In this document: in pieces, positions 1 through 61,834 of the stretch | How positions within the stretch are numbered: position 1 is the first letter of the stretch | How the letters are laid out: the number at the start of each line of letters is the position of its first letter | NCBI GenBank assembly: GCA_946553025.1 | Contig: CAMNRM010000028.1 | Coordinates: 1-61,834, forward strand | Length of the DNA: 61,834 nt | Direction of reading: 5' to 3' | Source: an uncultured Clostridium sp. | GTDB lineage: Bacteria; Bacillota; Clostridia; Lachnospirales; Lachnospiraceae | Notes under the pieces: model-generated | What the model was told of the DNA's origin: nothing | The model's input: the letters and a program-made list of their open reading frames with translations, nothing else | The model's database searches: none | Translations under genes and position numbers: made by a program

Positions 1-127
1 CTGCTTTTCTTCATCCTCCGCAATCATCTTCAAACACTGCTTTTCTTCATCCTCCACAATCATCTTCAACACTGCTTTTCTGCATCCTCCGCAATCATCT
101 TCAAACACTGCTTTTCTTCATCCTCCC
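1..127. repeat. 36-bp tandem repeat at the 3' end of the CE2 esterase gene
   Basis: Three full copies (from 1, 37 and 72; lengths 36, 35, 36) and a partial fourth (from 108) of a unit beginning CTGCTTTTCTTCATCCTCC. The partial copy crosses the stop codon of the esterase gene (118-120), so the array begins inside the gene and continues past the window edge. No function is evident. Confidence 0.9.
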
Positions 128-1404
128 AAATCCCCCGGCAAAACCTCTTCATCCCAGACATTCACCGAAAGCCCCTCAATAAAGCGCACCAGTTCTTCCG
201 CCATCTCCTCGGCTTCCGGAATCCTGATATGCCCCGGCGTCCCGCACCCATTGCGCGAATACAGAAAATGAAACACCCGCTCATCTCCATCCCGCCGCAG
301 TTCCTCACAGACCTCGTCAATCGCCAGATCCCAGTTTCTATGATGTTCCAAAATCGTCGTCGCCAAAAGAATCACTGCCTCCGGATACTTCCCACGAATA
401 TTTTCCACCAGCTCCCTATACTTCTTCTTCCAAAACCTTGCCCGCTCCCCATCAATATCTTCCTTCATCACATCCACCGGATGGCTGTCATTCTGCCCAA
501 CAGCAATAAGCACCAGATGCGGCTGAAACCGTGAAAAATCCCATTCCTTCACCTTGCCAAGCCCCGGATGATAATGCAGCTTATCCCACATAAACTCCAT
601 CCCCGGATACGTCGGCCCCACCCATCCGGTTCCGTTCAGCAGAGGAATTCCCCCCTGGGCAATATCATAAAGTTCTGCTCCAAGCTTCCTCGCCGCTATC
701 CAGGCATAAGAATACCAGCTGTTGGAATACTCCCCCTCATGCTCCGGATCGGGCTTTCCCACATAATCCACTGCCTCCGAAACCTCCCCGGCCGACACCG
801 AATCTCCGTAAACCTCCATGCGTCGCGCCGGTTTCAGCGGTCCTTCCAGCAAACATCCGTCTTCCGAAAGCTGAAGGGAACAGAGAGAAAAACTGTGGCA
901 GCAATCTTGGCGCTTAAAAAAAATCACCTCATGCCGTTTCCTTCCTCCTACGCCTTCTCCCATATTCATCCCTTCTCCGGCATCTGCTGCTTCTCCCATA
1001 TTCACCCCTTCTCCGGCATCTGCTGCTTCTCCCATATTCACCCCTTCTCCGGCATCTACTTCTCCCATATTCACCCCTTCTCCAGCATCTGCAGCTTCTC
1101 CCATTTCTCCTGCTTTCTCAGCGATCGCCCTTCCTTCTTCTCTTTCCCATTCCTCATCCAAAAGCACAATCTCTGTTCTTCCCTCTGCCTTTAACTTCCA
1201 CTTCTTTTCCTTCCCGTCAACCCACGCGCCCACATAATTATCCCAGAAAACCCGATGATTTTCCACCACAAGCACGGCCCTTTTCCCATAAAACCAAAAC
1301 GTCAGCGAAGAAGCCGGAAAGATAAACACCGGCCTTTGGGGATCTTCATCATCAATTCTCCCACTGTACAAAAGACGTTCATCCTGCAAAGAAACTGAAA
1401 CCAT
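118..1404 (-). CDS. CE2-type SGNH/GDSL carbohydrate acetyl esterase
   Basis: Predicted intracellular deacetylase for acetylated mannooligosaccharides. The N-terminal part (about 1-95) resembles the beta-sandwich of CE2 esterases. Residues about 104-155 are a repetitive 12-residue linker (unit GEAADAGEGVNM). The SGNH hydrolase domain follows, with the nucleophile Ser in GDSV near residue 200, a VGQND block near 303 and the late His in GTPGH near 392. There is no signal peptide. An upstream ATG at 1419 is in frame, but the ATG at 1404 has GAGGG eight bases upstream and is preferred (428 aa). It is the last gene of the mannooligosaccharide operon. Family knowledge: Roseburia mannan loci encode a comparable intracellular CE2 esterase. 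The exact acetyl position it attacks is inference. Confidence 0.82.
   Translation of the reverse strand: MVSVSLQDERLLYSGRIDDEDPQRPVFIFPASSLTFWFYGKRAVLVVENHRVFWDNYVGAWVDGKEKKWKLKAEGRTEIVLLDEEWEREEGRAIAEKAGEMGEAADAGEGVNMGEVDAGEGVNMGEAADAGEGVNMGEAADAGEGMNMGEGVGGRKRHEVIFFKRQDCCHSFSLCSLQLSEDGCLLEGPLKPARRMEVYGDSVSAGEVSEAVDYVGKPDPEHEGEYSNSWYSYAWIAARKLGAELYDIAQGGIPLLNGTGWVGPTYPGMEFMWDKLHYHPGLGKVKEWDFSRFQPHLVLIAVGQNDSHPVDVMKEDIDGERARFWKKKYRELVENIRGKYPEAVILLATTILEHHRNWDLAIDEVCEELRRDGDERVFHFLYSRNGCGTPGHIRIPEAEEMAEELVRFIEGLSVNVWDEEVLPGDLGG
955..1101 (-). repeat. In-frame 36-bp/12-residue repeat inside the CE2 esterase
   Basis: Copies begin at about 955, 991, 1027, 1060 and 1096; one is 33 bp, all multiples of three. 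They encode GEAADAGEGVNM-like units in the hinge between the N-terminal sandwich and the SGNH domain. The unit is acidic, Gly/Ala-rich and probably a flexible spacer. Copy number is likely to vary between strains. Confidence 0.9.
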
Positions 1405-1436
1405 TCTGCCATCCCTCATTCAAACCAAAATTCCAC

Positions 1437-1640
1437 TTCCAAGCAACAATTTCAAATCCACTTTCCAAAACATCAAACCCACTTCCAAGCAACAATTTCA
1501 AATCCACTTTCCAAAACATCAAACCCACTTCCAAGCAACAATTCCAAATCCACTTCCCAAAACATCAAACCCACTTCTAACAACAGCCAAATCTGCTTTC
1601 CCAACAACTCCAAATCTACTTCCCCAACAACGCCAAATTC
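1437..1640. repeat. 46-bp tandem repeat between the GH130_1 and CE2 genes
   Basis: Copies of a unit beginning TTCCAAGCAACAATTTCAAA start at 1437, 1483 and 1529, exactly 46 bp apart, followed from 1575 by degenerate copies that run into the last codons of the phosphorylase gene (stop at 1616-1618). The unit is not a multiple of three and carries no convincing gene. It fills most of the 1405-1615 gap. Confidence 0.9.
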
Positions 1641-2785
1641 CTCGCAATCAAGGCACACCTCTGCTTCACACAATCCGGCGACCGAAGCGCATCCTCCGGC
1701 GTATTAAACAAATAGTCCTCTAACTTATCAATGGAAGTCGTCGCCACATGCATTCTCGTATCCGAAGCCGCGTAGTAAATATACACCTTTCCCTCATCGT
1801 CCGCAACCGCTCCATTCGTAAACACCACATTGGACACATCTCCCACGCGCTCCCAGCCAAGAGGCACCAAAAACACCCCCGACGGCTTAGCAACCACCTT
1901 CTCCGGATCATTAAGATCTGTCCCAAACACATAAAGCACATACCGAAGCCCTGCCGCCGTATTCCTCACCCCATGGGCAATATGAATCCAGCACTTCTTC
2001 CCCTTAATCGGAACAGCCCCCGCCCCGTTCTTCGCCTCCGTCAGCGTATGATAAATTCTCTCACTGATAATCTTCTCCTCATCAATCACCGCATGGCAGA
2101 TATCCTCACAAAGCCCGAAACCAATTCCGCCGCCGCTTCCCGTTTCAATAAACCCATCCATCGGCCTCGTATAAAACGCATACTTCCCATCCACAAACTC
2201 CGGGTGTAGCACCACATTCCTCTGCTGCGGCGACCTGCGCGTCGTCAGATTATCAAGTCTTTCCCAGGAAACCAAATCCTTCGTCCTGACAATTCCCGCC
2301 GCCGCAACTGCTGCCGACAAATCCTTATCCGTCTTATCCTTACTCTCCGAACAAAACACCCCATAAATATACCCGTCCTCATGCTGAGTCAGCCGCATAT
2401 CATAAACATTCGTTTCCTCCGCACAAGTATCCGGAAGCTGCACCGGATAATCCCAGAAATGAAACCCGTCAACCCCCGTTTCACTCTCCGCCACAGCAAA
2501 AAACGACTTCCTGTCCGCTCCTTCCACCCGAACAACCAGATAAAACTTCCCGTTCAGCCGAATTGCTCCCGAATTCATCACCGCATTAACGCCCAATCTC
2601 TCCATAAAATAAGGATTCGTATCCGCATCCACATCATACTTCCAATGCACCGGAACATGCTCCCTGGTCAGCACCGGGTCCACATACCGATCGTAAATCC
2701 CATTATAAAAATCCGCCTTCCGATTCTTCTTCCCAATCAACTTCAAAAGCCTATCCTGCTCCACAAAATACTGCTGATGTACCAT
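1616..2785 (-). CDS. mgp: GH130_1 4-O-beta-D-mannosyl-D-glucose phosphorylase
   Basis: Phosphorolysis of beta-1,4-mannosyl-glucose to alpha-mannose 1-phosphate and glucose in the cytoplasm. The 389-residue protein has the five-bladed propeller blocks of subfamily GH130_1: [13 protein letters not shown] near 57-69, [16 protein letters not shown] near 86-101, and NVYDMRLT with Asp129 at the position of the family catalytic acid. The ATG at 2785 has GGAGG eight bases upstream. The epimerase gene directly upstream supplies its substrate from mannobiose, which supports the specificity. The closely related mannosyl-oligosaccharide specificity cannot be excluded from sequence alone. Confidence 0.92.
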
Positions 2786-2842
2786 TATTTCATCCTCCTT
2801 ACAATCTCACAGAAATTCTCTATAAACTCTATAAATCCCCCG

Positions 2843-4018
2843 CTACTTTATCCTCCGAATCACCTCAAAACACATCCGCCCATTATGATAAGGACATTTC
2901 CAAGGTTCCACAATCGGCTTTTCACTCTCCGGCTTCCCCTCATCACTCAAATCCCAGAACCACTCCGACCCGTCCCGCGGATCAATCACAAACCTCTTAA
3001 TATACTCCCAAATCTCCTCAACCGCCCGCAAATACTCCATATGCTCCGGTGCCTTCTCCCAGGCATTCAAAAAGCCCACCATAGCTTCCGCCTGCACCCA
3101 CCAGACCCTGGTCTTATTCTCCACACCCTTCTCACATTCATTCCAAAGCGAATGCCCATGATAGGCCCTCCGATAAACATTCGCCGCCAAATCCTTCGTA
3201 ATCTTCAATAACCTCTCCGTAATCTCTGCATCCCCCAAAACCTCGCACCCCCGGTCAATCAGCCAGGCCGTTTCAATATCATGTCCATAAGAATACAGAT
3301 CAATCAGCGAATTCCACTCCCGGTCAAAAAACACCTCCTGCCGATGAAGCCCCGGATTATAAACCTTACCCGCAAACAAAGAAAGCATCTCCTTCAGCGG
3401 CTTCACCACCCGCGCATCCCCCGTCACCCGGTAAAGCTCCGTATAAGCCTCAAACACATGCAAAAGCGTATTCATCGTCCTCTCCGCCATCACTCCATTC
3501 TCCGACAGCTTCTCATTCCCCGCCGGCGTCCGAAAATCCCTGGCAAACGCTTCCAGATACCCCCCTTCATCCTTCCCTCTCTCCTCAATCAAATCAAACA
3601 AATCCCAGGCCAGTGAAAGCGCCTCCAAATCCCCCGAAGCCGCATAATACGAAGACAAAGCATACACCGCAAACGCCTGATTATACACATGCTTCGTCCC
3701 GTCCTCAACTTCCCCGTCAAACCGAACCGACCAAAACACCCCGCCAAACTCCCGATCCAGGCAAAAATCCCGCAAAAACAAAAACGCATGCCGCGCATAA
3801 GAAAGCAGCCTCTCATCTCCAAGACACAGAAAAGCATTAGAAAAAAACCACAAAATCCTGCTGTTCAAAATACACCCCTTCACCGCCCCCTTATCCACCT
3901 GCAGATCATACCCCATATATCCATAAAACCCGCCCTGTTCCTCATCCTTAAGATTCATCCAAAACGGGAGAATTTTCGTCTTCAAATGTTCAAGCACTTC
4001 CTGTTTAACACGTTCCAT
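2843..4018 (-). CDS. Cellobiose/mannobiose 2-epimerase
   Basis: AGE-superfamily (alpha/alpha)6-barrel enzyme that epimerises the reducing-end sugar, turning beta-1,4-mannobiose into mannosyl-glucose for the neighbouring GH130_1 phosphorylase. Family blocks are present: GTKHVYNQAFAVYALS, AERTMNTLLHVFEAYTELYR, YSYGHDIETAWL and RVWWVQAEA, which contain the conserved active-site His, Arg, Glu and Trp residues. An upstream in-frame start at 4051 exists, but the ATG at 4018 has GGAGG six bases upstream and gives 391 aa, normal for the family. It lies between the two GH130 genes on the same strand. Assignment as mannobiose-acting rests on the context. Confidence 0.93.
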   Translation of the reverse strand: MERVKQEVLEHLKTKILPFWMNLKDEEQGGFYGYMGYDLQVDKGAVKGCILNSRILWFFSNAFLCLGDERLLSYARHAFLFLRDFCLDREFGGVFWSVRFDGEVEDGTKHVYNQAFAVYALSSYYAASGDLEALSLAWDLFDLIEERGKDEGGYLEAFARDFRTPAGNEKLSENGVMAERTMNTLLHVFEAYTELYRVTGDARVVKPLKEMLSLFAGKVYNPGLHRQEVFFDREWNSLIDLYSYGHDIETAWLIDRGCEVLGDAEITERLLKITKDLAANVYRRAYHGHSLWNECEKGVENKTRVWWVQAEAMVGFLNAWEKAPEHMEYLRAVEEIWEYIKRFVIDPRDGSEWFWDLSDEGKPESEKPIVEPWKCPYHNGRMCFEVIRRIK

Positions 4019-4198
4019 TTCTATCCTCCATCCCTTTCCAAAACCAAACAATCATTATCTCACATCAAAAAAAACATCACCAACCAACCACTTACACCCT
4101 ACCAAAAAAGAAGCGGAGCTGCCCCAACCAAAAAAATCCCAAATAACACCCCGCTTCCCATCACAATACAAATCCCCACTGCCAACCAACCAGCGCAG

Positions 4199-4323
4199 GC
4201 GTGGGGATGTTCCATAAGGAATCCCCTATAGAACGTCGGCGCTTAACGAGGTCCTTCACGAGTTTAGCGTCCGCTACGTTCTATGCGGAGCGAGAGCGTG
4301 GTGACGATGGAACATCCCCACGC
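4199..4323. repeat. 125-bp palindromic intergenic element
   Basis: Perfect 17-bp arms at 4199-4215 and 4307-4323 (GCGTGGGGATGTTCCAT and its complement) enclose a second, imperfect inverted repeat with TAGAACGT at 4229-4236 and ACGTTCTA at 4276-4283. Nothing in it looks coding. It lies in the 4019-4424 gap between the GH130_2 stop and the epimerase start and would form a long hairpin in the operon transcript. It may be a small non-autonomous element or a structured RNA. The rest of the gap (4019-4198) is AT/C-rich with no recognisable feature. Confidence 0.85.
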
Positions 4324-4412
4324 CGCAGCGGAACAGCATCACCACTCCCCCACGCCACAGCAAACCACCATCACCACCCCCACACCGCAGCAAACCAGCA
4401 TCAGCACCCCCC
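4319..4412. repeat. About 31-bp tandem repeat after the GH130_2 gene
   Basis: Three imperfect copies begin at 4319, 4351 and 4381, each starting CAC(G/A)CC(G/A)CAGC and ending in a C tract. The array abuts the palindromic element on one side and ends about 12 bases from the GH130_2 stop codon. It is probably a slippage-generated minisatellite. Confidence 0.75.
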
Positions 4413-4424
4413 CTTAACCGCAAT

Positions 4425-5447
4425 TTACCGAACCCCAACCTCCACATCCGCCTCTCTCACCACACTGTGCTCCTTAATATACTCCACCAATTCATCCGCA
4501 TAAGCAAACGCCAGCCCCACATAACTATCCGCTGCCCCATAATAAATCGCCAACCTATTCGTCCCCGCATCCTGCAAGGTCGCGCAAGGAAACGTCACAT
4601 TCGGCACAAACCCTCTCTCTTCATACCACTCTTCCGGCGTCAGCAGATAATTCTCGCACCGATACTTCACCTTCGACGGCTCGTCAATATCCAAAATTGC
4701 CCCGCCGATACTGTACACATACCCATTGCACGTATTCGACACCCCATGATAAATCAAAAGCCATCCCTCGCTCGTTTCAATCGGTGCTGCCCCTCCGCCA
4801 ATCTTAAGGCTCTGCCACCATTCCTCCGACTTCCCCATCACATGACGGTGTTTCCCCCAGTAAACCAAATCCGGGCTTTCCGAAACAAAAATATCTCCAA
4901 ACGGCGTATGCCCGCTGTCACTCGGCCTGGAAAGCATCATAAAATTCCCGTGAAGCTTCCTTGGAAACAGCACCGCATTGCGGTTAAACGGAAGAAATGG
5001 ATTCTCCACCCGCACAAACCTCTTAAAATCCGTCGTCTTTGCCATCCCAATCGCCGCCCCGTAAAAATCCTGGCACCAGATAATATAATACACATCCTCC
5101 ACCTTCACCAGCCGCGGGTCATAGGCGTACACCGGCATAAAGGGATTTCCGTCCTCATCCTCAAAAGGAATCTTATTCTTATCAAACGTCCAGCAAATCC
5201 CGTCCTTACTTCTCCCCAGGTAAATATAGGGAATCCCGTTAATCTGCTCCCCGCGGAACACCCCGATAAATTCCCCCTCATAGGGAACCACCGCACTGTT
5301 AAAAATCCGCGCAACACCTTCCGCCGGGTTCCTTCCGATAACCGGATTCTGGCTGTATCTCCAGATCGGGGCACCATTTAATTTTTCCGGCCTATCCTGC
5401 CAGGGGAGATTGGAAACTCCCTGTTCAATCAAATGAAACTCACTCAT
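4425..5447 (-). CDS. GH130_2 beta-1,4-mannooligosaccharide phosphorylase
   Basis: Predicted to remove non-reducing mannose from beta-1,4-mannooligosaccharides as alpha-mannose 1-phosphate. The 340-residue protein has the shorter propeller of GH130_2, with RIFNSAVVPYEGEF near 47-60, FRGEQ near 64, YAYDPRL with Asp110 at the catalytic-acid position, KIGGGAAPI and IYHGVSNT. The ATG at 5447 follows GGAGG with good spacing. It is paired with a GH130_1 enzyme and an epimerase, the classical phosphorolytic mannan route. An intrinsic terminator separates it from the transporter genes upstream, so it may be expressed at a lower level than the transporter. Confidence 0.9.
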   Translation of the reverse strand: MSEFHLIEQGVSNLPWQDRPEKLNGAPIWRYSQNPVIGRNPAEGVARIFNSAVVPYEGEFIGVFRGEQINGIPYIYLGRSKDGICWTFDKNKIPFEDEDGNPFMPVYAYDPRLVKVEDVYYIIWCQDFYGAAIGMAKTTDFKRFVRVENPFLPFNRNAVLFPRKLHGNFMMLSRPSDSGHTPFGDIFVSESPDLVYWGKHRHVMGKSEEWWQSLKIGGGAAPIETSEGWLLIYHGVSNTCNGYVYSIGGAILDIDEPSKVKYRCENYLLTPEEWYEERGFVPNVTFPCATLQDAGTNRLAIYYGAADSYVGLAFAYADELVEYIKEHSVVREADVEVGVR

Positions 5448-5474
5448 TGCTCAATCCTCCATATTCTTTCGATA

Positions 5475-5523
5475 AAAAACACTCCCGGACGTTTTCGATG
5501 TGTGTGTTGATTATCCGGGAGTG
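5475..5523 (-). terminator. Intrinsic terminator inside the mannooligosaccharide operon
   Basis: Arms CACTCCCGGA (5480-5489) and TCCGGGAGTG (5514-5523) form a perfect 10-bp stem followed on the minus strand by six T residues. It sits between the second permease gene and GH130_2. It would make the transporter genes the most abundant part of the transcript. Confidence 0.85.
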
Positions 5524-5603
5524 CCCATGCATCACAACAGAATTCCATAAATTTTAAATTGATAACGCAGCAGCGCATCCTCCGGTGACGCACCGATACA
5601 ACC

Positions 5604-6452
5604 TTATCCCTTCACTGCACCCGCAGCCAGTCCGCCGTAAATCTGCTTCTGGCAGCACAGGAAGATAATCAATGCGGGAAGCAGGGTAATTAACACGCCC
5701 GCACAGATATAATTGTACTGATTGCCCATCGGGCCGGTAAAGGTGTAAAGTGAGGTCGCCACAACCACAAGCTTGCTCTTATCCTGAAGATAGAGGTTTG
5801 CCATATAGTATTCATTGTACGTACCCACGCCCTTTAAAATCAATACGGTAACAATCGCCGGTTTTAACAGCGGGAATAAAATCTTATAGAACACGCCAAA
5901 GTATGTACATCCGTCCATAATCGCCGACTCATCCAGCGAAACGGGAAGGTTTTCAAAAAACTGAATAAATATCGTGACGGCAATAATGTCCGTGCCCATC
6001 ATAACGATAATATAACCATACAGATGATTGATCAAGCCCATACTGTACATAATCTGGTAAACCGAAACCTGCATGGCAATGCCCGGAAGCAGGCTGGCAA
6101 ACAGAAAGAGGTTCTTAATCAAACCGTTTCCAGGGAATTTAAACCGGTTAAGGATGTAGGCCAGCATGGAACTGAATAAAATCGATCCGCCCAGGACGAA
6201 GACCAGGACAATCAGGGAGTTTCTAAATGCCAGACCCATATTTGCCTTACTCCAGGCATTAATAAAGTTGTCAAAATACAGCCAGCTTGAAGGAAGCTGC
6301 ATAACGTTCGTATTGGCATACTCCTCGGGCGATTTAAAGGCCGTGATCACACAGCTTGCAATCGGAAGCAGTGCCACAAAGGCGGCAAAGATTACCGTAA
6401 AATACTTAAGAAACGTCAAGGTATACTTTCTTATTTTCATTCCCAGTGTCAT
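5604..6452 (-). CDS. Sugar ABC transporter permease, MalG-type
   Basis: Inner-membrane permease of a carbohydrate ABC importer of the CUT1 family. The 282-residue protein has about six hydrophobic segments and the EAA loop near residues 176-195 (LDESAIMDGCTYFGVFYKIL), where the permease contacts the ATPase. The ATG overlaps the stop of the upstream permease by four bases (ATGA), indicating translational coupling. GGAGG lies nine bases upstream. No ATPase gene is present in the window, so the system probably uses a shared MsmK/MalK-type ATPase. The substrate (mannooligosaccharides) is inferred from the operon. Confidence 0.9.
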   Translation of the reverse strand: MTLGMKIRKYTLTFLKYFTVIFAAFVALLPIASCVITAFKSPEEYANTNVMQLPSSWLYFDNFINAWSKANMGLAFRNSLIVLVFVLGGSILFSSMLAYILNRFKFPGNGLIKNLFLFASLLPGIAMQVSVYQIMYSMGLINHLYGYIIVMMGTDIIAVTIFIQFFENLPVSLDESAIMDGCTYFGVFYKILFPLLKPAIVTVLILKGVGTYNEYYMANLYLQDKSKLVVVATSLYTFTGPMGNQYNYICAGVLITLLPALIIFLCCQKQIYGGLAAGAVKG

Positions 6453-7447
6453 ACCGCTGCACCTCCCCGGTTTAATTTCTTCTCGCGCTTCATCCTTCTT
6501 CTGCGGATGCTCTCCTCCGACTCGTCATTGGGGAAAAGCTTTGCCATAACTACCTTCTGGAAGATGGTAACGATAAAGATTAATACCATCAGCACAATCG
6601 CCATCGCCGAAGCCAGGCCGACCTTCTGGTTTTCATGGGCAATACGGTTCATAATAACGAAATATGTACCGGTTCCAAAGCTTCCGTTCGTGATTACGTA
6701 AGGCGGTTCAAATGCACTCAGCGAACCGGAGATGGACATAATCATATTTAATACGATAACCGAGTTAATGCTGGGCAGCATAATGTATCTGAACTTATTC
6801 CAGGCATTCGCTCCGTCGATGGCGGCTGCCTCGTAAAGCGTCTGGTCAACCGACATCATTGCCCCAAGGAAAAGCACCATGTTCTGTCCAAGGTAACGCC
6901 ATAATGAGGTAAATACCAGGGAAATATTGTTGATTCTTGTATCCTTTAACCAGAAGGGCAGGTTCTCTAAAGGAATTCCAATCCATCCAAGAACGGTATC
7001 TAAAACAAAGCCTCTGGTAAAGAAGAACTTGAAAATAAAACCAATGGCAATACCGCAGACCAGGTAAGGGAAGAACAACAGGCCCTTAAAAACCTCTTTT
7101 CCGTGCAGCTTAAAGCAGAAAATCGTGGCAAAGTACAGTGCCAGGCCAAGCTGTACAAAGGATGCGGCAATGTAGTAAAAGGCCAGCAAAAGGGATTTAA
7201 AGCAGTCATCCCGGCTGAACACTTCAATGTAGTTTTTCAGTCCCACGAAGGTTCTCGGCCCGGAGTATTTCATATTGTAAAAGCTGAACTTAAACATTTC
7301 CAGGAAAGGAATGTAGGTAAACAGCATTAACAGGGCTAACGGCACGGCCATAAACGTTACGATAACAAACAGACGCTGTCCTTTTCTCGACTGTGCCCAT
7401 TTTTTAAATTTCTGCATGGAAGTTTGTTCCGATTTTTGCGCTGACAT
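6449..7447 (-). CDS. Sugar ABC transporter permease, MalF-type
   Basis: Partner permease of the CUT1 importer. The 332-residue protein has about six membrane segments, an EAA motif (LYEAAAIDGANAWNKFRYI) and a basic C-terminal tail. The start follows AAAAAAGGAGG. It lies between the binding-protein gene and the second permease, the usual order of such operons. Predicted role: transport of mannooligosaccharides, inferred from the linked phosphorylases and epimerase. Confidence 0.9.
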   Translation of the reverse strand: MSAQKSEQTSMQKFKKWAQSRKGQRLFVIVTFMAVPLALLMLFTYIPFLEMFKFSFYNMKYSGPRTFVGLKNYIEVFSRDDCFKSLLLAFYYIAASFVQLGLALYFATIFCFKLHGKEVFKGLLFFPYLVCGIAIGFIFKFFFTRGFVLDTVLGWIGIPLENLPFWLKDTRINNISLVFTSLWRYLGQNMVLFLGAMMSVDQTLYEAAAIDGANAWNKFRYIMLPSINSVIVLNMIMSISGSLSAFEPPYVITNGSFGTGTYFVIMNRIAHENQKVGLASAMAIVLMVLIFIVTIFQKVVMAKLFPNDESEESIRRRRMKREKKLNRGGAAV

Positions 7448-7531
7448 TCGACTGCCTCCTTTTTTATTTGATGTAAGTATTGGTTGCCGGAAACGTGTAA
7501 ACAGTAACGTTTCTCACAGGTGCAGACGAAT

Positions 7532-8955
7532 CTACTGGGAAATCGCGGCGATATAATCATAGGCTTCCGGCGTCACACCATTATTCTCCTGTGCGGAAGT
7601 CCACTTCTGATTCCACTCGTCCATAATCTCGTCAAAGGTCATTGATTTAAGCAGAGCAGCCTCAACAATGGCCTGTTTCGGCTCATTGGAATTATTCAGG
7701 CCGATTTCCGAGTCATTATTAACCAGGTTAAATAATTCTTCCTCACCCTCTAACGGAGGATTATCGATAATAAAGTCAATTCCCTCAAACGGCTTTAATA
7801 CTTCCGGATATTCCGCACCCTGAACGGTAGGAATGGCACCGGCGTCAAAGGCATAGCCGGATTCCTCTACCAGCCACTTTACATATAACATGGAAGCAAT
7901 CTGATTGTCGCTGTTTGTCTTGCTGTTAATGCCGTAGCAGTAATCCGGGCCGGCGGATGCGTACTGCTTTCCGTTTACCGTAATCGGGAATGACATGTAG
8001 GCGATATCTTCAGGATGGCTTCCGCCCTCCTGCATCTGTACAACGGCCCAGGAGCCAAGAACCATACAGCCAATCTGCCCGTTGTTAATCATTCCCTTGC
8101 TGCCTTCCCAGTCGGTTGTGGTCGGGTCTTCCTCGGTTAAGCCTCTGGCCACGGACTCATATAAGGTATAGTAAACCGCATAAGGTCCGGTCATATCATC
8201 ATGCTTCTGGAAAGGATTTTCTCCGTGAACCAGGCCCATATTGGTGAAATCCGGGTCGCCGGTTGCCGATCCTGCCACATAGGCATCCCAGGCTCCCATC
8301 GTCCAGCCCGCGGCAAAGTTGGTGTACAGCGGAATGGCGTCCGTATTATCTTTAATCTTCTGCAGATCTTCCAGGAATTCATCCGGGGTCTTTGGCAAAT
8401 CGGTAATTCCCGCCTGCTCAAAAACTTTCTTATTATAAACCACACCCTGGGCATTTCCCATGGAAGGCATACCATAAACCTCGCCGCTGTAGGCAAAGTT
8501 ATTCAACATAATGTAATCCTTCTCCAGATCCGCCGTTTTGCCAAAGGTAATAAAATGTTCCGGCAGTTCCGCCTTATCCATAGTCGTCGGAATCATGCAG
8601 ACATCGCCCCAGTCGTCCGTGGTAAGACGCATGGTAATGCTCTCCGCATAATCGGTTACTCCTTCATAATTAATCGTAATATTCGGATACTTCTCGGCAA
8701 ACTTCGCCTTATAATCCGCAAAGGTTGTATCAATTAAATCGGTACGCTGGGTCAGCACCTTGATTTCCGCCGTTAAATCGGTGTATTCCTCACCCAGTTT
8801 CAAATCCTGGATGGTCGGTAAATCAACTGCCGCTGCATCAACCCCCCTCCCGAACTTTTGTTCGATTCTCCTTCATTTTTGGAACCGCAGGCTGCCAGAG
8901 ATGCCGCCATAATTCCTGCCAGTGCAAGTGCGCAAATCCTTTTCATTTTCTTCAT
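7532..8955 (-). CDS. Mannooligosaccharide-binding lipoprotein, reading frame broken near the N-terminus
   Basis: Extracellular solute-binding protein (family 1) of the adjacent importer. Translation from the ATG at 8955 (AAAGGAG nine bases upstream) gives a lipoprotein signal peptide with lipobox LAAC and a Ser/Gly-rich linker, but meets a stop near 8803. The mature domain runs from about 8841 to 7532 in the next frame. The frames join if the six-G tract (minus strand, 8842-8847) had a seventh G, giving GGGVDAAAVDLPTIQDLKLG. The mature part is otherwise intact, with the typical GMPSMGNAQGVVYNKKVFEQ hinge region. As it stands no exported product would form. A sequencing or assembly error, a real mutation, or slippage-based phase variation are all possible. 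Confidence 0.85.
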
Positions 8956-8978
8956 AACCCATTCTCCTTTTAATTATT

Positions 8979-8999
8979 TTTAAGTATTTTTTACTTAAA
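8979..8999 (-). promoter_or_regulatory. Candidate LacI-family operator at the transporter promoter
   Basis: Inverted repeat TTTAAGTA (8979-8986) and TACTTAAA (8992-8999), five bases apart, lying just downstream of the predicted -10, where a bound repressor would block transcription. The same TACTTAAA core occurs in the promoters of the LacI gene (near 11551) and the alpha-galactosidase gene (near 14009). Confidence 0.6.
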
Positions 9000-9002
9000 T
9001 TA

Positions 9003-9031
9003 ATAATAGCACATAATTATTAAAATGTCAT
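9003..9031 (-). promoter_or_regulatory. Promoter of the mannooligosaccharide operon
   Basis: Minus strand: -35 ATGACA (9026-9031), 17-bp spacer, -10 TATTAT (9003-9008). It is about 48 bases upstream of the binding-protein start. The 8956-9345 gap between the two divergent genes is very AT-rich and holds this promoter, the operator, an upstream box and the AraC promoter. I see no gene in it. Confidence 0.65.
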
Positions 9032-9046
9032 TATTAATTCTTGTTT

Positions 9047-9069
9047 TTAATAGACTTTTCTTGCAAAAT
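9047..9069 (-). promoter_or_regulatory. Candidate activator box upstream of the operon promoter
   Basis: TTAATAGACTTTT (9047-9059) followed by GCAAAAT. The identical 13-mer occurs at 11581-11593, followed by GCATAAAAT. In both cases it begins about 15 bases upstream of the -35 of a minus-strand promoter, a usual position for an AraC-type activator. Binding by the adjacent AraC protein is inference. Confidence 0.5.
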
Positions 9070-9252
9070 CCGAAAAAGTTTACAAAGACCTTTTCTTTTT
9101 CGCAGAGCTTTATGGATAATTCGCAATAATTAAAATAAAAAGATTCTTTGACTTCTTCTGTTTAACAAAAAATTTTTTAGCTAATTCCCGTTTTTCTGCA
9201 TTTTGTTTAATTAAATATACTATTTAAAATTTTGTTTTTTAAGCAAATTTTC

Positions 9253-9281
9253 TTGACTTTTTAATAGCGGTAACTTATACT
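9253..9281 (+). promoter_or_regulatory. Promoter of the araC-type gene
   Basis: -35 TTGACT (9253-9258), 17-bp spacer, -10 TATACT (9276-9281), about 65 bases before the AraC start codon. TTTTAAGCA, also found upstream of the LacI and alpha-galactosidase promoters, lies at 9237-9245. Confidence 0.65.
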
Positions 9282-9345
9282 CTTTCCTATAAAGTGACTT
9301 ATCGAGAAAAAGTTTATGTTCATCATCGCACAAAGGAGGCCAATC

Positions 9346-10239
9346 ATGTCAACCCCTGTTCCCAAAGAGCTTTTTCCGGCGGTTTCCGGATTGCCAGACG
9401 TTTCTTCTCCGGTAACTCTCCTTGGCTATTACCCGAAAAGCCAGCCCGAGCCTTATCTCTTCCTCCAGGCGGCTTTCTTCATCGGCGGAAAATATCCTTA
9501 CCGCTACACCCAGGCTCCCTTTAATGGCTTTGCACTGCTCTATACGGAATCCGGACAGGGGATGGTTTCCCATGCCGGGAACACAGTCAGCTTAAATGCC
9601 GGACAGCTTATCTGGCTTCCCTGTGCCTTTGGCTTTTCCATCCATGCGGTTTCCTCCCACTGGAACCACTTCCTTCTATATTTTAATGGAAGGGAAAGCG
9701 AATATTTTCACACCTGTTTTACCAAAGCCCGTGCCGATAAACAGGGATTTTTCCTCTCCCCGGGTTCCCGCTTTTCCAATATCCTGCACAGCCTGGAAAC
9801 CCGAGGGGAAACCACGTTTTCAACCCCCTTAGAACAGCTTTTTCTTTCCACCAGCCTGCTCACCGAAGCCCTCTCCCATCTTCAGGAAAATGCAGGCGGC
9901 CGCAACTGTCCCTCCTACCTTCTGGAAATCCGCCGGGTTCTGGAGGAAGAATATCAGTATCCCTATTCCCTGGATCTTTTAGAACAGCGCTTTCATGTAA
10001 ATAAATTTCGGATTTCCAAGGAATTTTCCTATTTCTTCCAGCAGTCACCCATCGCCTACCTGACGGCCCGCAGAATCCAGGCGGCAAAAGATCTGCTGGT
10101 ATCCACCACCTTACAGATCCAGGAAATCAGCCAGAGCGTGGGCTACAGCAGCCCGACCCTGTTTATCCGAAGCTTTAAAAAAGCAGAAAACATCACCCCG
10201 CAGGAATACCGCCGCCGCTATTGCCGCCTTAATACCTGA
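9346..10239 (+). CDS. AraC-family transcriptional regulator of the mannan locus
   Basis: Transcribed divergently from the transporter operon. The N-terminal half has a cupin-like sensor (GFALLYTESGQGMVSH and the LNAGQLIWLP turn); the last 100 residues hold two helix-turn-helix motifs ending with IQEISQSVGYSSPTLFIRSF and the ITPQEYRRRY signature. An earlier in-frame ATG exists at 9316, but the ATG at 9346 has AAAGGAGG six bases upstream and is preferred (297 aa). Probably activates the mannooligosaccharide genes in response to a sugar, inferred from position. Confidence 0.88.
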   Translation: MSTPVPKELFPAVSGLPDVSSPVTLLGYYPKSQPEPYLFLQAAFFIGGKYPYRYTQAPFNGFALLYTESGQGMVSHAGNTVSLNAGQLIWLPCAFGFSIHAVSSHWNHFLLYFNGRESEYFHTCFTKARADKQGFFLSPGSRFSNILHSLETRGETTFSTPLEQLFLSTSLLTEALSHLQENAGGRNCPSYLLEIRRVLEEEYQYPYSLDLLEQRFHVNKFRISKEFSYFFQQSPIAYLTARRIQAAKDLLVSTTLQIQEISQSVGYSSPTLFIRSFKKAENITPQEYRRRYCRLNT

Positions 10240-10291
10240 AAAAGCCATCCGGTTTTGGACTTCCATGCCCTAATGCCGGAAAAACAAAAAG

Positions 10292-10353
10292 AAAAAAGAC
10301 CTGCATGAACAGTAACGAAAACTTCGTTATCCCAAACTGCACAGGTCTTTTTT
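10292..10353. terminator. Bidirectional terminator between the araC and lacI genes
   Basis: AAAAAAGACCTG (10292-10303) pairs with CAGGTCTTTTTT (10342-10353), giving A/T tracts on both sides so that it can end transcription of both convergent genes. The interior carries a degenerate copy of the dispersed palindrome (GAACAGTAACG at 10307-10317). Confidence 0.85.
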
Positions 10354-10424
10354 ATTCTTTCTTTATTTAACTTTTTTTGCTGATTCTTTTGTTTTCTGAT
10401 TCTTTAGTCTGCTGATTCTTTTTT

Positions 10425-11432
10425 CTACCTTCTTCTCACACTTTCCTTCTCCACCAGATGGCCGGAGATAATTACCGTTTCCGGAACGAAACTTCCTCCT
10501 GCCTGAATCTGGCGGATCAAAAGTGCAATAGCGGTCTTTACCATCTCTTTAATATTAACCTCATAGGTCGTAATGGAAATATCACAGAGCCCCTCATAAA
10601 GATAATTATCAAAACCGACAATGGACACGTCCTCAGGGACACGGATTCCTTTATTTTTCAGTGTACGTACAAGTTCGCTGGCGGTTAAATCGCTGTTGCA
10701 GGCAAAAGCCGTCGGCATTTTTTCCGGAAGCTTTACCTCAAGAAGCTGACCGCTCATATCCCGGTCGTCTAAGACCCATTCCGGGCGCAGGGGAATACCG
10801 GCAAGCATTAATGCCTTGCAGTAGCCAAAATACCGATCCATAATGCTGTTGTTTGCCTGAACGGTTCCCACATAGGCAATATCTTTATGACCGTTATCGA
10901 TCAGATGGCTGACCATGTAGTACATTCCATAATAATTATTCGTCATAACACAGCTGACCGGAAGCCCCTTTTTCATAAAATCAATATAGAGCTGGGGAAG
11001 GTTCGTCCCCTCCTTTAATGCCTTAAGATAGGCACTTGAAATCTCACCGATAACCAAAATCCCTTCTATCTTGGAATTATGGGTGAACAGGGGGAGTCGT
11101 TTGGTTGCTTCCGCTTCATGGGTGAGCATTTCAAACAAAAGCACACAGTTTTGTTCCCTTGCCGCTATCGTTAATTCCTGATAAATTTTCCAGTAAAACG
11201 AGGGATAATCCCCTAAGTATTTTTCGGAAATAATCACACCCAGGTTTAATATCTCCCGCAGGCTCTGCACCGTGCTGCCTTTGGCCTGATAACCCATCTG
11301 GGCCGCCGTCTGTTTAATTTTTTCCCGCAGTTCATCGCTGACCCCTTTTTGATTCGCCAGCGCATTCGACACGGTTACTGTGCTGACATTTAATCGCTCT
11401 GCAATATCCGCCAGCCGGACATCTTTCTTCAT
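10425..11432 (-). CDS. LacI/GalR-family transcriptional repressor
   Basis: 335 residues. The N-terminal helix-turn-helix and hinge (VRLADIAERLNVSTVTVSNA, residues about 5-24) are followed by a periplasmic-binding-protein-like sensor domain with AFACNSDLTASELVRTL and DVSIVGFDNY blocks. The ATG follows AGGGGGA. It lies between the mannooligosaccharide operon and the alpha-galactosidase gene. TACTTAAA motifs at its own promoter and at the promoters of those two units suggest it represses all three. The effector sugar is unknown. Confidence 0.9.
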   Translation of the reverse strand: MKKDVRLADIAERLNVSTVTVSNALANQKGVSDELREKIKQTAAQMGYQAKGSTVQSLREILNLGVIISEKYLGDYPSFYWKIYQELTIAAREQNCVLLFEMLTHEAEATKRLPLFTHNSKIEGILVIGEISSAYLKALKEGTNLPQLYIDFMKKGLPVSCVMTNNYYGMYYMVSHLIDNGHKDIAYVGTVQANNSIMDRYFGYCKALMLAGIPLRPEWVLDDRDMSGQLLEVKLPEKMPTAFACNSDLTASELVRTLKNKGIRVPEDVSIVGFDNYLYEGLCDISITTYEVNIKEMVKTAIALLIRQIQAGGSFVPETVIISGHLVEKESVRRR

Positions 11433-11472
11433 CTTGCATTCCCCCTAACCACATTTGCCGCTTTTCAGGAAT

Positions 11473-11497
11473 GTTACTGTTTACATACACAGCAACT
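11473..11497. repeat. Dispersed palindrome copy upstream of the lacI gene
   Basis: GTTACTGTTTACATACACAG plus CAACT, an imperfect palindrome of the CGTTACTGT...ACAGCAACG family, located in the 5' leader of the LacI gene. Confidence 0.7.
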
Positions 11498-11537
11498 TAG
11501 GAATTTCAATTTTCCCTCACCTTGTGACCCTGGTATC

Positions 11538-11566
11538 ATTATATAAATTTTACTTAAATTAGTCAA
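11538..11566 (-). promoter_or_regulatory. Promoter and operator of the lacI-type gene
   Basis: Minus strand: -35 TTGACT (11561-11566), 17-bp spacer, -10 TATAAT (11538-11543). The spacer is filled by the palindromic AATTTTACTTAAATT (11546-11560), sharing TACTTAAA with the transporter operator, so autoregulation is likely. TTAATAGACTTTT and TTTTAAGCA (11581-11598) lie about 15 bases upstream of the -35. Confidence 0.65.
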
Positions 11567-11683
11567 ATAAAACTTTGTAATTAATAGACTTTTAAGCATA
11601 AAATGTTAAATTTATGTAATGAACGAAAGCTTAATAAATGCAGTTTTAGGGAGTACGGTCAATATATCATCCCGGATTAGCGG

Positions 11684-13942
11684 TTACTGGCGCACAAAGT
11701 GGTAGAGATGGCTGATAAAATCTCCGTTATCGCGGGGAACTAAAAGTCCTCCCTCCATCCACAGGCTTCCCTTTGCCACCTGTCCGGTTTCTTCCAGAAG
11801 GTAGTCGGCCTGGGCGTCCAGTCCTTTGATGCGGATTTTCCGGCTGCGGTGTGCGGCCTCGGCGATCACCTGCACCAGCGTAACCAGGGCTTCGGACTTA
11901 TCCTTCGCCGCCACTTCCCAACAGTCAAAATGATGGTTTTCCCTCCAGGAGGCCAGGCGGTAGTAGTCGCCCTCCCGGACTAACGGCTGATATTTATGGT
12001 AGAGGGCTGTCTGTTCCTCGATTTCTTTTTTATCTTCCTCGGAAATTTTCGTAATATCCAGCTCATAGCCAAAGGTCCCGGACAGAGCAACATGACCGCG
12101 GGTGGTAAACGGCGTGCTCCTCCCCACGATGTGGTTAGGACAGTCGCTGACATGGGCACCCATGGTGCTTAAAGGATAGAGAAGGGCGGTTCCCTCCTGA
12201 ATTTCCAGACGCTCGATGGCGTCCGTATCATCGGAGCACCAGATCTGCGGGCTGTAGTAGAGCATACCGGGATCGAAGCGTCCGCCGCCGCTGGCGCAGT
12301 TTTCCAAAAGAAGGTTCGGAAATTCTTTAAGAAGGCGCTCCTGCATCTGGTAAAGCCCCAGAACAAAGCGGTGGAAGAGTTCTCCCTGCTTTTTCCCCTC
12401 GGTATAAAGGCTCCCCACATCCGTAAGCGGGCGGTTCATATCCCATTTCACATAGGAAATATCGGCACTGCGCAAAATCTTGGCCACGGATTCACAGACA
12501 TAGTCGATAACCTCCTGCTGGGACAAATCCAGCACATACTGACCGCGCCCCCGTGTCGCCGGACGGCCGGGAATCTGCATGGCCCATTCCGGGTGCAGGC
12601 GGTAGAGGTCGGAATCCGGTGAAACCATCTCCGGCTCAAACCACAGGCCAAACTTCATGCCCTCTGCCTTCACCTGCTCCACTAAGTATTCCAAGCCGCC
12701 CTTTAACTTGGATTTATTCACGGTCCAGTCGCCCAGGGAACAATACTCGTGGTTTCTCTGGCCAAACCAGCCGTCATCCATAACCAGCATCTCAATCCCG
12801 TGCTTTTTCGCTTCCCGGGCAATGGCAAGAAGCTTGTCCGTATCAAAGTCAAAATAGGTCGCTTCCCAGTTATTAATCAAAAGAGGACGCTTTTGGTGCA
12901 GGTAAGGACTGCGGATCAGATGATTGCGGTATAAATCATGGAAATTTCTGGTCATTTTGCCCAGACCTTCGCTGCTGTACATACAGACAACTTCCGGTGC
13001 CGTAAAATGCATCCCCGGCTCAAGTTCCCAGCAAAAGCCCTCCGGATGAATTCCCATCACCATGCGCAGGGAATCAAACTGATCCTTCTCCACCTGGGCC
13101 AGAAAATTCCCCGAATAGACAAAATGCATGGCATAGACTCTTCCCTGCTCCTGATCGGCATTGCGGTCAAGCACGGCAAGGAAGGGATGCTCCTGATGGC
13201 TGGAAATTCCCCGCTCCGAAAAAACCCCCTGTTTTCCGTGAGAAATCGGCATTTTTTCAATGTGGCGCTCCCTTGCCCAGGAACCGTTTAAGGTCAGATA
13301 GTCATAGTTTTCATCATCCATCGTCAGGCAGGCGCTTAAAACCTTCTCCAGATACACCGGCTTTGCCCCCTCATTGACAATCTCCGTGCTGCGGATAATG
13401 GCGTCACTGTCATCAAAAACACTGTAGCGCAGAATCACCTTGAGATTTAAAAACGGATCGCGGCAGGTAATTTCCAGGGTCTGTCCCCCGGCCCCGGACA
13501 AACCGGACTTTGCTTTATCTGCGCCGTTTTGTTCTGTGCCTTCGTTTGCCTTTATCCGCTCCTGCGCCCGGCAAAACGTCGCCGGAAGCCCGGAAAGCCC
13601 CGGCTTTCCCTCGGTAATCGCATGGCTCTCATAAAAAAGTTCGCATCCCCGGTAGCCCTTGGCTGTCCGGACATTTAAACAGCTTTCGCGAAAATCACCT
13701 GTCCCCCAGGTGGGATATTCATAGGGAAAGCTGTCCGTAAAAGAAGCCTTCTCTTTCCGGTTTTTTGAAGGAACAAACGGCCTCTCCCCCGTCCTTAAAA
13801 GATAGGCGCAGCGGGCATCTCCAATCTTCTTTCCATAATAAACATGTCCCAGATACATCTCGTCAGCAATACCTATCCAATACTCCGTATTCAGTGTTTC
13901 CAGCTGAAACAACTGCTCTTCTTCATGAAAAATAATTCCCAT
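11684..13942 (-). CDS. GH36 alpha-galactosidase
   Basis: Releases alpha-1,6-galactose side chains, here probably from imported galactomannan oligosaccharides or raffinose-type sugars. The protein has the long N-terminal beta-sandwich and a TIM barrel with LVMDDGWFGQRN (near 386), nucleophile Asp in KWDMNRPLTD (near 501) and acid/base Asp in CSDDTDAIERL (near 570). No signal peptide, so cytoplasmic. Several in-frame starts exist from 13978. The ATG at 13942 is best placed behind GGAGG (5-base spacing) and gives 752 aa. It has its own promoter with a TTACTTAAA motif between -35 and -10. Confidence 0.93.
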   Translation of the reverse strand: MGIIFHEEEQLFQLETLNTEYWIGIADEMYLGHVYYGKKIGDARCAYLLRTGERPFVPSKNRKEKASFTDSFPYEYPTWGTGDFRESCLNVRTAKGYRGCELFYESHAITEGKPGLSGLPATFCRAQERIKANEGTEQNGADKAKSGLSGAGGQTLEITCRDPFLNLKVILRYSVFDDSDAIIRSTEIVNEGAKPVYLEKVLSACLTMDDENYDYLTLNGSWARERHIEKMPISHGKQGVFSERGISSHQEHPFLAVLDRNADQEQGRVYAMHFVYSGNFLAQVEKDQFDSLRMVMGIHPEGFCWELEPGMHFTAPEVVCMYSSEGLGKMTRNFHDLYRNHLIRSPYLHQKRPLLINNWEATYFDFDTDKLLAIAREAKKHGIEMLVMDDGWFGQRNHEYCSLGDWTVNKSKLKGGLEYLVEQVKAEGMKFGLWFEPEMVSPDSDLYRLHPEWAMQIPGRPATRGRGQYVLDLSQQEVIDYVCESVAKILRSADISYVKWDMNRPLTDVGSLYTEGKKQGELFHRFVLGLYQMQERLLKEFPNLLLENCASGGGRFDPGMLYYSPQIWCSDDTDAIERLEIQEGTALLYPLSTMGAHVSDCPNHIVGRSTPFTTRGHVALSGTFGYELDITKISEEDKKEIEEQTALYHKYQPLVREGDYYRLASWRENHHFDCWEVAAKDKSEALVTLVQVIAEAAHRSRKIRIKGLDAQADYLLEETGQVAKGSLWMEGGLLVPRDNGDFISHLYHFVRQ

Positions 13943-13995
13943 CATTTCCTCCATTCCGTGCATACTGCCTTCAGGCACTTCGGTTATATGTATGC

Positions 13996-14024
13996 ACTAT
14001 AGCATTGATTACTTAAAAAAACAA
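13996..14024 (-). promoter_or_regulatory. Promoter and operator of the alpha-galactosidase gene
   Basis: Minus strand: -35 TTGTTT (14019-14024), 17-bp spacer, -10 TATAGT (13996-14001). TTACTTAAA at 14009-14017 falls in the spacer, matching the operator-like motif at the transporter and LacI promoters. TTTTAAGCA at 14041-14049 lies 17 bases upstream of the -35. Confidence 0.6.
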
Positions 14025-14057
14025 TGGTTTTTTTCTTAAATTTTAAGCAGATTTTAT

Positions 14058-15323
14058 TCATCTATATTCATCTATTTTCCCGAACAATCGAATACTTCGC
14101 TCTAAAATTCCCTGCATATAGGCAATCAGCGTTCCGTAATTGGTCATAGGAACGTTCTGATCCAGGGCGCAGTTTAAGCGGTAGTTCATCTCCCTCTCAT
14201 TTAACATACATCCCCCGCAGTGCACAACCAGACGATAGCTTTCAAGTTCCCCGGGAAACTCCGTGCCGGAGGTAAAGCAAAATTCCAAATCCTTTCCCGT
14301 GTAAGCGCGAATCCAGGCCGGAAGCTTCACCGTCCCGATATCGCCGCACTGCCGGTGATGGGTACAGCCCTCGCTAAGCAGCACCCGATCCCCGTCCTGA
14401 AGCGTTTCCAATGCCCTTGCCCCGCGCACTGCCGGGAAAAGAATTCCTTTATACCGGGCAAATAAAATGGAAAACGACGTCAGCAAAACATCCTCAGGCG
14501 TTTCCTTCGACACCCGCGCAAACACCTGACTGTCCGTAATCACCAGATCCGGTTTTCGCCCCAGTTTTTTCAGGGTTTCCTGATATTCCAGATCCCTGAC
14601 CACAACTGCCGAAGCCCCGGTTTCAAGGATATCCCGGATCGTCTGCTGCTGGGGAAGAATCAGCCTTCCCTTAGGTGCCGCCTTATCAATCGGAACCACC
14701 AAAACCACAAAATCTCCCGGATGAATCATATCGCCCACAATCCGGCGCTGGTTTTTTTCCGCATTCTCCTGATCCAGCAAATGTGCCATGCGCTCCTTTA
14801 ATGCTTCAATCCCGGTTTTCTTTTCGGCGCTGATCCATACAAAAGAAGGTTCTGCCGCTCCTGCCTTTCGGAAGCAGTCCTCCATCTCCCTTTTCTTTTC
14901 CTTTTGTACATCTTCCGGCAAATCATCCAGAAGATCTTCTTTATTAAAAACAAGAAGACAGGGAATATTTTTCCGGCGAATCCCTGCAAACAGTTCCTGA
15001 TCTTCTTTTGACGGGCCACAGGCGCAGTCCATAACAAGAAGTGCAATATCCGTCTTATTTAACACCTGGTACGCCTTTTTCACCCGAAGGCTTCCAAGGC
15101 TCCCTTCATCGTCAAGCCCCGGCGTATCCATCATCATCACCGGCCCTAAGGGCAGCAGCTCCATGGTTTTATACACCGGATCGGTGGTTGTTCCCTTCTG
15201 CTCGGAAACAATTGCAAGATCCTGCCCCGTAACAGCATTCATCACACTTGACTTTCCCGCGTTCCGTTTCCCGAAAAAGCCGATATGCATCCGCTCGGAT
15301 GCAGGCGTTGAAGATAATGACAT
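14058..15323 (-). CDS. hydF: [FeFe]-hydrogenase H-cluster maturation GTPase HydF
   Basis: Scaffold GTPase on which the 2Fe subcluster is assembled before transfer to apo-hydrogenase. The N-terminal GTPase domain has the P-loop GKRNAGKSS (near 20), DTPGLDD and NKED. The C-terminal cluster domain has the CxH motif (EGCTHHRQ) and HCGGC near residue 375. An in-frame upstream start exists at 15344; the ATG at 15323 has GGAGG five bases upstream and is preferred (421 aa). Last gene of hydE-hydG-hydF. Its leader is a copy of a repeat also found before nadE and the SPFH gene. Confidence 0.96.
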   Translation of the reverse strand: MSLSSTPASERMHIGFFGKRNAGKSSVMNAVTGQDLAIVSEQKGTTTDPVYKTMELLPLGPVMMMDTPGLDDEGSLGSLRVKKAYQVLNKTDIALLVMDCACGPSKEDQELFAGIRRKNIPCLLVFNKEDLLDDLPEDVQKEKKREMEDCFRKAGAAEPSFVWISAEKKTGIEALKERMAHLLDQENAEKNQRRIVGDMIHPGDFVVLVVPIDKAAPKGRLILPQQQTIRDILETGASAVVVRDLEYQETLKKLGRKPDLVITDSQVFARVSKETPEDVLLTSFSILFARYKGILFPAVRGARALETLQDGDRVLLSEGCTHHRQCGDIGTVKLPAWIRAYTGKDLEFCFTSGTEFPGELESYRLVVHCGGCMLNEREMNYRLNCALDQNVPMTNYGTLIAYMQGILERSIRLFGKIDEYR

Positions 15324-15413
15324 CCTTTCCTCCAATCTGTGCACGTTTTACGTTACTGTTCACATGTTCACAGCCCATCCTGCCCTTTGGGTATATACAG
15401 GCAGGATTAAAAC
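15324..15413 (-). repeat. Leader repeat of hydF (palindrome plus ribosome-binding-site leader)
   Basis: Combines a dispersed palindrome (CGTTACTGTTCACATGTTCA, from 15351) with the leader repeat shared with nadE and the SPFH gene: on the minus strand GGGCAGGATG, then CTGTGAA, then GTGCACAGATTGGAGGAAAG before the start. A hairpin CCTGCC (15379-15384)/GGCAGG (15400-15405) is included. The far end touches the hydG stop codon (15407-15409). Confidence 0.8.
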
Positions 15414-16825
15414 CTGAAATCGCGGTTTCCCTTCTCAATCTCCAGTAACCGCTCCCGGACAATTCCCTGCACCTTTTCCTTGGGGATGTTTCCGATTTCC
15501 TTTTCAATCAGTTCCAGTCCCTTTTTCTTTGTATCCTCCGATGCATAATCCATCAGGTATTCTTTCAGGGTCATCAGCGCATTGGGAAGGCAGCAGTTAT
15601 GGATCTGTCCGGCTTTGCACAGGGACATAAAGCGGTCGCCCGTCCTTCCCTCCCGGTAACATGCCGTACAGAAGCTGGGGATGTAGCCCATGCCCATCAG
15701 CCAGTTCACCACCTCGTCTAAGGAGCGCTTATCGCTGACTTCAAACTGTTCCGAAGATTCCTCCTCCGGCTCCGGATCGACATAGCCGCCCACGCTGGTT
15801 CGGGAACCGCCGGAAATCTGAGAAATGCCAAGATGAAGCACCCTCTCCCTGCACTTTTGGCTCTCTCTGGTGGAAATGATCATCCCGGTATAGGGAACGG
15901 CCACACGGATGCAGGCCACCAGCTTGGCAAAGGTATCATCGTCAATCCCGTTATCAAATACATCCGGATCGATATCGTCCGCCCTGCGGATTCTGGGCAC
16001 GCTGATGGTGTGCGGGCCTACGCCGTAAACGGCCTCTAAGTGCTCGGCGTGCATCAAAAGTCCGGCAAACTCATAGCGGTAAAGTTCCAGACCAAAAAGT
16101 ACGCCGCAGCCGACATCGTCGATTCCGCCCTCCATAGCACGATCCATCGCCTCGGTGTGGTAATTATAGTCATGCTTGGGCCCCGTAGGATGAAGCTTTA
16201 AATAGCTTTCTTTGTGATAGGTTTCCTGGAATAAAATATAGGTTCCAATCCCCGCATCCTTTAATTTCCGGTAATTTTCCACCGTCGTCGCCGCAATATT
16301 GACATTCACCCTGCGGATTGCGCCGTTTTTATGCTTAATGCTGTAGATGGTCTTAATGCTGTCCAGCACATACTCAATCGGACAGTTCACCGGATCTTCC
16401 CCGGTTTCCAACGCCAGACGCTTATGCCCCATATCCTGCAGGGCGATAACCTCCTGCCGGATCTCCTCCTGGGTCAGCTTCTTCCTGGGGATGTGTTTGT
16501 TCTTTGCATGGTAGGGACAGTAGACGCAGCCATTGACACAGTAATTTGAAAGGTAAAGCGGGGCAAACATAACAATACGGTTCCCGTAAAAATCCTTCTT
16601 AATCTGCTCGGCCAGCGCATAAATTTCCTGGTTTTTATCCTCTAACGCACAGTCAAGCAAAACCGCAGCCTCCCTGTGGGTGAGGCCCTTAAGTTCTCTC
16701 GCCTTGGCTAAAATCCGGTCAATTAATTCACGGTTTGTCCGGTTCTTTTTGGCGTAATCGAGGGTTTCTAAAATCTCCTCGTGGTTAATAAAATCGTCAG
16801 CGCATTTTGATTTTGGATCGTACAT
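15407..16825 (-). CDS. hydG: [FeFe]-hydrogenase H-cluster radical SAM maturase HydG
   Basis: Radical SAM tyrosine lyase that makes CO and cyanide ligands for the hydrogenase active site. The 472-residue protein has the SAM-cluster motif CVNGCVYC (CxxxCxxC, near 97) and a C-terminal cluster region CTACYREG...CKAGQIHNCC (near 390-420) that distinguishes HydG from ThiH. The start follows AAAGGA. It lies between hydE and hydF. The hydrogenase structural gene is not in the window. Confidence 0.97.
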   Translation of the reverse strand: MYDPKSKCADDFINHEEILETLDYAKKNRTNRELIDRILAKARELKGLTHREAAVLLDCALEDKNQEIYALAEQIKKDFYGNRIVMFAPLYLSNYCVNGCVYCPYHAKNKHIPRKKLTQEEIRQEVIALQDMGHKRLALETGEDPVNCPIEYVLDSIKTIYSIKHKNGAIRRVNVNIAATTVENYRKLKDAGIGTYILFQETYHKESYLKLHPTGPKHDYNYHTEAMDRAMEGGIDDVGCGVLFGLELYRYEFAGLLMHAEHLEAVYGVGPHTISVPRIRRADDIDPDVFDNGIDDDTFAKLVACIRVAVPYTGMIISTRESQKCRERVLHLGISQISGGSRTSVGGYVDPEPEEESSEQFEVSDKRSLDEVVNWLMGMGYIPSFCTACYREGRTGDRFMSLCKAGQIHNCCLPNALMTLKEYLMDYASEDTKKKGLELIEKEIGNIPKEKVQGIVRERLLEIEKGNRDFRF

Positions 16826-16863
16826 CGTTGTTTTCCTTTCTACCTCGGGTCAGAAACAGCTTT

Positions 16864-16911
16864 CGTTACTGTTCACATGTACAGCAAGTGCACAGACCTA
16901 AGTAAACAGCA
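16864..16911. repeat. Dispersed palindrome between hydE and hydG
   Basis: CGTTACTGTTCACATGTACA begins at 16864 and is followed by the second-half motif TGCACAGACCTAAGTAAACA, as at 55931-55976. It sits in the leader of hydG, within the 183-bp hydE-hydG gap, which also contains a short stem (GCGTCC/GGACGC, 16972-16986) without a T tract. Confidence 0.75.
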
Positions 16912-17008
16912 GCCATCTTTCCCTTCAGGATTTGCTTTTTTATTTTTATATTTTTATGTCAGCGTCCTTGGGACGCCAACGAATAAACCTGCCGATAAGC
17001 ACTCCGGC

Positions 17009-18061
17009 TTACTGATAATCTCCCCGGTCAACCGCAGCTAAATAGCCTATAGAAGCTAAAGATTCCTTCAGTTTGCTTAAACCCTCTGCCGCTTCTTTCC
17101 CCGTCGAAAGTTTATTATCGTAAAGCTGGTACTTTTCCCGCGCCTTATCAGGAGAGAGGTTTGGCATGACCACATTGGCTCCCGCCAGAATTCCTGCCTC
17201 CCGTCCTCCCAGCTGGGCGGTTCCCAGGGCCGTCGTTGCCGGAAGAAGGACGTGGGGAAGCAAAAGCCGGATTAAACTTAAAAGATACAGCGTCAATTTT
17301 ACATCGCCGCGGGAATAATCACAAAAAGGGCTCTCCCGGTGAGGAATAAACGGCCCAATCCCCACCATCTGCGGCCTGAATTCCGCTAAAAACAGCAAAT
17401 CATCAATCAGGCAGTCCACGGTCTGTCCCGGCGAACCCACCATAAATCCCGCCCCGGTCTGATAGCCCAGTTCCTTTAAGCTGCGCAGACAGTCCATGCG
17501 GCGGGCAAGAGAAAGCTCCGGCGGATGCAGACAGCCGTAATGCACGGGATTGGCCGTTTCATGGCGAAGCAGATAGCGATCCGCCCCGGCTTCTTTTAAT
17601 ATCCGGTAATCCTCTCTCTCCCGCTCTCCCACGGAAAGCGTAACGGCACAGTCCGGAAAACTTTGTTTTATCCTGCGGACAATCGCCGCCAGCCTTTCCG
17701 TCGTAAAATAAGCATCCTCCCCGCCCTGAAGAACAAATGTCCGAAACCCTATGGAAAAACCATAATGGCAGCACTGCATAATCTCTTCTTCCGTCAGCCT
17801 GTAGCGCTCTGCCTTTTGATTTCCCCGGCGGATTCCGCAGTAATAGCAGTCATTTTTACAAAAATTGGTAAACTCAATCAGTCCTCGGATAAAAACCCGT
17901 TTCCCATAAACCCTGTCCCGAATCAGCGAAGCCTCTCCGGCTAAAATTTCCTGACGCTCATCCGTCCTTCCCTCCAAAAGCACCCGCCAATCCTCACGCG
18001 AAAGGGATTCCCCCTGTTTCAGCGCCTCCACACAGGCCCGAAATCTCATTTCTTCTTCCAT
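17009..18061 (-). CDS. hydE: [FeFe]-hydrogenase H-cluster radical SAM maturase HydE
   Basis: Radical SAM enzyme of H-cluster assembly. The SAM-cluster motif is in FTNFCKNDCYYCGIRRGN (near 60-77), followed by the barrel segments FVLQGGEDAYF, RHETANP and GFMVGSPGQT. A GTG four codons upstream is in frame, but the ATG at 18061 has GAGG six bases upstream and is chosen (350 aa, normal for HydE). It follows the TM1266-type regulator gene and precedes hydG. Confidence 0.96.
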   Translation of the reverse strand: MEEEMRFRACVEALKQGESLSREDWRVLLEGRTDERQEILAGEASLIRDRVYGKRVFIRGLIEFTNFCKNDCYYCGIRRGNQKAERYRLTEEEIMQCCHYGFSIGFRTFVLQGGEDAYFTTERLAAIVRRIKQSFPDCAVTLSVGEREREDYRILKEAGADRYLLRHETANPVHYGCLHPPELSLARRMDCLRSLKELGYQTGAGFMVGSPGQTVDCLIDDLLFLAEFRPQMVGIGPFIPHRESPFCDYSRGDVKLTLYLLSLIRLLLPHVLLPATTALGTAQLGGREAGILAGANVVMPNLSPDKAREKYQLYDNKLSTGKEAAEGLSKLKESLASIGYLAAVDRGDYQ

Positions 18062-18106
18062 AGCTAACCTCACTTCATTTCCTGTGCCTTACCCAAGCCC
18101 GGGGAC

Positions 18107-18240
18107 TTCCGTTCTTCTACTCCCCTGGGTTCTTCCTTCTTCTACTCTCCTGGGTTCTTCCTTCTTCTACTCTCCTGGGTTCTTCCTTCTTCTACTCTCC
18201 TGGGTTTTTCCTTTCTTCCACTCCCCTAGGTTCTTCCTTT
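18107..18240. repeat. 25-bp tandem repeat across the 3' end of the hydrogenase regulator gene
   Basis: Copies of a unit TGGGTTCTTCCTTCTTCTAC plus TCTCC begin at 18126, 18151, 18176, 18201 and (degenerate) 18227. The stop codon of the regulator gene (18192-18194) lies inside the array. The array fills the gap to hydE. Confidence 0.92.
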
Positions 18241-18509
18241 CTTTTGCCTCCCTGGCTGCTTCCGGTCTTGGAATACAGAGCCTTGGAGCTGACTCCCGGA
18301 AGTCTTCCCAGCTTCCCGGAAAGGGCACTGATAACATCCGCAGGTGCATCCACAACAATACTGATAATATTAAGCTGCTTCTCCTTATAAGGAATCCCCA
18401 TTCTGCCGATAATATAGCTTCCAAACTGATGCAGCAGCGCATTCACCTGCTCGGCCTGCCGCACATCCTCAATAATAATCCCCAAAACAGCAATTCTTTT
18501 TTCTTCCAT
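18192..18509 (-). CDS. TM1266-type iron-only hydrogenase system regulator with repeat-derived tail
   Basis: Small ACT-like protein (105 aa) of the family found next to hydE/hydG/hydF in Firmicutes. Blocks: RIAVLGIIIEDVRQAEQVNA, YIIGRMGIPYKEK and ISIVVDAPADVISALSGKLG. The ATG at 18509 has AAAGG upstream. An open frame extends further upstream but lacks family similarity. The family core ends around SKALYSKTG, about residue 82. The last 20 or so residues (KRKEEPRGVEERKNPGE) come from the 25-bp repeats and are probably not functional. Predicted regulatory role is from the family name and position only. Confidence 0.88.
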   Translation of the reverse strand: MEEKRIAVLGIIIEDVRQAEQVNALLHQFGSYIIGRMGIPYKEKQLNIISIVVDAPADVISALSGKLGRLPGVSSKALYSKTGSSQGGKRKEEPRGVEERKNPGE

Positions 18510-18922
18510 ATGCCTGCCTTTCTTTTTTCGGTTTATGTGTTTTTCTTTCCTGCACAAAAAAAGAGAATCCCTGAAGATTCCCTGAAATTTATCACCCGCA
18601 AAAAACCACTGCAATGCACAAAAAGGCATCACAATCACATTTAGGGCAGCCCACATTGCAGATGCGCAGACCTGAGTGAACCGTAACCATTCTTTCCATC
18701 AGAGTATCTTCCGGTCAGTTATTTTCTGTTTTTTCGCTTTGCTGCAAGATTTTCTCACAGCGCAGCTTTTATCTGCCTAATATTGTAAGGTAAGTGAAGG
18801 CAGATGTCAATAGAAAAACGATCCTGTTCCACAAAGTCAGCGGGCAGCGCGGTTACTGTTCACACGTTCACAGCAACGGCAGCGTTACTATTCGCACGTT
18901 CACAGCAAGGGGCAGCCGCTGT
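18510..18922. other. Gene-free 413-bp interval between tatD and the hyd operon
   Basis: Holds a weak minus-strand stem (GAATC/GATTC near 18565-18585) next to an A/T tract that could be an attenuator, and several dispersed-palindrome pieces. No convincing gene. The hyd operon promoter must lie here, but I cannot place it with confidence. Confidence 0.5.
18663..18688. repeat. Half copy of the dispersed palindrome
   Basis: TGCGCAGACCTGAGTGAACC followed by GTAACC, matching the second half of the elements at 16864-16911 and 55931-55976. Confidence 0.6.
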
Positions 18923-18939
18923 TCACGCAGTATGTACGG
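18850..18939. repeat. Tandem cluster of dispersed palindromes at the 3' end of tatD
   Basis: Two clear copies (18850-18878 and 18882-18910, each with a GTTACT start and CACGTTCACAGCAA) and a decayed third (18914-18939) that overlaps the last codons of tatD (stop at 18923-18925), so the C-terminal residues of TatD derive from repeat sequence. Confidence 0.8.
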
Positions 18940-19723
18940 GCAAAGAAAATATCCTCTCCGTATTTTTCCTTGCTGCTTTAGTCAGTTCCTCTTCGGAAAC
19001 CTTCATCCATTTTGCCAGTTCTTTTGCCACATAGACAATATTTTGCGGGACATTCACCCGTCCAAGTCCCTGTACATTCTTCGGTGTCAGATAGGGGGCA
19101 TCCGTTTCAATCAAAACCCGGTCAAGAGGAAGGATACTCACCGCATCCCGCAGCACCTTTCCCCGCACGTCATCACAGATCCACCCGGTAATCCCAATCG
19201 AAAAACCCATTTCCAGGTATTTTTCCAACGTTTTTTTACTGCCGGTAAAGCAGTGCACCACGGATGTTTTACAGATTTCCGGATGTTTTTTCAATCGCTT
19301 TATAAAATCCTCTGCCGCATCCCGCTCATGAAGAAATAACGGCTTTTCCCATTTTTCCGCAAGGACAATGTGCTTTTCCAGACAGCGGATCTGGTTTTCC
19401 TTTGTCGAAAACATCCGATCATAGTCCAGTCCGCACTCGCCGACAGCAACAACCCTGGGATTTTCTGCAAGGATTTGTTCTATCTGCCGAAAATCCTCCT
19501 GCTTTGCCCGGTCTGCATTATGCGGATGAATCCCCGCCGTGCCAAATAGACCAAATGCATCATGTGCCTTTAAATATTCATGAATCTTCTTATTCTCTTT
19601 TGTATCCGTCCCGGTTAAAATACAGCCCACGCCGTTTTTCGCTGCCTCGTCGATCACCCGCTGCGGATCGGGAAACTGCCTGCAGAACAGGTTTAAACCG
19701 ATATCATAGTAGTTTATATCCAT
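18923..19723 (-). CDS. tatD: TatD-family metal-dependent DNase
   Basis: Metal-dependent hydrolase, 266 aa from the ATG at 19723. The DIGLNL start lacks the HxH motif of the YcfH branch and matches the E. coli TatD branch. Other metal-site blocks are present: TAGIHPHNA, GECGLDYDR, LFLHERDA, VVHCFTGS and LIETDAPYL. An open frame starts earlier (19780), but the DIGLNL block normally begins the protein. It is divergent from ppdK. The stop codon lies in a dispersed repeat. Proposed roles are 3'-5' exonuclease activity or DNA repair. Confidence 0.9.
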   Translation of the reverse strand: MDINYYDIGLNLFCRQFPDPQRVIDEAAKNGVGCILTGTDTKENKKIHEYLKAHDAFGLFGTAGIHPHNADRAKQEDFRQIEQILAENPRVVAVGECGLDYDRMFSTKENQIRCLEKHIVLAEKWEKPLFLHERDAAEDFIKRLKKHPEICKTSVVHCFTGSKKTLEKYLEMGFSIGITGWICDDVRGKVLRDAVSILPLDRVLIETDAPYLTPKNVQGLGRVNVPQNIVYVAKELAKWMKVSEEELTKAARKNTERIFSLPVHTA

Positions 19724-19915
19724 ATTTCTTTTTATCCTTCCTTTCTGCGGTACTAAATTTTCGTTTCTATCGTTCGGCAATCCATACGATATCCATTATA
19801 ATCCTTTCTGTCTGCATTGGCAAATAAAAAAAGCATCAGCGGCCTGCGTAAATAGAGTGCGTGAATAGCAGTCGAATCCTTCAAAAAAAGTTTTCCATTT
19901 TTTCCAGAAAAAACT

Positions 19916-19943
19916 TTTACTACAGAAAGATTTGTGCTATACT
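19916..19943 (+). promoter_or_regulatory. Promoter of ppdK
   Basis: -35 TTTACT (19916-19921), 16-bp spacer, -10 TATACT (19938-19943), about 115 bases before ppdK, implying a sizeable 5' leader. The rest of the 19724-20058 interval is AT-rich; I see no gene or riboswitch in it. Confidence 0.5.
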
Positions 19944-20058
19944 ATGGTCAGGCCGTTTGTTTTGTGGGTTTTCTTTGTGTGGGAAGAAGGTTCAAAATCA
20001 GGCGGAACTTACATGTAAAGAGTCTTTTTACAAAAATCTCTGAGGAGGAAATTAACGT

Positions 20059-22686
20059 ATGGCAAAGAAATGGGTTTATTTGTTCAGTGAAGGCAATGCG
20101 ACCATGAGAAACCTGTTGGGCGGCAAGGGCGCAAACCTTGCAGAGATGACCAATTTAGGTCTTCCGGTACCGCAGGGCTTCACCATCACAACGGAGGCTT
20201 GTACGCAGTACTACGATGATGGCAGAAAGATCAATGACGAAATCATGGGACAGATCATGGAGCACATTGCTAAGATGGAGGAGATTACCGGAAAGAAATT
20301 CGGTGATAAGGAAAATCCATTATTAGTTTCCGTTCGTTCCGGTGCAAGAGCTTCCATGCCGGGTATGATGGACACCATCTTAAACCTGGGTCTGAATGAA
20401 GAAGTTGTAGAAGTACTGGCAGCAAAATCCGGCAATCCACGCTGGGCCTGGGACTGCTACCGCAGATTTATCCAGATGTTCTCCGACGTAGTTATGGAAG
20501 TTGGAAAGAAGTATTTTGAAGAACTGATTGATAAGATGAAGAAGGAAAAAGGCGTGGTTCAGGACGTTGAACTGACCGCCGATGATCTGAAGGAGCTGGC
20601 TAACCAGTTTAAGGCTGAGTATAAAGAAAAGATTGGCAAGGACTTCCCGACCGATCCGAAGGAGCAGCTGATGGAAGCCATCAAGGCTGTATTCCGTTCC
20701 TGGGACAACCCAAGAGCAAACGTATACCGCCGCGACAACGATATCCCTTATTCCTGGGGTACTGCAGTAAACGTACAGATGATGGCATTTGGAAACATGG
20801 GCGAAACCTCCGGTACCGGTGTTGCCTTCACCCGTGACCCTGCAACCGGCGACAAGCACCTGATGGGCGAGTTCTTAATGAACGCACAGGGCGAGGACGT
20901 GGTAGCCGGTGTTCGTACACCGCAGAAGATTGACCAGTTAAAGGAAGTTATGCCGGAAGTTTACGATCAGTTCGTAAAGATCTGCAATACGCTGGAAGAT
21001 CACTACCGCGATATGCAGGATATGGAGTTTACCATTGAGGATAAGAAGCTGTACATGCTTCAGACCCGTAACGGTAAGAGAACGGCTAAGGCTGCCTTAA
21101 AGATTGCCTGCGATCTGGTTGACGAGGGCATGATCGATGAGAAGAAGGCCGTAGCCATGATCGATCCGAGAAACTTAGATACCCTGCTTCATCCGCAGTT
21201 TGACACTGACGCTTTAAAGAAGGCAGAGCCGATGGCTAAGGCCCTGGCTGCATCTCCTGGTGCTGCCTGCGGTAAGATTGTATTCTCCGCTGAGGATGCA
21301 AAAGAGTGGAAGGCAAGAGGCGAGAAGGTGGTTCTGGTTCGTCTGGAAACCTCTCCTGAGGATATCGAGGGTATGAAGGCCGCGCAGGGTATCTTAACGG
21401 TACGCGGCGGTATGACCAGCCATGCAGCCGTAGTTGCCCGCGGTATGGGTACCTGCTGTGTATCCGGCTGTTCCGAAATTACCATGGACGAAGAACACAA
21501 GAAATTCACCCTGGCCGGAAAAGAATTCCACGAGGGCGACTGGCTGTCCATCGACGGTTCCACCGGTAAGATTTACGACGGCATTATCCCGACCGTAGAC
21601 GCTACCATCGCCGGTGAGTTTGGAAGAATTATGGCATGGGCGGACAAGTACAGAAGATTAAAAGTTCGTACTAATGCAGATACGCCGCACGATGCCAAGA
21701 AGGCAAGAGAACTTGGCGCTGAGGGTATCGGTCTTTGCCGTACCGAGCATATGTTCTTTGAGGGCAACCGCATCGACGCATTCCGCGAGATGATCTGTGC
21801 AGAAACCCTGGAAGAAAGAGAAGCAGCTCTGGAAAAGATCCTTCCCGAGCAGCAGGGCGACTTCGAGAAGCTCTATGAGGCTCTGGAAGGCAACCCCGTT
21901 ACCATCCGTTTCCTTGACCCGCCGCTGCATGAGTTTGTTCCCACCGAGGAAGAGGACATCAAGAAGCTGGCTGACGCACAGGGCAAGACCGTAGAGCAGA
22001 TCAAGGCTATCTGCGACGCTCTGCATGAATTCAACCCGATGATGGGCCACCGCGGCTGCCGTCTGGCTGTAACCTATCCTGAGATTGCCAAGATGCAGAC
22101 CAAGGCGGTTATCCGCGCAGCAATCAATGTAAAGAAGAACCATCCTGACTGGAAGGTAGAGCCGGAAATCATGATTCCATTGATTGGCGATATCAAGGAA
22201 TTAAAGTATGTAAAGAAATTTGTCGTAGAAACCGCTGACGCAGAGATTGCAGCCGCAGGAAGCGACTTAAAGTACGAAGTTGGTACGATGATCGAGATCC
22301 CAAGAGCAGCTCTGACCGCAGACGAGATTGCCAAGGAAGCTGAATTCTTCTGCTTTGGTACCAACGACTTAACCCAGATGACCTACGGCTTCTCCCGCGA
22401 CGACGCCGGCAAATTCTTAAATGCATACTATGATGCAAAGATCTTCGAGAATGACCCATTTGCAAAACTGGATCAGATCGGTGTTGGCAAGCTAATGGAA
22501 ATGGCTATTCAGTTAGGCAAGCCCGTTCGTCCAGAACTGCACGTAGGTATCTGCGGCGAGCACGGCGGCGACCCGACCTCCGTAGAATTCTGCCATAAGA
22601 TTGGTCTGGATTATGTATCCTGTTCACCATTCAGAGTTCCGATTGCACGGTTGGCGGCAGCTCAGGCGGCGATTAACGAGGCGTAA
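20059..22686 (+). CDS. ppdK: Pyruvate, phosphate dikinase
   Basis: Interconverts pyruvate, ATP and phosphate with PEP, AMP and pyrophosphate; in clostridia a glycolytic or gluconeogenic enzyme. The 875-residue length is typical. Blocks in order: ATP-grasp segment RSGARASMPGMMDTILNLG (near 94), swivelling phosphohistidine domain GGMTSHAAVVARGMGTCCVSG with catalytic His near 455, and the TIM-barrel PEP/pyruvate site ending with Cys in VGICGEHGGDP near 833. Start preceded by GAGGAGG. The 3' end is duplicated 620 bp downstream. Confidence 0.98.
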   Translation: MAKKWVYLFSEGNATMRNLLGGKGANLAEMTNLGLPVPQGFTITTEACTQYYDDGRKINDEIMGQIMEHIAKMEEITGKKFGDKENPLLVSVRSGARASMPGMMDTILNLGLNEEVVEVLAAKSGNPRWAWDCYRRFIQMFSDVVMEVGKKYFEELIDKMKKEKGVVQDVELTADDLKELANQFKAEYKEKIGKDFPTDPKEQLMEAIKAVFRSWDNPRANVYRRDNDIPYSWGTAVNVQMMAFGNMGETSGTGVAFTRDPATGDKHLMGEFLMNAQGEDVVAGVRTPQKIDQLKEVMPEVYDQFVKICNTLEDHYRDMQDMEFTIEDKKLYMLQTRNGKRTAKAALKIACDLVDEGMIDEKKAVAMIDPRNLDTLLHPQFDTDALKKAEPMAKALAASPGAACGKIVFSAEDAKEWKARGEKVVLVRLETSPEDIEGMKAAQGILTVRGGMTSHAAVVARGMGTCCVSGCSEITMDEEHKKFTLAGKEFHEGDWLSIDGSTGKIYDGIIPTVDATIAGEFGRIMAWADKYRRLKVRTNADTPHDAKKARELGAEGIGLCRTEHMFFEGNRIDAFREMICAETLEEREAALEKILPEQQGDFEKLYEALEGNPVTIRFLDPPLHEFVPTEEEDIKKLADAQGKTVEQIKAICDALHEFNPMMGHRGCRLAVTYPEIAKMQTKAVIRAAINVKKNHPDWKVEPEIMIPLIGDIKELKYVKKFVVETADAEIAAAGSDLKYEVGTMIEIPRAALTADEIAKEAEFFCFGTNDLTQMTYGFSRDDAGKFLNAYYDAKIFENDPFAKLDQIGVGKLMEMAIQLGKPVRPELHVGICGEHGGDPTSVEFCHKIGLDYVSCSPFRVPIARLAAAQAAINEA

Positions 22687-22780
22687 TCCTATAGTGGTAT
22701 TGGAGTGTAATGGCTACCAAATATAGCGTAATGTAAGATTTGAGAGATATCTGACAATAAAATGTTAGCTATCTCTCTTT
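22663..22780 (+). repeat. Direct repeat, ppdK copy (3' end plus terminator)
   Basis: The last codons of ppdK and its terminator region. A colinear but diverged second copy is at 23283-23400, offset exactly 620 bp with no net length change. The first 31 bases (CAGGCGGCGATTAACGAGGC onward) are identical; later bases have many substitutions. The pair brackets the antitoxin locus. Confidence 0.9.
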
Positions 22781-22782
22781 TT
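22742..22782 (+). terminator. Intrinsic terminator of ppdK
   Basis: Stem GAGAGATA (22742-22749) with TATCTCTC (22770-22777), followed by five T residues. The duplicated copy ends at 23361-23400 with the same stem but a weaker T tract. Confidence 0.85.
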
Positions 22783-22827
22783 AATGTGGAAATAAAGATA
22801 AGGTTTTTGTAAATGTAGTGATCTGTA

Positions 22828-22856
22828 TTGATTTTTAATTGATATTGATATATAAT
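22828..22856 (+). promoter_or_regulatory. Promoter of the antitoxin gene
   Basis: -35 TTGATT (22828-22833), 17-bp spacer, consensus -10 TATAAT (22851-22856), 23 bases before the antitoxin start. An independent promoter is expected for a toxin-antitoxin operon. Confidence 0.65.
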
Positions 22857-22879
22857 TTAAGAAAAAGTGAGGTGAAAGT

Positions 22880-23149
22880 ATGGCAAATGTATCAATTCGT
22901 GTTGATGATGTAGTAAAACAGAGAGCAGAAAGTATATGCTCTGATTTAGGTATGAGTTTATCTACAGCTACAAATTTATTTTACAAAAAATTGATAAGCT
23001 ATGGTGGGATTCCTTTTGAATTGAGGGTAGATCCCTTTTATAGTGAGGAGAATCAGGCACATTTGGAAAAAGTAATTAATAATTATAACCACGGAAAATC
23101 AAATCCTGTTTATAAGAAGATAGAAGAATTGGAGGAAATGGAGGATTGA
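22880..23149 (+). CDS. RelB/DinJ-family antitoxin
   Basis: 89 residues. The N-terminal ribbon-helix-helix (VSIRVDDVVKQRAESICSDLGMSLSTATNLFYKKL) is typical of RelB/DinJ antitoxins, which bind operator DNA and neutralise a partner toxin; the C-terminal toxin-binding part is present (KVINNYNHGKSNPVYKKIEE). GTGAGGTG precedes the ATG. No intact toxin follows, only a Txe/YoeB-like C-terminal remnant overlapping the gene end. Its AT-rich composition differs from ppdK, suggesting acquisition. Confidence 0.9.
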   Translation: MANVSIRVDDVVKQRAESICSDLGMSLSTATNLFYKKLISYGGIPFELRVDPFYSEENQAHLEKVINNYNHGKSNPVYKKIEELEEMED

Positions 23150-23231
23150 TGAAAGCAACAGGATGGTTTATAAGATAGAAAACGGTATGCTGCTTGTGGC
23201 TGAATGCAGGAGTCATTATTCTGATAAATAA
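23133..23231 (+). pseudogene. C-terminal remnant of a Txe/YoeB-type toxin
   Basis: Reading from 23133 gives about 32 codons beginning RKWRIDESNRMVYKIENGML and ending ECRSHYSDK before TAA. It resembles the C-terminus of YoeB/Txe toxins (a RRID..NRLVY..-type segment and a CR.HY end). The N-terminal half of the toxin is missing and the frame overlaps the end of the antitoxin gene, as if a deletion fused the two. Not expected to be active. Family assignment is by motif recall. Confidence 0.7.
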
Positions 23232-23282
23232 CTAAATTGTCAGATGATAATAAAAGATAGCTATTCCAAAACGGCTGCCACA

Positions 23283-23400
23283 CAGGCGGCGATTAACGAG
23301 GCGTAATCCTATAGCGGCGTAGGAATGTGACAACTGCCAGATATAGTATAAAGTAAAATTTGAGAGATATTCAATAGTAAAATATTGGGTATCTCTCTTT
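23283..23400 (+). repeat. Direct repeat, second copy of the ppdK 3' end
   Basis: Starts with the same CAGGCGGCGATTAACGAGGC, encodes QAAINEA-stop and carries a decayed version of the ppdK terminator. There is no ppdK coding sequence upstream of it beyond a few bases. With 22663-22780 it flanks the antitoxin segment. The 23150-23511 interval holds only the toxin remnant, this repeat and a TATAAT (23482-23487) that may be the -10 for the next gene. Confidence 0.9.
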
Positions 23401-23511
23401 GCATACCTATAGATAATTGCTGCAAAGCTGTCAAAACCTTAAGACCGCAAGATAGATGAAAAGCGGAATAAAATATCCTGCTATAATGCATAGAGAAAGG
23501 AGGTAGCTGCA

Positions 23512-24369
23512 ATGTTTGGAAATATTAAAAATGTAATGGCGGCAATTGATTATATCGAAAGCCATCTGCACGAAAAACTGGACCTGGAAACTATTGCGGA
23601 GGCTGTACATTATTCAAAATATCATTTGCACCGAATGTTTACCGGTACGGTAGGGCTGACCATCCAGACTTACGTACAGCGCCGCCAGTTGACCGAAGCC
23701 GCAAAACTGCTTGTATTTTCCGACAGACCCATTCTTGATATTGCGCTTTCTGCCGGATATGAGAGCCAGCAGTCCTTTACGGATATTTTCAAAGCCATGT
23801 ATAAAAAATCCCCTAACAGGTACAGGGAGGAAGAAGAATTTTATCCATTGCAGCTAAGATATGTCTTGAATGAAAATCCTACAAATTTAGAGGAAAAAGA
23901 ATGGCAGGATAAAATCGTCTTTGCAACACAGGAGGACATACCCAAATGGATAGAACTGGTTCACCTTGTCATTGACGGTTTCCCGCACTTGGACGAAAAA
24001 CAATACCTTGCACAGTTGCAGGAGTATATCAAAAATAAGCGCGCATTGATTTTGAAAGACGCTGATACGGCAATCGGGATTATGGCATTTAACGAGGTGA
24101 CGGGGAGCATTGATTTCTTTGGGGTACACCCACAGTATCGGAAAAGAGGGATAGCGAAAGCATTTTGTGAAAAGGCATTATATGAACTTGCACGTTCCGC
24201 ACAAATTAGTGTGACGACTTTTCGGGAGGGTGACAAGGCAGACACAGGCTATCGGGAGATATGGGGAAGTCTTGGCTTTGCCGAAGCGGAACTGTTAATT
24301 GAATTTGGCTATCCGACACAGCGGTTTATACTTCACAGAGAAAAATCGGAGGGCGAGGACAATGAGTGA
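23512..24369 (+). CDS. AraC-type DNA-binding domain fused to a GNAT acetyltransferase
   Basis: 285 residues. Residues about 1-105 are a two-motif AraC DNA-binding domain placed at the N-terminus (IDYIESHLHEKLDLETIAEA, KYHLHRMFT, ILDIALSAGYESQQSFTDIF). Residues about 125-270 are a GNAT fold with the acetyl-CoA signature GVHPQYRKRGIAKAFCEKAL. Start preceded by AAAGGAGG. The stop overlaps the MATE gene start by eight bases, so the two are coupled. It may regulate the pump and modify a small molecule. The combination is inferred from sequence; the substrate is unknown. Confidence 0.85.
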   Translation: MFGNIKNVMAAIDYIESHLHEKLDLETIAEAVHYSKYHLHRMFTGTVGLTIQTYVQRRQLTEAAKLLVFSDRPILDIALSAGYESQQSFTDIFKAMYKKSPNRYREEEEFYPLQLRYVLNENPTNLEEKEWQDKIVFATQEDIPKWIELVHLVIDGFPHLDEKQYLAQLQEYIKNKRALILKDADTAIGIMAFNEVTGSIDFFGVHPQYRKRGIAKAFCEKALYELARSAQISVTTFREGDKADTGYREIWGSLGFAEAELLIEFGYPTQRFILHREKSEGEDNE

Positions 24370-25696
24370 CCTAAATCCACTATCACATAATTTTACAATA
24401 AAATCGTTGCTGAAATTTGCATTTCCGACAATTTTGATGATGATATTCATGGGGCTGTATACAGTCGTTGACACAATTTTTGTAGCACGGTTTGTAGATA
24501 CAAATGCACTTTCGGCATTGAATATTGTCTGCCCTGTTATCAATCTGATTGTCGGTCTTGGAACTATGCTTGCAACAGGAGGAAGCGCGATAGTAGCACG
24601 CAAAATGGGAGCAGGAGAACAAAGTAGGGCGGCACAGGATTTTACGCTGATTATTTCAGCGGGCATTTTGTTAGGTGTATTGATTGCAGTGTTGGGAACG
24701 GTTTTTATTGACAGGATTGTATGGGGACTTGGAGCAAGCAGTATTCTATTTCCATACTGTAAAGAATACCTTTTTATCCTGCTGTTATTCACGCCCGCAA
24801 GTATCCTGCAGGTGCTTTTTCAAAATTTAATCGTAACAGCGGGACGCCCCGGAATGGGTATGGTGCTTGGTATAAGCGCGGGAATCGCTAATATCTTACT
24901 GGACTATATTTTTATGGTGCCGCTTTCCATGGGTATTAAGGGGGCGGCGCTGGGTACGGGGATTGGCTATATGATACCGGCGGTAATTGGATTATGGTTC
25001 TTTTCCGCAAAGAAAGGCCATCTGCATTTCAGGAAGCCAGTCATCGATTTTTCCGTATTGGCGGAAAGCTGTACCAATGGTTTTTCGGAAATGGTAAGTC
25101 AGGCGGCAGCAGCGGTTACAACCTTCCTTTTTAACCACATTATGATGAAACTGCTTGGAGAAAACGGAGTTGCGGCAATCACAATCCTTATCTATACACA
25201 GTTTTTGCTGAGTGCCCTTTACCTTGGCTTTTCTATGGGCGTAGCCCCTGTTATCAGCTATAACTATGGGAAACAGGACGAAAAACAGCTAAAGAATGTG
25301 TTTTCTATTTGTATACGGTTCATTGTCTTTGTTTCTATCACGGTTTTTGCAATATCTTTGATTTTGGGTTCGCCACTGGTTGGTATTTTTGCAGAAAAGG
25401 AAACGCCTGTTTATGAAATTGCGCGAAATGGATTTTTGATTTTTCCCTTTAGCTTTCTGTTTTGCGGACTGAATATTTTTACTTCTGCCATGTTTACAGC
25501 CGTTTCAAACGGGAAGCTGTCAGCAATTTTATCCTTTCTGCGGACTTTCGGACTGATTACTGTGCTGCTCTTTACATTGCCGAATATTTTGGGCGTAACG
25601 GGTGTATGGCTTGCAGTACCGATAGCGGAGCTAATTACCATGATTGTAGCACTGGTTTTTCTTTATCAGAACAGGGAAAAGTATCGCTATATATAA
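24362..25696 (+). CDS. MATE-family efflux transporter
   Basis: Multidrug and toxin extrusion pump of 444 aa with about 12 membrane segments in two related halves, and MATE blocks near residues 10-60 (LLKFAFPTILMMIFMGLYTV) and VTAGRPGMG. The ATG at 24362 overlaps the preceding regulator-acetyltransferase gene; an earlier in-frame start at 24299 would overlap far more. Probably a cation-driven exporter of drugs or metabolites, with its substrate linked to the upstream fusion protein. Confidence 0.92.
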   Translation: MSDLNPLSHNFTIKSLLKFAFPTILMMIFMGLYTVVDTIFVARFVDTNALSALNIVCPVINLIVGLGTMLATGGSAIVARKMGAGEQSRAAQDFTLIISAGILLGVLIAVLGTVFIDRIVWGLGASSILFPYCKEYLFILLLFTPASILQVLFQNLIVTAGRPGMGMVLGISAGIANILLDYIFMVPLSMGIKGAALGTGIGYMIPAVIGLWFFSAKKGHLHFRKPVIDFSVLAESCTNGFSEMVSQAAAAVTTFLFNHIMMKLLGENGVAAITILIYTQFLLSALYLGFSMGVAPVISYNYGKQDEKQLKNVFSICIRFIVFVSITVFAISLILGSPLVGIFAEKETPVYEIARNGFLIFPFSFLFCGLNIFTSAMFTAVSNGKLSAILSFLRTFGLITVLLFTLPNILGVTGVWLAVPIAELITMIVALVFLYQNREKYRYI

Positions 25697-25701
25697 AAAG
25701 A

Positions 25702-25728
25702 AGTCAGAATTAATCTGGCTTTTTTTTA
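25702..25728 (+). terminator. Intrinsic terminator of the MATE operon
   Basis: AGTCAGA (25702-25708) pairs with TCTGGCT (25714-25720), followed by eight T residues. Confidence 0.8.
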
Positions 25729-25817
25729 CTTAAATATACTTCCATAACTATTAATTAGAATTCGACTCAAATTACCATGTTTTTTACTTTACTTGATTTT
25801 CAAGGTGATATTTTATA

Positions 25818-26285
25818 TCATTCCATAGAAACCAATGCAATTTTAAATTCTTCAAAGATTTTAAAACAGCTTTCAAAGATTTCATCCAAATCTTCATAAG
25901 TTCCAAATATTGGTTTTTTTATTCTGTAATCAGGGGCTATTAATAATCTGGAATATTCGCTAATTGGAAGTCCTAATATAAGATTACCCCTTTCTTTAAC
26001 AATCCAAACCAAATCTACCATTCCGTTATCCAGAATAATATTTGCGCTGAATGTATAATCTTTTATCTGTACTTCTTTTATTTTAAAGTATTTTTCTTTT
26101 GGTTCAAAAATCACCATATATCCATTTTGAGAAATACTTTCTATAATAATTTCTCCATCAAAATAACGTAATCTTTCGTCAGATGGGGTTCTTTTATCAT
26201 CGAAATGTTTTGATATCTGTTCATATTTATTTACAAAATCAATCTTGAATAATGCTTTTTTAATTTTGGGTCTTAATTCTATCAT
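25818..26285 (-). CDS. Hypothetical 155-residue protein
   Basis: Not recognised. The ATG has AAGGAAA upstream at good spacing, and the composition is AT-rich, Lys/Ile/Glu-rich and unlike the neighbouring core genes. No signal peptide or membrane segment. The C-terminus (TYEDLDEIFESCFKIFEEFK) looks like an amphipathic helix and the centre alternates short beta-like segments. It stands alone between a MATE operon and a ZIP gene. An orphan immunity protein is one possibility, but nothing proves it. Confidence 0.65.
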   Translation of the reverse strand: MIELRPKIKKALFKIDFVNKYEQISKHFDDKRTPSDERLRYFDGEIIIESISQNGYMVIFEPKEKYFKIKEVQIKDYTFSANIILDNGMVDLVWIVKERGNLILGLPISEYSRLLIAPDYRIKKPIFGTYEDLDEIFESCFKIFEEFKIALVSME

Positions 26286-26431
26286 TGCATTTCCTTCGTA
26301 GAACTTAATGTTTATTGTTTTTTAAAATTGTGTATAAGAAAAACCTTCAACCAATATATTTTCATTTCTTCTTTTTCTTTATCTACCACTGGCTCCTGGA
26401 TGACAATTTTTATTCCATCCTCTTCTTACCC

Positions 26432-26457
26432 GGGGAAGCCAAAGAACAGGCTTCCCC
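26432..26457. other. Strong hairpin downstream of the ZIP gene
   Basis: GGGGAAGCC (26432-26440) and GGCTTCCCC (26449-26457) form a perfect 9-bp stem with an 8-base loop. No adjacent T tract on either strand, so it may be an mRNA 3'-end stabiliser rather than a terminator. Confidence 0.6.
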
Positions 26458-26500
26458 TGATACCTACGCTCGTTTTCTTTTTTTTATTCTTATTCCTTCC

Positions 26501-27283
26501 TTACCCCAGAACAACATCCAAAACCATCATAATTAAAAAGCCTGCGCAGAATCCAATGGTTCCCAGGTCCGAATGTTCTCCTTCTGCGGATTCTGGAATC
26601 AACTCTTCCACTACCACATAAATCATTGCCCCTGCGGCAAAGGAAAGAAGGTAGGGAAGCACAGGGGTAATATAGGCGGACAAAAGCAGGGTGAGAAATG
26701 CCCCGATAGGTTCTACCACGCCGGAAGCACTGCCGCAGAGAAATGCTTTCGTCTTCTTCATCCCCACGCTTTTTAACGGCATGGAAACGATGGCTCCTTC
26801 CGGAAAGTTCTGAATGGCAATACCTACGGCTAATGCAAATGCCGCTGCCATGGTTATTCCTGTTTCTTTAGCCAGCACCCCGGCAAATACTACGCCCACG
26901 GCCATCCCCTCCGGCAGGTTGTGGAGCGTTACTGCCAGAACAAGCATGGTTGTTTTTGCCAGGGAGCTTGCCGGCCCTTCAGGGGCATCGGTTCCCAGGT
27001 GAAGATGCGGAATTATCCGATCCATCACCAGAAGGAAAAATATACCCAGGCAAAAACCGGCCACCCCCGGAAGAAATGATAACGTTCCCAGTTCCTCAGA
27101 CATATTCATTGCCGGAATTAATAAAGACCACACCGAGGCTGCCACCATTACCCCCGAGGCAAAGCCTAACAGGGCCTTCTGTACCCGCGCATTCAGTTCT
27201 CCCCGCAAAAAATACACACAGGCCGCACCTGCGGTTGTTCCTAAAAACGGAATTAAAATTCCCCAAACGATATCTATACTCAT
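26501..27283 (-). CDS. ZIP-family metal transporter
   Basis: 260 residues with about eight membrane segments. Metal-site motifs are HNLPEGMAVG and QNFPEGAIV in the fourth and fifth helices, as in ZIP/ZupT zinc importers. AAAGGAG precedes the ATG. Probably imports zinc or a similar divalent metal into the cytoplasm. Single gene, no metal regulator adjacent. Confidence 0.92.
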   Translation of the reverse strand: MSIDIVWGILIPFLGTTAGAACVYFLRGELNARVQKALLGFASGVMVAASVWSLLIPAMNMSEELGTLSFLPGVAGFCLGIFFLLVMDRIIPHLHLGTDAPEGPASSLAKTTMLVLAVTLHNLPEGMAVGVVFAGVLAKETGITMAAAFALAVGIAIQNFPEGAIVSMPLKSVGMKKTKAFLCGSASGVVEPIGAFLTLLLSAYITPVLPYLLSFAAGAMIYVVVEELIPESAEGEHSDLGTIGFCAGFLIMMVLDVVLG

Positions 27284-27339
27284 CAGCCATTCTCCTTTTA
27301 TAGTTTTCCAAGAATCCTGCAGACAGGCACCGGGATTTT

Positions 27340-27366
27340 CGTTGCCGTTCCCATGTCACAGCAACG
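27340..27366. repeat. Dispersed palindrome upstream of the ZIP gene
   Basis: CGTTGCCGTTCCCATGTCAC followed by AGCAACG: CGTTGC...GCAACG arms with the family spacing. Confidence 0.7.
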
Positions 27367-27461
27367 ATTATTCTTATCACTGCACCTGTTTGCAGAGTTA
27401 CATTAACCGTAACTTCTCTGTACCTATAGTATGGAAAAAAATGGCTTGTGTGCATAAAAAC

Positions 27462-27489
27462 CGTTACTGTTTACTCGTTCACAGCAACG
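27462..27489. repeat. Dispersed palindrome at the 3' end of the acyltransferase gene
   Basis: CGTTACTGTTTACTCGTTCA followed by CAGCAACG, 20 bases downstream of the acyltransferase stop codon. Confidence 0.8.
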
Positions 27490-27508
27490 AAAAACCAAAC
27501 GCTCTTAC

Positions 27509-29197
27509 TCAGCCCCGAACCGCTTCCCTCCGCTTAAAAAGCCGCCGGACAGCTCCTGCCGCCTGGCTGATTCCCCGCTCTAAGACAGCGATAACCATAT
27601 GATCGGTAAAAACGGCAAAAACAAACGAAAGCAGGCTGCATAAGCTTACGGAGAGCAGAACAAAGAACACCTTGGGCATAAGCGGGGACATGCCCTGGAT
27701 AAACAGGATATCATAGAGCACAAACCAGTGAATCAGCAATACGGAATAACTGTATTTGCCAAGAAAAAGCAAAAGCCCTTTGATTTTCTGCAGATAAGCC
27801 TCCAGGCAGAAAAACGCTGAATAAATCCCGCAGGCAATCAGCAGAACAAAGATCGATGTTCCAAAAACATAGCGGTTGCTGCTTCCTGCCGTCATGGAAA
27901 ATGCCACGCCCAGCACCAGACCCAGAACCCCCCCCATCATCCAGAGGCGGTCGTAGCGGCGCATCCAGCTTCGGTTCATCAGATAACCCAAAAGGAAAAC
28001 ACCTGTCCATCCGCTTAAAAATGTGGAAAATGCCAGGTCAAGCCTCCAGTAATGGCTTACGCTGTAGACAGTCATCAGCACAAGGATGAACAGGGTCAGA
28101 AGCTTTTCGGTCTGTTCCGAAGCATTCTTTAAAAGGCCGCGCAGCGGAAGCACCAGAACATACATGGCAAGAAGTTCAAAAACCATCCACAGATGCGGTG
28201 CCATACGCACGCTTCCCCGAAGCATCGATAACACATAGACGATTGTCCACTCCTGCACCGAAGCCTGTGATGCAGAGAGCAGGATAATATAAACCCCTCC
28301 GTAAACCAGAAGCGGGAGCACCACCTTCGCCAGCCGTTTTTGCACAAAAACCGAAAGACTCTCCTCCCTCCAGGGCAGGAGCAATGCCCCGCTTAACATA
28401 AAGAATAAAGGATTGCAGCTTATGGAGATAAACTGACCGATTAAAAACAGAAAATACACCCCTTTTTGTTCCTGGAGAACACTCATTTTTTCCAGGACAC
28501 CCCACACATGGACGACAATCACCATAAAGGTTGCAAAGACACGGATTCCGTCCATGTAAACCACCCGGGGCTTTCCTCCGCTTTCCCTTGCCTTCCCTGC
28601 TTTTTTCCCTTCTTCCCCTTTTGCGGCAAGGAATAGACTCCCGCAGACAAACAGAAAAAGAATAAGAATAAACCTTACCCCGTTTGCCTGTGAAAGCACC
28701 TGCTCTGCCCGTATCTGCGAAAAAGGAACGGACTTAACTCCCTCGATGGACTCCAGTATAAAATCTCCGTCAATCCCCAGACGATAGCTGTCCCAGGTTC
28801 CATAAGGAACGGAAAAATAAGCTTCCGTTGTCCCTTCCACAAGGTAAGCGTTTTTCTGCTGCAGCACATGGAATGCATCGCTCTGCGCGTAATAACAGGA
28901 AATATCCATCTCCTGGGCTAAAGGTTCTTTAAACCGAATATGAATATGCCCCAGATCCTCTTGAAGATGAAAAAGCATAAAGGGCTGTATCCCCGTTTTT
29001 ATCCAGACCGTTCCGTTTTCCCCTACAACATAGTCATTCCCGGATTCCGCAGCCAAAGGAAAGGCTGTTTTCTCATTTCCATAGCCCCTGTTCACCCGGT
29101 ACAAAGCAATAATCCCCTCGAATAAAACAGCCAGAACGATCCCCAAAACAAGTGCTGCTGCCCATTTCCATTTGTTTTTTTTCTTCATTTCTGCCAT
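27509..29197 (-). CDS. Membrane acyltransferase (acyltransferase-3 family) with N-terminal external domain
   Basis: 562 residues. A signal-anchor helix (about 10-32) is followed by an about 130-residue predicted external domain, a membrane segment (near 175-195), and then the acyltransferase-3 domain with about ten membrane helices, beginning with VVYMDGIRVFATFMVIVVHV, which holds the family active-site His, and ending near 540. Such proteins acetylate or acylate surface polysaccharides or peptidoglycan. The acceptor is unknown. AAGGGGAAGG precedes the start. Confidence 0.85.
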   Translation of the reverse strand: MAEMKKKNKWKWAAALVLGIVLAVLFEGIIALYRVNRGYGNEKTAFPLAAESGNDYVVGENGTVWIKTGIQPFMLFHLQEDLGHIHIRFKEPLAQEMDISCYYAQSDAFHVLQQKNAYLVEGTTEAYFSVPYGTWDSYRLGIDGDFILESIEGVKSVPFSQIRAEQVLSQANGVRFILILFLFVCGSLFLAAKGEEGKKAGKARESGGKPRVVYMDGIRVFATFMVIVVHVWGVLEKMSVLQEQKGVYFLFLIGQFISISCNPLFFMLSGALLLPWREESLSVFVQKRLAKVVLPLLVYGGVYIILLSASQASVQEWTIVYVLSMLRGSVRMAPHLWMVFELLAMYVLVLPLRGLLKNASEQTEKLLTLFILVLMTVYSVSHYWRLDLAFSTFLSGWTGVFLLGYLMNRSWMRRYDRLWMMGGVLGLVLGVAFSMTAGSSNRYVFGTSIFVLLIACGIYSAFFCLEAYLQKIKGLLLFLGKYSYSVLLIHWFVLYDILFIQGMSPLMPKVFFVLLSVSLCSLLSFVFAVFTDHMVIAVLERGISQAAGAVRRLFKRREAVRG

Positions 29198-29296
29198 AAT
29201 CCTTCCCCTTAAATCTTTTGTGCCAGTGCGTGTCTACCGTCAGAGCAGCCCTTCTTTCGCCTCCAAAGTAAACCAAATCCTCATGCGCAGCTAAGC

Positions 29297-29333
29297 AAAA
29301 GAGCAGACTACACATGCTCTGTATACTCTGCTC
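29297..29333 (-). terminator. Intrinsic terminator downstream of rpoD
   Basis: Minus strand: GAGCAGA (29333-29327) and TCTGCTC (29307-29301) followed by TTTT. Located about 50 bases after the rpoD stop codon. Confidence 0.7.
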
Positions 29334-29381
29334 CGCATTTAACCTGTCTTTATTTATCCGTATTCCCTGCCTGGAATGATC

Positions 29382-30512
29382 CTACAGAAAGTCCCGGATT
29401 CTCTTGCTTCTTACGGGATTCCGAAGCTTTCTTAATGCCTTGGCCTCAATCTGGCGTATCCTCTCTCTGGTTACGTTAAACTCTTTTCCCACTTCCTCTA
29501 AGGTTCTGGGATGTCCGTCCTCCAAACCAAAACGCAGCACGATAACCTGGCGTTCCCTCTCTTTCAGATCCCCTAAAAGCGCATCGATGTGCTCTCTGAG
29601 CATTACCGATTCCACGTTCCCTTCCGGCGTAACCACGTTGCTGTCCGCCACGAAATCACCTAAGTTGGAATCATCCTCTTCGCCGATAGGTGTTTCCAGG
29701 GAAGCAGGCTCTCTGGCAATCTGCATAATTTCCATTACCTTATCTTCCGACATCTCCAGGGCGTCAGCCAGTTCTGCCACAGAAGGTTCATAGCCCAGTT
29801 CCAGGGTAAGTTTCCTCTGCATCTTGGACATCTTATTGATGGTTTCGACCATATGCACCGGGACGCGGATGGTTCGCGCCTGATCAGCCAGCGCTCTTGT
29901 AACTGACTGACGAATCCACCAGGTAGCATATGTACTTAGCTTGTACCCTTTTGTATAGTCAAATTTTTCCACACCTTTAATCAGGCCGAGATTTCCCTCC
30001 TGCACCAAATCCAGGAAACTCATCCCTCTTCCGGTATATCGCTTGGCAATGCTGACCACAAGGCGCAGGTTTGCTTCAATCAGGCGCTCCTTGGCATACT
30101 CATCGCCTTCTGCCTTTCTCCTTGCCAGTCTTAATTCTTCCTCTGCGCTGAGCAGGGGTACCGTTCCGATTTCCTTCAGATACATCCGCACCGGATCTTC
30201 TGTCCCTATACCTTCCAAAAGGTCAACGGCATCCAGGTCAATATCCAATTCTTCATCTTCTGCATCTTTCATGAAGCTATCGTCTGCGTCGTCCAGAAGC
30301 AATGAATCGTCAGATAATGCATTCTCATCCAGTATCGGAACCACGTCAATGTTGCGGTTCTCCAGATACGTATAAATCTGGTCCATCTGCTCCGGGGACA
30401 GGCTGTCGCCAGCAAAGAAATCATTAATTTCCGTTGCATCCAGGGCATTGTGCCTTGTCTTGGCGAATTCAACGAGTTTGCCCAGCTTCTCTAAAAAATT
30501 GTCCTTCTCCAC
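29382..30512 (-). CDS. rpoD: RNA polymerase primary sigma factor RpoD (SigA)
   Basis: 376 residues. Region 1.1 is acidic (about 1-95). Region 1.2 starts at [20 protein letters not shown]; region 2 has [20 protein letters not shown] and the -10-binding helix [20 protein letters not shown]; region 4 has [20 protein letters not shown], which reads the -35. Start appears to be GTG at 30512, behind AAAGGACG. The gene is not beside dnaG here; its upstream neighbour is a lipid kinase. Confidence 0.98.
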
Positions 30513-30606
30513 TTAATACGTCCTTTCGCACTTTGGTTACTACTGCCATTAAGTTTATTCTAAGATAACAATTCCTACACAACTCTTCATTATATACGAA
30601 AAGAAA

Positions 30607-31560
30607 TCATTTTTCAACAATTTTCTCGATTTTCATGGAAAGAAATCCTTTTATTTCCGGTTCGGGCTTTGGCGGCTGGATAAGAATGTCCATCCTCTCT
30701 TTCAGATTGACAATCTCCGCTTCCTTAAAGCTTCCGCCAAACTCCCCGTCCAGCACCCAGTCCACCGGAGTTTCGGCTGTGAATTTCAGCTTCCTGGTTT
30801 TAAACTTAAAGACATAGTCATTTGGTTCTTCTTTTAAAAACATATAGGAAATAATATTGCTTAAATCGATGGGTGTCCTGGGCCTGCGGATAAGCAGGAC
30901 TTCAAACTCCCCGTCGTTTAATGCCACAGACTGCGTTACCAGCCCCTTAAAGCCGCCCACGCTGATGGTATTCGTTACCATGCCAAAAACAAACTCTTCT
31001 TCGAGCACTTCATCGTCCCATTCCACCTTCATCGGATAGGTCTTCAGCGAAACAAGGCTTTTTACCCCCTCAAGAATATACGCCTGATGCCCTAAAATAT
31101 TCTTCTTATCCTGTGGTGTCTGGTAAGAAACCTCCGTAAAAGCGCCAAAAGCAGCGATATAGACAAAATGCTGTTTCTGACAGAACTGCCCGATATCAAT
31201 CGAAAACGGATTTCCTGCCACTGCATTTGCCGCCGCCTCCATCATATCCCGGGGAATCCTTAAGCTGGAAGCATAGTCATTCGTGGAACCGGCAGGGATG
31301 TAGCCCAAGAGCGGAGGCTTTTCCAGTTCCACCAGCCCGCTGATAACCTCATTCAGTGTTCCGTCCCCGCCGCTGCAGACCACCAGTTCATGCTCCCCGC
31401 CGTACTTTTCGGCTATGGCTGTGGCGTCCTTGGGCGACTGGGTAATATGAACCTGTACCTGCCAGCCTTCCCTGGAAAATAAATCCAAAATTTCCAGCAG
31501 CCTGGTTTTTATCTGTTCCCGGCCGGACCGGGGATTAACAATAAAAAGCATTCTCTTCAT
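30607..31560 (-). CDS. YegS/DgkB-type diacylglycerol/lipid kinase
   Basis: 317 residues. The diacylglycerol kinase catalytic domain begins MLFIVNPRSGREQ, with the nucleotide-binding VVCSGGDGTLNEVISGL near 80 and YIPAGSTNDYASSL near 107. Soluble, membrane-associated kinase family that phosphorylates diacylglycerol or related lipids, probably recycling lipid-turnover products. The Shine-Dalgarno is modest (AGGCGG). Confidence 0.9.
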   Translation of the reverse strand: MKRMLFIVNPRSGREQIKTRLLEILDLFSREGWQVQVHITQSPKDATAIAEKYGGEHELVVCSGGDGTLNEVISGLVELEKPPLLGYIPAGSTNDYASSLRIPRDMMEAAANAVAGNPFSIDIGQFCQKQHFVYIAAFGAFTEVSYQTPQDKKNILGHQAYILEGVKSLVSLKTYPMKVEWDDEVLEEEFVFGMVTNTISVGGFKGLVTQSVALNDGEFEVLLIRRPRTPIDLSNIISYMFLKEEPNDYVFKFKTRKLKFTAETPVDWVLDGEFGGSFKEAEIVNLKERMDILIQPPKPEPEIKGFLSMKIEKIVEK

Positions 31561-31588
31561 CGAAACAACCGCCTTTTTCTTAGTTTAC

Positions 31589-32746
31589 CTATAACAGAGC
31601 CTTCTTATACGCTAAAAATGCACTGGGAATGGGATATTTTTCTTCTAAATCCCGAATATCCGCGCAAATCCAGGTTTCAGGCAGTTCATCGGCCATCTCA
31701 ATGCGGTAGCCGACCATCCTCCACTCCACATGAGAAAAGATGTGCTTAGCCTCGCCAAGCGCGTACACCGACTGCACAACCCCCGGTTCCAGCCCCAGTT
31801 TCTCTTCTGCCTGGTAGGGCGTATAGATCATTGCCGTTCCTTCCTGGTTGGGAAATTCATAGAGCGAGGCCAAAAGCCCGTGATCCGGACGTTTCTGCAG
31901 GGCCACTTTGGTTTTATTGCAGATCACAAACACGGTTTTTTCTTCAATCCGGCGTGCCTTTTTTGCGGATTTTACCGGAATTTTATCCCACAGCCCCTGC
32001 TTTGCCGACACGCACAGATGAGCCAGGGGACATTCCCTGCACCGCGGCTCCCCTTTAGGAAGGCAGAGCATGGCTCCCACCTCGAATAAGCCCTGGTTAA
32101 AGATCCCCGGCCGTTCTTTATCCATGTTTTCTTTAAGCAGCCCGGCAAAACGCTTTTTTGTCTTATCCAGACCCACATCCTCAAAGCTTCCCAAAAGCCT
32201 GGAAAGCACGCGAAGGGCATTTCCGTCAACTGCGGGCACAGGGATGCCAAAGGCCAGGGAAGCAACGGCTCCTGCCGTGTATTCGCCAATCCCCGGAAGC
32301 TTGCGCAGGGCTTCATAGGAGGCAGGAAGGATGCCCTGATAATCCTTACAGACCTTCACCGCCGCTGCCTTTAGGTTTTTTGCCCGCCGGTAATAGCCAA
32401 GCCCCTCCCACATCTTCATCAGGATGTCGTCCTCCGCTCCGGCTAACGCCTCAATCGAAGGAAACTTTTCCATCCAACGCTGATAATAAGGCTTCACCGC
32501 TTCCACCCGGGTCTGCTGAAGCATAATTTCCGACACCCACACCTGATAGGGAGAGGGGTTTTTCCTCCAGGGAAGATCTCTGGCATTTTGTTCAAACCAT
32601 GCATTCATGGAAAACTTCATCGCCCGGATGCGTTCCCCCTCAGAAAGCCCTTCTTTTTCTTCCTGTTCTTTCTCTTTATGCTGCTCTCCTGCCCGCTCTC
32701 TCCGGTCTTTCTCTTCCTGCGCTTTCCCGATGCTCTCCCTATACAT
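31589..32746 (-). CDS. mutY: A/G-specific adenine DNA glycosylase MutY
   Basis: Removes adenine mispaired with 8-oxoguanine. An N-terminal charged extension (about 40 residues) precedes the glycosylase domain: LPWRKNPSPYQVWVSEIMLQ, helix-hairpin-helix LRKLPGIGEYTAGAVAS followed by the catalytic Asp in VDGNALRVLSR, and an iron-sulfur loop CRECPLAHLC. A C-terminal NUDIX-like 8-oxoG domain ends the protein. The ATG at 32746 overlaps the birA stop by eight bases; an earlier in-frame start at 32839 would lie deep in birA. About 385 aa. Confidence 0.96.
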   Translation of the reverse strand: MYRESIGKAQEEKDRRERAGEQHKEKEQEEKEGLSEGERIRAMKFSMNAWFEQNARDLPWRKNPSPYQVWVSEIMLQQTRVEAVKPYYQRWMEKFPSIEALAGAEDDILMKMWEGLGYYRRAKNLKAAAVKVCKDYQGILPASYEALRKLPGIGEYTAGAVASLAFGIPVPAVDGNALRVLSRLLGSFEDVGLDKTKKRFAGLLKENMDKERPGIFNQGLFEVGAMLCLPKGEPRCRECPLAHLCVSAKQGLWDKIPVKSAKKARRIEEKTVFVICNKTKVALQKRPDHGLLASLYEFPNQEGTAMIYTPYQAEEKLGLEPGVVQSVYALGEAKHIFSHVEWRMVGYRIEMADELPETWICADIRDLEEKYPIPSAFLAYKKALL

Positions 32747-33725
32747 AGCCGTAAATCCCCCGCACGGAAACTTCACCGGAGAGAACCGTTTTTTTGCTGC
32801 CGTCGCCAAGTTCAACCAGAAGCTGTCCTTTATTATCAATGCCCCGGCAGATGCCCTTATACTCCCCTGCCGGATCTAAAACCAGAACCTCCCGTCCCAG
32901 ATTTGCCAGCATCCCTTCATATTCTTCCTTTAATTCCGAAAAATCTCCGGAAAGCAAAAACCTTTCATAGTAATGCTCAAACCGCTTCATACAGGAAGCA
33001 ATCAGAGCACTGCGGCTGATTTCTTCTGGTTTTTTGCTCTCCAGCTTCAGCGAAGTTGCCGTTTCCTGAATTTCCTGCGGAAAGCTGGTCTGGTTGACAT
33101 TGATTCCTATTCCGGTGAAAATATAGTGAATCTCTTCCAGCTCCGTACTCATCTCGGTAAGAATACCGCAGATCTTCTTTCCGCCAATCACCAGATCGTT
33201 AGGCCACTTAATCGCAGAGTTCAACCCGGTTTCCTCCCGAATTGCCGTCACGCAGGCCATACCCGCCAGCAGGGTGAGCATAGACGCACTGTAGGGCGGA
33301 ATCTTCGGGCGAAGCAGGTAACTCATGTAAATACTGCTTCCCGCAGGTGAAGACCAGCTTCTTCCCCTTCTTCCCTTCCCTGCGGTCTGGCTTTCTGCCA
33401 CTACAAGCGTTCCTTCCGGACTTCCTGCCTCGGCCAGCTTCTTGATCTGGATATTCGTGGAATCCGTTTCCCGAAAATAAACCAGCTTCCTTCCCATGTA
33501 CTTCGTCTTTAAAAGACTTCCTATCTGCGCCCCGCCAATCCCGTCCTCCACGGACAGCAGGCGGTAGCCCTTGTTCCGCACAGCCTCGATCCGGCAGCCT
33601 TCCTCTTCAAGCTGCTTCACCGCCTTCCAGACCGCCGTCCTGGACACGCCAAGCTGACTGCAGAGGGCCTGTCCGGACACATAGCCGCCGTTTTCCTTTA
33701 ATATGGTCAATATCTTTGTCTTCAT
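32739..33725 (-). CDS. birA: Bifunctional biotin-protein ligase/repressor BirA
   Basis: 328 residues. Winged helix at the N-terminus (GQALCSQLGVSRTAVWKAVK), then the ligase domain with ETDSTNIQIK, the biotinyl-AMP loop AGKGRRGRSWSSPAG, KWPNDLVIGGKKICGIL, and a C-terminal SH3-like domain. Attaches biotin to carboxylase carrier proteins and can repress biotin genes. It is coupled to mutY downstream. Confidence 0.96.
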   Translation of the reverse strand: MKTKILTILKENGGYVSGQALCSQLGVSRTAVWKAVKQLEEEGCRIEAVRNKGYRLLSVEDGIGGAQIGSLLKTKYMGRKLVYFRETDSTNIQIKKLAEAGSPEGTLVVAESQTAGKGRRGRSWSSPAGSSIYMSYLLRPKIPPYSASMLTLLAGMACVTAIREETGLNSAIKWPNDLVIGGKKICGILTEMSTELEEIHYIFTGIGINVNQTSFPQEIQETATSLKLESKKPEEISRSALIASCMKRFEHYYERFLLSGDFSELKEEYEGMLANLGREVLVLDPAGEYKGICRGIDNKGQLLVELGDGSKKTVLSGEVSVRGIYGYV

Positions 33726-33741
33726 CCTCTAATCGCCCGTC

Positions 33742-34056
33742 CTACCTCCATATACTGAATGCGCTGATTCCCGAAAGTACAGCCAGGGCAATTCCAAAGA
33801 AAAGAAGCCCTGCCCCCCCGGCGATTCTTTTTTTATCCCGTCCGCTCTGACGAATTTTTACCCAGCCGTTGACCAGGTTTAACACGGCAGCCAGCATAAA
33901 AATCACAGGAAAGAGAACCAGATTATTTTCTGCATTCAAAAATGAAATCACGGCTAAGATAACGATAATACTTCCTATGCCGATGTGGAGCACATCCAGG
34001 AAAAATCCCATCCTCCTGCTGGTGCGGCTCCGTCCGTTTGCTCCTTGTCCCTGCAT
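33742..34056 (-). CDS. Small membrane protein of unknown function
   Basis: 104 residues with three hydrophobic segments (about 17-40, 46-66, 79-103) and a positively charged N-terminus and inner loop. AAGGAAG precedes the ATG. Resembles an uncharacterised Lachnospiraceae membrane family, but I cannot name a function. It lies between argF and birA on the same strand, 16 bases from birA. Confidence 0.8.
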   Translation of the reverse strand: MQGQGANGRSRTSRRMGFFLDVLHIGIGSIIVILAVISFLNAENNLVLFPVIFMLAAVLNLVNGWVKIRQSGRDKKRIAGGAGLLFFGIALAVLSGISAFSIWR

Positions 34057-34126
34057 AAACCTACTTCCTTTGCTTTTAAGTATGTAGCCGTGTAGCTTTT
34101 CGGCTGAACATCAATAAAACAGCATA

Positions 34127-35113
34127 CTAACGCAGAGTAGCCGCCATCACTGCCTTAATGGTGTGCATCCGGTTTTCTGCCTCCTCAAAAACCTTGGACT
34201 GCGCAGATTCAAAGACTTCATCGGTTACTTCCATATCCTGAATTCCAAACCGCTCGCTCATCTCTTTTCCTATGGTGGTCTTTAAATCATGGAAGGAAGG
34301 CAGACAGTGCAGGAAAATCGCCTGCGCACCGGCATTATCCATCACCTTGGCAGTTACCTTATAGGGGGTTAAAGCGCGGATTCTCTCCTCCCAGACTTCA
34401 TCCGGCTCACCCATGGACACCCAGACATCCGTATAGATAACATCAGCTCCTTTCGTCCCCTCAGAAACGTCCTCGGTCAGTGTAATCTGACCGCCGGAAA
34501 GAGCGGCATATTCACGGCACTGTGCCGTAAGTTCCTCATTGGGGAAATATTCTTTAGGCGCACAGGCCACAAAATGCATCCCCAGCTTTGCACAGGCAAT
34601 CATCAGGGAATTTCCCATATTGTAGCGTGCATCGCCCATGTAGACCAGCTTAACGCCCTCAAGACGGCCAAGCTGTTCCCGGATCGTAAGCATATCGGCA
34701 AGCATCTGGGTAGGATGATATTCGTTCGTCAGTCCGTTCCAGACCGGAACACCGGCATATTTTGCCAGTTCTTCCACAATCTCCTGTCCAAAGCCCCGGT
34801 ACTCAATCCCCTCATACATCCGTCCAAGAACCCTTGCGGTATCGGCAATGCTCTCCTTTTTTCCAATCTGCGACCCCTTCGGGTCAAGGTAGGTTGTTCC
34901 CATCCCCAAATCGTGGGCAGCCACCTCAAAAGCACAACGGGTTCTTGTACTTGTCTTTTCAAAAATCAGCGCAACATTTTTCCCTCTGTGGCTGTCTACT
35001 AAAATTCCCTTTTTCTTCTTTTCCTTAAAATCCGCTGCCAGATCTAAAAGATACACAATCTCTTCTTTCGTAAAATCCTTCAGTGTTAAAAAATTTCTTC
35101 CCCTTAAATCCAT
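34127..35113 (-). CDS. argF: Ornithine carbamoyltransferase
   Basis: Makes citrulline from ornithine and carbamoyl phosphate in arginine biosynthesis, or works in reverse in arginine catabolism. 328 residues from the ATG at 35113 (GGAGG eight bases upstream). Carbamoyl-phosphate loop [14 protein letters not shown] (near 53), [14 protein letters not shown] (near 134), ornithine-binding MGEPDE and HCLPSFHD near 270. No arginine-biosynthesis neighbours, so the anabolic or catabolic role is open. Confidence 0.95.
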
Positions 35114-35255
35114 CCTGGCTTCCTCCATTCTGTATGTGTTTTACAATAATGCTGTCTATTCTCTTTACAGGTATATCTGCTTCAAGCGTATTTTCGCCTT
35201 TGCTTCCTCTTAAATTACTATATCTGAAAGACTATGTCAAGACTTCTGTTTTGTG

Positions 35256-36398
35256 TTATCTCGTCTTACTTTTATTTAATCCATGATGAATCTTCATCAG
35301 CAATTCCGGCACGCTGTATACCCGCATACGGGAAATGCGGAGTTTTCCTGCCAGATGTTCTAAGACGCTCACATATAAATCCCGGTAATCCCAGTCCTTT
35401 TCCAGACCGAACTCCTGAGCAAGCCGCGGAAAAATCACCTCGGTGTACTTCCGGTAACCAAAAGGCTCTTCCAGTTCCTCCTGGAGAATTCCCCGCATAA
35501 GATAGCCCTTAAGAAGTTCTGCCTCTGACATCATCTTGTCAAAGTAATAAGCCTCACTCCCTGAAGCATCGATATAATACCGCTTTCCGGCAAGCCCGTA
35601 GAGAAGCCTTTTTCCGTCCAGATAACCCAGCTTCCGGTTTCTTCTGGTCTTCTTCTTATCAAACTCCAGGATTCCGCCCAGGTTCTGCCTTGGAGCAATA
35701 TGGTAAAGAGAAACATCTTCCGGGATAACAAAGGACTTTTCCGTATCATAGCCCAGGCCGTAAATCCGGATAACAATAATGTCCTTATAGCCGCGATCCG
35801 CAAGCACATCCACAGGGACATTATTTGCCCCGCCGCCGTCCGCATAAAGCTTTCCGCCAAGCCTCTCCCGCTTAAATCCCGGCAGATAGGCGCTGGCTAA
35901 AAGCATATCTTTCATTTCCCCCTCGGCAACCTCTTTCATATTCACAATCAAAGGCTTGCGGTCGGAAAGAGAAATCGTAGAAACAAAAAATTCTTTATCG
36001 GACTGAAAAATCTTATCTTCGTCAATTGTCCGCTCAATCAGCTGCTTTAACGGGGTAATATCCAGCCCGCGGTCTTTTAAAATCCTTTTTCCCTCGGCAA
36101 GCAGCTCGTGAAGGGAAAGTGAAGAAAAGTCCCTGGCCTTCCACTGCTCAATCAGAGTATCGTCGATATCCATAACCTGTGACCAGGAAATATTATCCCA
36201 GAGTTTCTCTGCCTCTCTCAGATCATCCATGCACATCAGCGCACCGTTTAAGGCTCCCACGCTGGTTCCGGCTATCCCTTTAATCTTAATTCCCGCTTCT
36301 AAAAGCGCCGCCCACGCACCGACCTGATAGGCACCCTTCGCCCCCCCTCCTTCCAGGACAATACCATATTCTTTTGTCGGATCAAGCTGAAGTTTTAT
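35256..36398 (-). CDS. Patatin-like phospholipase with an apparent ATA start codon
   Basis: Serine lipid hydrolase of about 380 aa. Oxyanion loop LEGGGAKGAYQVGAW, nucleophile motif AGTSVGALNG (GxSxG) and catalytic Asp in YADGGG are all present and in one frame. No ATG, GTG or TTG precedes the GGGAKG block. The conserved N-terminus begins IKLQLDPTKEYGIVLEGGG with ATA at 36396-36398, eight bases after AAGGAGG, exactly where ATG is expected. The first GTG is at 36258-36260 and would remove the oxyanion loop. The gene is either expressed weakly from AUA, mutated, or contains a sequence error. Confidence 0.85.
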   Translation of the reverse strand: MKLQLDPTKEYGIVLEGGGAKGAYQVGAWAALLEAGIKIKGIAGTSVGALNGALMCMDDLREAEKLWDNISWSQVMDIDDTLIEQWKARDFSSLSLHELLAEGKRILKDRGLDITPLKQLIERTIDEDKIFQSDKEFFVSTISLSDRKPLIVNMKEVAEGEMKDMLLASAYLPGFKRERLGGKLYADGGGANNVPVDVLADRGYKDIIVIRIYGLGYDTEKSFVIPEDVSLYHIAPRQNLGGILEFDKKKTRRNRKLGYLDGKRLLYGLAGKRYYIDASGSEAYYFDKMMSEAELLKGYLMRGILQEELEEPFGYRKYTEVIFPRLAQEFGLEKDWDYRDLYVSVLEHLAGKLRISRMRVYSVPELLMKIHHGLNKSKTR

Positions 36399-36427
36399 CG
36401 GAGCCGCCTCCTTTTTGTCCTAATATT

Positions 36428-36458
36428 TTGCTGCTGTTTATACGTTCACAGCAACAAT
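36428..36458. repeat. Dispersed palindrome upstream of the patatin gene
   Basis: TTGCTGCTGTTTATACGTTC followed by ACAGCAACAAT, with TTGCTGT/ACAGCAA arms. Confidence 0.75.
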
Positions 36459-36610
36459 ATTTTTTCTTCTCTATATCGATATACGAAATAAACCAAAGAA
36501 AACTGTCACAAAAATCGCCGGAATGCATGTTCTGCTCCTTTCCCTCTGTGACAGTCCTCTCCTGAACTTCTAATTCCTTTTTATTTTTATAATTGCGGGA
36601 GCACGAAGTG

Positions 36611-37561
36611 CTACATCGTGTCCGCCTTATCCAGCACGGTTTCCGTCACGGACTTGGCAAGACCGGCAATGCCCTGAATCTCCGACGGAATAATAATCTT
36701 CGTCGCCTTTCCGTTCGCCGCAGCCGCGAAGGCTTCCAAGCTCTTAAGCTTAATCACCGCCGCGTCAGCCCCGGCCTCCCGGATATACCGGATACCGTCT
36801 GCCTGCGCCTTCTGCACCTTTAAGATAGCTTCAGCCTGGCCCTCGGCTTCCTTAATCTTCTTTTCCTTCTCTGCCTCTGCCCGGAGAATCGCCGCCTGCT
36901 TCTCTGCCTCTGCATCCAGAATCGCCGACTCCTTCTTACCTTCGGCAACCAGAATCGTCGATTTCTTTTCGCCCTCTGCGCGGAGAATGGATTCACGGCG
37001 CTCACGCTCGGCTTTCATCTCCTTCTCCATGGCTTCCTGGATACTGGACGGCGGAATAATGTTTTTCAGTTCCACACGGTTGACTTTAATTCCCCAGGGG
37101 TCAGTAGCCACATCCAGGGAAGCCCGCATCTTGGCGTTAATCGTTTCTCTGGAAGTCAGCGTCTGGTCAAGTTCCAGATCACCGATAATATTTCTAAGTG
37201 TTGTCGCCGTCAGATTTTCAATCGCCATAATCGGATTTTCCACACCGTAGGCAAAAAGCTTCGGATCGGTGATCTGAAAGAAGACAACGGTATCAATCCG
37301 CATGGTAACATTATCCTTGGTGATCACGGGCTGGGGCGGGAAATCAGCCACCTGCTCCTTTAAATTCACCTTTTTTGCCACGCGATCCAGGAAAGGGGTC
37401 TTAAAATGCACACCCACAGACCAGGTATCCAGATAAGCACCCAGACGTTCCACAACAAGGGCCTGCGCCTGGGGAACAATCTTAATACAAGACGACAATA
37501 TCAGCAGGACGATAATAAAAATCAGGAGAATTGCCATAAAACCACTAAAAAAACCACCCAT
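36611..37561 (-). CDS. SPFH/band-7 family membrane scaffold protein (QmcA/stomatin-like)
   Basis: 316 residues from the ATG at 37561 (GGAGG upstream). One N-terminal membrane helix (about 5-25), then the band-7 domain (VPQAQALVVERLGAYLDTWS ... DVATDPWGIKVNRVELKNII) and an extended Ala/Glu-rich coiled coil (about 185-260). Downstream partner of the nfeD-like gene, the usual pair for membrane microdomain or quality-control proteins. Its leader is a copy of the repeat also seen before hydF and nadE. Confidence 0.93.
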   Translation of the reverse strand: MGGFFSGFMAILLIFIIVLLILSSCIKIVPQAQALVVERLGAYLDTWSVGVHFKTPFLDRVAKKVNLKEQVADFPPQPVITKDNVTMRIDTVVFFQITDPKLFAYGVENPIMAIENLTATTLRNIIGDLELDQTLTSRETINAKMRASLDVATDPWGIKVNRVELKNIIPPSSIQEAMEKEMKAERERRESILRAEGEKKSTILVAEGKKESAILDAEAEKQAAILRAEAEKEKKIKEAEGQAEAILKVQKAQADGIRYIREAGADAAVIKLKSLEAFAAAANGKATKIIIPSEIQGIAGLAKSVTETVLDKADTM

Positions 37562-37620
37562 TTTTCCTCCATTCCGTGCGCGTTTCACAGCCTATCCCAC
37601 CCTTTGGGTACAGACAGCTA
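37562..37620 (-). repeat. Ribosome-binding-site leader repeat of the SPFH gene
   Basis: Minus strand: CCCAAAGGGTGGGATAGGCT, then GTGAAACGCGCACGGAATGG, then AGGAAA and the start codon. Nearly identical to the leaders of nadE (41114-41174) and hydF (15324-15413), although the proteins are unrelated. Confidence 0.8.
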
Positions 37621-37728
37621 TGCTTTTTCCCGCACATCAAGGTATTCGCATCAGGAACAAATCATCAAAAGCGAAAAAGATATTTTGACGCTTCTGTCAG
37701 TATATGCTCTTTATGCCAAATTTATGCC

Positions 37729-38190
37729 TTATTGTTTCGTTATTCCGTCGATCTGGTCCTGGGCAGCAGGAAGCACAATCAGCTTCACCCCCCGGATTTC
37801 TTTTACCCAAACCAGAGTTTTTGGGGCAATGGTCAGATTATCATCTGCGGATCTGGCCGTCCACTCCGCACCGTCCAGCACAGCCGTTCCTGTTCCTTCC
37901 CGGTTATCCACCTGCTCCGTAATCCTGGCCTGCCTGCCTATCAGACTTTCAACATTGGTCTTTTTGGTTTTCTGGTTAATATAGCGCAGAGCCATGGGAC
38001 GGGTCAGGGCCAGTAATGCAAAAGAAATCACCACGAATGCCCCAAGCTGAAGCTCCATGGGTGCTCCTAAAAGATAAAGAACCAAACCGGCCAGCGCCCC
38101 TCCGGCAAACCAGATCGTTGTCAGTGCCATCGTCGGTATCTCAATGGCAATAAAAAGAATAAATGCTGCCAGCCATCCAATCAAGCCCAT
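37729..38190 (-). CDS. NfeD-family membrane protein
   Basis: 153 residues: three membrane segments (about 1-65) followed by a cytoplasmic OB-fold domain (IGRQARITEQVDNREGTGTA ... WTARSADD). Short NfeD form without the protease domain. It partners the downstream SPFH protein. AAGGAGGGG precedes the ATG. Confidence 0.9.
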   Translation of the reverse strand: MGLIGWLAAFILFIAIEIPTMALTTIWFAGGALAGLVLYLLGAPMELQLGAFVVISFALLALTRPMALRYINQKTKKTNVESLIGRQARITEQVDNREGTGTAVLDGAEWTARSADDNLTIAPKTLVWVKEIRGVKLIVLPAAQDQIDGITKQ

Positions 38191-38308
38191 ACATGCCCCT
38201 CCTTTCTTTGCATTAAGCTGTTTTTAAGCTTTCGACAATGTATATTTCAATTATCGGTTACCTGTACATCGTACCACATTTCATCCTCCGCCGCAACTTA
38301 ATGATTCC

Positions 38309-39115
38309 TTACAATTTTTCCCTGTAACCCTCTCTCCGCTGACGGGCAGTTTCAAACATTAAAATCGACGCAGCCACGGCAGCATTTAAAGATTCCACCT
38401 TTCCTGCCATGGGAATGCGGATATAGGTGTGGGCAAGGGAGGCAATCGGCTCGGAAAGCCCCTTGGCCTCATTTCCCAGCAAAAATCCGCAGGGAACCGT
38501 AAAATCTTCCCGGTCATAACTTTTTTTCCCTTCAAGATGGGCGGCAAACAGATGAATCCCCGCCTGCTTTATCTTCCGGCAGGCTTCCCGCAGATCCTCA
38601 ACATAGACGAAGGGCACGCGGTAAATGGAACCCATGGTTGCGCGGATCACCTTGGGATTATAAATATCGGCCGTGGTTTCATCCATCACCACCCCGGTAA
38701 TCCCTGCACCCTCTCCTGCCCGCAGAATCGTACCCAGGTTTCCGGGGTCCTGAAGAGTTTCCAGAATCAGGATATGGGCCTTTTCCCCCGCAGAGGAAGG
38801 GTGCAGAAGTTCATCCAGGGTATAATGCTTTTGTTTCACCAATGCCAGAATCCCCTGGGGGGTCTGTGTATCCGCCATGATTTTCATCACCGTATCGCTG
38901 ACCGCCTCCCACGAAAAGCCGGATAAAAGTTCTTTCCGGGCTTTGTTTTTAAGAAAGCTTTCCGACACGTAAATCTGTTCGGTCTGTTCAGGCACAAGTT
39001 CGGAAACCATCCGGATTCCTTCAACCACGTAGAGGTCTTCTTCCCGGCGTGCCTTTGCCTTTTTGACCAGATTGACCACCCGGCGAACCTGTTTATTTGC
39101 TGTGCTGCTAATCAT
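38309..39115 (-). CDS. SpoU/TrmH-family RNA 2'-O-methyltransferase
   Basis: 268 residues. N-terminal substrate-binding L30e-like domain, then the knotted SPOUT domain with motifs LETLQDPGNLGTILRAGEGA, GFLLGNEAKGLSEP and IPMAGKVESLNAAVAAS. Methylates a ribose in rRNA or tRNA; the exact site cannot be read from sequence. It lies directly downstream of nadE on the same strand. Confidence 0.92.
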   Translation of the reverse strand: MISSTANKQVRRVVNLVKKAKARREEDLYVVEGIRMVSELVPEQTEQIYVSESFLKNKARKELLSGFSWEAVSDTVMKIMADTQTPQGILALVKQKHYTLDELLHPSSAGEKAHILILETLQDPGNLGTILRAGEGAGITGVVMDETTADIYNPKVIRATMGSIYRVPFVYVEDLREACRKIKQAGIHLFAAHLEGKKSYDREDFTVPCGFLLGNEAKGLSEPIASLAHTYIRIPMAGKVESLNAAVAASILMFETARQRREGYREKL

Positions 39116-39136
39116 ATGTTCTTCCTCTTCCTGTAT

Positions 39137-41113
39137 TTATTTTCCAAGTTTTTCCAAGTCTTCCGCCCAGATCCTCTGACATGCATCACTTGGCATCCGC
39201 AGATCGCCACGCGGCGAAAGTGCTACCGATCCGACCTTTGGACCATCGGGCAGACAGGATCGCTTAAACTGCTGGGTAAAGAAGCGGCGGTAGAATACTT
39301 TCAGCCATTTTAAAATTACCTCTTTATCATACTCCCCTTCAAAGGCCAGACATGCCAGGCCGTAAATCTTCGATGGCATATAGCCAAAGCGGAGGATGTA
39401 GTAGAGAAAGAAATCATGAAGCTCATACGGTCCCACCAGATCTTCGGTTTTCTGGGAAATTTTGCCCTCCTCTGGCGGGAGAAGTTCCGGACTTACCGGA
39501 GTATCCAAAACATCCAGCAAAACGCCGGCAAGCTTTTCTTCTTTACAGGTATCGGCATAGTAGCGGACCAGATGGCGGACCAGGGTCTTGGGAACTCCCG
39601 CATTTACCCCGTACATCGACATATGATCGCCGTTATAGGTCGCCCAGCCAAGGGCAAGTTCGGACATATCGCCCGTGCCGATAACCATGCCGTTTACCTG
39701 ATTCGCCACATCCATAAGCACCTGCGTCCTCTCCCGGGCCTGGCTGTTTTCATAGGTTACATCATGTTTTTCGGGGTTATGACCGATATCCTTAAAATGC
39801 AGGGAAACCGATTCACGGATAGATATTTCGGTCAGTTCGGCACCTACCTGCTCTGCCATGGCACAGGCATTCTGATAGGTTCGGTCGGTTGTCCCAAAAC
39901 AGGGTATGGTTACGCAGTGAATCTGCTTCCGGTCAATCCCAAGCTGATCAAAGGCGCGCACAGTAACTAACAGAGCGAGGGTGGAATCCAGCCCTCCGGA
40001 AAGACCGATAACCGCGTGACAGCAGCCTGTGTGTTCCAGGCGCTTCTTCAGCCCCATCGCCTGAATCGATAAGATTTCCTCACAGCGCTTCCTTCTCTGC
40101 CCGGCGTCATCCGGCACAAAGGGCGCTTTGTCAACAGGTCTTTTCAGCTGTTCTAAAGAAAAACTTCTTAGATGAAAAAGAACCTCCTCATAGGCTGTTT
40201 CTCCTTTTCCGTTCTCTGCCTGCCCGGGCATAACCGCCATTCTTGCCGCCTGACTGGGCGAAGGAAAGGTATTCATCCTCCGCCGCTCGCTGTCTAAGCG
40301 TTCCAGATCCAGATCGGCAACCGTCATCCCATGAACAAAACGCTCGGACTCTGCAAGACAGGTTCCATTTTCGGCAATGATATTCTGGCCGCCAAACACC
40401 AGATCCTGGGTTGATTCTCCCTCGCCTGCATTGCAGTAAACATAGCCGCACAAAAGTCTTGCCGACTGCCCGCACACCAGTTCATGACGGTAGCTGTCCT
40501 TCCCTGTCGTTTCATTGCTGGCCGAACAGTTGACAATCACGGCAGCACCCGCCATGGCATGACTGATGCTCGGCGGGCAGGGAACCCAGAGATCCTCACA
40601 GATTTCCGCCGCCACGCAGAGCAGGGGAAGTTCTTCACACCGAAACAGCATCCGGCTTCCCATGGCAATATAGTCATTGCTGCCTTCATCCCAGGCATAG
40701 ACGCACTCGTCATCTCCCGGACAGAAATGGCGCATTTCATAAAACTCGGAATAATTCGGAAGATGTTTTTTCGGTATAATTCCCAGAAGCCTCCCGCCGC
40801 TTATGGCTGCCGCCGCATTGTAAAGCTTGCCGTTCCTCTCCCAGGGCAGACCCACAAAAATCAGCATGTCCGCATCTTTTGAAGCTTCAATAACCGTTGC
40901 TAATGCTTCCTTTGCCTTACGAATCAGGGGAAACTGCAAAAACAGGTCCTGGCAGGTATAGCCGGTCAGACAGAGTTCCGGAAAAACCATGAGTTTAACC
41001 TGAAGCCTTTCTCCCTCCTTCATCAACTGAATCACCTGTTCGGCATTATAGGCCGGATCGGCTACTTTAATCTTAGGCGTTGCCGCTGCAACCCGAATAA
41101 ATCCGTTGAACAT
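39137..41113 (-). CDS. nadE: Glutamine-dependent NAD+ synthase
   Basis: Converts nicotinate adenine dinucleotide to NAD using glutamine. About 658 residues. The N-terminal nitrilase-type glutaminase (Glu in MVFPELCLTG near 44, Cys in VAAEICEDLW near 176) is fused to the ATP-dependent synthetase with pyrophosphatase motif GLSGGLDSTLAL near 375 and VIGTGDMSELALGW. The ATG at 41113 follows GGAGGAAA, which is part of a dispersed leader repeat. Confidence 0.97.
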   Translation of the reverse strand: MFNGFIRVAAATPKIKVADPAYNAEQVIQLMKEGERLQVKLMVFPELCLTGYTCQDLFLQFPLIRKAKEALATVIEASKDADMLIFVGLPWERNGKLYNAAAAISGGRLLGIIPKKHLPNYSEFYEMRHFCPGDDECVYAWDEGSNDYIAMGSRMLFRCEELPLLCVAAEICEDLWVPCPPSISHAMAGAAVIVNCSASNETTGKDSYRHELVCGQSARLLCGYVYCNAGEGESTQDLVFGGQNIIAENGTCLAESERFVHGMTVADLDLERLDSERRRMNTFPSPSQAARMAVMPGQAENGKGETAYEEVLFHLRSFSLEQLKRPVDKAPFVPDDAGQRRKRCEEILSIQAMGLKKRLEHTGCCHAVIGLSGGLDSTLALLVTVRAFDQLGIDRKQIHCVTIPCFGTTDRTYQNACAMAEQVGAELTEISIRESVSLHFKDIGHNPEKHDVTYENSQARERTQVLMDVANQVNGMVIGTGDMSELALGWATYNGDHMSMYGVNAGVPKTLVRHLVRYYADTCKEEKLAGVLLDVLDTPVSPELLPPEEGKISQKTEDLVGPYELHDFFLYYILRFGYMPSKIYGLACLAFEGEYDKEVILKWLKVFYRRFFTQQFKRSCLPDGPKVGSVALSPRGDLRMPSDACQRIWAEDLEKLGK

Positions 41114-41174
41114 ATTTTCCTCCAATCTGTGCGCGTTTCACAGCACATCCTGCCCTTTAGGTACATACAGGCAT
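41114..41174 (-). repeat. Ribosome-binding-site leader repeat of nadE
   Basis: Minus strand: CCTAAAGGGCAGGATGTGCT, then GTGAAACGCGCACAGATTGG, then AGGAAAAT and the start codon. The core from AAAGGG to GGAGGAAA matches the hydF and SPFH leaders. Confidence 0.85.
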
Positions 41175-41384
41175 GGGGATTCTGTACACCTGTATATTTG
41201 TACTTTGGCCGTTTTCTTTTTCTATTTCAATTTAAACACATTGAACTGCAACCATTCTACCATATTTATCCGTGAAAAAAAAGTGGGTTTTCATTTACAT
41301 CCGGCAGAGGATCATGTACAATATGGCTATCCTATTAATCCTATAAGAATAGAGAACATTAAGGAAAGAACCGAGGAAATACAC

Positions 41385-41849
41385 ATGAAAATATCAACCA
41401 AAGGCCGCTATGCCCTCCGTATGATGCTGGAATTTGCCATGCATCCGCAGGAATGCACAAAGATCAGCCAGGTAGCGCAGCGCCAGCAGATTTCGGTAAA
41501 ATACTTAGAGCAAATCGTTACCATCCTGTGCAAAGCCGGCTATGTTAAAAGTATGCGGGGTGCCCAGGGCGGCTACCGTCTGTCCAGAGATGCCGCCGAC
41601 TACACGGTGGGAGAAATTCTGCGGCTCACCGAAGGCAGTCTTTCTCCGGTTGCCTGCTTAGAAGATGAAAAAAATCTCTGCAAGCGGGCGGATAGCTGTG
41701 CCACCCTTGGCATCTGGAAGCAGTTAGAAGACGCGATCAGCAATGTTGTCGATCATGCGACACTGGCGGATTTAGTGGAAGAGCAAAAGAAAAAAGAGCA
41801 AGTCAAAAAAGAGCAAGGAAGAAAAGAAACGGAGAACAGCCATGCCTGA
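41385..41849 (+). CDS. Rrf2-family transcriptional regulator (IscR/CymR-like)
   Basis: 154 residues. Winged helix MKISTKGRYALRMMLEFAMH, recognition helix QQISVKYLEQIVTILCKAGY, wing RGAQGGYRLSRDA, then three cysteines in ACLEDEKNLCKRADSC suited to an iron-sulfur cluster. The tail (150 on) is Lys/Glu-rich. The ATG at 41385 follows GAGGAAAT. A CTATT/AATAG inverted repeat at 41332-41352 could be its own operator. No isc/suf genes are adjacent. It overlaps tcdA by eight bases. Confidence 0.9.
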   Translation: MKISTKGRYALRMMLEFAMHPQECTKISQVAQRQQISVKYLEQIVTILCKAGYVKSMRGAQGGYRLSRDAADYTVGEILRLTEGSLSPVACLEDEKNLCKRADSCATLGIWKQLEDAISNVVDHATLADLVEEQKKKEQVKKEQGRKETENSHA

Positions 41850-42597
41850 ATCAAATCTGAATGCATTTTCCCGGACGGAAATGCTTATCGGCACAAAAAA
41901 TATTCATCGTCTGAACCAAAGCTGCATTCTGGTTTTCGGCGCAGGAGGCGTCGGTTCTTTCTGCATTGAAGCCCTCGCCCGCAGCGGTGTGGGAACACTG
42001 ATTCTTGTCGATAACGATGTGGTATCCTTAACCAATATCAACCGCCAGTCCATCGCCTTTTTAAGCACCGTCGGACGATATAAAACTGAACTTTTAAAAG
42101 AAAGGATAGGCGATATCTGCCCGGACTGCCGGGTAATCACCAGAGAAAGCTTTGTCCTGCCCGAAAATCTGGAAAACCTGATGGAAGATCTGATCCGGGA
42201 TGCAAAAAAGGTCCCTGATTACATCATCGACGCCATCGATACCGTTGCCGCAAAGCTGGCTCTGGCCGAATATGCCCATACGCATCACATCCCGATCCTT
42301 TCCTCCATGGGAACCGGGAATAAGCTTCATCCGGAATTATTTACCATCGACGATATCTTCAACACCAGCGTCTGTCCTCTGTGCCGGGTAATGCGCCGGG
42401 AGCTGAAAAAACGGCAGATTCCCTCCCTGAAGGTCTTATATTCCAGAGAAACGCCCATCACACCGCAGGTTTTCGAGGATGCGCAAAAAGAGAAAACCTG
42501 CCGCCGCAGCCTGCCCGGAAGCATCTCCTTCGTGCCTCCTGTCGCCGGGCTGATGATTGCCGGAGAGGTTATCCGCCGGATCTGTGAAATTTCCTGA
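41842..42597 (+). CDS. tcdA: tRNA threonylcarbamoyladenosine dehydratase TcdA
   Basis: E1-like ThiF/HesA-family enzyme that cyclises t6A37 in tRNA to ct6A. 251 residues; nucleotide-binding FGAGGVGSFCIEALARSGVG near 32, DNDVVSLTNINRQ, and DAIDTVAAKLALAEYA. Cysteines in SVCPLCRVMRR may bind metal. The start overlaps the regulator gene by eight bases. Confidence 0.92.
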   Translation: MPESNLNAFSRTEMLIGTKNIHRLNQSCILVFGAGGVGSFCIEALARSGVGTLILVDNDVVSLTNINRQSIAFLSTVGRYKTELLKERIGDICPDCRVITRESFVLPENLENLMEDLIRDAKKVPDYIIDAIDTVAAKLALAEYAHTHHIPILSSMGTGNKLHPELFTIDDIFNTSVCPLCRVMRRELKKRQIPSLKVLYSRETPITPQVFEDAQKEKTCRRSLPGSISFVPPVAGLMIAGEVIRRICEIS

Positions 42598-43032
42598 ATA
42601 GTCAAAACAGCTAAAGAAAAGAACAGACAAAGAAGAGAACAAATAAAGAAGAACACAGACAAAGGAGGACTGCTTTTCCCCCACAGAAAGCAGCCCTCTG
42701 GTCACGTTCAAAACCGTCACACTATAAGTTTTACCTTTTGGCATCCCCATACCAAAATACTTTAAAGAAAACACTTTTTTGTGCTTCTCACCTGGCAACT
42801 ATAGCATTTTTTTACATTTCTGTCAATAGATTTTTAATCATTTTTATGAATTTTTTCCAATTTCTTTTTTATCTTTATTTCTATCCTTGTCAATTTTATC
42901 CAATTATTTCTGCCTGATTTTTATGGAAAAATTTACACTATCGGTTAAATCAACAAATGGATATACTGTCTTTTATCCGGGAAATGTACGGTTAAATGGA
43001 TTATCGTACTCTATATACAAGGAGGAAGATGC
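42598..43032. other. 435-bp gene-free interval before the gerA-like gene
   Basis: A stem CTGCTTT (42670-42676)/AAAGCAG (42687-42693) may end the tcdA transcript, but no T tract follows. The rest is AT-rich. The promoter of the downstream spore gene should be a forespore type; I see no clear SigG consensus. Confidence 0.5.
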
Positions 43033-44448
43033 ATGAATACTGACGCAACCCAGGATTTTTCCGTCAGACTTGAAGAACTGAAAACCATTCTTCAGGCGGA
43101 TAAATCCTTTGATATTGTTTACCGTGTAGTAGAAATCGGCGGAAAAAAGGGCTGCCTTTTCTTTGTCGATGGCATGACAAAAGACGAGGTTTTACTAAAA
43201 ATCCTTCAGGTTTTCCAGGGCATAAAACCGGAAGCCATGCCCGAAGATGCCCACGGATTTTCCAAAAAATGTATCCCCTACGGGGAAATCGGCCTGGTAA
43301 CGGATACGAATGCACTGATTACCCAGCTTCTTACCGGCATCACCTGTATGCTGATCGAAGGCTACGACAGCTATCTGACCATCGACTGCCGAACCTATCC
43401 TGCCCGCGGGGTAAGCGAACCGGAAAAGGATAAGGTTATGCGCGGTTCCCGGGACGGCTTTGTTGAAACCCTGATTTTTAACACGGCCCTTATCCGCCGC
43501 CGGATACGTGACCCGAAGCTGGTAATGGAGATTTTAACCGCCGGGGAAAGTTCACGCACGGACATTGCGGTGTGCTATATGCAGGGACGGGTGGATGATG
43601 AGCTTCTTGCCCGAATTAAAAAAAGAATCACCAATTTACATGTCGATGCCCTGACCATGAACCAGGAAAGCCTTGCCGAATGTATCTACCCGCATAAATG
43701 GTACAACCCCTTTCCTAAATTTAAGTTTTCCGAGCGTCCTGACGCGGCAGCCGCCAGTATTCTTGAAGGAAATATCGTTATTCTGGTGGATAATTCCCCG
43801 GCTGCAATGATTTTGCCGTCCTCAATTTTTGATATTATCGAGGAGGCGGACGACTATTATTTCCCTCCCGTTACGGGAACCTATCTGCGGCTTTCGCGGA
43901 TGACTATCTCGATTTTAACCCTGATTCTTACCCCGCTCTGGCTGGCTTTTTTACAGAATCCGGATACGATTCCCTCCTGGCTGGACTTTATCCGCCTCTC
44001 CGATCCGCCGCATGTTCCGGTATTTTTCCAGCTTCTTTTGCTGGAATTTGCCATCGACGGACTGCGCCTGGCGGCCATCAATACGCCAAGTATGCTGACC
44101 ACCCCTTTAAGTGTTATCGCCGGTATTGTTATGGGCGAATACTCTGTAAAATCCGGCTGGTTTTCCAGCGAAACCATGCTTTATATGGCGTTTGTCACCG
44201 TGGCAAACTACTCCCAGGCAAGCTTTGAACTGGGCTATGCGTTAAAATTTATGCGGATCATTATGCTGGTTTTAACGGCATTTTTCGACTGGTACGGGTT
44301 TTTCGCAGGGCTGATTCTCTCGGTTTGTGCCATTGTATTTAATAAGACCATTGCGGGAAAAAGCTATATTTATCCCCTGATTCCCTTTAAGCTGAGCGAG
44401 GTCAAAAAACGGTTTTTCCGGCAGAGATTGCCGCACACGGAAAAATAA
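43033..44448 (+). CDS. GerA/SpoVAF-family spore germination protein
   Basis: 471 residues. Large N-terminal soluble part (about 1-270) with VFQGIKPEAM, TDTNALITQLLTGITCMLIE and SEPEKDKVMRGSRDGFVETL; the latter is the family signature. The C-terminal part has about five to six membrane segments (from about 285) with AAINTPSMLTTPLSVIAGIV. Probably acts in the spore inner membrane in germinant response or dipicolinate movement. SpoVAF is the closer match since no gerB or gerC follows. GGAGGAAG precedes the ATG. Confidence 0.88.
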   Translation: MNTDATQDFSVRLEELKTILQADKSFDIVYRVVEIGGKKGCLFFVDGMTKDEVLLKILQVFQGIKPEAMPEDAHGFSKKCIPYGEIGLVTDTNALITQLLTGITCMLIEGYDSYLTIDCRTYPARGVSEPEKDKVMRGSRDGFVETLIFNTALIRRRIRDPKLVMEILTAGESSRTDIAVCYMQGRVDDELLARIKKRITNLHVDALTMNQESLAECIYPHKWYNPFPKFKFSERPDAAAASILEGNIVILVDNSPAAMILPSSIFDIIEEADDYYFPPVTGTYLRLSRMTISILTLILTPLWLAFLQNPDTIPSWLDFIRLSDPPHVPVFFQLLLLEFAIDGLRLAAINTPSMLTTPLSVIAGIVMGEYSVKSGWFSSETMLYMAFVTVANYSQASFELGYALKFMRIIMLVLTAFFDWYGFFAGLILSVCAIVFNKTIAGKSYIYPLIPFKLSEVKKRFFRQRLPHTEK

Positions 44449-44478
44449 ATACGAAAAGTAAACAGGAAAAGAAACAGC

Positions 44479-44519
44479 AAAAAGACAGACAAAAGCCTCC
44501 TGCCTGTGTCTGTCTTTTT
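44479..44519. terminator. Bidirectional terminator between the gerA-like gene and polC
   Basis: Perfect 13-bp arms AAAAAGACAGACA (44479-44491) and TGTCTGTCTTTTT (44507-44519), serving two convergent genes. Confidence 0.92.
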
Positions 44520-44559
44520 CCTGCTGTTCATTCATTTACAGCAGCGTCTTTTTCTTTTC

Positions 44560-47500
44560 CTACCCAAAATCAAACAGCGAAAGCTGATTGCTCTCCGGCA
44601 AATCTCCTAAAAGTCCCAGATCCGCCATTAAATCGCAGAGAGTCTTGCTGACCTTTGTCCGGTTGATAAAATCTTCCCGGGATAAAAACGGGCCGTCCTT
44701 GGCTGCCTCGGCAATTCCTTCCGCCGCCTTCTCTCCCAGTCCGTCAATGCTGTTTAAGGACGGCATGAGTTTACCGTCAATAATCTGAAAATGCACGGCC
44801 TTGGCCCGGTAGATATCGATGGGCAGAAATACAAAACCCCGGGCATACATCTCCTGCACAATGCGCATATCCCTGAGGGTATCCTGCTCTTTGTTCGACA
44901 GGCTGTCACTTCTCTTCTTATAATCCGCCAAATGAATTTCCAGTTTTTCCCTTCCAAGACACATCAGTTCATAGCTGAATCCCTTCGCCCGGATGCTGAA
45001 AAAGGCAGCATAGTAAGCCAGCGGGTAAAACACCTTACAGTAAGCAATCCGCCATGCCATCATAACATAGGCGGCAGCATGGGCCTTGGGGAACATGTAC
45101 TTAATCTTCTTGCACGACCAGATATACCATTCCGGCACCCCGTGTTCGGTCATCGCCGCTTCCCACTCCGGTTTTAAGCCCTTGCCCTTGCGCACGGATT
45201 CCATAATCGTAAAGGAAAGTCCCTCTTCCATGCCCCGGCTGATCAGGTACACCATGATATCATCTCTTGTGCAGATCGCGGTCTGGATCGTCGCCGTTCC
45301 CTCGGAAATCAGGGTCTGCGCATTGCCCAGCCACACATCGGTTCCGTGGGAAAGCCCGGCGATACGCACCAGGTCAGAGAAATATTTCGGCTTGGTATCA
45401 ATTAACATCTGCATGGCAAAATCGGTCCCAAATTCAGGGATTCCCAGTGCCCCCAGCTTACATCCGCCGATATCTTCCGGGGTGATTTTTAAGGCGGAAG
45501 TATTCTGAAAAAGACTCATTACTTCCTTGCTGTCCAGTGGAATATCCTGCACCGGATCAATCCCGGTTAAGTCCTGGAGCATACGGATCATGGTCGGATC
45601 ATCGTGCCCCAGGATATCCAGCTTTAAAAGGTTATGGTCTATGGAATGGTAATCAAAATGGGTCGTCACGGTGGAGGTTGTCATATCATTTGCCGGGTGC
45701 TGCACCGGGGTAAACGAGTAAATCTCCTCCCCCAGAGGAAGGACGATAATTCCGCCCGGGTGCTGTCCCGTCGTCCGCTTCACCCCCACACAGCCGGAAA
45801 CCAGGCGGTTAATCTCACAGGCACGCTTTCTCTGGCTGCGCTCCTCAAAGTATTTTTTAATATAGCCGTAAGCCGTCTTATCCGCCAGCGTACCCACCGT
45901 TCCCGCCCGGAAAGTCTGCCCTTTTCCAAAGATAACCTCGGTGTAATCATGGGCTTTACTCTGGTATTCGCCGGAGAAATTCAGGTCAATATCGGGTTCC
46001 TTATCGCCTTTAAAGCCCAAAAACGTTTCAAAAGGAATGTCAAATCCCTCTTTTTTCAAAGGATTTCCGCACACCGGACAGGTGCGATCCGGCATATCAC
46101 AGCCTGCCATGCCGGAGAACTTTTTCACCTCTTCGGAATCAAAATCATAAAAGTGGCAGGAAGGACAGATATAGTGCGGACTTAGCGGATTGACCTCGGT
46201 AATTCCCGACATGGTTGCCACAAAGGAGGAACCGACCGAACCACGGGAACCCACCAGATAACCGTCCTCATTCGACTTCCACACCAACTTCTGGGCGATA
46301 ATGTACATGACGGCAAAGCCGTTGCTGATAATGGAATTTAACTCCCTTTCCAGACGTGCGGTAACAATCTGGGGAAGCTCTTCTCCGTAAATCGCATGGG
46401 CCTTGTCATAGCAGATTTTCCTCAATGTAGCATCCGAATTTTCAATCACCGGAGGGCATTTATCGGGGCGAACAGGGGAGATTTTCTCGCACATATCCGC
46501 GATTTTTCTGGTGTTGGTAATCACCACTTCTTCCGCCTCATTCGGCTCTAAATAGGAAAATTCTTCCAGCATTTCCTCGGTCGTGCGCAGGTAGAGCGGG
46601 GGCTGGAGATCGCAGTCCTTAAAGCCCTGGCCCGCCTCGATAATCCTGCGGTAAATCTCGTCCTGAGGATCTAAAAAATGCACGTCACAGGTCGCACAGA
46701 CCGGCTTTCCAAACTCTTTTCCCAGTTGGATAATGCGCTTATTTAAGGCAATTAAATCCTCTTTATTCTTTACCGTGCTCTTTTCGTCCCGCAGCATAAA
46801 GTCGTTATTGCCCAGGGGCTGGATTTCCAGATAATCGTAAAACCGCACAATCCTGGCAATCTCCGCAGCAGGAGTACCGCGAAGCAGAGCCTGATAAAGT
46901 TCTCCCGCCTCACAGGCCGAACCGATAATCAGCCCTTCCCGGTACTGCGCTAAAAGGCTCTTGGGAATCCTGGGTCTTCGGGCAAAATATTCCAGGTGCG
47001 AAAGGGAAACCAGGCGATAGAGATTAATCCTTCCCACGTCATTCTTTGCCAGGATAATAATATGGTTGGTCGGAAGTTTTTGAATCCCGGCTGTGGTCAG
47101 TTTGCTAAGAGCGTTGACCTGATCCAGCGTTTCGATATCCTGTGCCCGGAACATCCGGACAAACTCCTTAAAAATCCCGGCAGTAGCCTCCGCGTCGTCC
47201 ACGGCCCGATGGTGATTTTCCAGCGACACTCCCACGGCCTTGGCCACGGTATCTAACTTGTAGCGGTTTAAGTTCGGCAAAAGCAGACGTGCCAAAGTCA
47301 CCGTATCCAGGATCGTCGGCGCATAGGAAAGCCCCAGAAGCTTTGCATAATGAGCGATAAATCCCGTATCAAACCCCGCGTTGTGCGCCACAATCACCGC
47401 ATCGCCGCAAAACTCCAGAAACTGCGGAAGAATCACATCAATCTTGGGGCTGTCCAGAACCATGGAATCATTAATACCGGTAAGCTGCTCGATAGCAAAG

Positions 47501-49170
47501 GGAATCGGCACATCCGGATTGACAAAGGTGCTGAACCGGTCTGTGATTTTCCCATCCTCCACCTTAACGGCACCAATCTCAATAATCCTATTCTTTTCCG
47601 GGGAAAATCCTGTGGTTTCGATATCAAAAACCACATAGGTATCGGCAAAACTCTGGTTGCGGGAATTCTCCACAAGCTGCTTTAAATCATCCACCAGATA
47701 GCCCTCCACCCCGTAGATAATCTTAAAATCATCTCCCTTATCCAGGGCATGGTTTGCATCGGTAAACGCCTGCACACAGCCGTGATCGGTAATGGCAATT
47801 GCCGGCATCCCCCATGCCTTTGCCCGCTTAATAATGGCCTTAACCTCGGCCACCCCGTCCATATCACTCATCTTCGTGTGACAGTGCAGTTCCACGCGCT
47901 TTTCCAGGCTGTTATCCATTCGCTTGCTGGTAAAATCCTCGCATTTTTTCATCCCCACGATACTGCCAAGCGTCAGTTCATGATCGAATTTATCAATGGT
48001 GGTCACGCCCCGGATCTTGACAAAACTGCCCTTAACAACAGCCTTGTCCACGTCCTCCATGGCATCCTGGCGCACAAAAAGCTTAATCGTAATCGTATCC
48101 GTAAAATCCGTAACATCAAAGATAACAATGGACTTTTCACCGCCGCGCAGTTCCCGTTTTTCCACGGTTAAGATCTGCCCCCGGATCGTAACCTCCCCGA
48201 CCTCGCCCTCGATAGCTTCAATATTGGTAAACCCGTCATCAAAATCCCGTCCGTAGAGCACATCGGGGTTGTCCGATTTTCGGAAGGCGGTGTTTCGGGA
48301 AAAGCTGCCGTTTTTGGAAAAGCTGCCCTTCCTGGAAAAACCACCTTTCTGCCCGCCATTTCCGCCAAAAGAACTCTTTCCTGCACTGCCATTTTCCGAA
48401 CCTTTAGCCGCTTCCTTTCTTGCTTTTAAAGAAAGCACTTTTTTCCCTGTATTAGAAGTTTTAACTTTGGAATCTCCCGCTTTGCCCTCTGCATTTTCCT
48501 CACTCTGACCACCTGCTGCCCCGCTCTTTGCACCGGAAATCCCATACTCATCCCAGGGGATATCCATATCCAAATCTGTGCCCGTGCCCCCATGAAGATA
48601 GGCCCCATAAGCCGCTGCCGCCGCTTCCTCGGCCTCCTTCGCCTGCTTTCGCAGCTTGCTTTCCTTAGGCGCAACATAGGTAAATTCAACCACAGCCCCC
48701 ATGCCGCACCGCTCCTGAAGAATCTTTTCCAGAATCCGCTTTAACTCCCCCGCCTTTTCCCGGGAAACCATGGTATTTTCCACTGTCATCTGCAGTACAT
48801 CTGGTTCCGGGAAGGTGAATTCGGCCTTTCTAAACATGGTGTACATAATAATGCTGTAATTCTTTAATTCCAGGGCAATGCTGTCCTGATAAACCTCCAT
48901 CAGCTTCTGCGGCGTATACTGCCCGGAAAGACGGTATTTTTCCTGGATCTTAATCGTCATCTTCTTTCCCGGAAAAAGCTGCTCCTTAATCCCGTTTTCC
49001 AGGTCATAAATCATCTGCTTTTGAATCAGCCTCGGACTTTCCAGATAAATGCGAATAGAGCTTCTATCCCTGGTCGATGTCACACGGGGCACCTCGGCCA
49101 GTTTTAAAAGCTCTTCAAACTCCTTTTCCATGGTCAATCCGGGAAAAACCTCTAAAAAACCTTTCGCCAT
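44560..49170 (-). CDS. polC: PolC-type DNA polymerase III alpha subunit
   Basis: Replicative polymerase of low-GC Firmicutes, 1536 aa. N-terminal domain; a low-complexity linker (about 190-305) rich in Gly/Ser/Lys with repeated GSFSK/GSFSR units; OB fold (about 320-415); PHP domain starting VELHCHTKMSDMDG (about 425), interrupted by the proofreading exonuclease with VVFDIETTGF (about 510) and HHRAVDDAEAT; a zinc-binding CPSC...CPVCG region (about 1000-1040); and the catalytic PDIDLNFSGEY (about 1058). Last gene of the ispG-polC cluster. The linker is longer and more repetitive than I would expect. Confidence 0.98.
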   Translation of the reverse strand: MAKGFLEVFPGLTMEKEFEELLKLAEVPRVTSTRDRSSIRIYLESPRLIQKQMIYDLENGIKEQLFPGKKMTIKIQEKYRLSGQYTPQKLMEVYQDSIALELKNYSIIMYTMFRKAEFTFPEPDVLQMTVENTMVSREKAGELKRILEKILQERCGMGAVVEFTYVAPKESKLRKQAKEAEEAAAAAYGAYLHGGTGTDLDMDIPWDEYGISGAKSGAAGGQSEENAEGKAGDSKVKTSNTGKKVLSLKARKEAAKGSENGSAGKSSFGGNGGQKGGFSRKGSFSKNGSFSRNTAFRKSDNPDVLYGRDFDDGFTNIEAIEGEVGEVTIRGQILTVEKRELRGGEKSIVIFDVTDFTDTITIKLFVRQDAMEDVDKAVVKGSFVKIRGVTTIDKFDHELTLGSIVGMKKCEDFTSKRMDNSLEKRVELHCHTKMSDMDGVAEVKAIIKRAKAWGMPAIAITDHGCVQAFTDANHALDKGDDFKIIYGVEGYLVDDLKQLVENSRNQSFADTYVVFDIETTGFSPEKNRIIEIGAVKVEDGKITDRFSTFVNPDVPIPFAIEQLTGINDSMVLDSPKIDVILPQFLEFCGDAVIVAHNAGFDTGFIAHYAKLLGLSYAPTILDTVTLARLLLPNLNRYKLDTVAKAVGVSLENHHRAVDDAEATAGIFKEFVRMFRAQDIETLDQVNALSKLTTAGIQKLPTNHIIILAKNDVGRINLYRLVSLSHLEYFARRPRIPKSLLAQYREGLIIGSACEAGELYQALLRGTPAAEIARIVRFYDYLEIQPLGNNDFMLRDEKSTVKNKEDLIALNKRIIQLGKEFGKPVCATCDVHFLDPQDEIYRRIIEAGQGFKDCDLQPPLYLRTTEEMLEEFSYLEPNEAEEVVITNTRKIADMCEKISPVRPDKCPPVIENSDATLRKICYDKAHAIYGEELPQIVTARLERELNSIISNGFAVMYIIAQKLVWKSNEDGYLVGSRGSVGSSFVATMSGITEVNPLSPHYICPSCHFYDFDSEEVKKFSGMAGCDMPDRTCPVCGNPLKKEGFDIPFETFLGFKGDKEPDIDLNFSGEYQSKAHDYTEVIFGKGQTFRAGTVGTLADKTAYGYIKKYFEERSQRKRACEINRLVSGCVGVKRTTGQHPGGIIVLPLGEEIYSFTPVQHPANDMTTSTVTTHFDYHSIDHNLLKLDILGHDDPTMIRMLQDLTGIDPVQDIPLDSKEVMSLFQNTSALKITPEDIGGCKLGALGIPEFGTDFAMQMLIDTKPKYFSDLVRIAGLSHGTDVWLGNAQTLISEGTATIQTAICTRDDIMVYLISRGMEEGLSFTIMESVRKGKGLKPEWEAAMTEHGVPEWYIWSCKKIKYMFPKAHAAAYVMMAWRIAYCKVFYPLAYYAAFFSIRAKGFSYELMCLGREKLEIHLADYKKRSDSLSNKEQDTLRDMRIVQEMYARGFVFLPIDIYRAKAVHFQIIDGKLMPSLNSIDGLGEKAAEGIAEAAKDGPFLSREDFINRTKVSKTLCDLMADLGLLGDLPESNQLSLFDFG

Positions 49171-49244
49171 TTGATTTCCTGTCTTTCTTTGCCTTCTTTG
49201 TTATTTTACCTTACCTTGTGGACGAAGTCTGGCTCTGTCCCACT

Positions 49245-49430
49245 TCATTTTTCAGTCATGCTCCTCTTTAATGCTCTGCGTCTTTCAATTTCTTTTTCTG
49301 CCTCTTTGCCAGAATTATTGTAGTACATTATTTTTTCTTCAATAGTCATATTTTTTGTTCGTTCATAATTTTGCTCCCTGATTTTATGAATATCTTCAAT
49401 CGTAAAATTAGAACTAATTACAGTTTCCAT
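49245..49430 (-). CDS. Small protein of unknown function (61 aa)
   Basis: Short, charged, helical protein (FTIEDIHKIREQNYERTKNM in the N-terminal half, then EEKIMYYNNSGKEAEKEIER). It resembles small orphan proteins of Firmicutes with no assigned role. Its Shine-Dalgarno (GGGGAGG/AAGGA) is provided by a remnant of ispG immediately upstream. AT-rich composition, between the hypothetical 49497-50024 gene and polC. Confidence 0.65.
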   Translation of the reverse strand: METVISSNFTIEDIHKIREQNYERTKNMTIEEKIMYYNNSGKEAEKEIERRRALKRSMTEK

Positions 49431-49431
49431 T

Positions 49432-49471
49432 GGCTTCCTTCACCTCCCCACGAACCATTGACCACGCAGCC
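49432..49471 (-). pseudogene. 40-bp remnant of ispG
   Basis: Matches the ispG segment at 50183-50221 (coding for GCVVNGPGEAKEA) with few mismatches and one indel; minus strand GGCTGCGTGGTCAATGG begins both. No further ispG similarity on either side. It lies downstream of two AT-rich genes inserted after ispG. Confidence 0.85.
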
Positions 49472-49496
49472 TTATAGATGCTTGAAACAGTATATC

Positions 49497-50024
49497 TTAT
49501 GAAATTTCCCTGATTTCCTGCCGCAGTGATTCATTAATTAAGCTTTGGATAAAAGAAAGCATCATGTCTGAATTAAGAATGTTATCCATCATCTCCTCCA
49601 GTTGTTTCATTGATTCAATAGTAAATACATCCTTTCGTCTTCCACTATAGGCAACTGCTAAATCTTCATTCAGAATAATGGTTACTGGATATGAAATTGT
49701 GCCATAATCAACAAACATCATTCTATATTTATAATGTTCCAATCCTTTTACCGTAAGAAAAACTTCAAACTTATGCTGCTCTGGATCTTGTTCTCCTAAA
49801 GCCTGCTGTATATCCGCCATTTCTGACATTTGCTGCATTGTTCCCAAAACTGCCGCAAGTCCTCCACCTCGTTTAGTATAAAAATCAATTGAGCCATCAT
49901 ATCTGTCTATATTTCCTATTACATATCCTTTAGTATCTCTCTCAATCTCTTTTAATGAATTTTTTATAACAATATCTGGCGTATATTTATCTATTAATTC
50001 AAACGTAAATTTTTCCTTATTCAT
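49497..50024 (-). CDS. Hypothetical 175-residue protein
   Basis: Not recognised. From the ATG at 50024 (GAGGG five bases upstream; a TTG four codons earlier is also in frame). No signal peptide or membrane helix. Centre: GNIDRYDGSIDFYTKRGGGL and a beta-rich HYKYRMMFVDYGTISYPVTI segment; C-terminus helical. AT-rich and inserted only eight bases after ispG, unlike the conserved ispG-polC order of relatives. Confidence 0.7.
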   Translation of the reverse strand: MNKEKFTFELIDKYTPDIVIKNSLKEIERDTKGYVIGNIDRYDGSIDFYTKRGGGLAAVLGTMQQMSEMADIQQALGEQDPEQHKFEVFLTVKGLEHYKYRMMFVDYGTISYPVTIILNEDLAVAYSGRRKDVFTIESMKQLEEMMDNILNSDMMLSFIQSLINESLRQEIREIS

Positions 50025-50032
50025 CCAATCCC

Positions 50033-51118
50033 TCAATGCGAACTAACTTTTGTCCTCTCCTTCCGAAGCTGCAAGAGTTCCTCCCTAAGCACCTGCAAAA
50101 GCTCCTCTTCCGGCACTTTTCGGATAACTTCGCCTTTTCGGATCAACAGACCTTCCCCGCGGCCTCCGGCAATTCCTAAATCGGCTTCCTTCGCCTCCCC
50201 CGGCCCATTGACCACGCAGCCCATCACAGCAACTTTAACGCCGCAAAGATCGTCAAACTCGGTTGCCATCGTTTCCACTGCGTTTGCCAGAGAAATCAAA
50301 TCAATCTGTGTCCGCCCGCAGGTGGGACAGGAAACCACTTCAATTCCGCCCTCCCGAAGTCCCAGCGTCCGCAGGATCAGCTTCGCCGACTTAATCTCCT
50401 CCACCGGATCACCCGTCAGTGAAACCCGAATGGTATCACCAATTCCCTGCCCTAAAATCAAGCCAAGCCCCACCGAGGATTTAATATTGCCCGAATACAG
50501 CGTTCCCGCTTCGGTAATTCCCACATGCAGAGGGTAATTCGTCTGCTGGTCAATTAATTCATGCGCTTTCACACACATCATTACATTCGAGGATTTAATA
50601 CTAATCACCAGATTATCATAGCCAAAATCTTCAATCCGCTTTACCTGAGCCAATGCACTCTCCACCAGTCCTTCTGCGGTTACACCTCCATATTTTTCCA
50701 GAAACTCCTTCTCCAGCGATCCGCTGTTTACCCCAACCCGAATAGGAATATTCAATGCCTTTGCTGCATCCACCACAGCCTTCACCCGGTCAGCCGATCC
50801 GATATTTCCCGGATTAATCCGAATCTTATCTGCATCGTTTTCCATTGCCGCAATCGCCATCTTATAATCAAAGTGAATATCCGCCACCAGGGGAATCGAA
50901 ATCTCCTTCTTAATCTCCCGCACAGCCAGGGCAGCTTCCTTTGTCGGCACCGTCACCCGGACGATTTCACAGCCTGCTTCCTCCAGACGATGAATCTGCG
51001 CCACTGTAGCCCGGATATCTTCGGTGTGCGTATTGCACATGGACTGAATTGCCACCGGACTTCCCCCGCCAATTACACAATTTCCAATCTTAACCTTTCG
51101 TGTTGTTTCTCTGCTCAT
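50033..51118 (-). CDS. ispG: 4-hydroxy-3-methylbut-2-enyl diphosphate synthase IspG
   Basis: Iron-sulfur enzyme of the MEP isoprenoid pathway. 361 residues from the ATG at 51118; an earlier in-frame start at 51160 is less likely. TIM-barrel block SPVAIQSMCNTHTEDI, ADIHFDYKMA, RINPGNIGS; C-terminal cluster cysteines in SCPTCGRTQ and MGCVVNGPGE. It lies in the frr-uppS-cdsA-dxr-rseP-ispG-polC neighbourhood. Confidence 0.97.
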   Translation of the reverse strand: MSRETTRKVKIGNCVIGGGSPVAIQSMCNTHTEDIRATVAQIHRLEEAGCEIVRVTVPTKEAALAVREIKKEISIPLVADIHFDYKMAIAAMENDADKIRINPGNIGSADRVKAVVDAAKALNIPIRVGVNSGSLEKEFLEKYGGVTAEGLVESALAQVKRIEDFGYDNLVISIKSSNVMMCVKAHELIDQQTNYPLHVGITEAGTLYSGNIKSSVGLGLILGQGIGDTIRVSLTGDPVEEIKSAKLILRTLGLREGGIEVVSCPTCGRTQIDLISLANAVETMATEFDDLCGVKVAVMGCVVNGPGEAKEADLGIAGGRGEGLLIRKGEVIRKVPEEELLQVLREELLQLRKERTKVSSH

Positions 51119-51218
51119 CGATTCCACCCATCCTGTTTCTTCCAAATTTTCCAAATACATTTTTTCTTATGCTTTTTTCCGAATATAATCTTACCTTCTA
51201 CTTTTTCCTAATACAATC

Positions 51219-51671
51219 TTACCTTCGCTCCATCTTTACCAAATACTCCGGCGTTCCCTCTTCCAGAATTCGTTCCCCGGTCAATCCAAACCCATGAGCA
51301 CGATAAAATACAATAGCCTTTGTATTCTTCTCCAATGCCCACAAAAACCGTACCCCCAGCTTAGAAATGGCAAAATCCATCAACTTCGCTCCAATCCCCA
51401 TGCGCTGGAAAAAGGAATCCACATACAGCTTCGTCAGTTCTTCACCTTCAGTTTCCAGCATCCCCTTTACAAATCCATCTTCAAACACCCATGTACGCTC
51501 CAGCCGGTCTTTATCTGCCTGATATTCCTGCGCCAGAGGAAGCACCTGGAGATTGATAAATGAAAACTGATCGTTTTGAAAAATCGGACGATAGCTTACC
51601 CTTTTCGTAAACACAAGAATCTCCGCAATCCGGGAAATATCTTCCTTATCTGCCCGTCGAATCTCCTGCAT
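51219..51671 (-). CDS. GNAT-family N-acetyltransferase
   Basis: 150 residues with the acetyl-CoA motif FFQRMGIGAKLMDFAI near 88 and a late LEKNTKAIVFYRAHGF. Substrate unknown. It lies between rseP and ispG on the same strand, an occasional extra gene in this cluster. Confidence 0.88.
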   Translation of the reverse strand: MQEIRRADKEDISRIAEILVFTKRVSYRPIFQNDQFSFINLQVLPLAQEYQADKDRLERTWVFEDGFVKGMLETEGEELTKLYVDSFFQRMGIGAKLMDFAISKLGVRFLWALEKNTKAIVFYRAHGFGLTGERILEEGTPEYLVKMERR

Positions 51672-51741
51672 AACTCTGCCTCCAAATCATTTTCCAATAA
51701 CCTAATTTTATCCGCTATTACAAAATCTGCGTCTTTCCCCT

Positions 51742-52851
51742 CTATCGGAAAATCAAATTCCGAATATCATTAAACATAATCAGCAGCATAAGTCCCATCA
51801 GCACAACCATTCCCGCCAGGTGAATCATCCCCTCTTTTTCCTGGCTGATGGCTCTTCCGCGGACAGCTTCCACCAGAAGAAACGCAAGCCTTCCCCCGTC
51901 CAACGCCGGAATCGGAAGAAGATTCATCGTCCCCAGGGTCGCACTTAACACCACGCCGATATTCATTAACGTCAGCAGCACGCTCAGCCACCCCGCCGAT
52001 CGAACTTCACCGACGGTTTCTCCCATCTCTGCCACAATGCGCACCGGGCCTCCCAGATCTTCCGTGCCCAAATACCCCCGAAATAAAAGACGGAAACTCT
52101 CAATTGCCGATCTTCCCTGGAAAATCACCTCATGCCAGCCCAGGCTGAACAAATGCCCGATCCCCTTGGGCTTATGGTACTCCATCTGATGCTCAATGCC
52201 CATCATATAGGCTTTGTTTTCCTCGCTGTAGCGTGTTGCCAGCGTCGCCGTATACCGTTCTGCCTGTTTTGCCTGTTCCTTCCCGGAATACGTATACCAG
52301 TTTACTCCCGCCGCCTTCGCCTCGTCGGTCAGCCGCCCGCACTCTATGGTCAGTTCTTCTTCTGGGTGAAGCATTAAATACTGCTGCAAATCCCGGTATT
52401 CCATCAGTTTTTTCCCGTTAATCGAGAAAATAATATCGCCCTCCTCGATTCCCGCAGCCTCCGCCGGATAACCTTCCATAATTCCGGAAATTACAGGCAG
52501 ATCATACCCGCAGTACCAGACAATAATCACACCGAAAATAAATGCCAGAATAAAATTAAACACCGGCCCTGCCGCAATCACCGAAATCCTTGCCCAGACC
52601 GACTTGCTTAAAAATCCGTTCGGATCGCCGCTGTCCGTATCTTCATCTGCCATGGCACAGGAACCGCCGAGAGGAAGGACTTTCAGCGAATACCGCGTCC
52701 CCCTCCATACCACCGAAGCCAGCCTTGGCCCCATGCCGATGGAAAACTCCATCACCGCCACCCCATTGGCCTTCGCCAGCAGAAAGTGACCCAGTTCATG
52801 AAACATAATAATAAATCCAAATAACAGGATTGCAGCAACTATATTCAGCAA
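51742..52851 (-). CDS. rseP: RIP metalloprotease RseP (site-2 protease)
   Basis: Intramembrane zinc protease, 369 residues. Zinc motif FHELGHFLLAKANG near 17, PDZ domain near 120-200 (GYPAEAAGIEEGDIIFSING), and the second zinc ligand in NLLPIPALDGGRL near 315. The start appears to be TTG at 52851, preceded by AGGTGG. It lies between dxr and ispG. Cleaves membrane-bound regulators or signal peptide remnants. Confidence 0.95.
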   Translation of the reverse strand: MLNIVAAILLFGFIIMFHELGHFLLAKANGVAVMEFSIGMGPRLASVVWRGTRYSLKVLPLGGSCAMADEDTDSGDPNGFLSKSVWARISVIAAGPVFNFILAFIFGVIIVWYCGYDLPVISGIMEGYPAEAAGIEEGDIIFSINGKKLMEYRDLQQYLMLHPEEELTIECGRLTDEAKAAGVNWYTYSGKEQAKQAERYTATLATRYSEENKAYMMGIEHQMEYHKPKGIGHLFSLGWHEVIFQGRSAIESFRLLFRGYLGTEDLGGPVRIVAEMGETVGEVRSAGWLSVLLTLMNIGVVLSATLGTMNLLPIPALDGGRLAFLLVEAVRGRAISQEKEGMIHLAGMVVLMGLMLLIMFNDIRNLIFR

Positions 52852-52959
52852 TTTACCACCTGCTTTCTATTTCTTTATTTCATTGATTTCTTTCTTCTAT
52901 ACTATTTCATTCTTCCATCCATTTCATTCTTCCATTCCACGGACTCTTATCCCGGCTTT

Positions 52960-54114
52960 TCATCTCATCCCGGACGCCGCCTGCAGAACAAATTCCTCGG
53001 CCTCCGCTTCCGCCTCCAATATCTGCTCCACGGAAGGATTTTCTGCCTTTTTATGCCGTTCCATCGCCTTTTCAATCAATTCCACAATCTGCAAATAGGA
53101 AATCTTTCTCTGCAAGAAAAGACGCACTGCCGCTTCATTGGCTGCATTAAATACTGTAGGCACCGTGCCGCCTTCCCGCCCCGCCTGATAGGCCAGAGCC
53201 AGACCGCGGAAGGTTTCCATATCCGGCTTCTCAAACCGAATTTCCTGAAGTTTTTCAAAATCCAGCCGATCCCCTGCAAGAAAACGCCTTTGAGGATAAT
53301 AAAGCGCATACTGAATCGGCAGTTTCATATCCGGCGTGCCAAGCTGTGCCATCACAGCCCCGTCCTCAAATTCCACCATCGAATGAATAATGCTCTGCGG
53401 CTGAACCACCACCTGAATCTGGTCAAAGCCCACATCAAACAGCCAGCGGGCCTCCATCACTTCCAGTCCCTTATTGACCATGGTCGAAGAATCAATAGTA
53501 ATCTTCTGCCCCATCGCCCAGTTTGGATGCTTTAAGGCATCTTCCAACTGAACGTTTTTAAGCTGTTCTTTCGTCCATCCCCGGAACGGCCCGCCCGATG
53601 CTGTCAGAAGAATCTTTGCAATCTCCGACCGTTCGCCATGCAGACACTGGAAAATCGCACTGTGCTCGGAATCCACCGGGAGAATCCTTACTCCCTTTCT
53701 CTTCGCCAAATCCATAATCAAATGTCCGGCAGTCACCAAAGTTTCCTTATTTGCCAGGGCAATATCCTTCCCCGCCTCCATCGCCGCAATCGTAGGCCGA
53801 ATCCCAATCATCCCCACCACTGCCGTAACCACAATTTCCGCCGACGGCTCTAATGCCGCTTCAATCAAACCATCCATCCCGGACACAATCTTCACCGGAA
53901 GATCCCGCACCTTAACCCGCAGTTCTTTCGCCTTTTCCTCATCCCATACACAGGCCAGTTCCGGCAAAAACTCCCGGATCTGCTCTTCCAGACGTTTGAT
54001 ATTCCTTCCCGCCGCCAGAGCCGTCACCCGGATATCCCCGTTCCTGCGGACAATCTCCAGGGTCTGCGTCCCAATAGAACCCGTAGAACCCAAAATGGCA
54101 ATCTTTCTTTCCAT
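52960..54114 (-). CDS. dxr: 1-deoxy-D-xylulose 5-phosphate reductoisomerase
   Basis: Second step of the MEP isoprenoid pathway. 384 residues. NADPH site ILGSTGSIGTQTLEIV, ALANKETLVTAG, PVDSEHSAIFQCL and LTASGGPFRGW are the family blocks; MVNKGLEVMEARWLFDV follows. AGAGGTAAG precedes the ATG. Confidence 0.97.
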   Translation of the reverse strand: MERKIAILGSTGSIGTQTLEIVRRNGDIRVTALAAGRNIKRLEEQIREFLPELACVWDEEKAKELRVKVRDLPVKIVSGMDGLIEAALEPSAEIVVTAVVGMIGIRPTIAAMEAGKDIALANKETLVTAGHLIMDLAKRKGVRILPVDSEHSAIFQCLHGERSEIAKILLTASGGPFRGWTKEQLKNVQLEDALKHPNWAMGQKITIDSSTMVNKGLEVMEARWLFDVGFDQIQVVVQPQSIIHSMVEFEDGAVMAQLGTPDMKLPIQYALYYPQRRFLAGDRLDFEKLQEIRFEKPDMETFRGLALAYQAGREGGTVPTVFNAANEAAVRLFLQRKISYLQIVELIEKAMERHKKAENPSVEQILEAEAEAEEFVLQAASGMR

Positions 54115-54171
54115 GTTCTTACCTCTTTTAGTATTAATCCTTAATCAGCCTTTAACAAAACACACAAATCT

Positions 54172-54972
54172 CTATTTTAAAAAAGTCAGTGCAAAATAAA
54201 TCGCCGGTGCCGTAAAGAGCATACTGTCAAACCGATCCAACACGCCCCCGTGTCCGGGAATTAAATGTCCGTAATCCTTCACTTCATGGTTTCTCTTAAT
54301 CGCCGAAGCCGCCAGATCGCCAATCTGTGAAATCACCGCGGCAATCCCGCAGGCAGCCGCACAGGCCAGGTGAGGGTTAGCCACATCCGTCATCTCCTGC
54401 CCAAACAGCGACGCATAAAGCAGTCCAAGAAGGGCTGCCCCGACCACGCCGCCCACGGCCCCCTCGATGGATTTTTTCGGACTGAGCACCGGTGCCAGCT
54501 TATGCTTCCCAAGCAGCATTCCCACACAGTAAGCGCAGGTATCGCATCCCCAGGAACTTAAAAAAATCAGCCAGACCAGATACTTTCCGTCCGCCATTGC
54601 CCGAACCTGGTAGAGATAGGAAAACATCACCGCCACATAAAAGATGCCAAAAAAAGCCACTGTCACCTGTTCTGTCCCGTACTTGGGAAAGGTAATCACA
54701 TAAATGGTCATAAACAGCATCAGCGCCCCGATAGCCACAAGCGTAATATAATGCCCCTGCCCATACCACAAAAGCACATAGTAGGCGGCCCCGGCTGCAT
54801 AGCCCACAGCGCCTAACAGCTTATCTTCCATCTTCGTCACCCGATACAGTTCATACTGCCCGATCACGGAAATGCCAAGAGAGGCCAAAAACAAAACAGC
54901 GCCTCCCTGTCCCACCAAAAAAAGTGCCAGCACAACCAAAATAATTCCGCTGATAAGCCTGGTTGCAAACAT
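54172..54972 (-). CDS. cdsA: Phosphatidate cytidylyltransferase CdsA
   Basis: Makes CDP-diacylglycerol for phospholipid synthesis. About 266 residues with eight membrane segments and the C-terminal signature SQIGDLAASAIKRNHEVKDY followed by GHGGVLDRFDS. The ATG at 54972 follows AAGGAGG; an earlier in-frame start at 55056 is unlikely. It lies between uppS and dxr. Confidence 0.96.
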   Translation of the reverse strand: MFATRLISGIILVVLALFLVGQGGAVLFLASLGISVIGQYELYRVTKMEDKLLGAVGYAAGAAYYVLLWYGQGHYITLVAIGALMLFMTIYVITFPKYGTEQVTVAFFGIFYVAVMFSYLYQVRAMADGKYLVWLIFLSSWGCDTCAYCVGMLLGKHKLAPVLSPKKSIEGAVGGVVGAALLGLLYASLFGQEMTDVANPHLACAAACGIAAVISQIGDLAASAIKRNHEVKDYGHLIPGHGGVLDRFDSMLFTAPAIYFALTFLK

Positions 54973-55078
54973 TTTATCCTCCTTATCCCCTGTGGAGTGC
55001 CCGGAGTTTACAGCAAAAAACGCAAAATCCCCATAAAAACGGGACAGCCCCTTCACTCCGTTGCTTACTCGAAATTTT

Positions 55079-55792
55079 CTATTTCACTCCCCCAAATCTC
55101 CGCTCTCTTTTATTATACTGCACAACTGCCCTTTTCAATTCCTCTTCATTAAAATCCGGCCATAAACAATCGGTAACATAGATTTCCGTATAGGCTAACT
55201 GCCAAAGCAGATAATTGGACAGGCGGATTTCCCCGCTGGTGCGGATTAAAAGATCCGGGTCCGGCATCCCCGCCGTATCCAGATAGGACGAAAGAATATC
55301 CTCCGTAATCTCCTCTGCCTTCACCTTCCCCTGCACGCAGTCTGCCGCTAACCGGGACGCCGCTCTCGTTATCTCATCCCTCGCCCCGTAATTTACCGCA
55401 ATCACAAAGGTCAGTCCGGTATTCTCCTTTGTTTCCCGCTCCAGGCGGTTAATTCCCTCAATAATATCCTCATCAAATCTTCGCCTGTCGCCAATCATCT
55501 TCACCCGGACATTATTTTCCTTGGCAATCTTTAACAGACGAACCATATAGTAACGGAAAAGCTGCATCAGCGCCCCCACTTCCTCCGCGGAACGCTTCCA
55601 GTTTTCCGTGGAAAACCCATAAACCGTCAAATATTCAATGCCCATCCTGGCGGCAATCTCCACGGTTTTTTCCACCGTCTTGCAGCCCTCTTTATGCCCC
55701 ATCGTCCGGGGCAGTCCCCGCTTCTTTGCCCATCGTCCATTCCCGTCTAAAATCAGAGCCACATGGCGCGGTATTCTCTCTTCGGTATTCAT
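55079..55792 (-). CDS. uppS: Isoprenyl (undecaprenyl diphosphate) synthase UppS
   Basis: Makes the long-chain cis-polyprenyl carrier for cell-wall synthesis. 237 residues. LILDGNGRWAKKRGLPRTMG with catalytic Asp near 16, YLTVYGFSTENWKR, and the C-terminal DLLIRTSGEIRLSNYLLWQ. AAGGAAGG precedes the ATG. Confidence 0.97.
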   Translation of the reverse strand: MNTEERIPRHVALILDGNGRWAKKRGLPRTMGHKEGCKTVEKTVEIAARMGIEYLTVYGFSTENWKRSAEEVGALMQLFRYYMVRLLKIAKENNVRVKMIGDRRRFDEDIIEGINRLERETKENTGLTFVIAVNYGARDEITRAASRLAADCVQGKVKAEEITEDILSSYLDTAGMPDPDLLIRTSGEIRLSNYLLWQLAYTEIYVTDCLWPDFNEEELKRAVVQYNKRERRFGGVK

Positions 55793-55811
55793 CTTATCCT
55801 TCCTTTCTGCA

Positions 55812-55878
55812 GGTTACTGTTTACATGCACACATGGTAACTTCTGCACATCCGGCGTAAATCTCCCCATGCAGTAACC
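55812..55878. repeat. Dispersed palindrome between uppS and frr
   Basis: GGTTACTGTTTACATG at 55812-55827 faces CATGCAGTAACC at 55867-55878; an inner GTTAC...GTAAC pair ends at 55840. Located in the leader of uppS. Confidence 0.75.
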
Positions 55879-55930
55879 TTACATCCGTTTACGAAAAATC
55901 AGGGCAGGATTCACACCCCGCCCCAGTTTG

Positions 55931-55976
55931 AACGTTACTGTTCACAAGTGCACAAACCTGCATAAACAGTAACGTT
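55931..55976. repeat. Complete dispersed palindrome between uppS and frr
   Basis: Perfect 12-bp arms AACGTTACTGTT (55931-55942) and AACAGTAACGTT (55965-55976) around CACAAGTGCACAAACCTGCA. The fullest copy of the family in the window. Confidence 0.9.
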
Positions 55977-56009
55977 TGAACTTCTTACCAGACACAAAAC
56001 CGCAACCGC

Positions 56010-56561
56010 CTAAACCGTCATAATCTCTTTCGTCTTTGCCTCGATCGCCTTGTCAATTTTTTCAATCATCTTGTCGGTCAGCTTCTGCATCTTGTCGATA
56101 ACTTCCTCTAAATCATCCTCGGAAATCTCGCTTGCCTTCTCCTGCTTTTTAAATGTATCATTGGCATCGCGGCGGATATTGCGCACGGCTACCTTGGCAT
56201 TCTCGCCTTTTTTCTTTACTTCCTTGGACAGTTCCTTACGGCGATCCTCGGTAAGCTCCGGGAAAATCAGACGGATAACACTGCCATCATTCGTCGGGTT
56301 AATCCCCAGATCCGAAGTTAAAATCGCCTTTTCAATCGCCTTTAACAAGGACTTCTCCCACGGCTGAATCAAGATCATCCTTGGCTCGGGAACCGAGATA
56401 TTCCCCACCTGCTGAATCGGCGTCGGTGTGCCGTAATAATCCACACGGATTCTGTCCAGGACATGCGGATTTGCCCGGCCTGCGCGAATCGTTCCATACT
56501 CTCCCTGAAGGTTGTCCAATGTCTTATTCATCTTATCCTCATAAACTTTAATATCCTGCAT
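56010..56561 (-). CDS. frr: Ribosome recycling factor
   Basis: Splits post-termination ribosomes together with EF-G. 183 residues; typical blocks are [55 protein letters not shown] and [20 protein letters not shown]. The ATG at 56561 follows GGAGGG; the codon before is TTG. It follows pyrH in the standard order. Confidence 0.98.
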
Positions 56562-56588
56562 CAATAAACCCTCCTAAATCATTATATT

Positions 56589-57290
56589 TTATGCCGTAAC
56601 TACCGTACCGTGAATCTTCCCCTGCATCGCATTGGCAATGCCGTCCTTTTCATTCAGACTGAATACAGCCATCGGCATATGGTGCTCCATACACATAATC
56701 GAAGCCGTCAAATCCACCACGGCAAGCTTCTTGTCAATCACTTCCTGAATGGAAATTTCATCATACTTCTTCGCGTCAGGATTTATCTTGGGATCGCTGT
56801 CATAAACCCCGTCAATGGCCTTCGCCAGCAGGATGCAGTCCGCCTCCATCTCTATCGCCCGAAGCGCAATTCCCGTATCGGTGGAAAAATACGGATGGCC
56901 CGTTCCCCCGGCAAAAAAGACAACCTTCCCTTCGGCAAAGCACGCATTCGCGCTGTCCTTAGAAAACATCTGTGTCATCGTACCGCAGGCAAAAGGAGTA
57001 AAAATCTCCGTCTTCATCCCTGCATTCCGAAAAATCTCCGAAACATAGATGCAGTTCATCACCGTAGCCAGCATACCAATCTGATCGGCTTTAGGACGGT
57101 CAATCGCCTCACTGGTGCGCCCCCTCCAGAAGTTTCCCCCTCCAATAACAATGCCAACCTCCACGCCGGCGTCCACCGAAAGCTTCACCTGGCGGGCCAC
57201 TTCCTTAACGGTATCCTCGTCAAACCCCGTCTTTTTCGGGCCAGCCAGGGCCTCTCCGCTTAATTTTAACAGTACTCGCTTTGCTTCCAT
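56589..57290 (-). CDS. pyrH: UMP kinase
   Basis: Phosphorylates UMP to UDP. 233 residues, amino-acid-kinase fold: LLKLSGEALAG, GIVIGGGNFWRG, DQIGMLATVMN, GTGHPYFSTDTGIALRA, and LAKAIDGVYDSDPK. AGGAGAAA precedes the ATG. Confidence 0.98.
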   Translation of the reverse strand: MEAKRVLLKLSGEALAGPKKTGFDEDTVKEVARQVKLSVDAGVEVGIVIGGGNFWRGRTSEAIDRPKADQIGMLATVMNCIYVSEIFRNAGMKTEIFTPFACGTMTQMFSKDSANACFAEGKVVFFAGGTGHPYFSTDTGIALRAIEMEADCILLAKAIDGVYDSDPKINPDAKKYDEISIQEVIDKKLAVVDLTASIMCMEHHMPMAVFSLNEKDGIANAMQGKIHGTVVTA

Positions 57291-57320
57291 GATTTTTCTC
57301 CTGTACTTTCTTCAATGATC

Positions 57321-57354
57321 CTTACTGTTCTCATGCATTCACGGTAACAGTAAG
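57321..57354. repeat. Dispersed palindrome upstream of pyrH
   Basis: CTTACTGTT (57321-57329) and AACAGTAAG (57346-57354), perfect 9-bp arms. Lies in the leader of pyrH. Confidence 0.8.
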
Positions 57355-57482
57355 CAATGATCCACTGCACTTTTTTAAGTATACCATAAATAGATCGTTT
57401 AAAAAAGTAGTATTTTTATAAAATTTATAAATAACCTAATAGATTATTCTCCACACAGCATTTGCTGTATTGCCGCAAACAC

Positions 57483-58577
57483 TTAAAATTCCTGATGGCA
57501 TTCACTAAGTACAGGAAGATTAGAAAATGCTTCTCCAACAGTCATATAGGGCTTAAGTGGAAAAAAACTTACCGTGTCACTGTGCGTAGGAAAAGGTAAT
57601 ATAATATTCCCAAGCTTTTTATCAATTCCTATAAACACACAGCGCCTACGTTTTTGCGGAGCACCATAATCTGCTGCGCATAAAATGCCATCTGCAACAT
57701 TATAGCCCATACTATCTATTTTTTTAATAATACTCTTATATAACTTTCCTCCATTTACGGCTTTAATGTTTGATACATTTTCCATGAAAAAATATTTGGG
57801 ATGAATTTCATCTACAAAACGAAGATAATCATAAATAAGAACCCCTCTGGGATCTTTTAAAGCTTTTTGTTTTCCTGCTTGAGAGAATGCCTGACAAGGT
57901 GGTCCTCCATAAATCAAATCCGGCGGTGTCGTACATTGTAATTGTTCTTTCCAATAATTAAGCGGATTTGCTATTTTAGTGATATCTTGTTCCAAAACCA
58001 AAATTTCATTGCCTAAATAACCTCTCAATGTATCACAGGCATCTTTCCAACAATCAATAGCTATTTTCGTTTTAATCTTACATCCATGACTAGATGCCTT
58101 ATAAGCACCAAGATCAAGTCCTCCAGCCCCGCAAAAAAGCGAAAATGCCGAAAGTTCAAAAATCCCATGTTCACTTGCTGACTTACAAATTTGATTAAAT
58201 ACGGCTTCTGCAAGTTGAATAGGTACTGCATTGCCTACCTGTTGTTGTGTACTTGTCAGACATCCTTTAAATTCAACTTCATCTGGAAAACCCTGAAGCC
58301 GTGCAGCCTCCCGTACCGTCACATAGCGGTTCTCATATGGATGTACAAATTTATTAAAAATAAAACCAGTAACCGTAAGAGAGGGCTTTTCAGGATCTAA
58401 GCGGATTAACCGCATATTCGGCCCCCCTTTTCTCGTTTTATCTTCTTTCACATAATACTTAAAACTTTCATGCCACAATTCTTCTGGCAAATCCTGCATC
58501 TTTTGACCTATTTTCAATGCATTGATTCTCTGTTGCACAATAAAGCTTACCTTCCTTGCAACATGATTATATACCAT
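57483..58577 (-). CDS. Circularly permuted C5-cytosine DNA methyltransferase
   Basis: Modification enzyme of a type II restriction-modification pair, 364 residues. Motifs appear in the order IX, X, I, IV, VI, VIII instead of I to X: RLDPEKPSLTVTG (59-71) and QVGNAVPIQLAEAV (113-126) precede the SAM site FSLFCGAGGLDLG (145-157), the catalytic Cys228 in GGPPCQAFSQAG, ENV (266-268) and QKRRRCVFIG (308-317). The protein ends with EAFSNLPVL and starts with NHVARKVSFIVQQRI, segments that are adjacent in ordinary enzymes. M.BssHII is a known natural permutation of this kind. The Shine-Dalgarno GGAGG lies in the end of the nuclease gene. AT-rich, probably acquired. Confidence 0.92.
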   Translation of the reverse strand: MVYNHVARKVSFIVQQRINALKIGQKMQDLPEELWHESFKYYVKEDKTRKGGPNMRLIRLDPEKPSLTVTGFIFNKFVHPYENRYVTVREAARLQGFPDEVEFKGCLTSTQQQVGNAVPIQLAEAVFNQICKSASEHGIFELSAFSLFCGAGGLDLGAYKASSHGCKIKTKIAIDCWKDACDTLRGYLGNEILVLEQDITKIANPLNYWKEQLQCTTPPDLIYGGPPCQAFSQAGKQKALKDPRGVLIYDYLRFVDEIHPKYFFMENVSNIKAVNGGKLYKSIIKKIDSMGYNVADGILCAADYGAPQKRRRCVFIGIDKKLGNIILPFPTHSDTVSFFPLKPYMTVGEAFSNLPVLSECHQEF

Positions 58578-58584
58578 TTTTGTA

Positions 58585-59781
58585 TTAGCCTCCGAAGTTA
58601 AAAATTTCTTCTATCCATTCATCCCTAATATCTGAATATGTAAATGATAAAATACCATCAAACAAATTATACATAGGAGTATCAGGGTCAAGCTGAATTG
58701 CTCTCTTTGCGACATGTGTACTGTCTAAAGTCCAGATAACATCGCGGAGAGTAAGTAGATATTCATCATAGTGTCTGACTGCATGTATATTTGAAATTAT
58801 TGCTGTTTTAATATTATCATTATCCAGCTTATACTCTGATCCAAGCTTTAAAACTTGATAAATCGCCTTCTTAATATCATCTGTTCTATCCATACCCACA
58901 CTTGTTTTTCCATCAGAAACAGATTCATACCCACTTCCTCTTCGACGCGGCCAATCGTCAGGACGAGGAACAGGCTGACCACACCCATTAGTCATCCAGA
59001 AAAGCGGACAATTACGTTCCTTTTTTGAATATGCATGATAAGCCGTTTCCCAATACTTATAATATTGATGAAAAAACTCCGGTTTTGAAGCAAATAAATG
59101 ATGCAATGCAGTATAAAAAGGCTTTTCTACACTCCAATCCATGACAAGCGGAATAAAACTTTCTTGTAAGTCTTCGGCTTTAGGAAAATATAAACCAATA
59201 GAAGAATGCTTCACCATAGGATTGTCCAAAATAGAATGCTTGATATAAATTAATTCGCCATCAACGGTTTCCGTTATATGCTCACACATCATTGCCAGTG
59301 GAATAGTCATTAATGGCGCTGATTTCACTTCAGCAATAATCATTTTTTTAGAATCTTCATCATAAATAACTGCATCAATAGGTTCTGAAGCTTTATAGAC
59401 ATTAATATTCCGTCCGTTTTTCTTAAAAACAGTTTCTAACATCTGACAGAGAAGTTCTGTAGTTACCATACCTATTTGTCCTGATTCTGGTTTATTGGCT
59501 TTAGCATATTTGAATTTACTTTTTCCAATACATCTTGGACAGGTATTGGTATAAGGATATAACATCATCTGTGGCTCTTCAGAACAATATGTCCATCCAC
59601 GATTTGCCACAGAATGATAATATTCAATTGAAGCAAGCAAATCAAATGCAGCTGCTAAACGTAATCCTACAGTGCCATCTTCATGATCAGCCATAGCTAT
59701 ATCAATAGTTTCTTCAATTACAGAAATTACATAAGAAGATAACTCTCGAGGTCTGCATAATTTAAAGATTTTATCAAACAC
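58585..59781 (-). CDS. Predicted type II restriction endonuclease
   Basis: Gene directly upstream of the permuted methyltransferase, seven bases apart. A PD-(D/E)XK-like core is visible: EPIDAVIYDEDSKKMIIAEVKSA (Asp ... EVK). A CPRC pair and CPLF...NGCG may bind zinc. An open frame extends to a TTG at 59826, but a -10 TATAAT lies over its first codons. The GTG at 59781 has AAGGCGG eight bases upstream and is preferred (398 aa). Specificity unknown; a BssHII-like site is a speculative link through the methyltransferase architecture. Confidence 0.8.
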   Translation of the reverse strand: MFDKIFKLCRPRELSSYVISVIEETIDIAMADHEDGTVGLRLAAAFDLLASIEYYHSVANRGWTYCSEEPQMMLYPYTNTCPRCIGKSKFKYAKANKPESGQIGMVTTELLCQMLETVFKKNGRNINVYKASEPIDAVIYDEDSKKMIIAEVKSAPLMTIPLAMMCEHITETVDGELIYIKHSILDNPMVKHSSIGLYFPKAEDLQESFIPLVMDWSVEKPFYTALHHLFASKPEFFHQYYKYWETAYHAYSKKERNCPLFWMTNGCGQPVPRPDDWPRRRGSGYESVSDGKTSVGMDRTDDIKKAIYQVLKLGSEYKLDNDNIKTAIISNIHAVRHYDEYLLTLRDVIWTLDSTHVAKRAIQLDPDTPMYNLFDGILSFTYSDIRDEWIEEIFNFGG

Positions 59782-59814
59782 TATTTTTTCCGCCTTATCT
59801 ACTCTTTTCCTAGT

Positions 59815-59842
59815 ATTATACGCCAATCTTAATTTATTTCAA
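59815..59842 (-). promoter_or_regulatory. Promoter of the restriction-modification operon
   Basis: Minus strand: -35 TTGAAA (59837-59842), 16-bp spacer, consensus -10 TATAAT (59815-59820). It supports translation of the nuclease starting downstream, at the GTG at 59781. Confidence 0.6.
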
Positions 59843-59889
59843 GAACATTTTACCTAATCAAAAAAATCTTAATTATTATTTCCTTCAAC

Positions 59890-59942
59890 AAAAAAGAGAG
59901 TGCTGCCTTTGGCTTAAGACAAACAGCCATTCTGCAACACTC
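59890..59942 (-). terminator. Intrinsic terminator of the peptide-binding protein gene
   Basis: Minus strand: GAGTGTTGC (59942-59934) pairs with GCAGCACTC (59906-59898), followed by a run of T residues (59895-59890). About 50 bases after the oppA-like stop codon. Confidence 0.8.
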
Positions 59943-59991
59943 CCTTTTATCGTTTTTAATTACAAAATTTGACCTAGGAAATCACAAAGGC

Positions 59992-61755
59992 TTACTTCCT
60001 GGAAGTATACCCAAAGAAGAAGTATCCCAGTGGTGTATAATACATTCCTTCGATATCGTCCTTAATCATATAAGGCTGTGTATAGAAGTATACCGGAGCC
60101 AGCACGTTATCCTGTTCGATCAGGATGTCCTCTGCCTCATGGAAAGCTTTCATACGATCTTCTGCTACAGCGGTAGCCTTTGCCGCATCGATCTTGGCAT
60201 CATAATCCTTGTTGGAGTACTGTGCGTCGTTGTTTCCGCCGCCGGTGTACCACATATCCAGGAAAGAGCAGGGATCGTTGTAGTCAGCAATCCAGCCGTT
60301 TCTTGCGATCTGGTAGTCGCCCTGCTTTCTGCTCTCTAAGAATACGTTCCAGTCCTGGTTGCTTAAGTTTACGGTAACGCCTAACTGCTCCTGCCACATA
60401 TTCTGCAGAGCCTCACCGATAGCTTTGTGCTTATCGTTGGTATTGTACATATATTCAACGGTCGGGAAGCCTTCGCCGTTTGGATAGCCGGCTTCTGCTA
60501 ACAGAGCGCGGGCCTCTTCACAGTTCTTCTCGTAATCTGCTTCGGCAACACTGTAGTATTCGCCGCCTACGGTACGGAAATCGTCACCGCTTGGGCCTGC
60601 TGCGTCATTAACACCTGCAGGTACATAACCGGTTGCAGGAACTTCACCGGCCTGGCTTACGTTGTCTACGATGTAGTTTCTGTCAATTGCCAGAGAGAAT
60701 GCCTTACGGATTAACGGATCGGAGAAAATTTCATCCTCTACGTTAAAGCATACATAGTAAGTTCCGATATAGTCTGCTACAATCAGCTCGCCGGAAGCTA
60801 AGTAGTTTGCCATCTCATCCGGAGGAAGCTCCTCGATGAAATCCAGTTCGCCGCTCTTATAGGCTGCCAGCATAGCGTTAGCGTCGTCTAACAGAGTAAA
60901 GCGGATGGTATCCGGGCCAAGGTTTGCATAATCATAGTAATTTTCGTTCTTCTCGGTTAAAATATAAGCATTGTGGGACCATTCTTTCATCTTGTACGGG
61001 CCGTTGCTTACATAGGTAGCTACATCATAGGTCCACTCGTCATTTCCTTCAACAATGTCCTGACGAACAGGGAAGGTTGCCGGGAAAGCCATGATTTCCT
61101 CGAAATATGGGCAGTCATAGGAAAGCACGATCTCCAGGGTCTTGTCGTCGATCGCCTTAATGCCCAGGGTATCCGGGTCTGCCTCGCTGTTGGCAATGCC
61201 TGCGTAGTTCTGTACCATATCGATCATATAGCAGTAGTCTGCTGCGGTTTCCGGGTTTGCCAGACGCTTCCAGCTGTACTCGAAATCACCGGCAGTAACG
61301 TCCTTGCCGTCCGACCACTTAATGCCGTCGCGAAGCTTCAGCGTATAGGTAACGGTTCCGTCGTCGTTATTTACCTTTTCCCAGGATTCAGCCTGTCCGG
61401 GAGCGGTGATGGCGTTTCCTTCGCCGTCGTCCACCCACTTAACCAGACCTTCAAAGAAATGGTTCAGCATAACTGCGCCGTCTACCGCGGAGTTTAATGC
61501 CGGGTCAATCGTCTGCGGCTCGGAAGCTAAACATACAGCGATATTATTGCCGTTCGAGGTCGTTTCCTCCGCTGCACTCTCACCTTCTGCCCCTGCTGCT
61601 GTGGTTGCTTCGGTGCTTCCTGCATCCGCCTCAGCTGCCGTGGTTGCTTCCGGCGCTGCCGTTGTAGTGTCTGTGCTGCCTCCGCCGCAGGCTGCCAGGG
61701 ATAATACCATGGTTGAAGCCAGAGCCAAAGACAAAAGTTTCTTGGTCTTTCTCAT
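59992..61755 (-). CDS. Oligopeptide ABC transporter substrate-binding lipoprotein (OppA-like)
   Basis: 587 residues, family 5 extracellular solute-binding protein. Signal peptide with lipobox LAAC (near 22), a Thr/Ala/Glu-rich linker (about 25-70), then the bilobed peptide-binding domain with EPQTIDPALNS, YTLKLRDGIKWSDGKDVTAG, VSNGPYKMKEW and IRKAFSLAIDRNYI blocks. AAGGAGG precedes the ATG. No permease or ATPase gene follows; it ends at a terminator, so it is likely an orphan or part of a system encoded elsewhere. Confidence 0.95.
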   Translation of the reverse strand: MRKTKKLLSLALASTMVLSLAACGGGSTDTTTAAPEATTAAEADAGSTEATTAAGAEGESAAEETTSNGNNIAVCLASEPQTIDPALNSAVDGAVMLNHFFEGLVKWVDDGEGNAITAPGQAESWEKVNNDDGTVTYTLKLRDGIKWSDGKDVTAGDFEYSWKRLANPETAADYCYMIDMVQNYAGIANSEADPDTLGIKAIDDKTLEIVLSYDCPYFEEIMAFPATFPVRQDIVEGNDEWTYDVATYVSNGPYKMKEWSHNAYILTEKNENYYDYANLGPDTIRFTLLDDANAMLAAYKSGELDFIEELPPDEMANYLASGELIVADYIGTYYVCFNVEDEIFSDPLIRKAFSLAIDRNYIVDNVSQAGEVPATGYVPAGVNDAAGPSGDDFRTVGGEYYSVAEADYEKNCEEARALLAEAGYPNGEGFPTVEYMYNTNDKHKAIGEALQNMWQEQLGVTVNLSNQDWNVFLESRKQGDYQIARNGWIADYNDPCSFLDMWYTGGGNNDAQYSNKDYDAKIDAAKATAVAEDRMKAFHEAEDILIEQDNVLAPVYFYTQPYMIKDDIEGMYYTPLGYFFFGYTSRK

Positions 61756-61786
61756 AATAATTCTTCCTCCTTATTTTACTAATAGG

Positions 61787-61828
61787 CTCTCGGAATCTCA
61801 AAGCCTTATTTTATGCGGCTTCCGAGAG
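61787..61828. other. Inverted repeat in the leader of the oppA-like gene
   Basis: CTCTCGGAA (61787-61795) and TTCCGAGAG (61820-61828) form a 9-bp stem around a 24-base loop, immediately upstream of the ribosome binding site. No T tract follows on the minus strand. It could be an upstream gene's terminator or a leader structure. Confidence 0.6.
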
Positions 61829-61834
61829 TCGTTT

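Follow-up and report, generated by a model that had tools for sequence, protein, structure and literature searches.

A dispersed, ribosome-binding-site-bearing repeat locked to start codons in Lachnospiraceae

Why do genes as different as hydF, nadE, an SPFH gene and a GH36 gene share nearly the same leader immediately before their ATG? The question is raised by the window, by which we mean the whole 61,834-nt stretch of DNA analyzed, from the 4.87-Mb, Lachnospiraceae-like genome of a gut bacterium. A first-pass annotation had described a shared leader module at hydF, SPFH and nadE and its end alone at GH36. All four leaders match this description, including the restriction of the GH36 leader to the module end, whose core carries no mismatch, and the family is larger than was first described. 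The relevant features, all on the minus strand, are as follows (CM, covariance model).

13943..13970, minus strand: 3' end of the module before the GH36 gene; ATGATG at 13945-13940; exact core GCRCRGAWTGGAGGAAA at 13945-13961; CM match 13945-13970, E = 2.4e-4
15324..15406, minus strand: hydF module; ATG at 15323-15321; exact core at 15326-15342; CM match 15326-15370, E = 0.0032
15352..15373, minus strand: a different palindromic repeat, CTGTGAACATGTGAACAGTAAC, within the hydF leader
35119..35149, minus strand: weak module-like leader of a gene starting MDLRGRN; ATG at 35113; CM E = 0.027
37562..37620, minus strand: module of the SPFH/Band 7 gene, long form; ATG at 37561-37559; exact core at 37563-37579; CM match 37563-37620, E = 9.4e-8
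41114..41174, minus strand: nadE module, long form, with the end GCACAGATTGGAGGAAAAT; ATG at 41113-41111; exact core at 41116-41132; CM match 41116-41155, E = 9.2e-8

The core is found with zero mismatches at exactly these four window sites. With up to three mismatches there are six matches, against a mean of 1.49 in 100 shuffles, one of which reached six; the weaker fifth site at 35119-35149 has three mismatches to the core. The SPFH leader (37562-37622) and the nadE leader (41115-41175) are 84% identical across 61 nt, and the hydF leader aligns to both in two blocks (repeat families D7, D8 and D11). At hydF the module occupies the entire 83-nt spacer from the TAA of the upstream gene. Pfam identifies HydF domains, Band_7 and Melibiase in the hydF, SPFH and GH36 gene products, respectively.

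The module ends in CACRGAWTGGAGGAAA-NN-ATG, where CACRGAWTGGAGGAAA is the consensus. Genome-wide, the exact core CACRGAWTGGAGG occurs 21 times and the reversed pattern does not occur. Conservation extends past complementarity to the anti-Shine-Dalgarno sequence, as evidenced by the half of the module that is free of Shine-Dalgarno (SD) sequence: queried alone at up to one mismatch, it is present at 17 genome places, compared to none for its reverse. At 13 of these 17 places an SD sequence and a start codon follow, in line with the earlier proposal that the module brings its own SD. The 60 own-genome copies that we collated comprise the 21 pattern matches, 33 covariance-model matches chosen mainly by low E-value from 85 at E ≤ 1, and 6 SD-free matches. 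Since only the best first-look candidates were scored (150 of about 2300 in the own genome, and the best 26 per genome in relatives, under stricter filters), the covariance-model copy counts are lower bounds. In the freshest copies the full form begins with a first hairpin (GGGTGAAA..TTTCACCC) and a linker (ATACCTGT), followed by a second hairpin (TTTGTGC..GCACAGA), then AWTGGAGGAAA and, two free bases later, the start codon. Three copies in G203, a genome of another genus, are identical over 67 nt and have AATAGAGGAAA in place of AWTGGAGGAAA; the own-genome copies are more diverged than these three.

Nearly all copies are in the sense orientation, immediately before start codons. The first-pass annotation had named a position mostly away from start codons as grounds for refutation, and the opposite is found: a reading frame of at least 50 codons follows 55 of the 60 own-genome copies (55 of 62 with L208 and L212, two SD-free matches without any SD that stand outside the 60), and five have no such frame behind them. 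Among the 55, the frame behind one copy, which lies upstream of a second copy in tandem, has 53 codons. In 42 of the 60 copies the start lies exactly 2 nt after GGAGGAAA. When the same start-choosing rule is applied to 83 non-module occurrences of GGAGGAAA, such a frame follows 41 of them, and 5 have a start at +2; counting the first start in order only, the +2 position is used by 37 of 55 own copies versus 5 of 41 controls. The spacing from GGAGG to ATG is mostly 5 nt in the module, a value seen at just 21 of the 172 GGAGG-ATG starts in a 462-kb sample, the window's own module copies included. Relatives show the +2 spacing as well, in 25 of 35 pattern copies from the same genus and in 22 of the 33 other copies.

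Dozens of genes stand behind the module, and, as had been noted for the first few, they are mostly unrelated; some are essential, and no shared functional theme is apparent among 20 downstream proteins scanned. Five genes, including nusA, a transaldolase-type gene and the gene for a 125-aa protein, are preceded by the module in two species or in three, which makes some copies old and vertically inherited. At the window's own loci the distribution is patchy: at nadE the module was seen in none of 10 congeners, and at hydF and the SPFH gene in none of the 9 readable for each. G259 (86% complete), the sister of G203, gave no match at E ≤ 0.001. The module is thus a repeat that has multiplied lineage-specifically, bears an RBS and is locked to start codons, and it has expanded independently in several lineages of the Lachnospiraceae. 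The mobility that had been ascribed to it is supported, indirectly, by this lineage-specific presence and by the 67-nt-identical copies in another genus. Viral contigs contained no exact match to two module patterns, viral, plasmid and phage collections returned nothing for the nadE leader, and phage records showed no match to one 3-kb G203 locus. Within the word sets used and the open-access papers searched, we found no published description of this repeat.

We favor, with moderate confidence, the reading that the module is a short dispersed repeat of about 60-70 nt working as a ready-made translation-initiation leader. The repeat family, the register with start codons, the unrelated genes, the lineage-specific presence and the identical copies in another genus are direct observations. 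Each copy would provide its downstream gene with an SD, mostly at the same spacing, and this SD would be the one used in initiation; with the SD supplied by the module, the gene would keep a strong RBS whatever its earlier leader. The copies themselves probably arise by transposition-like or conversion-like copying. If this reading is true, a gene, even an essential one, can take up an entire RBS in the form of a dispersed module, besides having its RBS shaped base by base. The module would then be a chromosomal counterpart of the Start-Associated Sequences of phages. It would also give gut Lachnospiraceae a naturally occurring, portable translation-start part and offer a tractable way to ask how a repeat spreads into positions that demand immediate function.

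A regulatory leader would look similar in several respects. Here the SD-adjacent hairpin would bind a protein or small RNA, making the genes a post-transcriptional regulon, and we consider this unlikely. Consistent with it, the hairpin lies directly 5' of the SD at a fixed distance, the five genes mentioned above keep the module in more than one species, and hairpin stability in 33 other copies exceeds shuffles (mean z -1.29 versus -0.64 further upstream). In the own genome, however, the hairpin is weak (mean z -0.39), and covariation does not exceed shuffles. With 15 short-form copies, shuffles reach the observed number of paired cells in 416 of 500 cases and the covariation score in 247 of 500; in a right-anchored strand-swap test with 128 copies (a set without L330 and L333, which duplicate L327, without L345, judged a false match, and without L027, which has no upstream sequence), they reach the observed value in 86 of 500; and fixed-column pair counts reveal no covariation above shuffles. 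With none of the three tests above shuffles, the structured-RNA reading was set aside. Single copies do look compensatory, such as L274 with TGTAC/GTACA, while the set as a whole stays within the range of shuffles. When 50 of the 60 own copies were scored for increased SD accessibility, the predicted values did not surpass those of ordinary leaders, and the same-genus mean lies below the control (0.424 versus 0.509). The accessibility signature of a translation enhancer is thus not seen, a result that also counts against the favored reading. The lack of a common theme among the 20 scanned proteins and the absence of the module at nadE, hydF and SPFH in readable congeners also argue against a regulon. 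Rfam gave no match in the window at gathering cut-offs, and across 7 loci at E up to 1 only THF and cobalamin riboswitches, both outside the modules. The suggestion of a new regulatory RNA class with common RNA-level control, for which covariance folding had been named as a check, is therefore not supported.

Mobility could also be the primary property of the module. We regard it as improbable that it is a mobile translation-initiation element, a 67-nt selfish repeat that would integrate exactly between SD and start codon and rewire RBSs; in that case survival in essential genes would be due to the 3' end being a well-spaced replacement SD. Somewhat more doubtful still is a site-specific mobile element that inserts between a native SD and the start codon, its 3' end, itself an SD, rescuing translation. 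In four tandem-labelled cases (L019, L326, L317 and L203) the module starts right after another GGAGGAA. In 21 hand-chosen other copies, those with a visible 5' hairpin, the left 15 nt pair with the anti-SD at -6.0 versus -3.1 kcal/mol further upstream (P = 0.0019); leaving aside L318 and L319, where GGAGGAA is likewise present in this stretch, the values for the remaining 19 copies are -5.7 versus -3.1 kcal/mol (P = 0.0053). Module boundaries in these comparisons and in the tandem cases were set by eye. The 67-nt identity of the G203 copies is likewise in keeping with insertion. In the complete set, however, a second upstream GGAGGA accompanies 13 of 128 copies versus 8 of 115 own-genome control leaders (P = 0.26), plain upstream GGAGG is found at 14 of 128 copies versus 14 of 115 control leaders, and an automatic choice of 15 copies differs from one control (P = 0.007) and not from the other (P = 0.31). 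These flanking sequences suggest insertion between a native SD and the start codon for the tandem copies and the hand-picked left flanks, not for the full set.

The search for transposases, which covered the Y1 family (PF01797), bears on the same question. None was found in the carriers G000, G008 and G185, the own genome being among these three, while Y1 transposases are present in the carriers G203 (3) and G006 (1), and also in G001 and G259 (1 each). Given Y1 in G203 and G006, IS200/REP-type mobilization may be a past source. The comparison of G203 with its sister G259 yielded no clean empty site: the two are syntenic, yet G259 lacks the region holding the gene of the first copy, and its counterpart of the second G203 leader is a diverged SD region, perhaps an old copy in its own right. 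At the copy compared there (L330), the frame opened by the module's ATG is short and runs over the apparent start of the gene. G005 and G007 are 94% identical over one 3-kb locus, and the roughly 256 kb (plus some other loci) of the 3.3-Mb G007 examined do not contain the position that corresponds to C62:11596, where G005 has a copy. Finally, four congeners have module-free hydF spacers of 70-105 nt, and therefore spacer length alone is no proof of insertion.

Pairing with the ribosome could in principle generate such leaders without any repeat, through convergence on a favorable extended SD context, and we consider this very improbable. AGAA-GGAGG would provide a longer pairing to the usual 16S 3' end, which counts for convergence, as does the fact that at least 4 of the 21 pattern copies (L004, L014, L015 and L020), read by eye, retain little past the 3' end. 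However, the 17-fold repetition of the SD-free half already makes convergence hard to hold, and it is further contradicted by the identity among the G203 copies and by a spacing far tighter than that of ordinary SDs. A short module-encoded peptide coupled to the gene is scarcely credible and was rejected: although several copies, read by eye, are open in the gene's frame and a stop codon is at the same place in 14 of 16 long-form copies, the open frame varies among copies, and codon-phase diversity in the 16 (0.317, 0.377 and 0.265) has its minimum at third positions, contrary to what coding constraint would produce.

For the module as a translation-initiation leader, the nearest known kind would be the phage Start-Associated Sequences (SAS), described with their ESAS extensions in Cluster K mycobacteriophages (PMC3203893) and Cluster EF Microbacterium phages (PMC7302621). 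As described in these papers, SAS resemble the module in sitting at the RBS position with an SD core, in being conserved beyond the need for SD pairing, and in lying nearly all in one orientation a few nucleotides before the starts of different genes. In Cluster K, roughly half of the sites are extended on their immediate upstream side by an inverted repeat (ESAS; PMC3203893), and in that account the authors likewise report little support for mRNA hairpins. The phage elements are given there as 11-19 copies with a 13-bp core that usually lies 3-7 bp before the start, and with other sequences; the module, in contrast, is chromosomal, stands before housekeeping genes, spans 60-70 nt, keeps mostly one spacing and is lineage-specifically multiplied. 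By eye, the consensus lacks homology to phage SAS (GGGATAGGAGCCC / GGGAAAGGACCCC), and carriage by phages, an SAS trait, was not encountered in the viral contigs and phage records searched.

Two chromosomal repeat types are also comparable. The TAACTGA direct repeats of marine Beggiatoaceae, for which a translational role is proposed, are described as patchy and mostly just upstream of the starts of unrelated genes (PMC4679880); according to the same description they are heptamer arrays with little SD character, most genes behind them having no obvious SD, whereas the module brings a strong one. MITE/REP/BOX-type repeats, as outlined in a review (PMC10969869), are similarly short, apparently non-coding, hairpin-bearing and dispersed, without genes of their own. 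Recent near-identical copies, expected of MITEs, exist as the G203 trio; a terminal inverted repeat was not seen by eye, and SD sequence on both sides, a candidate target-site duplication, occurs in the tandem cases but in the full set is not significantly above control. Unlike MITEs, nearly all module copies are locked to start codons, and neither 'ribosome' nor 'Shine' nor 'start codon' occurs in the main text of that review.

The hydF leader owes its greater length to the palindromic repeat at 15352-15373, which lies within it. This second repeat is itself a genome-wide one, with CTGTGAACATGTGAACAGTAAC found at 242 genome places at up to three mismatches (0 for the reversed control).

On the minus strand of the window, nadE, the SPFH gene and hydF carry a common module in their leaders; the GH36 leader shares only its 3' end. 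The core GCRCRGAWTGGAGGAAA has exactly four zero-mismatch matches in the window, and these are the nadE, SPFH, hydF and GH36 leaders. The hydF copy is longer because a second repeat, CTGTGAACATGTGAACAGTAAC, sits within it. The four genes are unrelated, as Pfam places them in different families (NAD synthase with a carbon-nitrogen hydrolase domain, HydF, Band 7 and melibiase). The comparison confirms and extends the leader module that the first-pass annotation had described for three unrelated genes, and bears out its remark that GH36 shares the end.

The window is a single contig from a genome of 4.87 Mb. The named NadE closest to its own comes from Clostridium sp. chh4-2 (71% identity), in a listing mostly of Lachnospiraceae records that may omit this genome and very near ones; this marks the genome as a relative of the Lachnospiraceae. 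In this genome the core CACRGAWTGGAGG occurs at 21 places and its reversed control at none. Selection on the Shine-Dalgarno (SD) sequence was avoided by searching with the upstream half alone, CTGTGAAACGYGCAC, at up to one mismatch. This gave 17 places against 0 reversed, and 13 of the 17, one being the upstream copy of a tandem pair, continue to an SD-like sequence followed by ATG or GTG. A covariance model was then built from 15 short-form copies with the start codon left out. With 150 first-look candidates scored per genome, so that counts are lower bounds, matches at E ≤ 1 number at least 85 in this genome and, among congeners, at least 45 (G008), 44 (G006), 33 (G004), 23 (G007) and 17 (G005). 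On the same scoring, G001, G002, G003, G009 and G010 have no match below E = 0.007. The pattern search finds a match in 9 of 11 genomes, but five of these have low counts (G001, 1; G003, 1; G004, 2; G007, 2; G010, 3), little different from what the reversed control gives (G004, 1; G009, 1; G010, 2).

The register of the module relative to the start codon is tight. In this genome, 55 of 60 collated copies lead into a frame of 50 codons or more (53 at a 60-aa limit), and in 42 of the 60 the start lies exactly two bases past GGAGGAAA. By the same rule, non-module GGAGGAAA in a 462-kb sample leads to such a frame in 41 of 83 cases, 5 of the 41 at two bases. Ordinary GGAGG-ATG spacing in that sample is broad (5 nt in 21 of 172). 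Copies from relatives keep the module spacing in 25 of 35 and 22 of 33 cases. The fixed spacing indicates that the copies either have one template in common as far as the start codon or are positioned with respect to it. The module thus stands at start codons, the opposite of the scattering mostly away from them that would have told against the first-pass proposal. One of three identical copies in G203, a genome of another genus, runs counter to a strict gene-start rule, as its ATG opens a short frame overlapping the apparent real start (L330). The same locus holds a THF riboswitch at L330:226-345, minus strand (RF01831, 80.3 bits).

The genes behind the module are mostly unrelated. NCBIfam names, for the ten of the 60 that were tested, argJ, carbamate kinase, prfA, glnA, fructose-6-phosphate aldolase/transaldolase, ilvD (an incomplete stretch reaching the locus end), nusA, upp, exodeoxyribonuclease III and an rsuA-type pseudouridine synthase; Pfam adds an AIR-synthase-like protein, a permease, an M20 peptidase, a response regulator, an oligopeptide ABC protein and an aminotransferase. 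When 113 downstream proteins are compared all against all, five groups of close orthologues from different species emerge (nusA from two species, a 125-aa protein from three, a transaldolase-type protein from two, plus another two pairs). Distant paralogues, 26–27% identical, form a separate two pairs. In 57 of the 60 copies, a same-strand open frame of 60 codons or more stops no more than 400 nt upstream, a count made on module copies only, which suggests that many lie within apparent operons.

These observations are most likely explained by a portable ribosome-binding leader that has multiplied within lineages; shared regulation of the genes behind it is a minority reading. Hairpin energies are clearly better than shuffles only in a set of 33 other copies, 25 of them in other genera and 8 being additional same-genus matches, with a mean z of −1.29; the margin is weak in the pattern copies of the same genus (−0.70) and barely present in this genome (−0.39). 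The corresponding values for windows farther upstream are −0.64, −0.24 and −0.09. Covariation in the module alignments shows no excess over shuffles in three tests, and Rfam has no family over the module. Predicted SD accessibility in this genome resembles that of ordinary leaders (0.534 against 0.509, 50 copies, P = 0.30), as it does in other genera (0.532); it is lower, 0.424, in the same-genus set. Codon-phase diversity gives no support to a leader peptide encoded by the module. The first-pass interpretation is supported in part: the dispersed module at start codons, carrying an SD before unrelated genes, is borne out, and common RNA-level control or a new regulatory RNA class finds no support.

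The presence of the module is lineage-specific. By eye, over 110 nt, the module is not seen in the leaders of nadE (10 of 10 readable congeners), hydF (9 of 9, G003 being unreadable) or SPFH (9 of 9, G002 being unreadable), and no exact core falls at these places among the pattern-search matches. On the NadE tree, whose deep forks are open, two changes are needed to account for the six carriers, and the starred branches alone force only one. In the wider family, under stricter filters, at least 9 of 250 genomes, this one included, have a match at E ≤ 1e-4. G203 has 12 matches at E ≤ 0.001, of which one (L345) is apparently spurious; in the sister genome G259 (86% complete) there is none. The three identical G203 copies agree over 67 nt (AAGGGTGAAAG..GAGGAAAA) and present the module at full length, with a first hairpin, GGGTGAAA..TTTCACCC, followed by the linker, a second hairpin and the SD. 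Upstream of another G203 copy lies a cobalamin riboswitch (L322:1156-1334; RF00174, 60.7 bits), so one leader may combine the two. In two genomes 94% identical over a 3-kb locus (L257 and L245, near 1500), the common module visibly differs in its loop and 3' strand; judged by inspection, it may evolve faster than its surroundings.

Insertion between a native SD and the start codon is possible: some tandem and hand-chosen copies point to it, and the whole set does not. In four cases labelled tandem, the module starts directly after another GGAGGAA. A further 21 copies that show a first hairpin were chosen by hand, with boundaries set by eye; in these the 15 nt left of the hairpin pair more strongly with the anti-SD than do windows taken farther upstream (mean −6.0 vs −3.1 kcal/mol, Wilcoxon P = 0.0019), and the same holds for the 19 that remain when two copies with GGAGGAA there are removed (−5.7 vs −3.1 kcal/mol, P = 0.0053). 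An earlier automatic set of 15 copies gave P = 0.007 against one control and a nonsignificant P = 0.31 against the other. Across all 128 copies and 115 control leaders, a second upstream GGAGGA shows no significant excess (13 vs 8, P = 0.26) and plain GGAGG no excess at all (14 vs 14), and a broader SD set is weakly commoner (21 vs 11, P = 0.08). The hydF spacer is 83 nt in this genome against 16–19 nt in G001, G007, G008 and G009; it is 70–105 nt in G002, G004, G005 and G006.

The closest kind of element in the literature covered is the phage Start-Associated Sequence (SAS) with its extended form. It has the module's position, SD content, orientation and range of genes; its sequence and replicon are different, its spacing is looser and its copies are fewer. 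The Beggiatoaceae TAACTGA repeats are likewise chromosomal and at start codons but have little SD character. Dispersal recalls a MITE, but by eye no terminal inverted repeat is seen in the module, and an SD on both sides, as in the tandem cases, is not significantly above controls overall; a Y1 transposase is missing in three module carriers and present in two. We file the module as a new form of start-associated repeat, outside the SAS, MITE and riboswitch families.

The palindrome CTGTGAACATGTGAACAGTAAC in the hydF leader is a separate family from the module, with 242 genome places at up to 3 mismatches against 0 reversed; several copies belong to a longer unit with GAGCAAAAATCCC..GGATTTTTGCCC (30 loci fetched). 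This genome has no Y1 transposase alongside its high-copy CTGTGAACRTGTGAACAGTAAC palindrome. The repeats of the window noted besides the module are as follows.

951-1104: direct tandem repeat, about 36 nt (family D1)
1422-1580: direct tandem repeat, about 46 nt (family D4)
18099-18249: direct tandem repeat, about 25 nt (family D2)
15352-15373, 18852-18911, 16861-16883, 27463-27490, 36430-36457, 55934-55961: high-copy palindromic repeat CTGTGAACRTGTGAACAGTAAC (242 genome places at up to 3 mismatches, 0 reversed) and window relatives (families D5, D9)

A unit of ~70 nt, GAGCAAAAATCCCATCGACGAAGGCGATTTTCATGGATTTTTGCCCGTTR.., is common to several copies of the CTGTGAACRTGTGAACAGTAAC palindrome.
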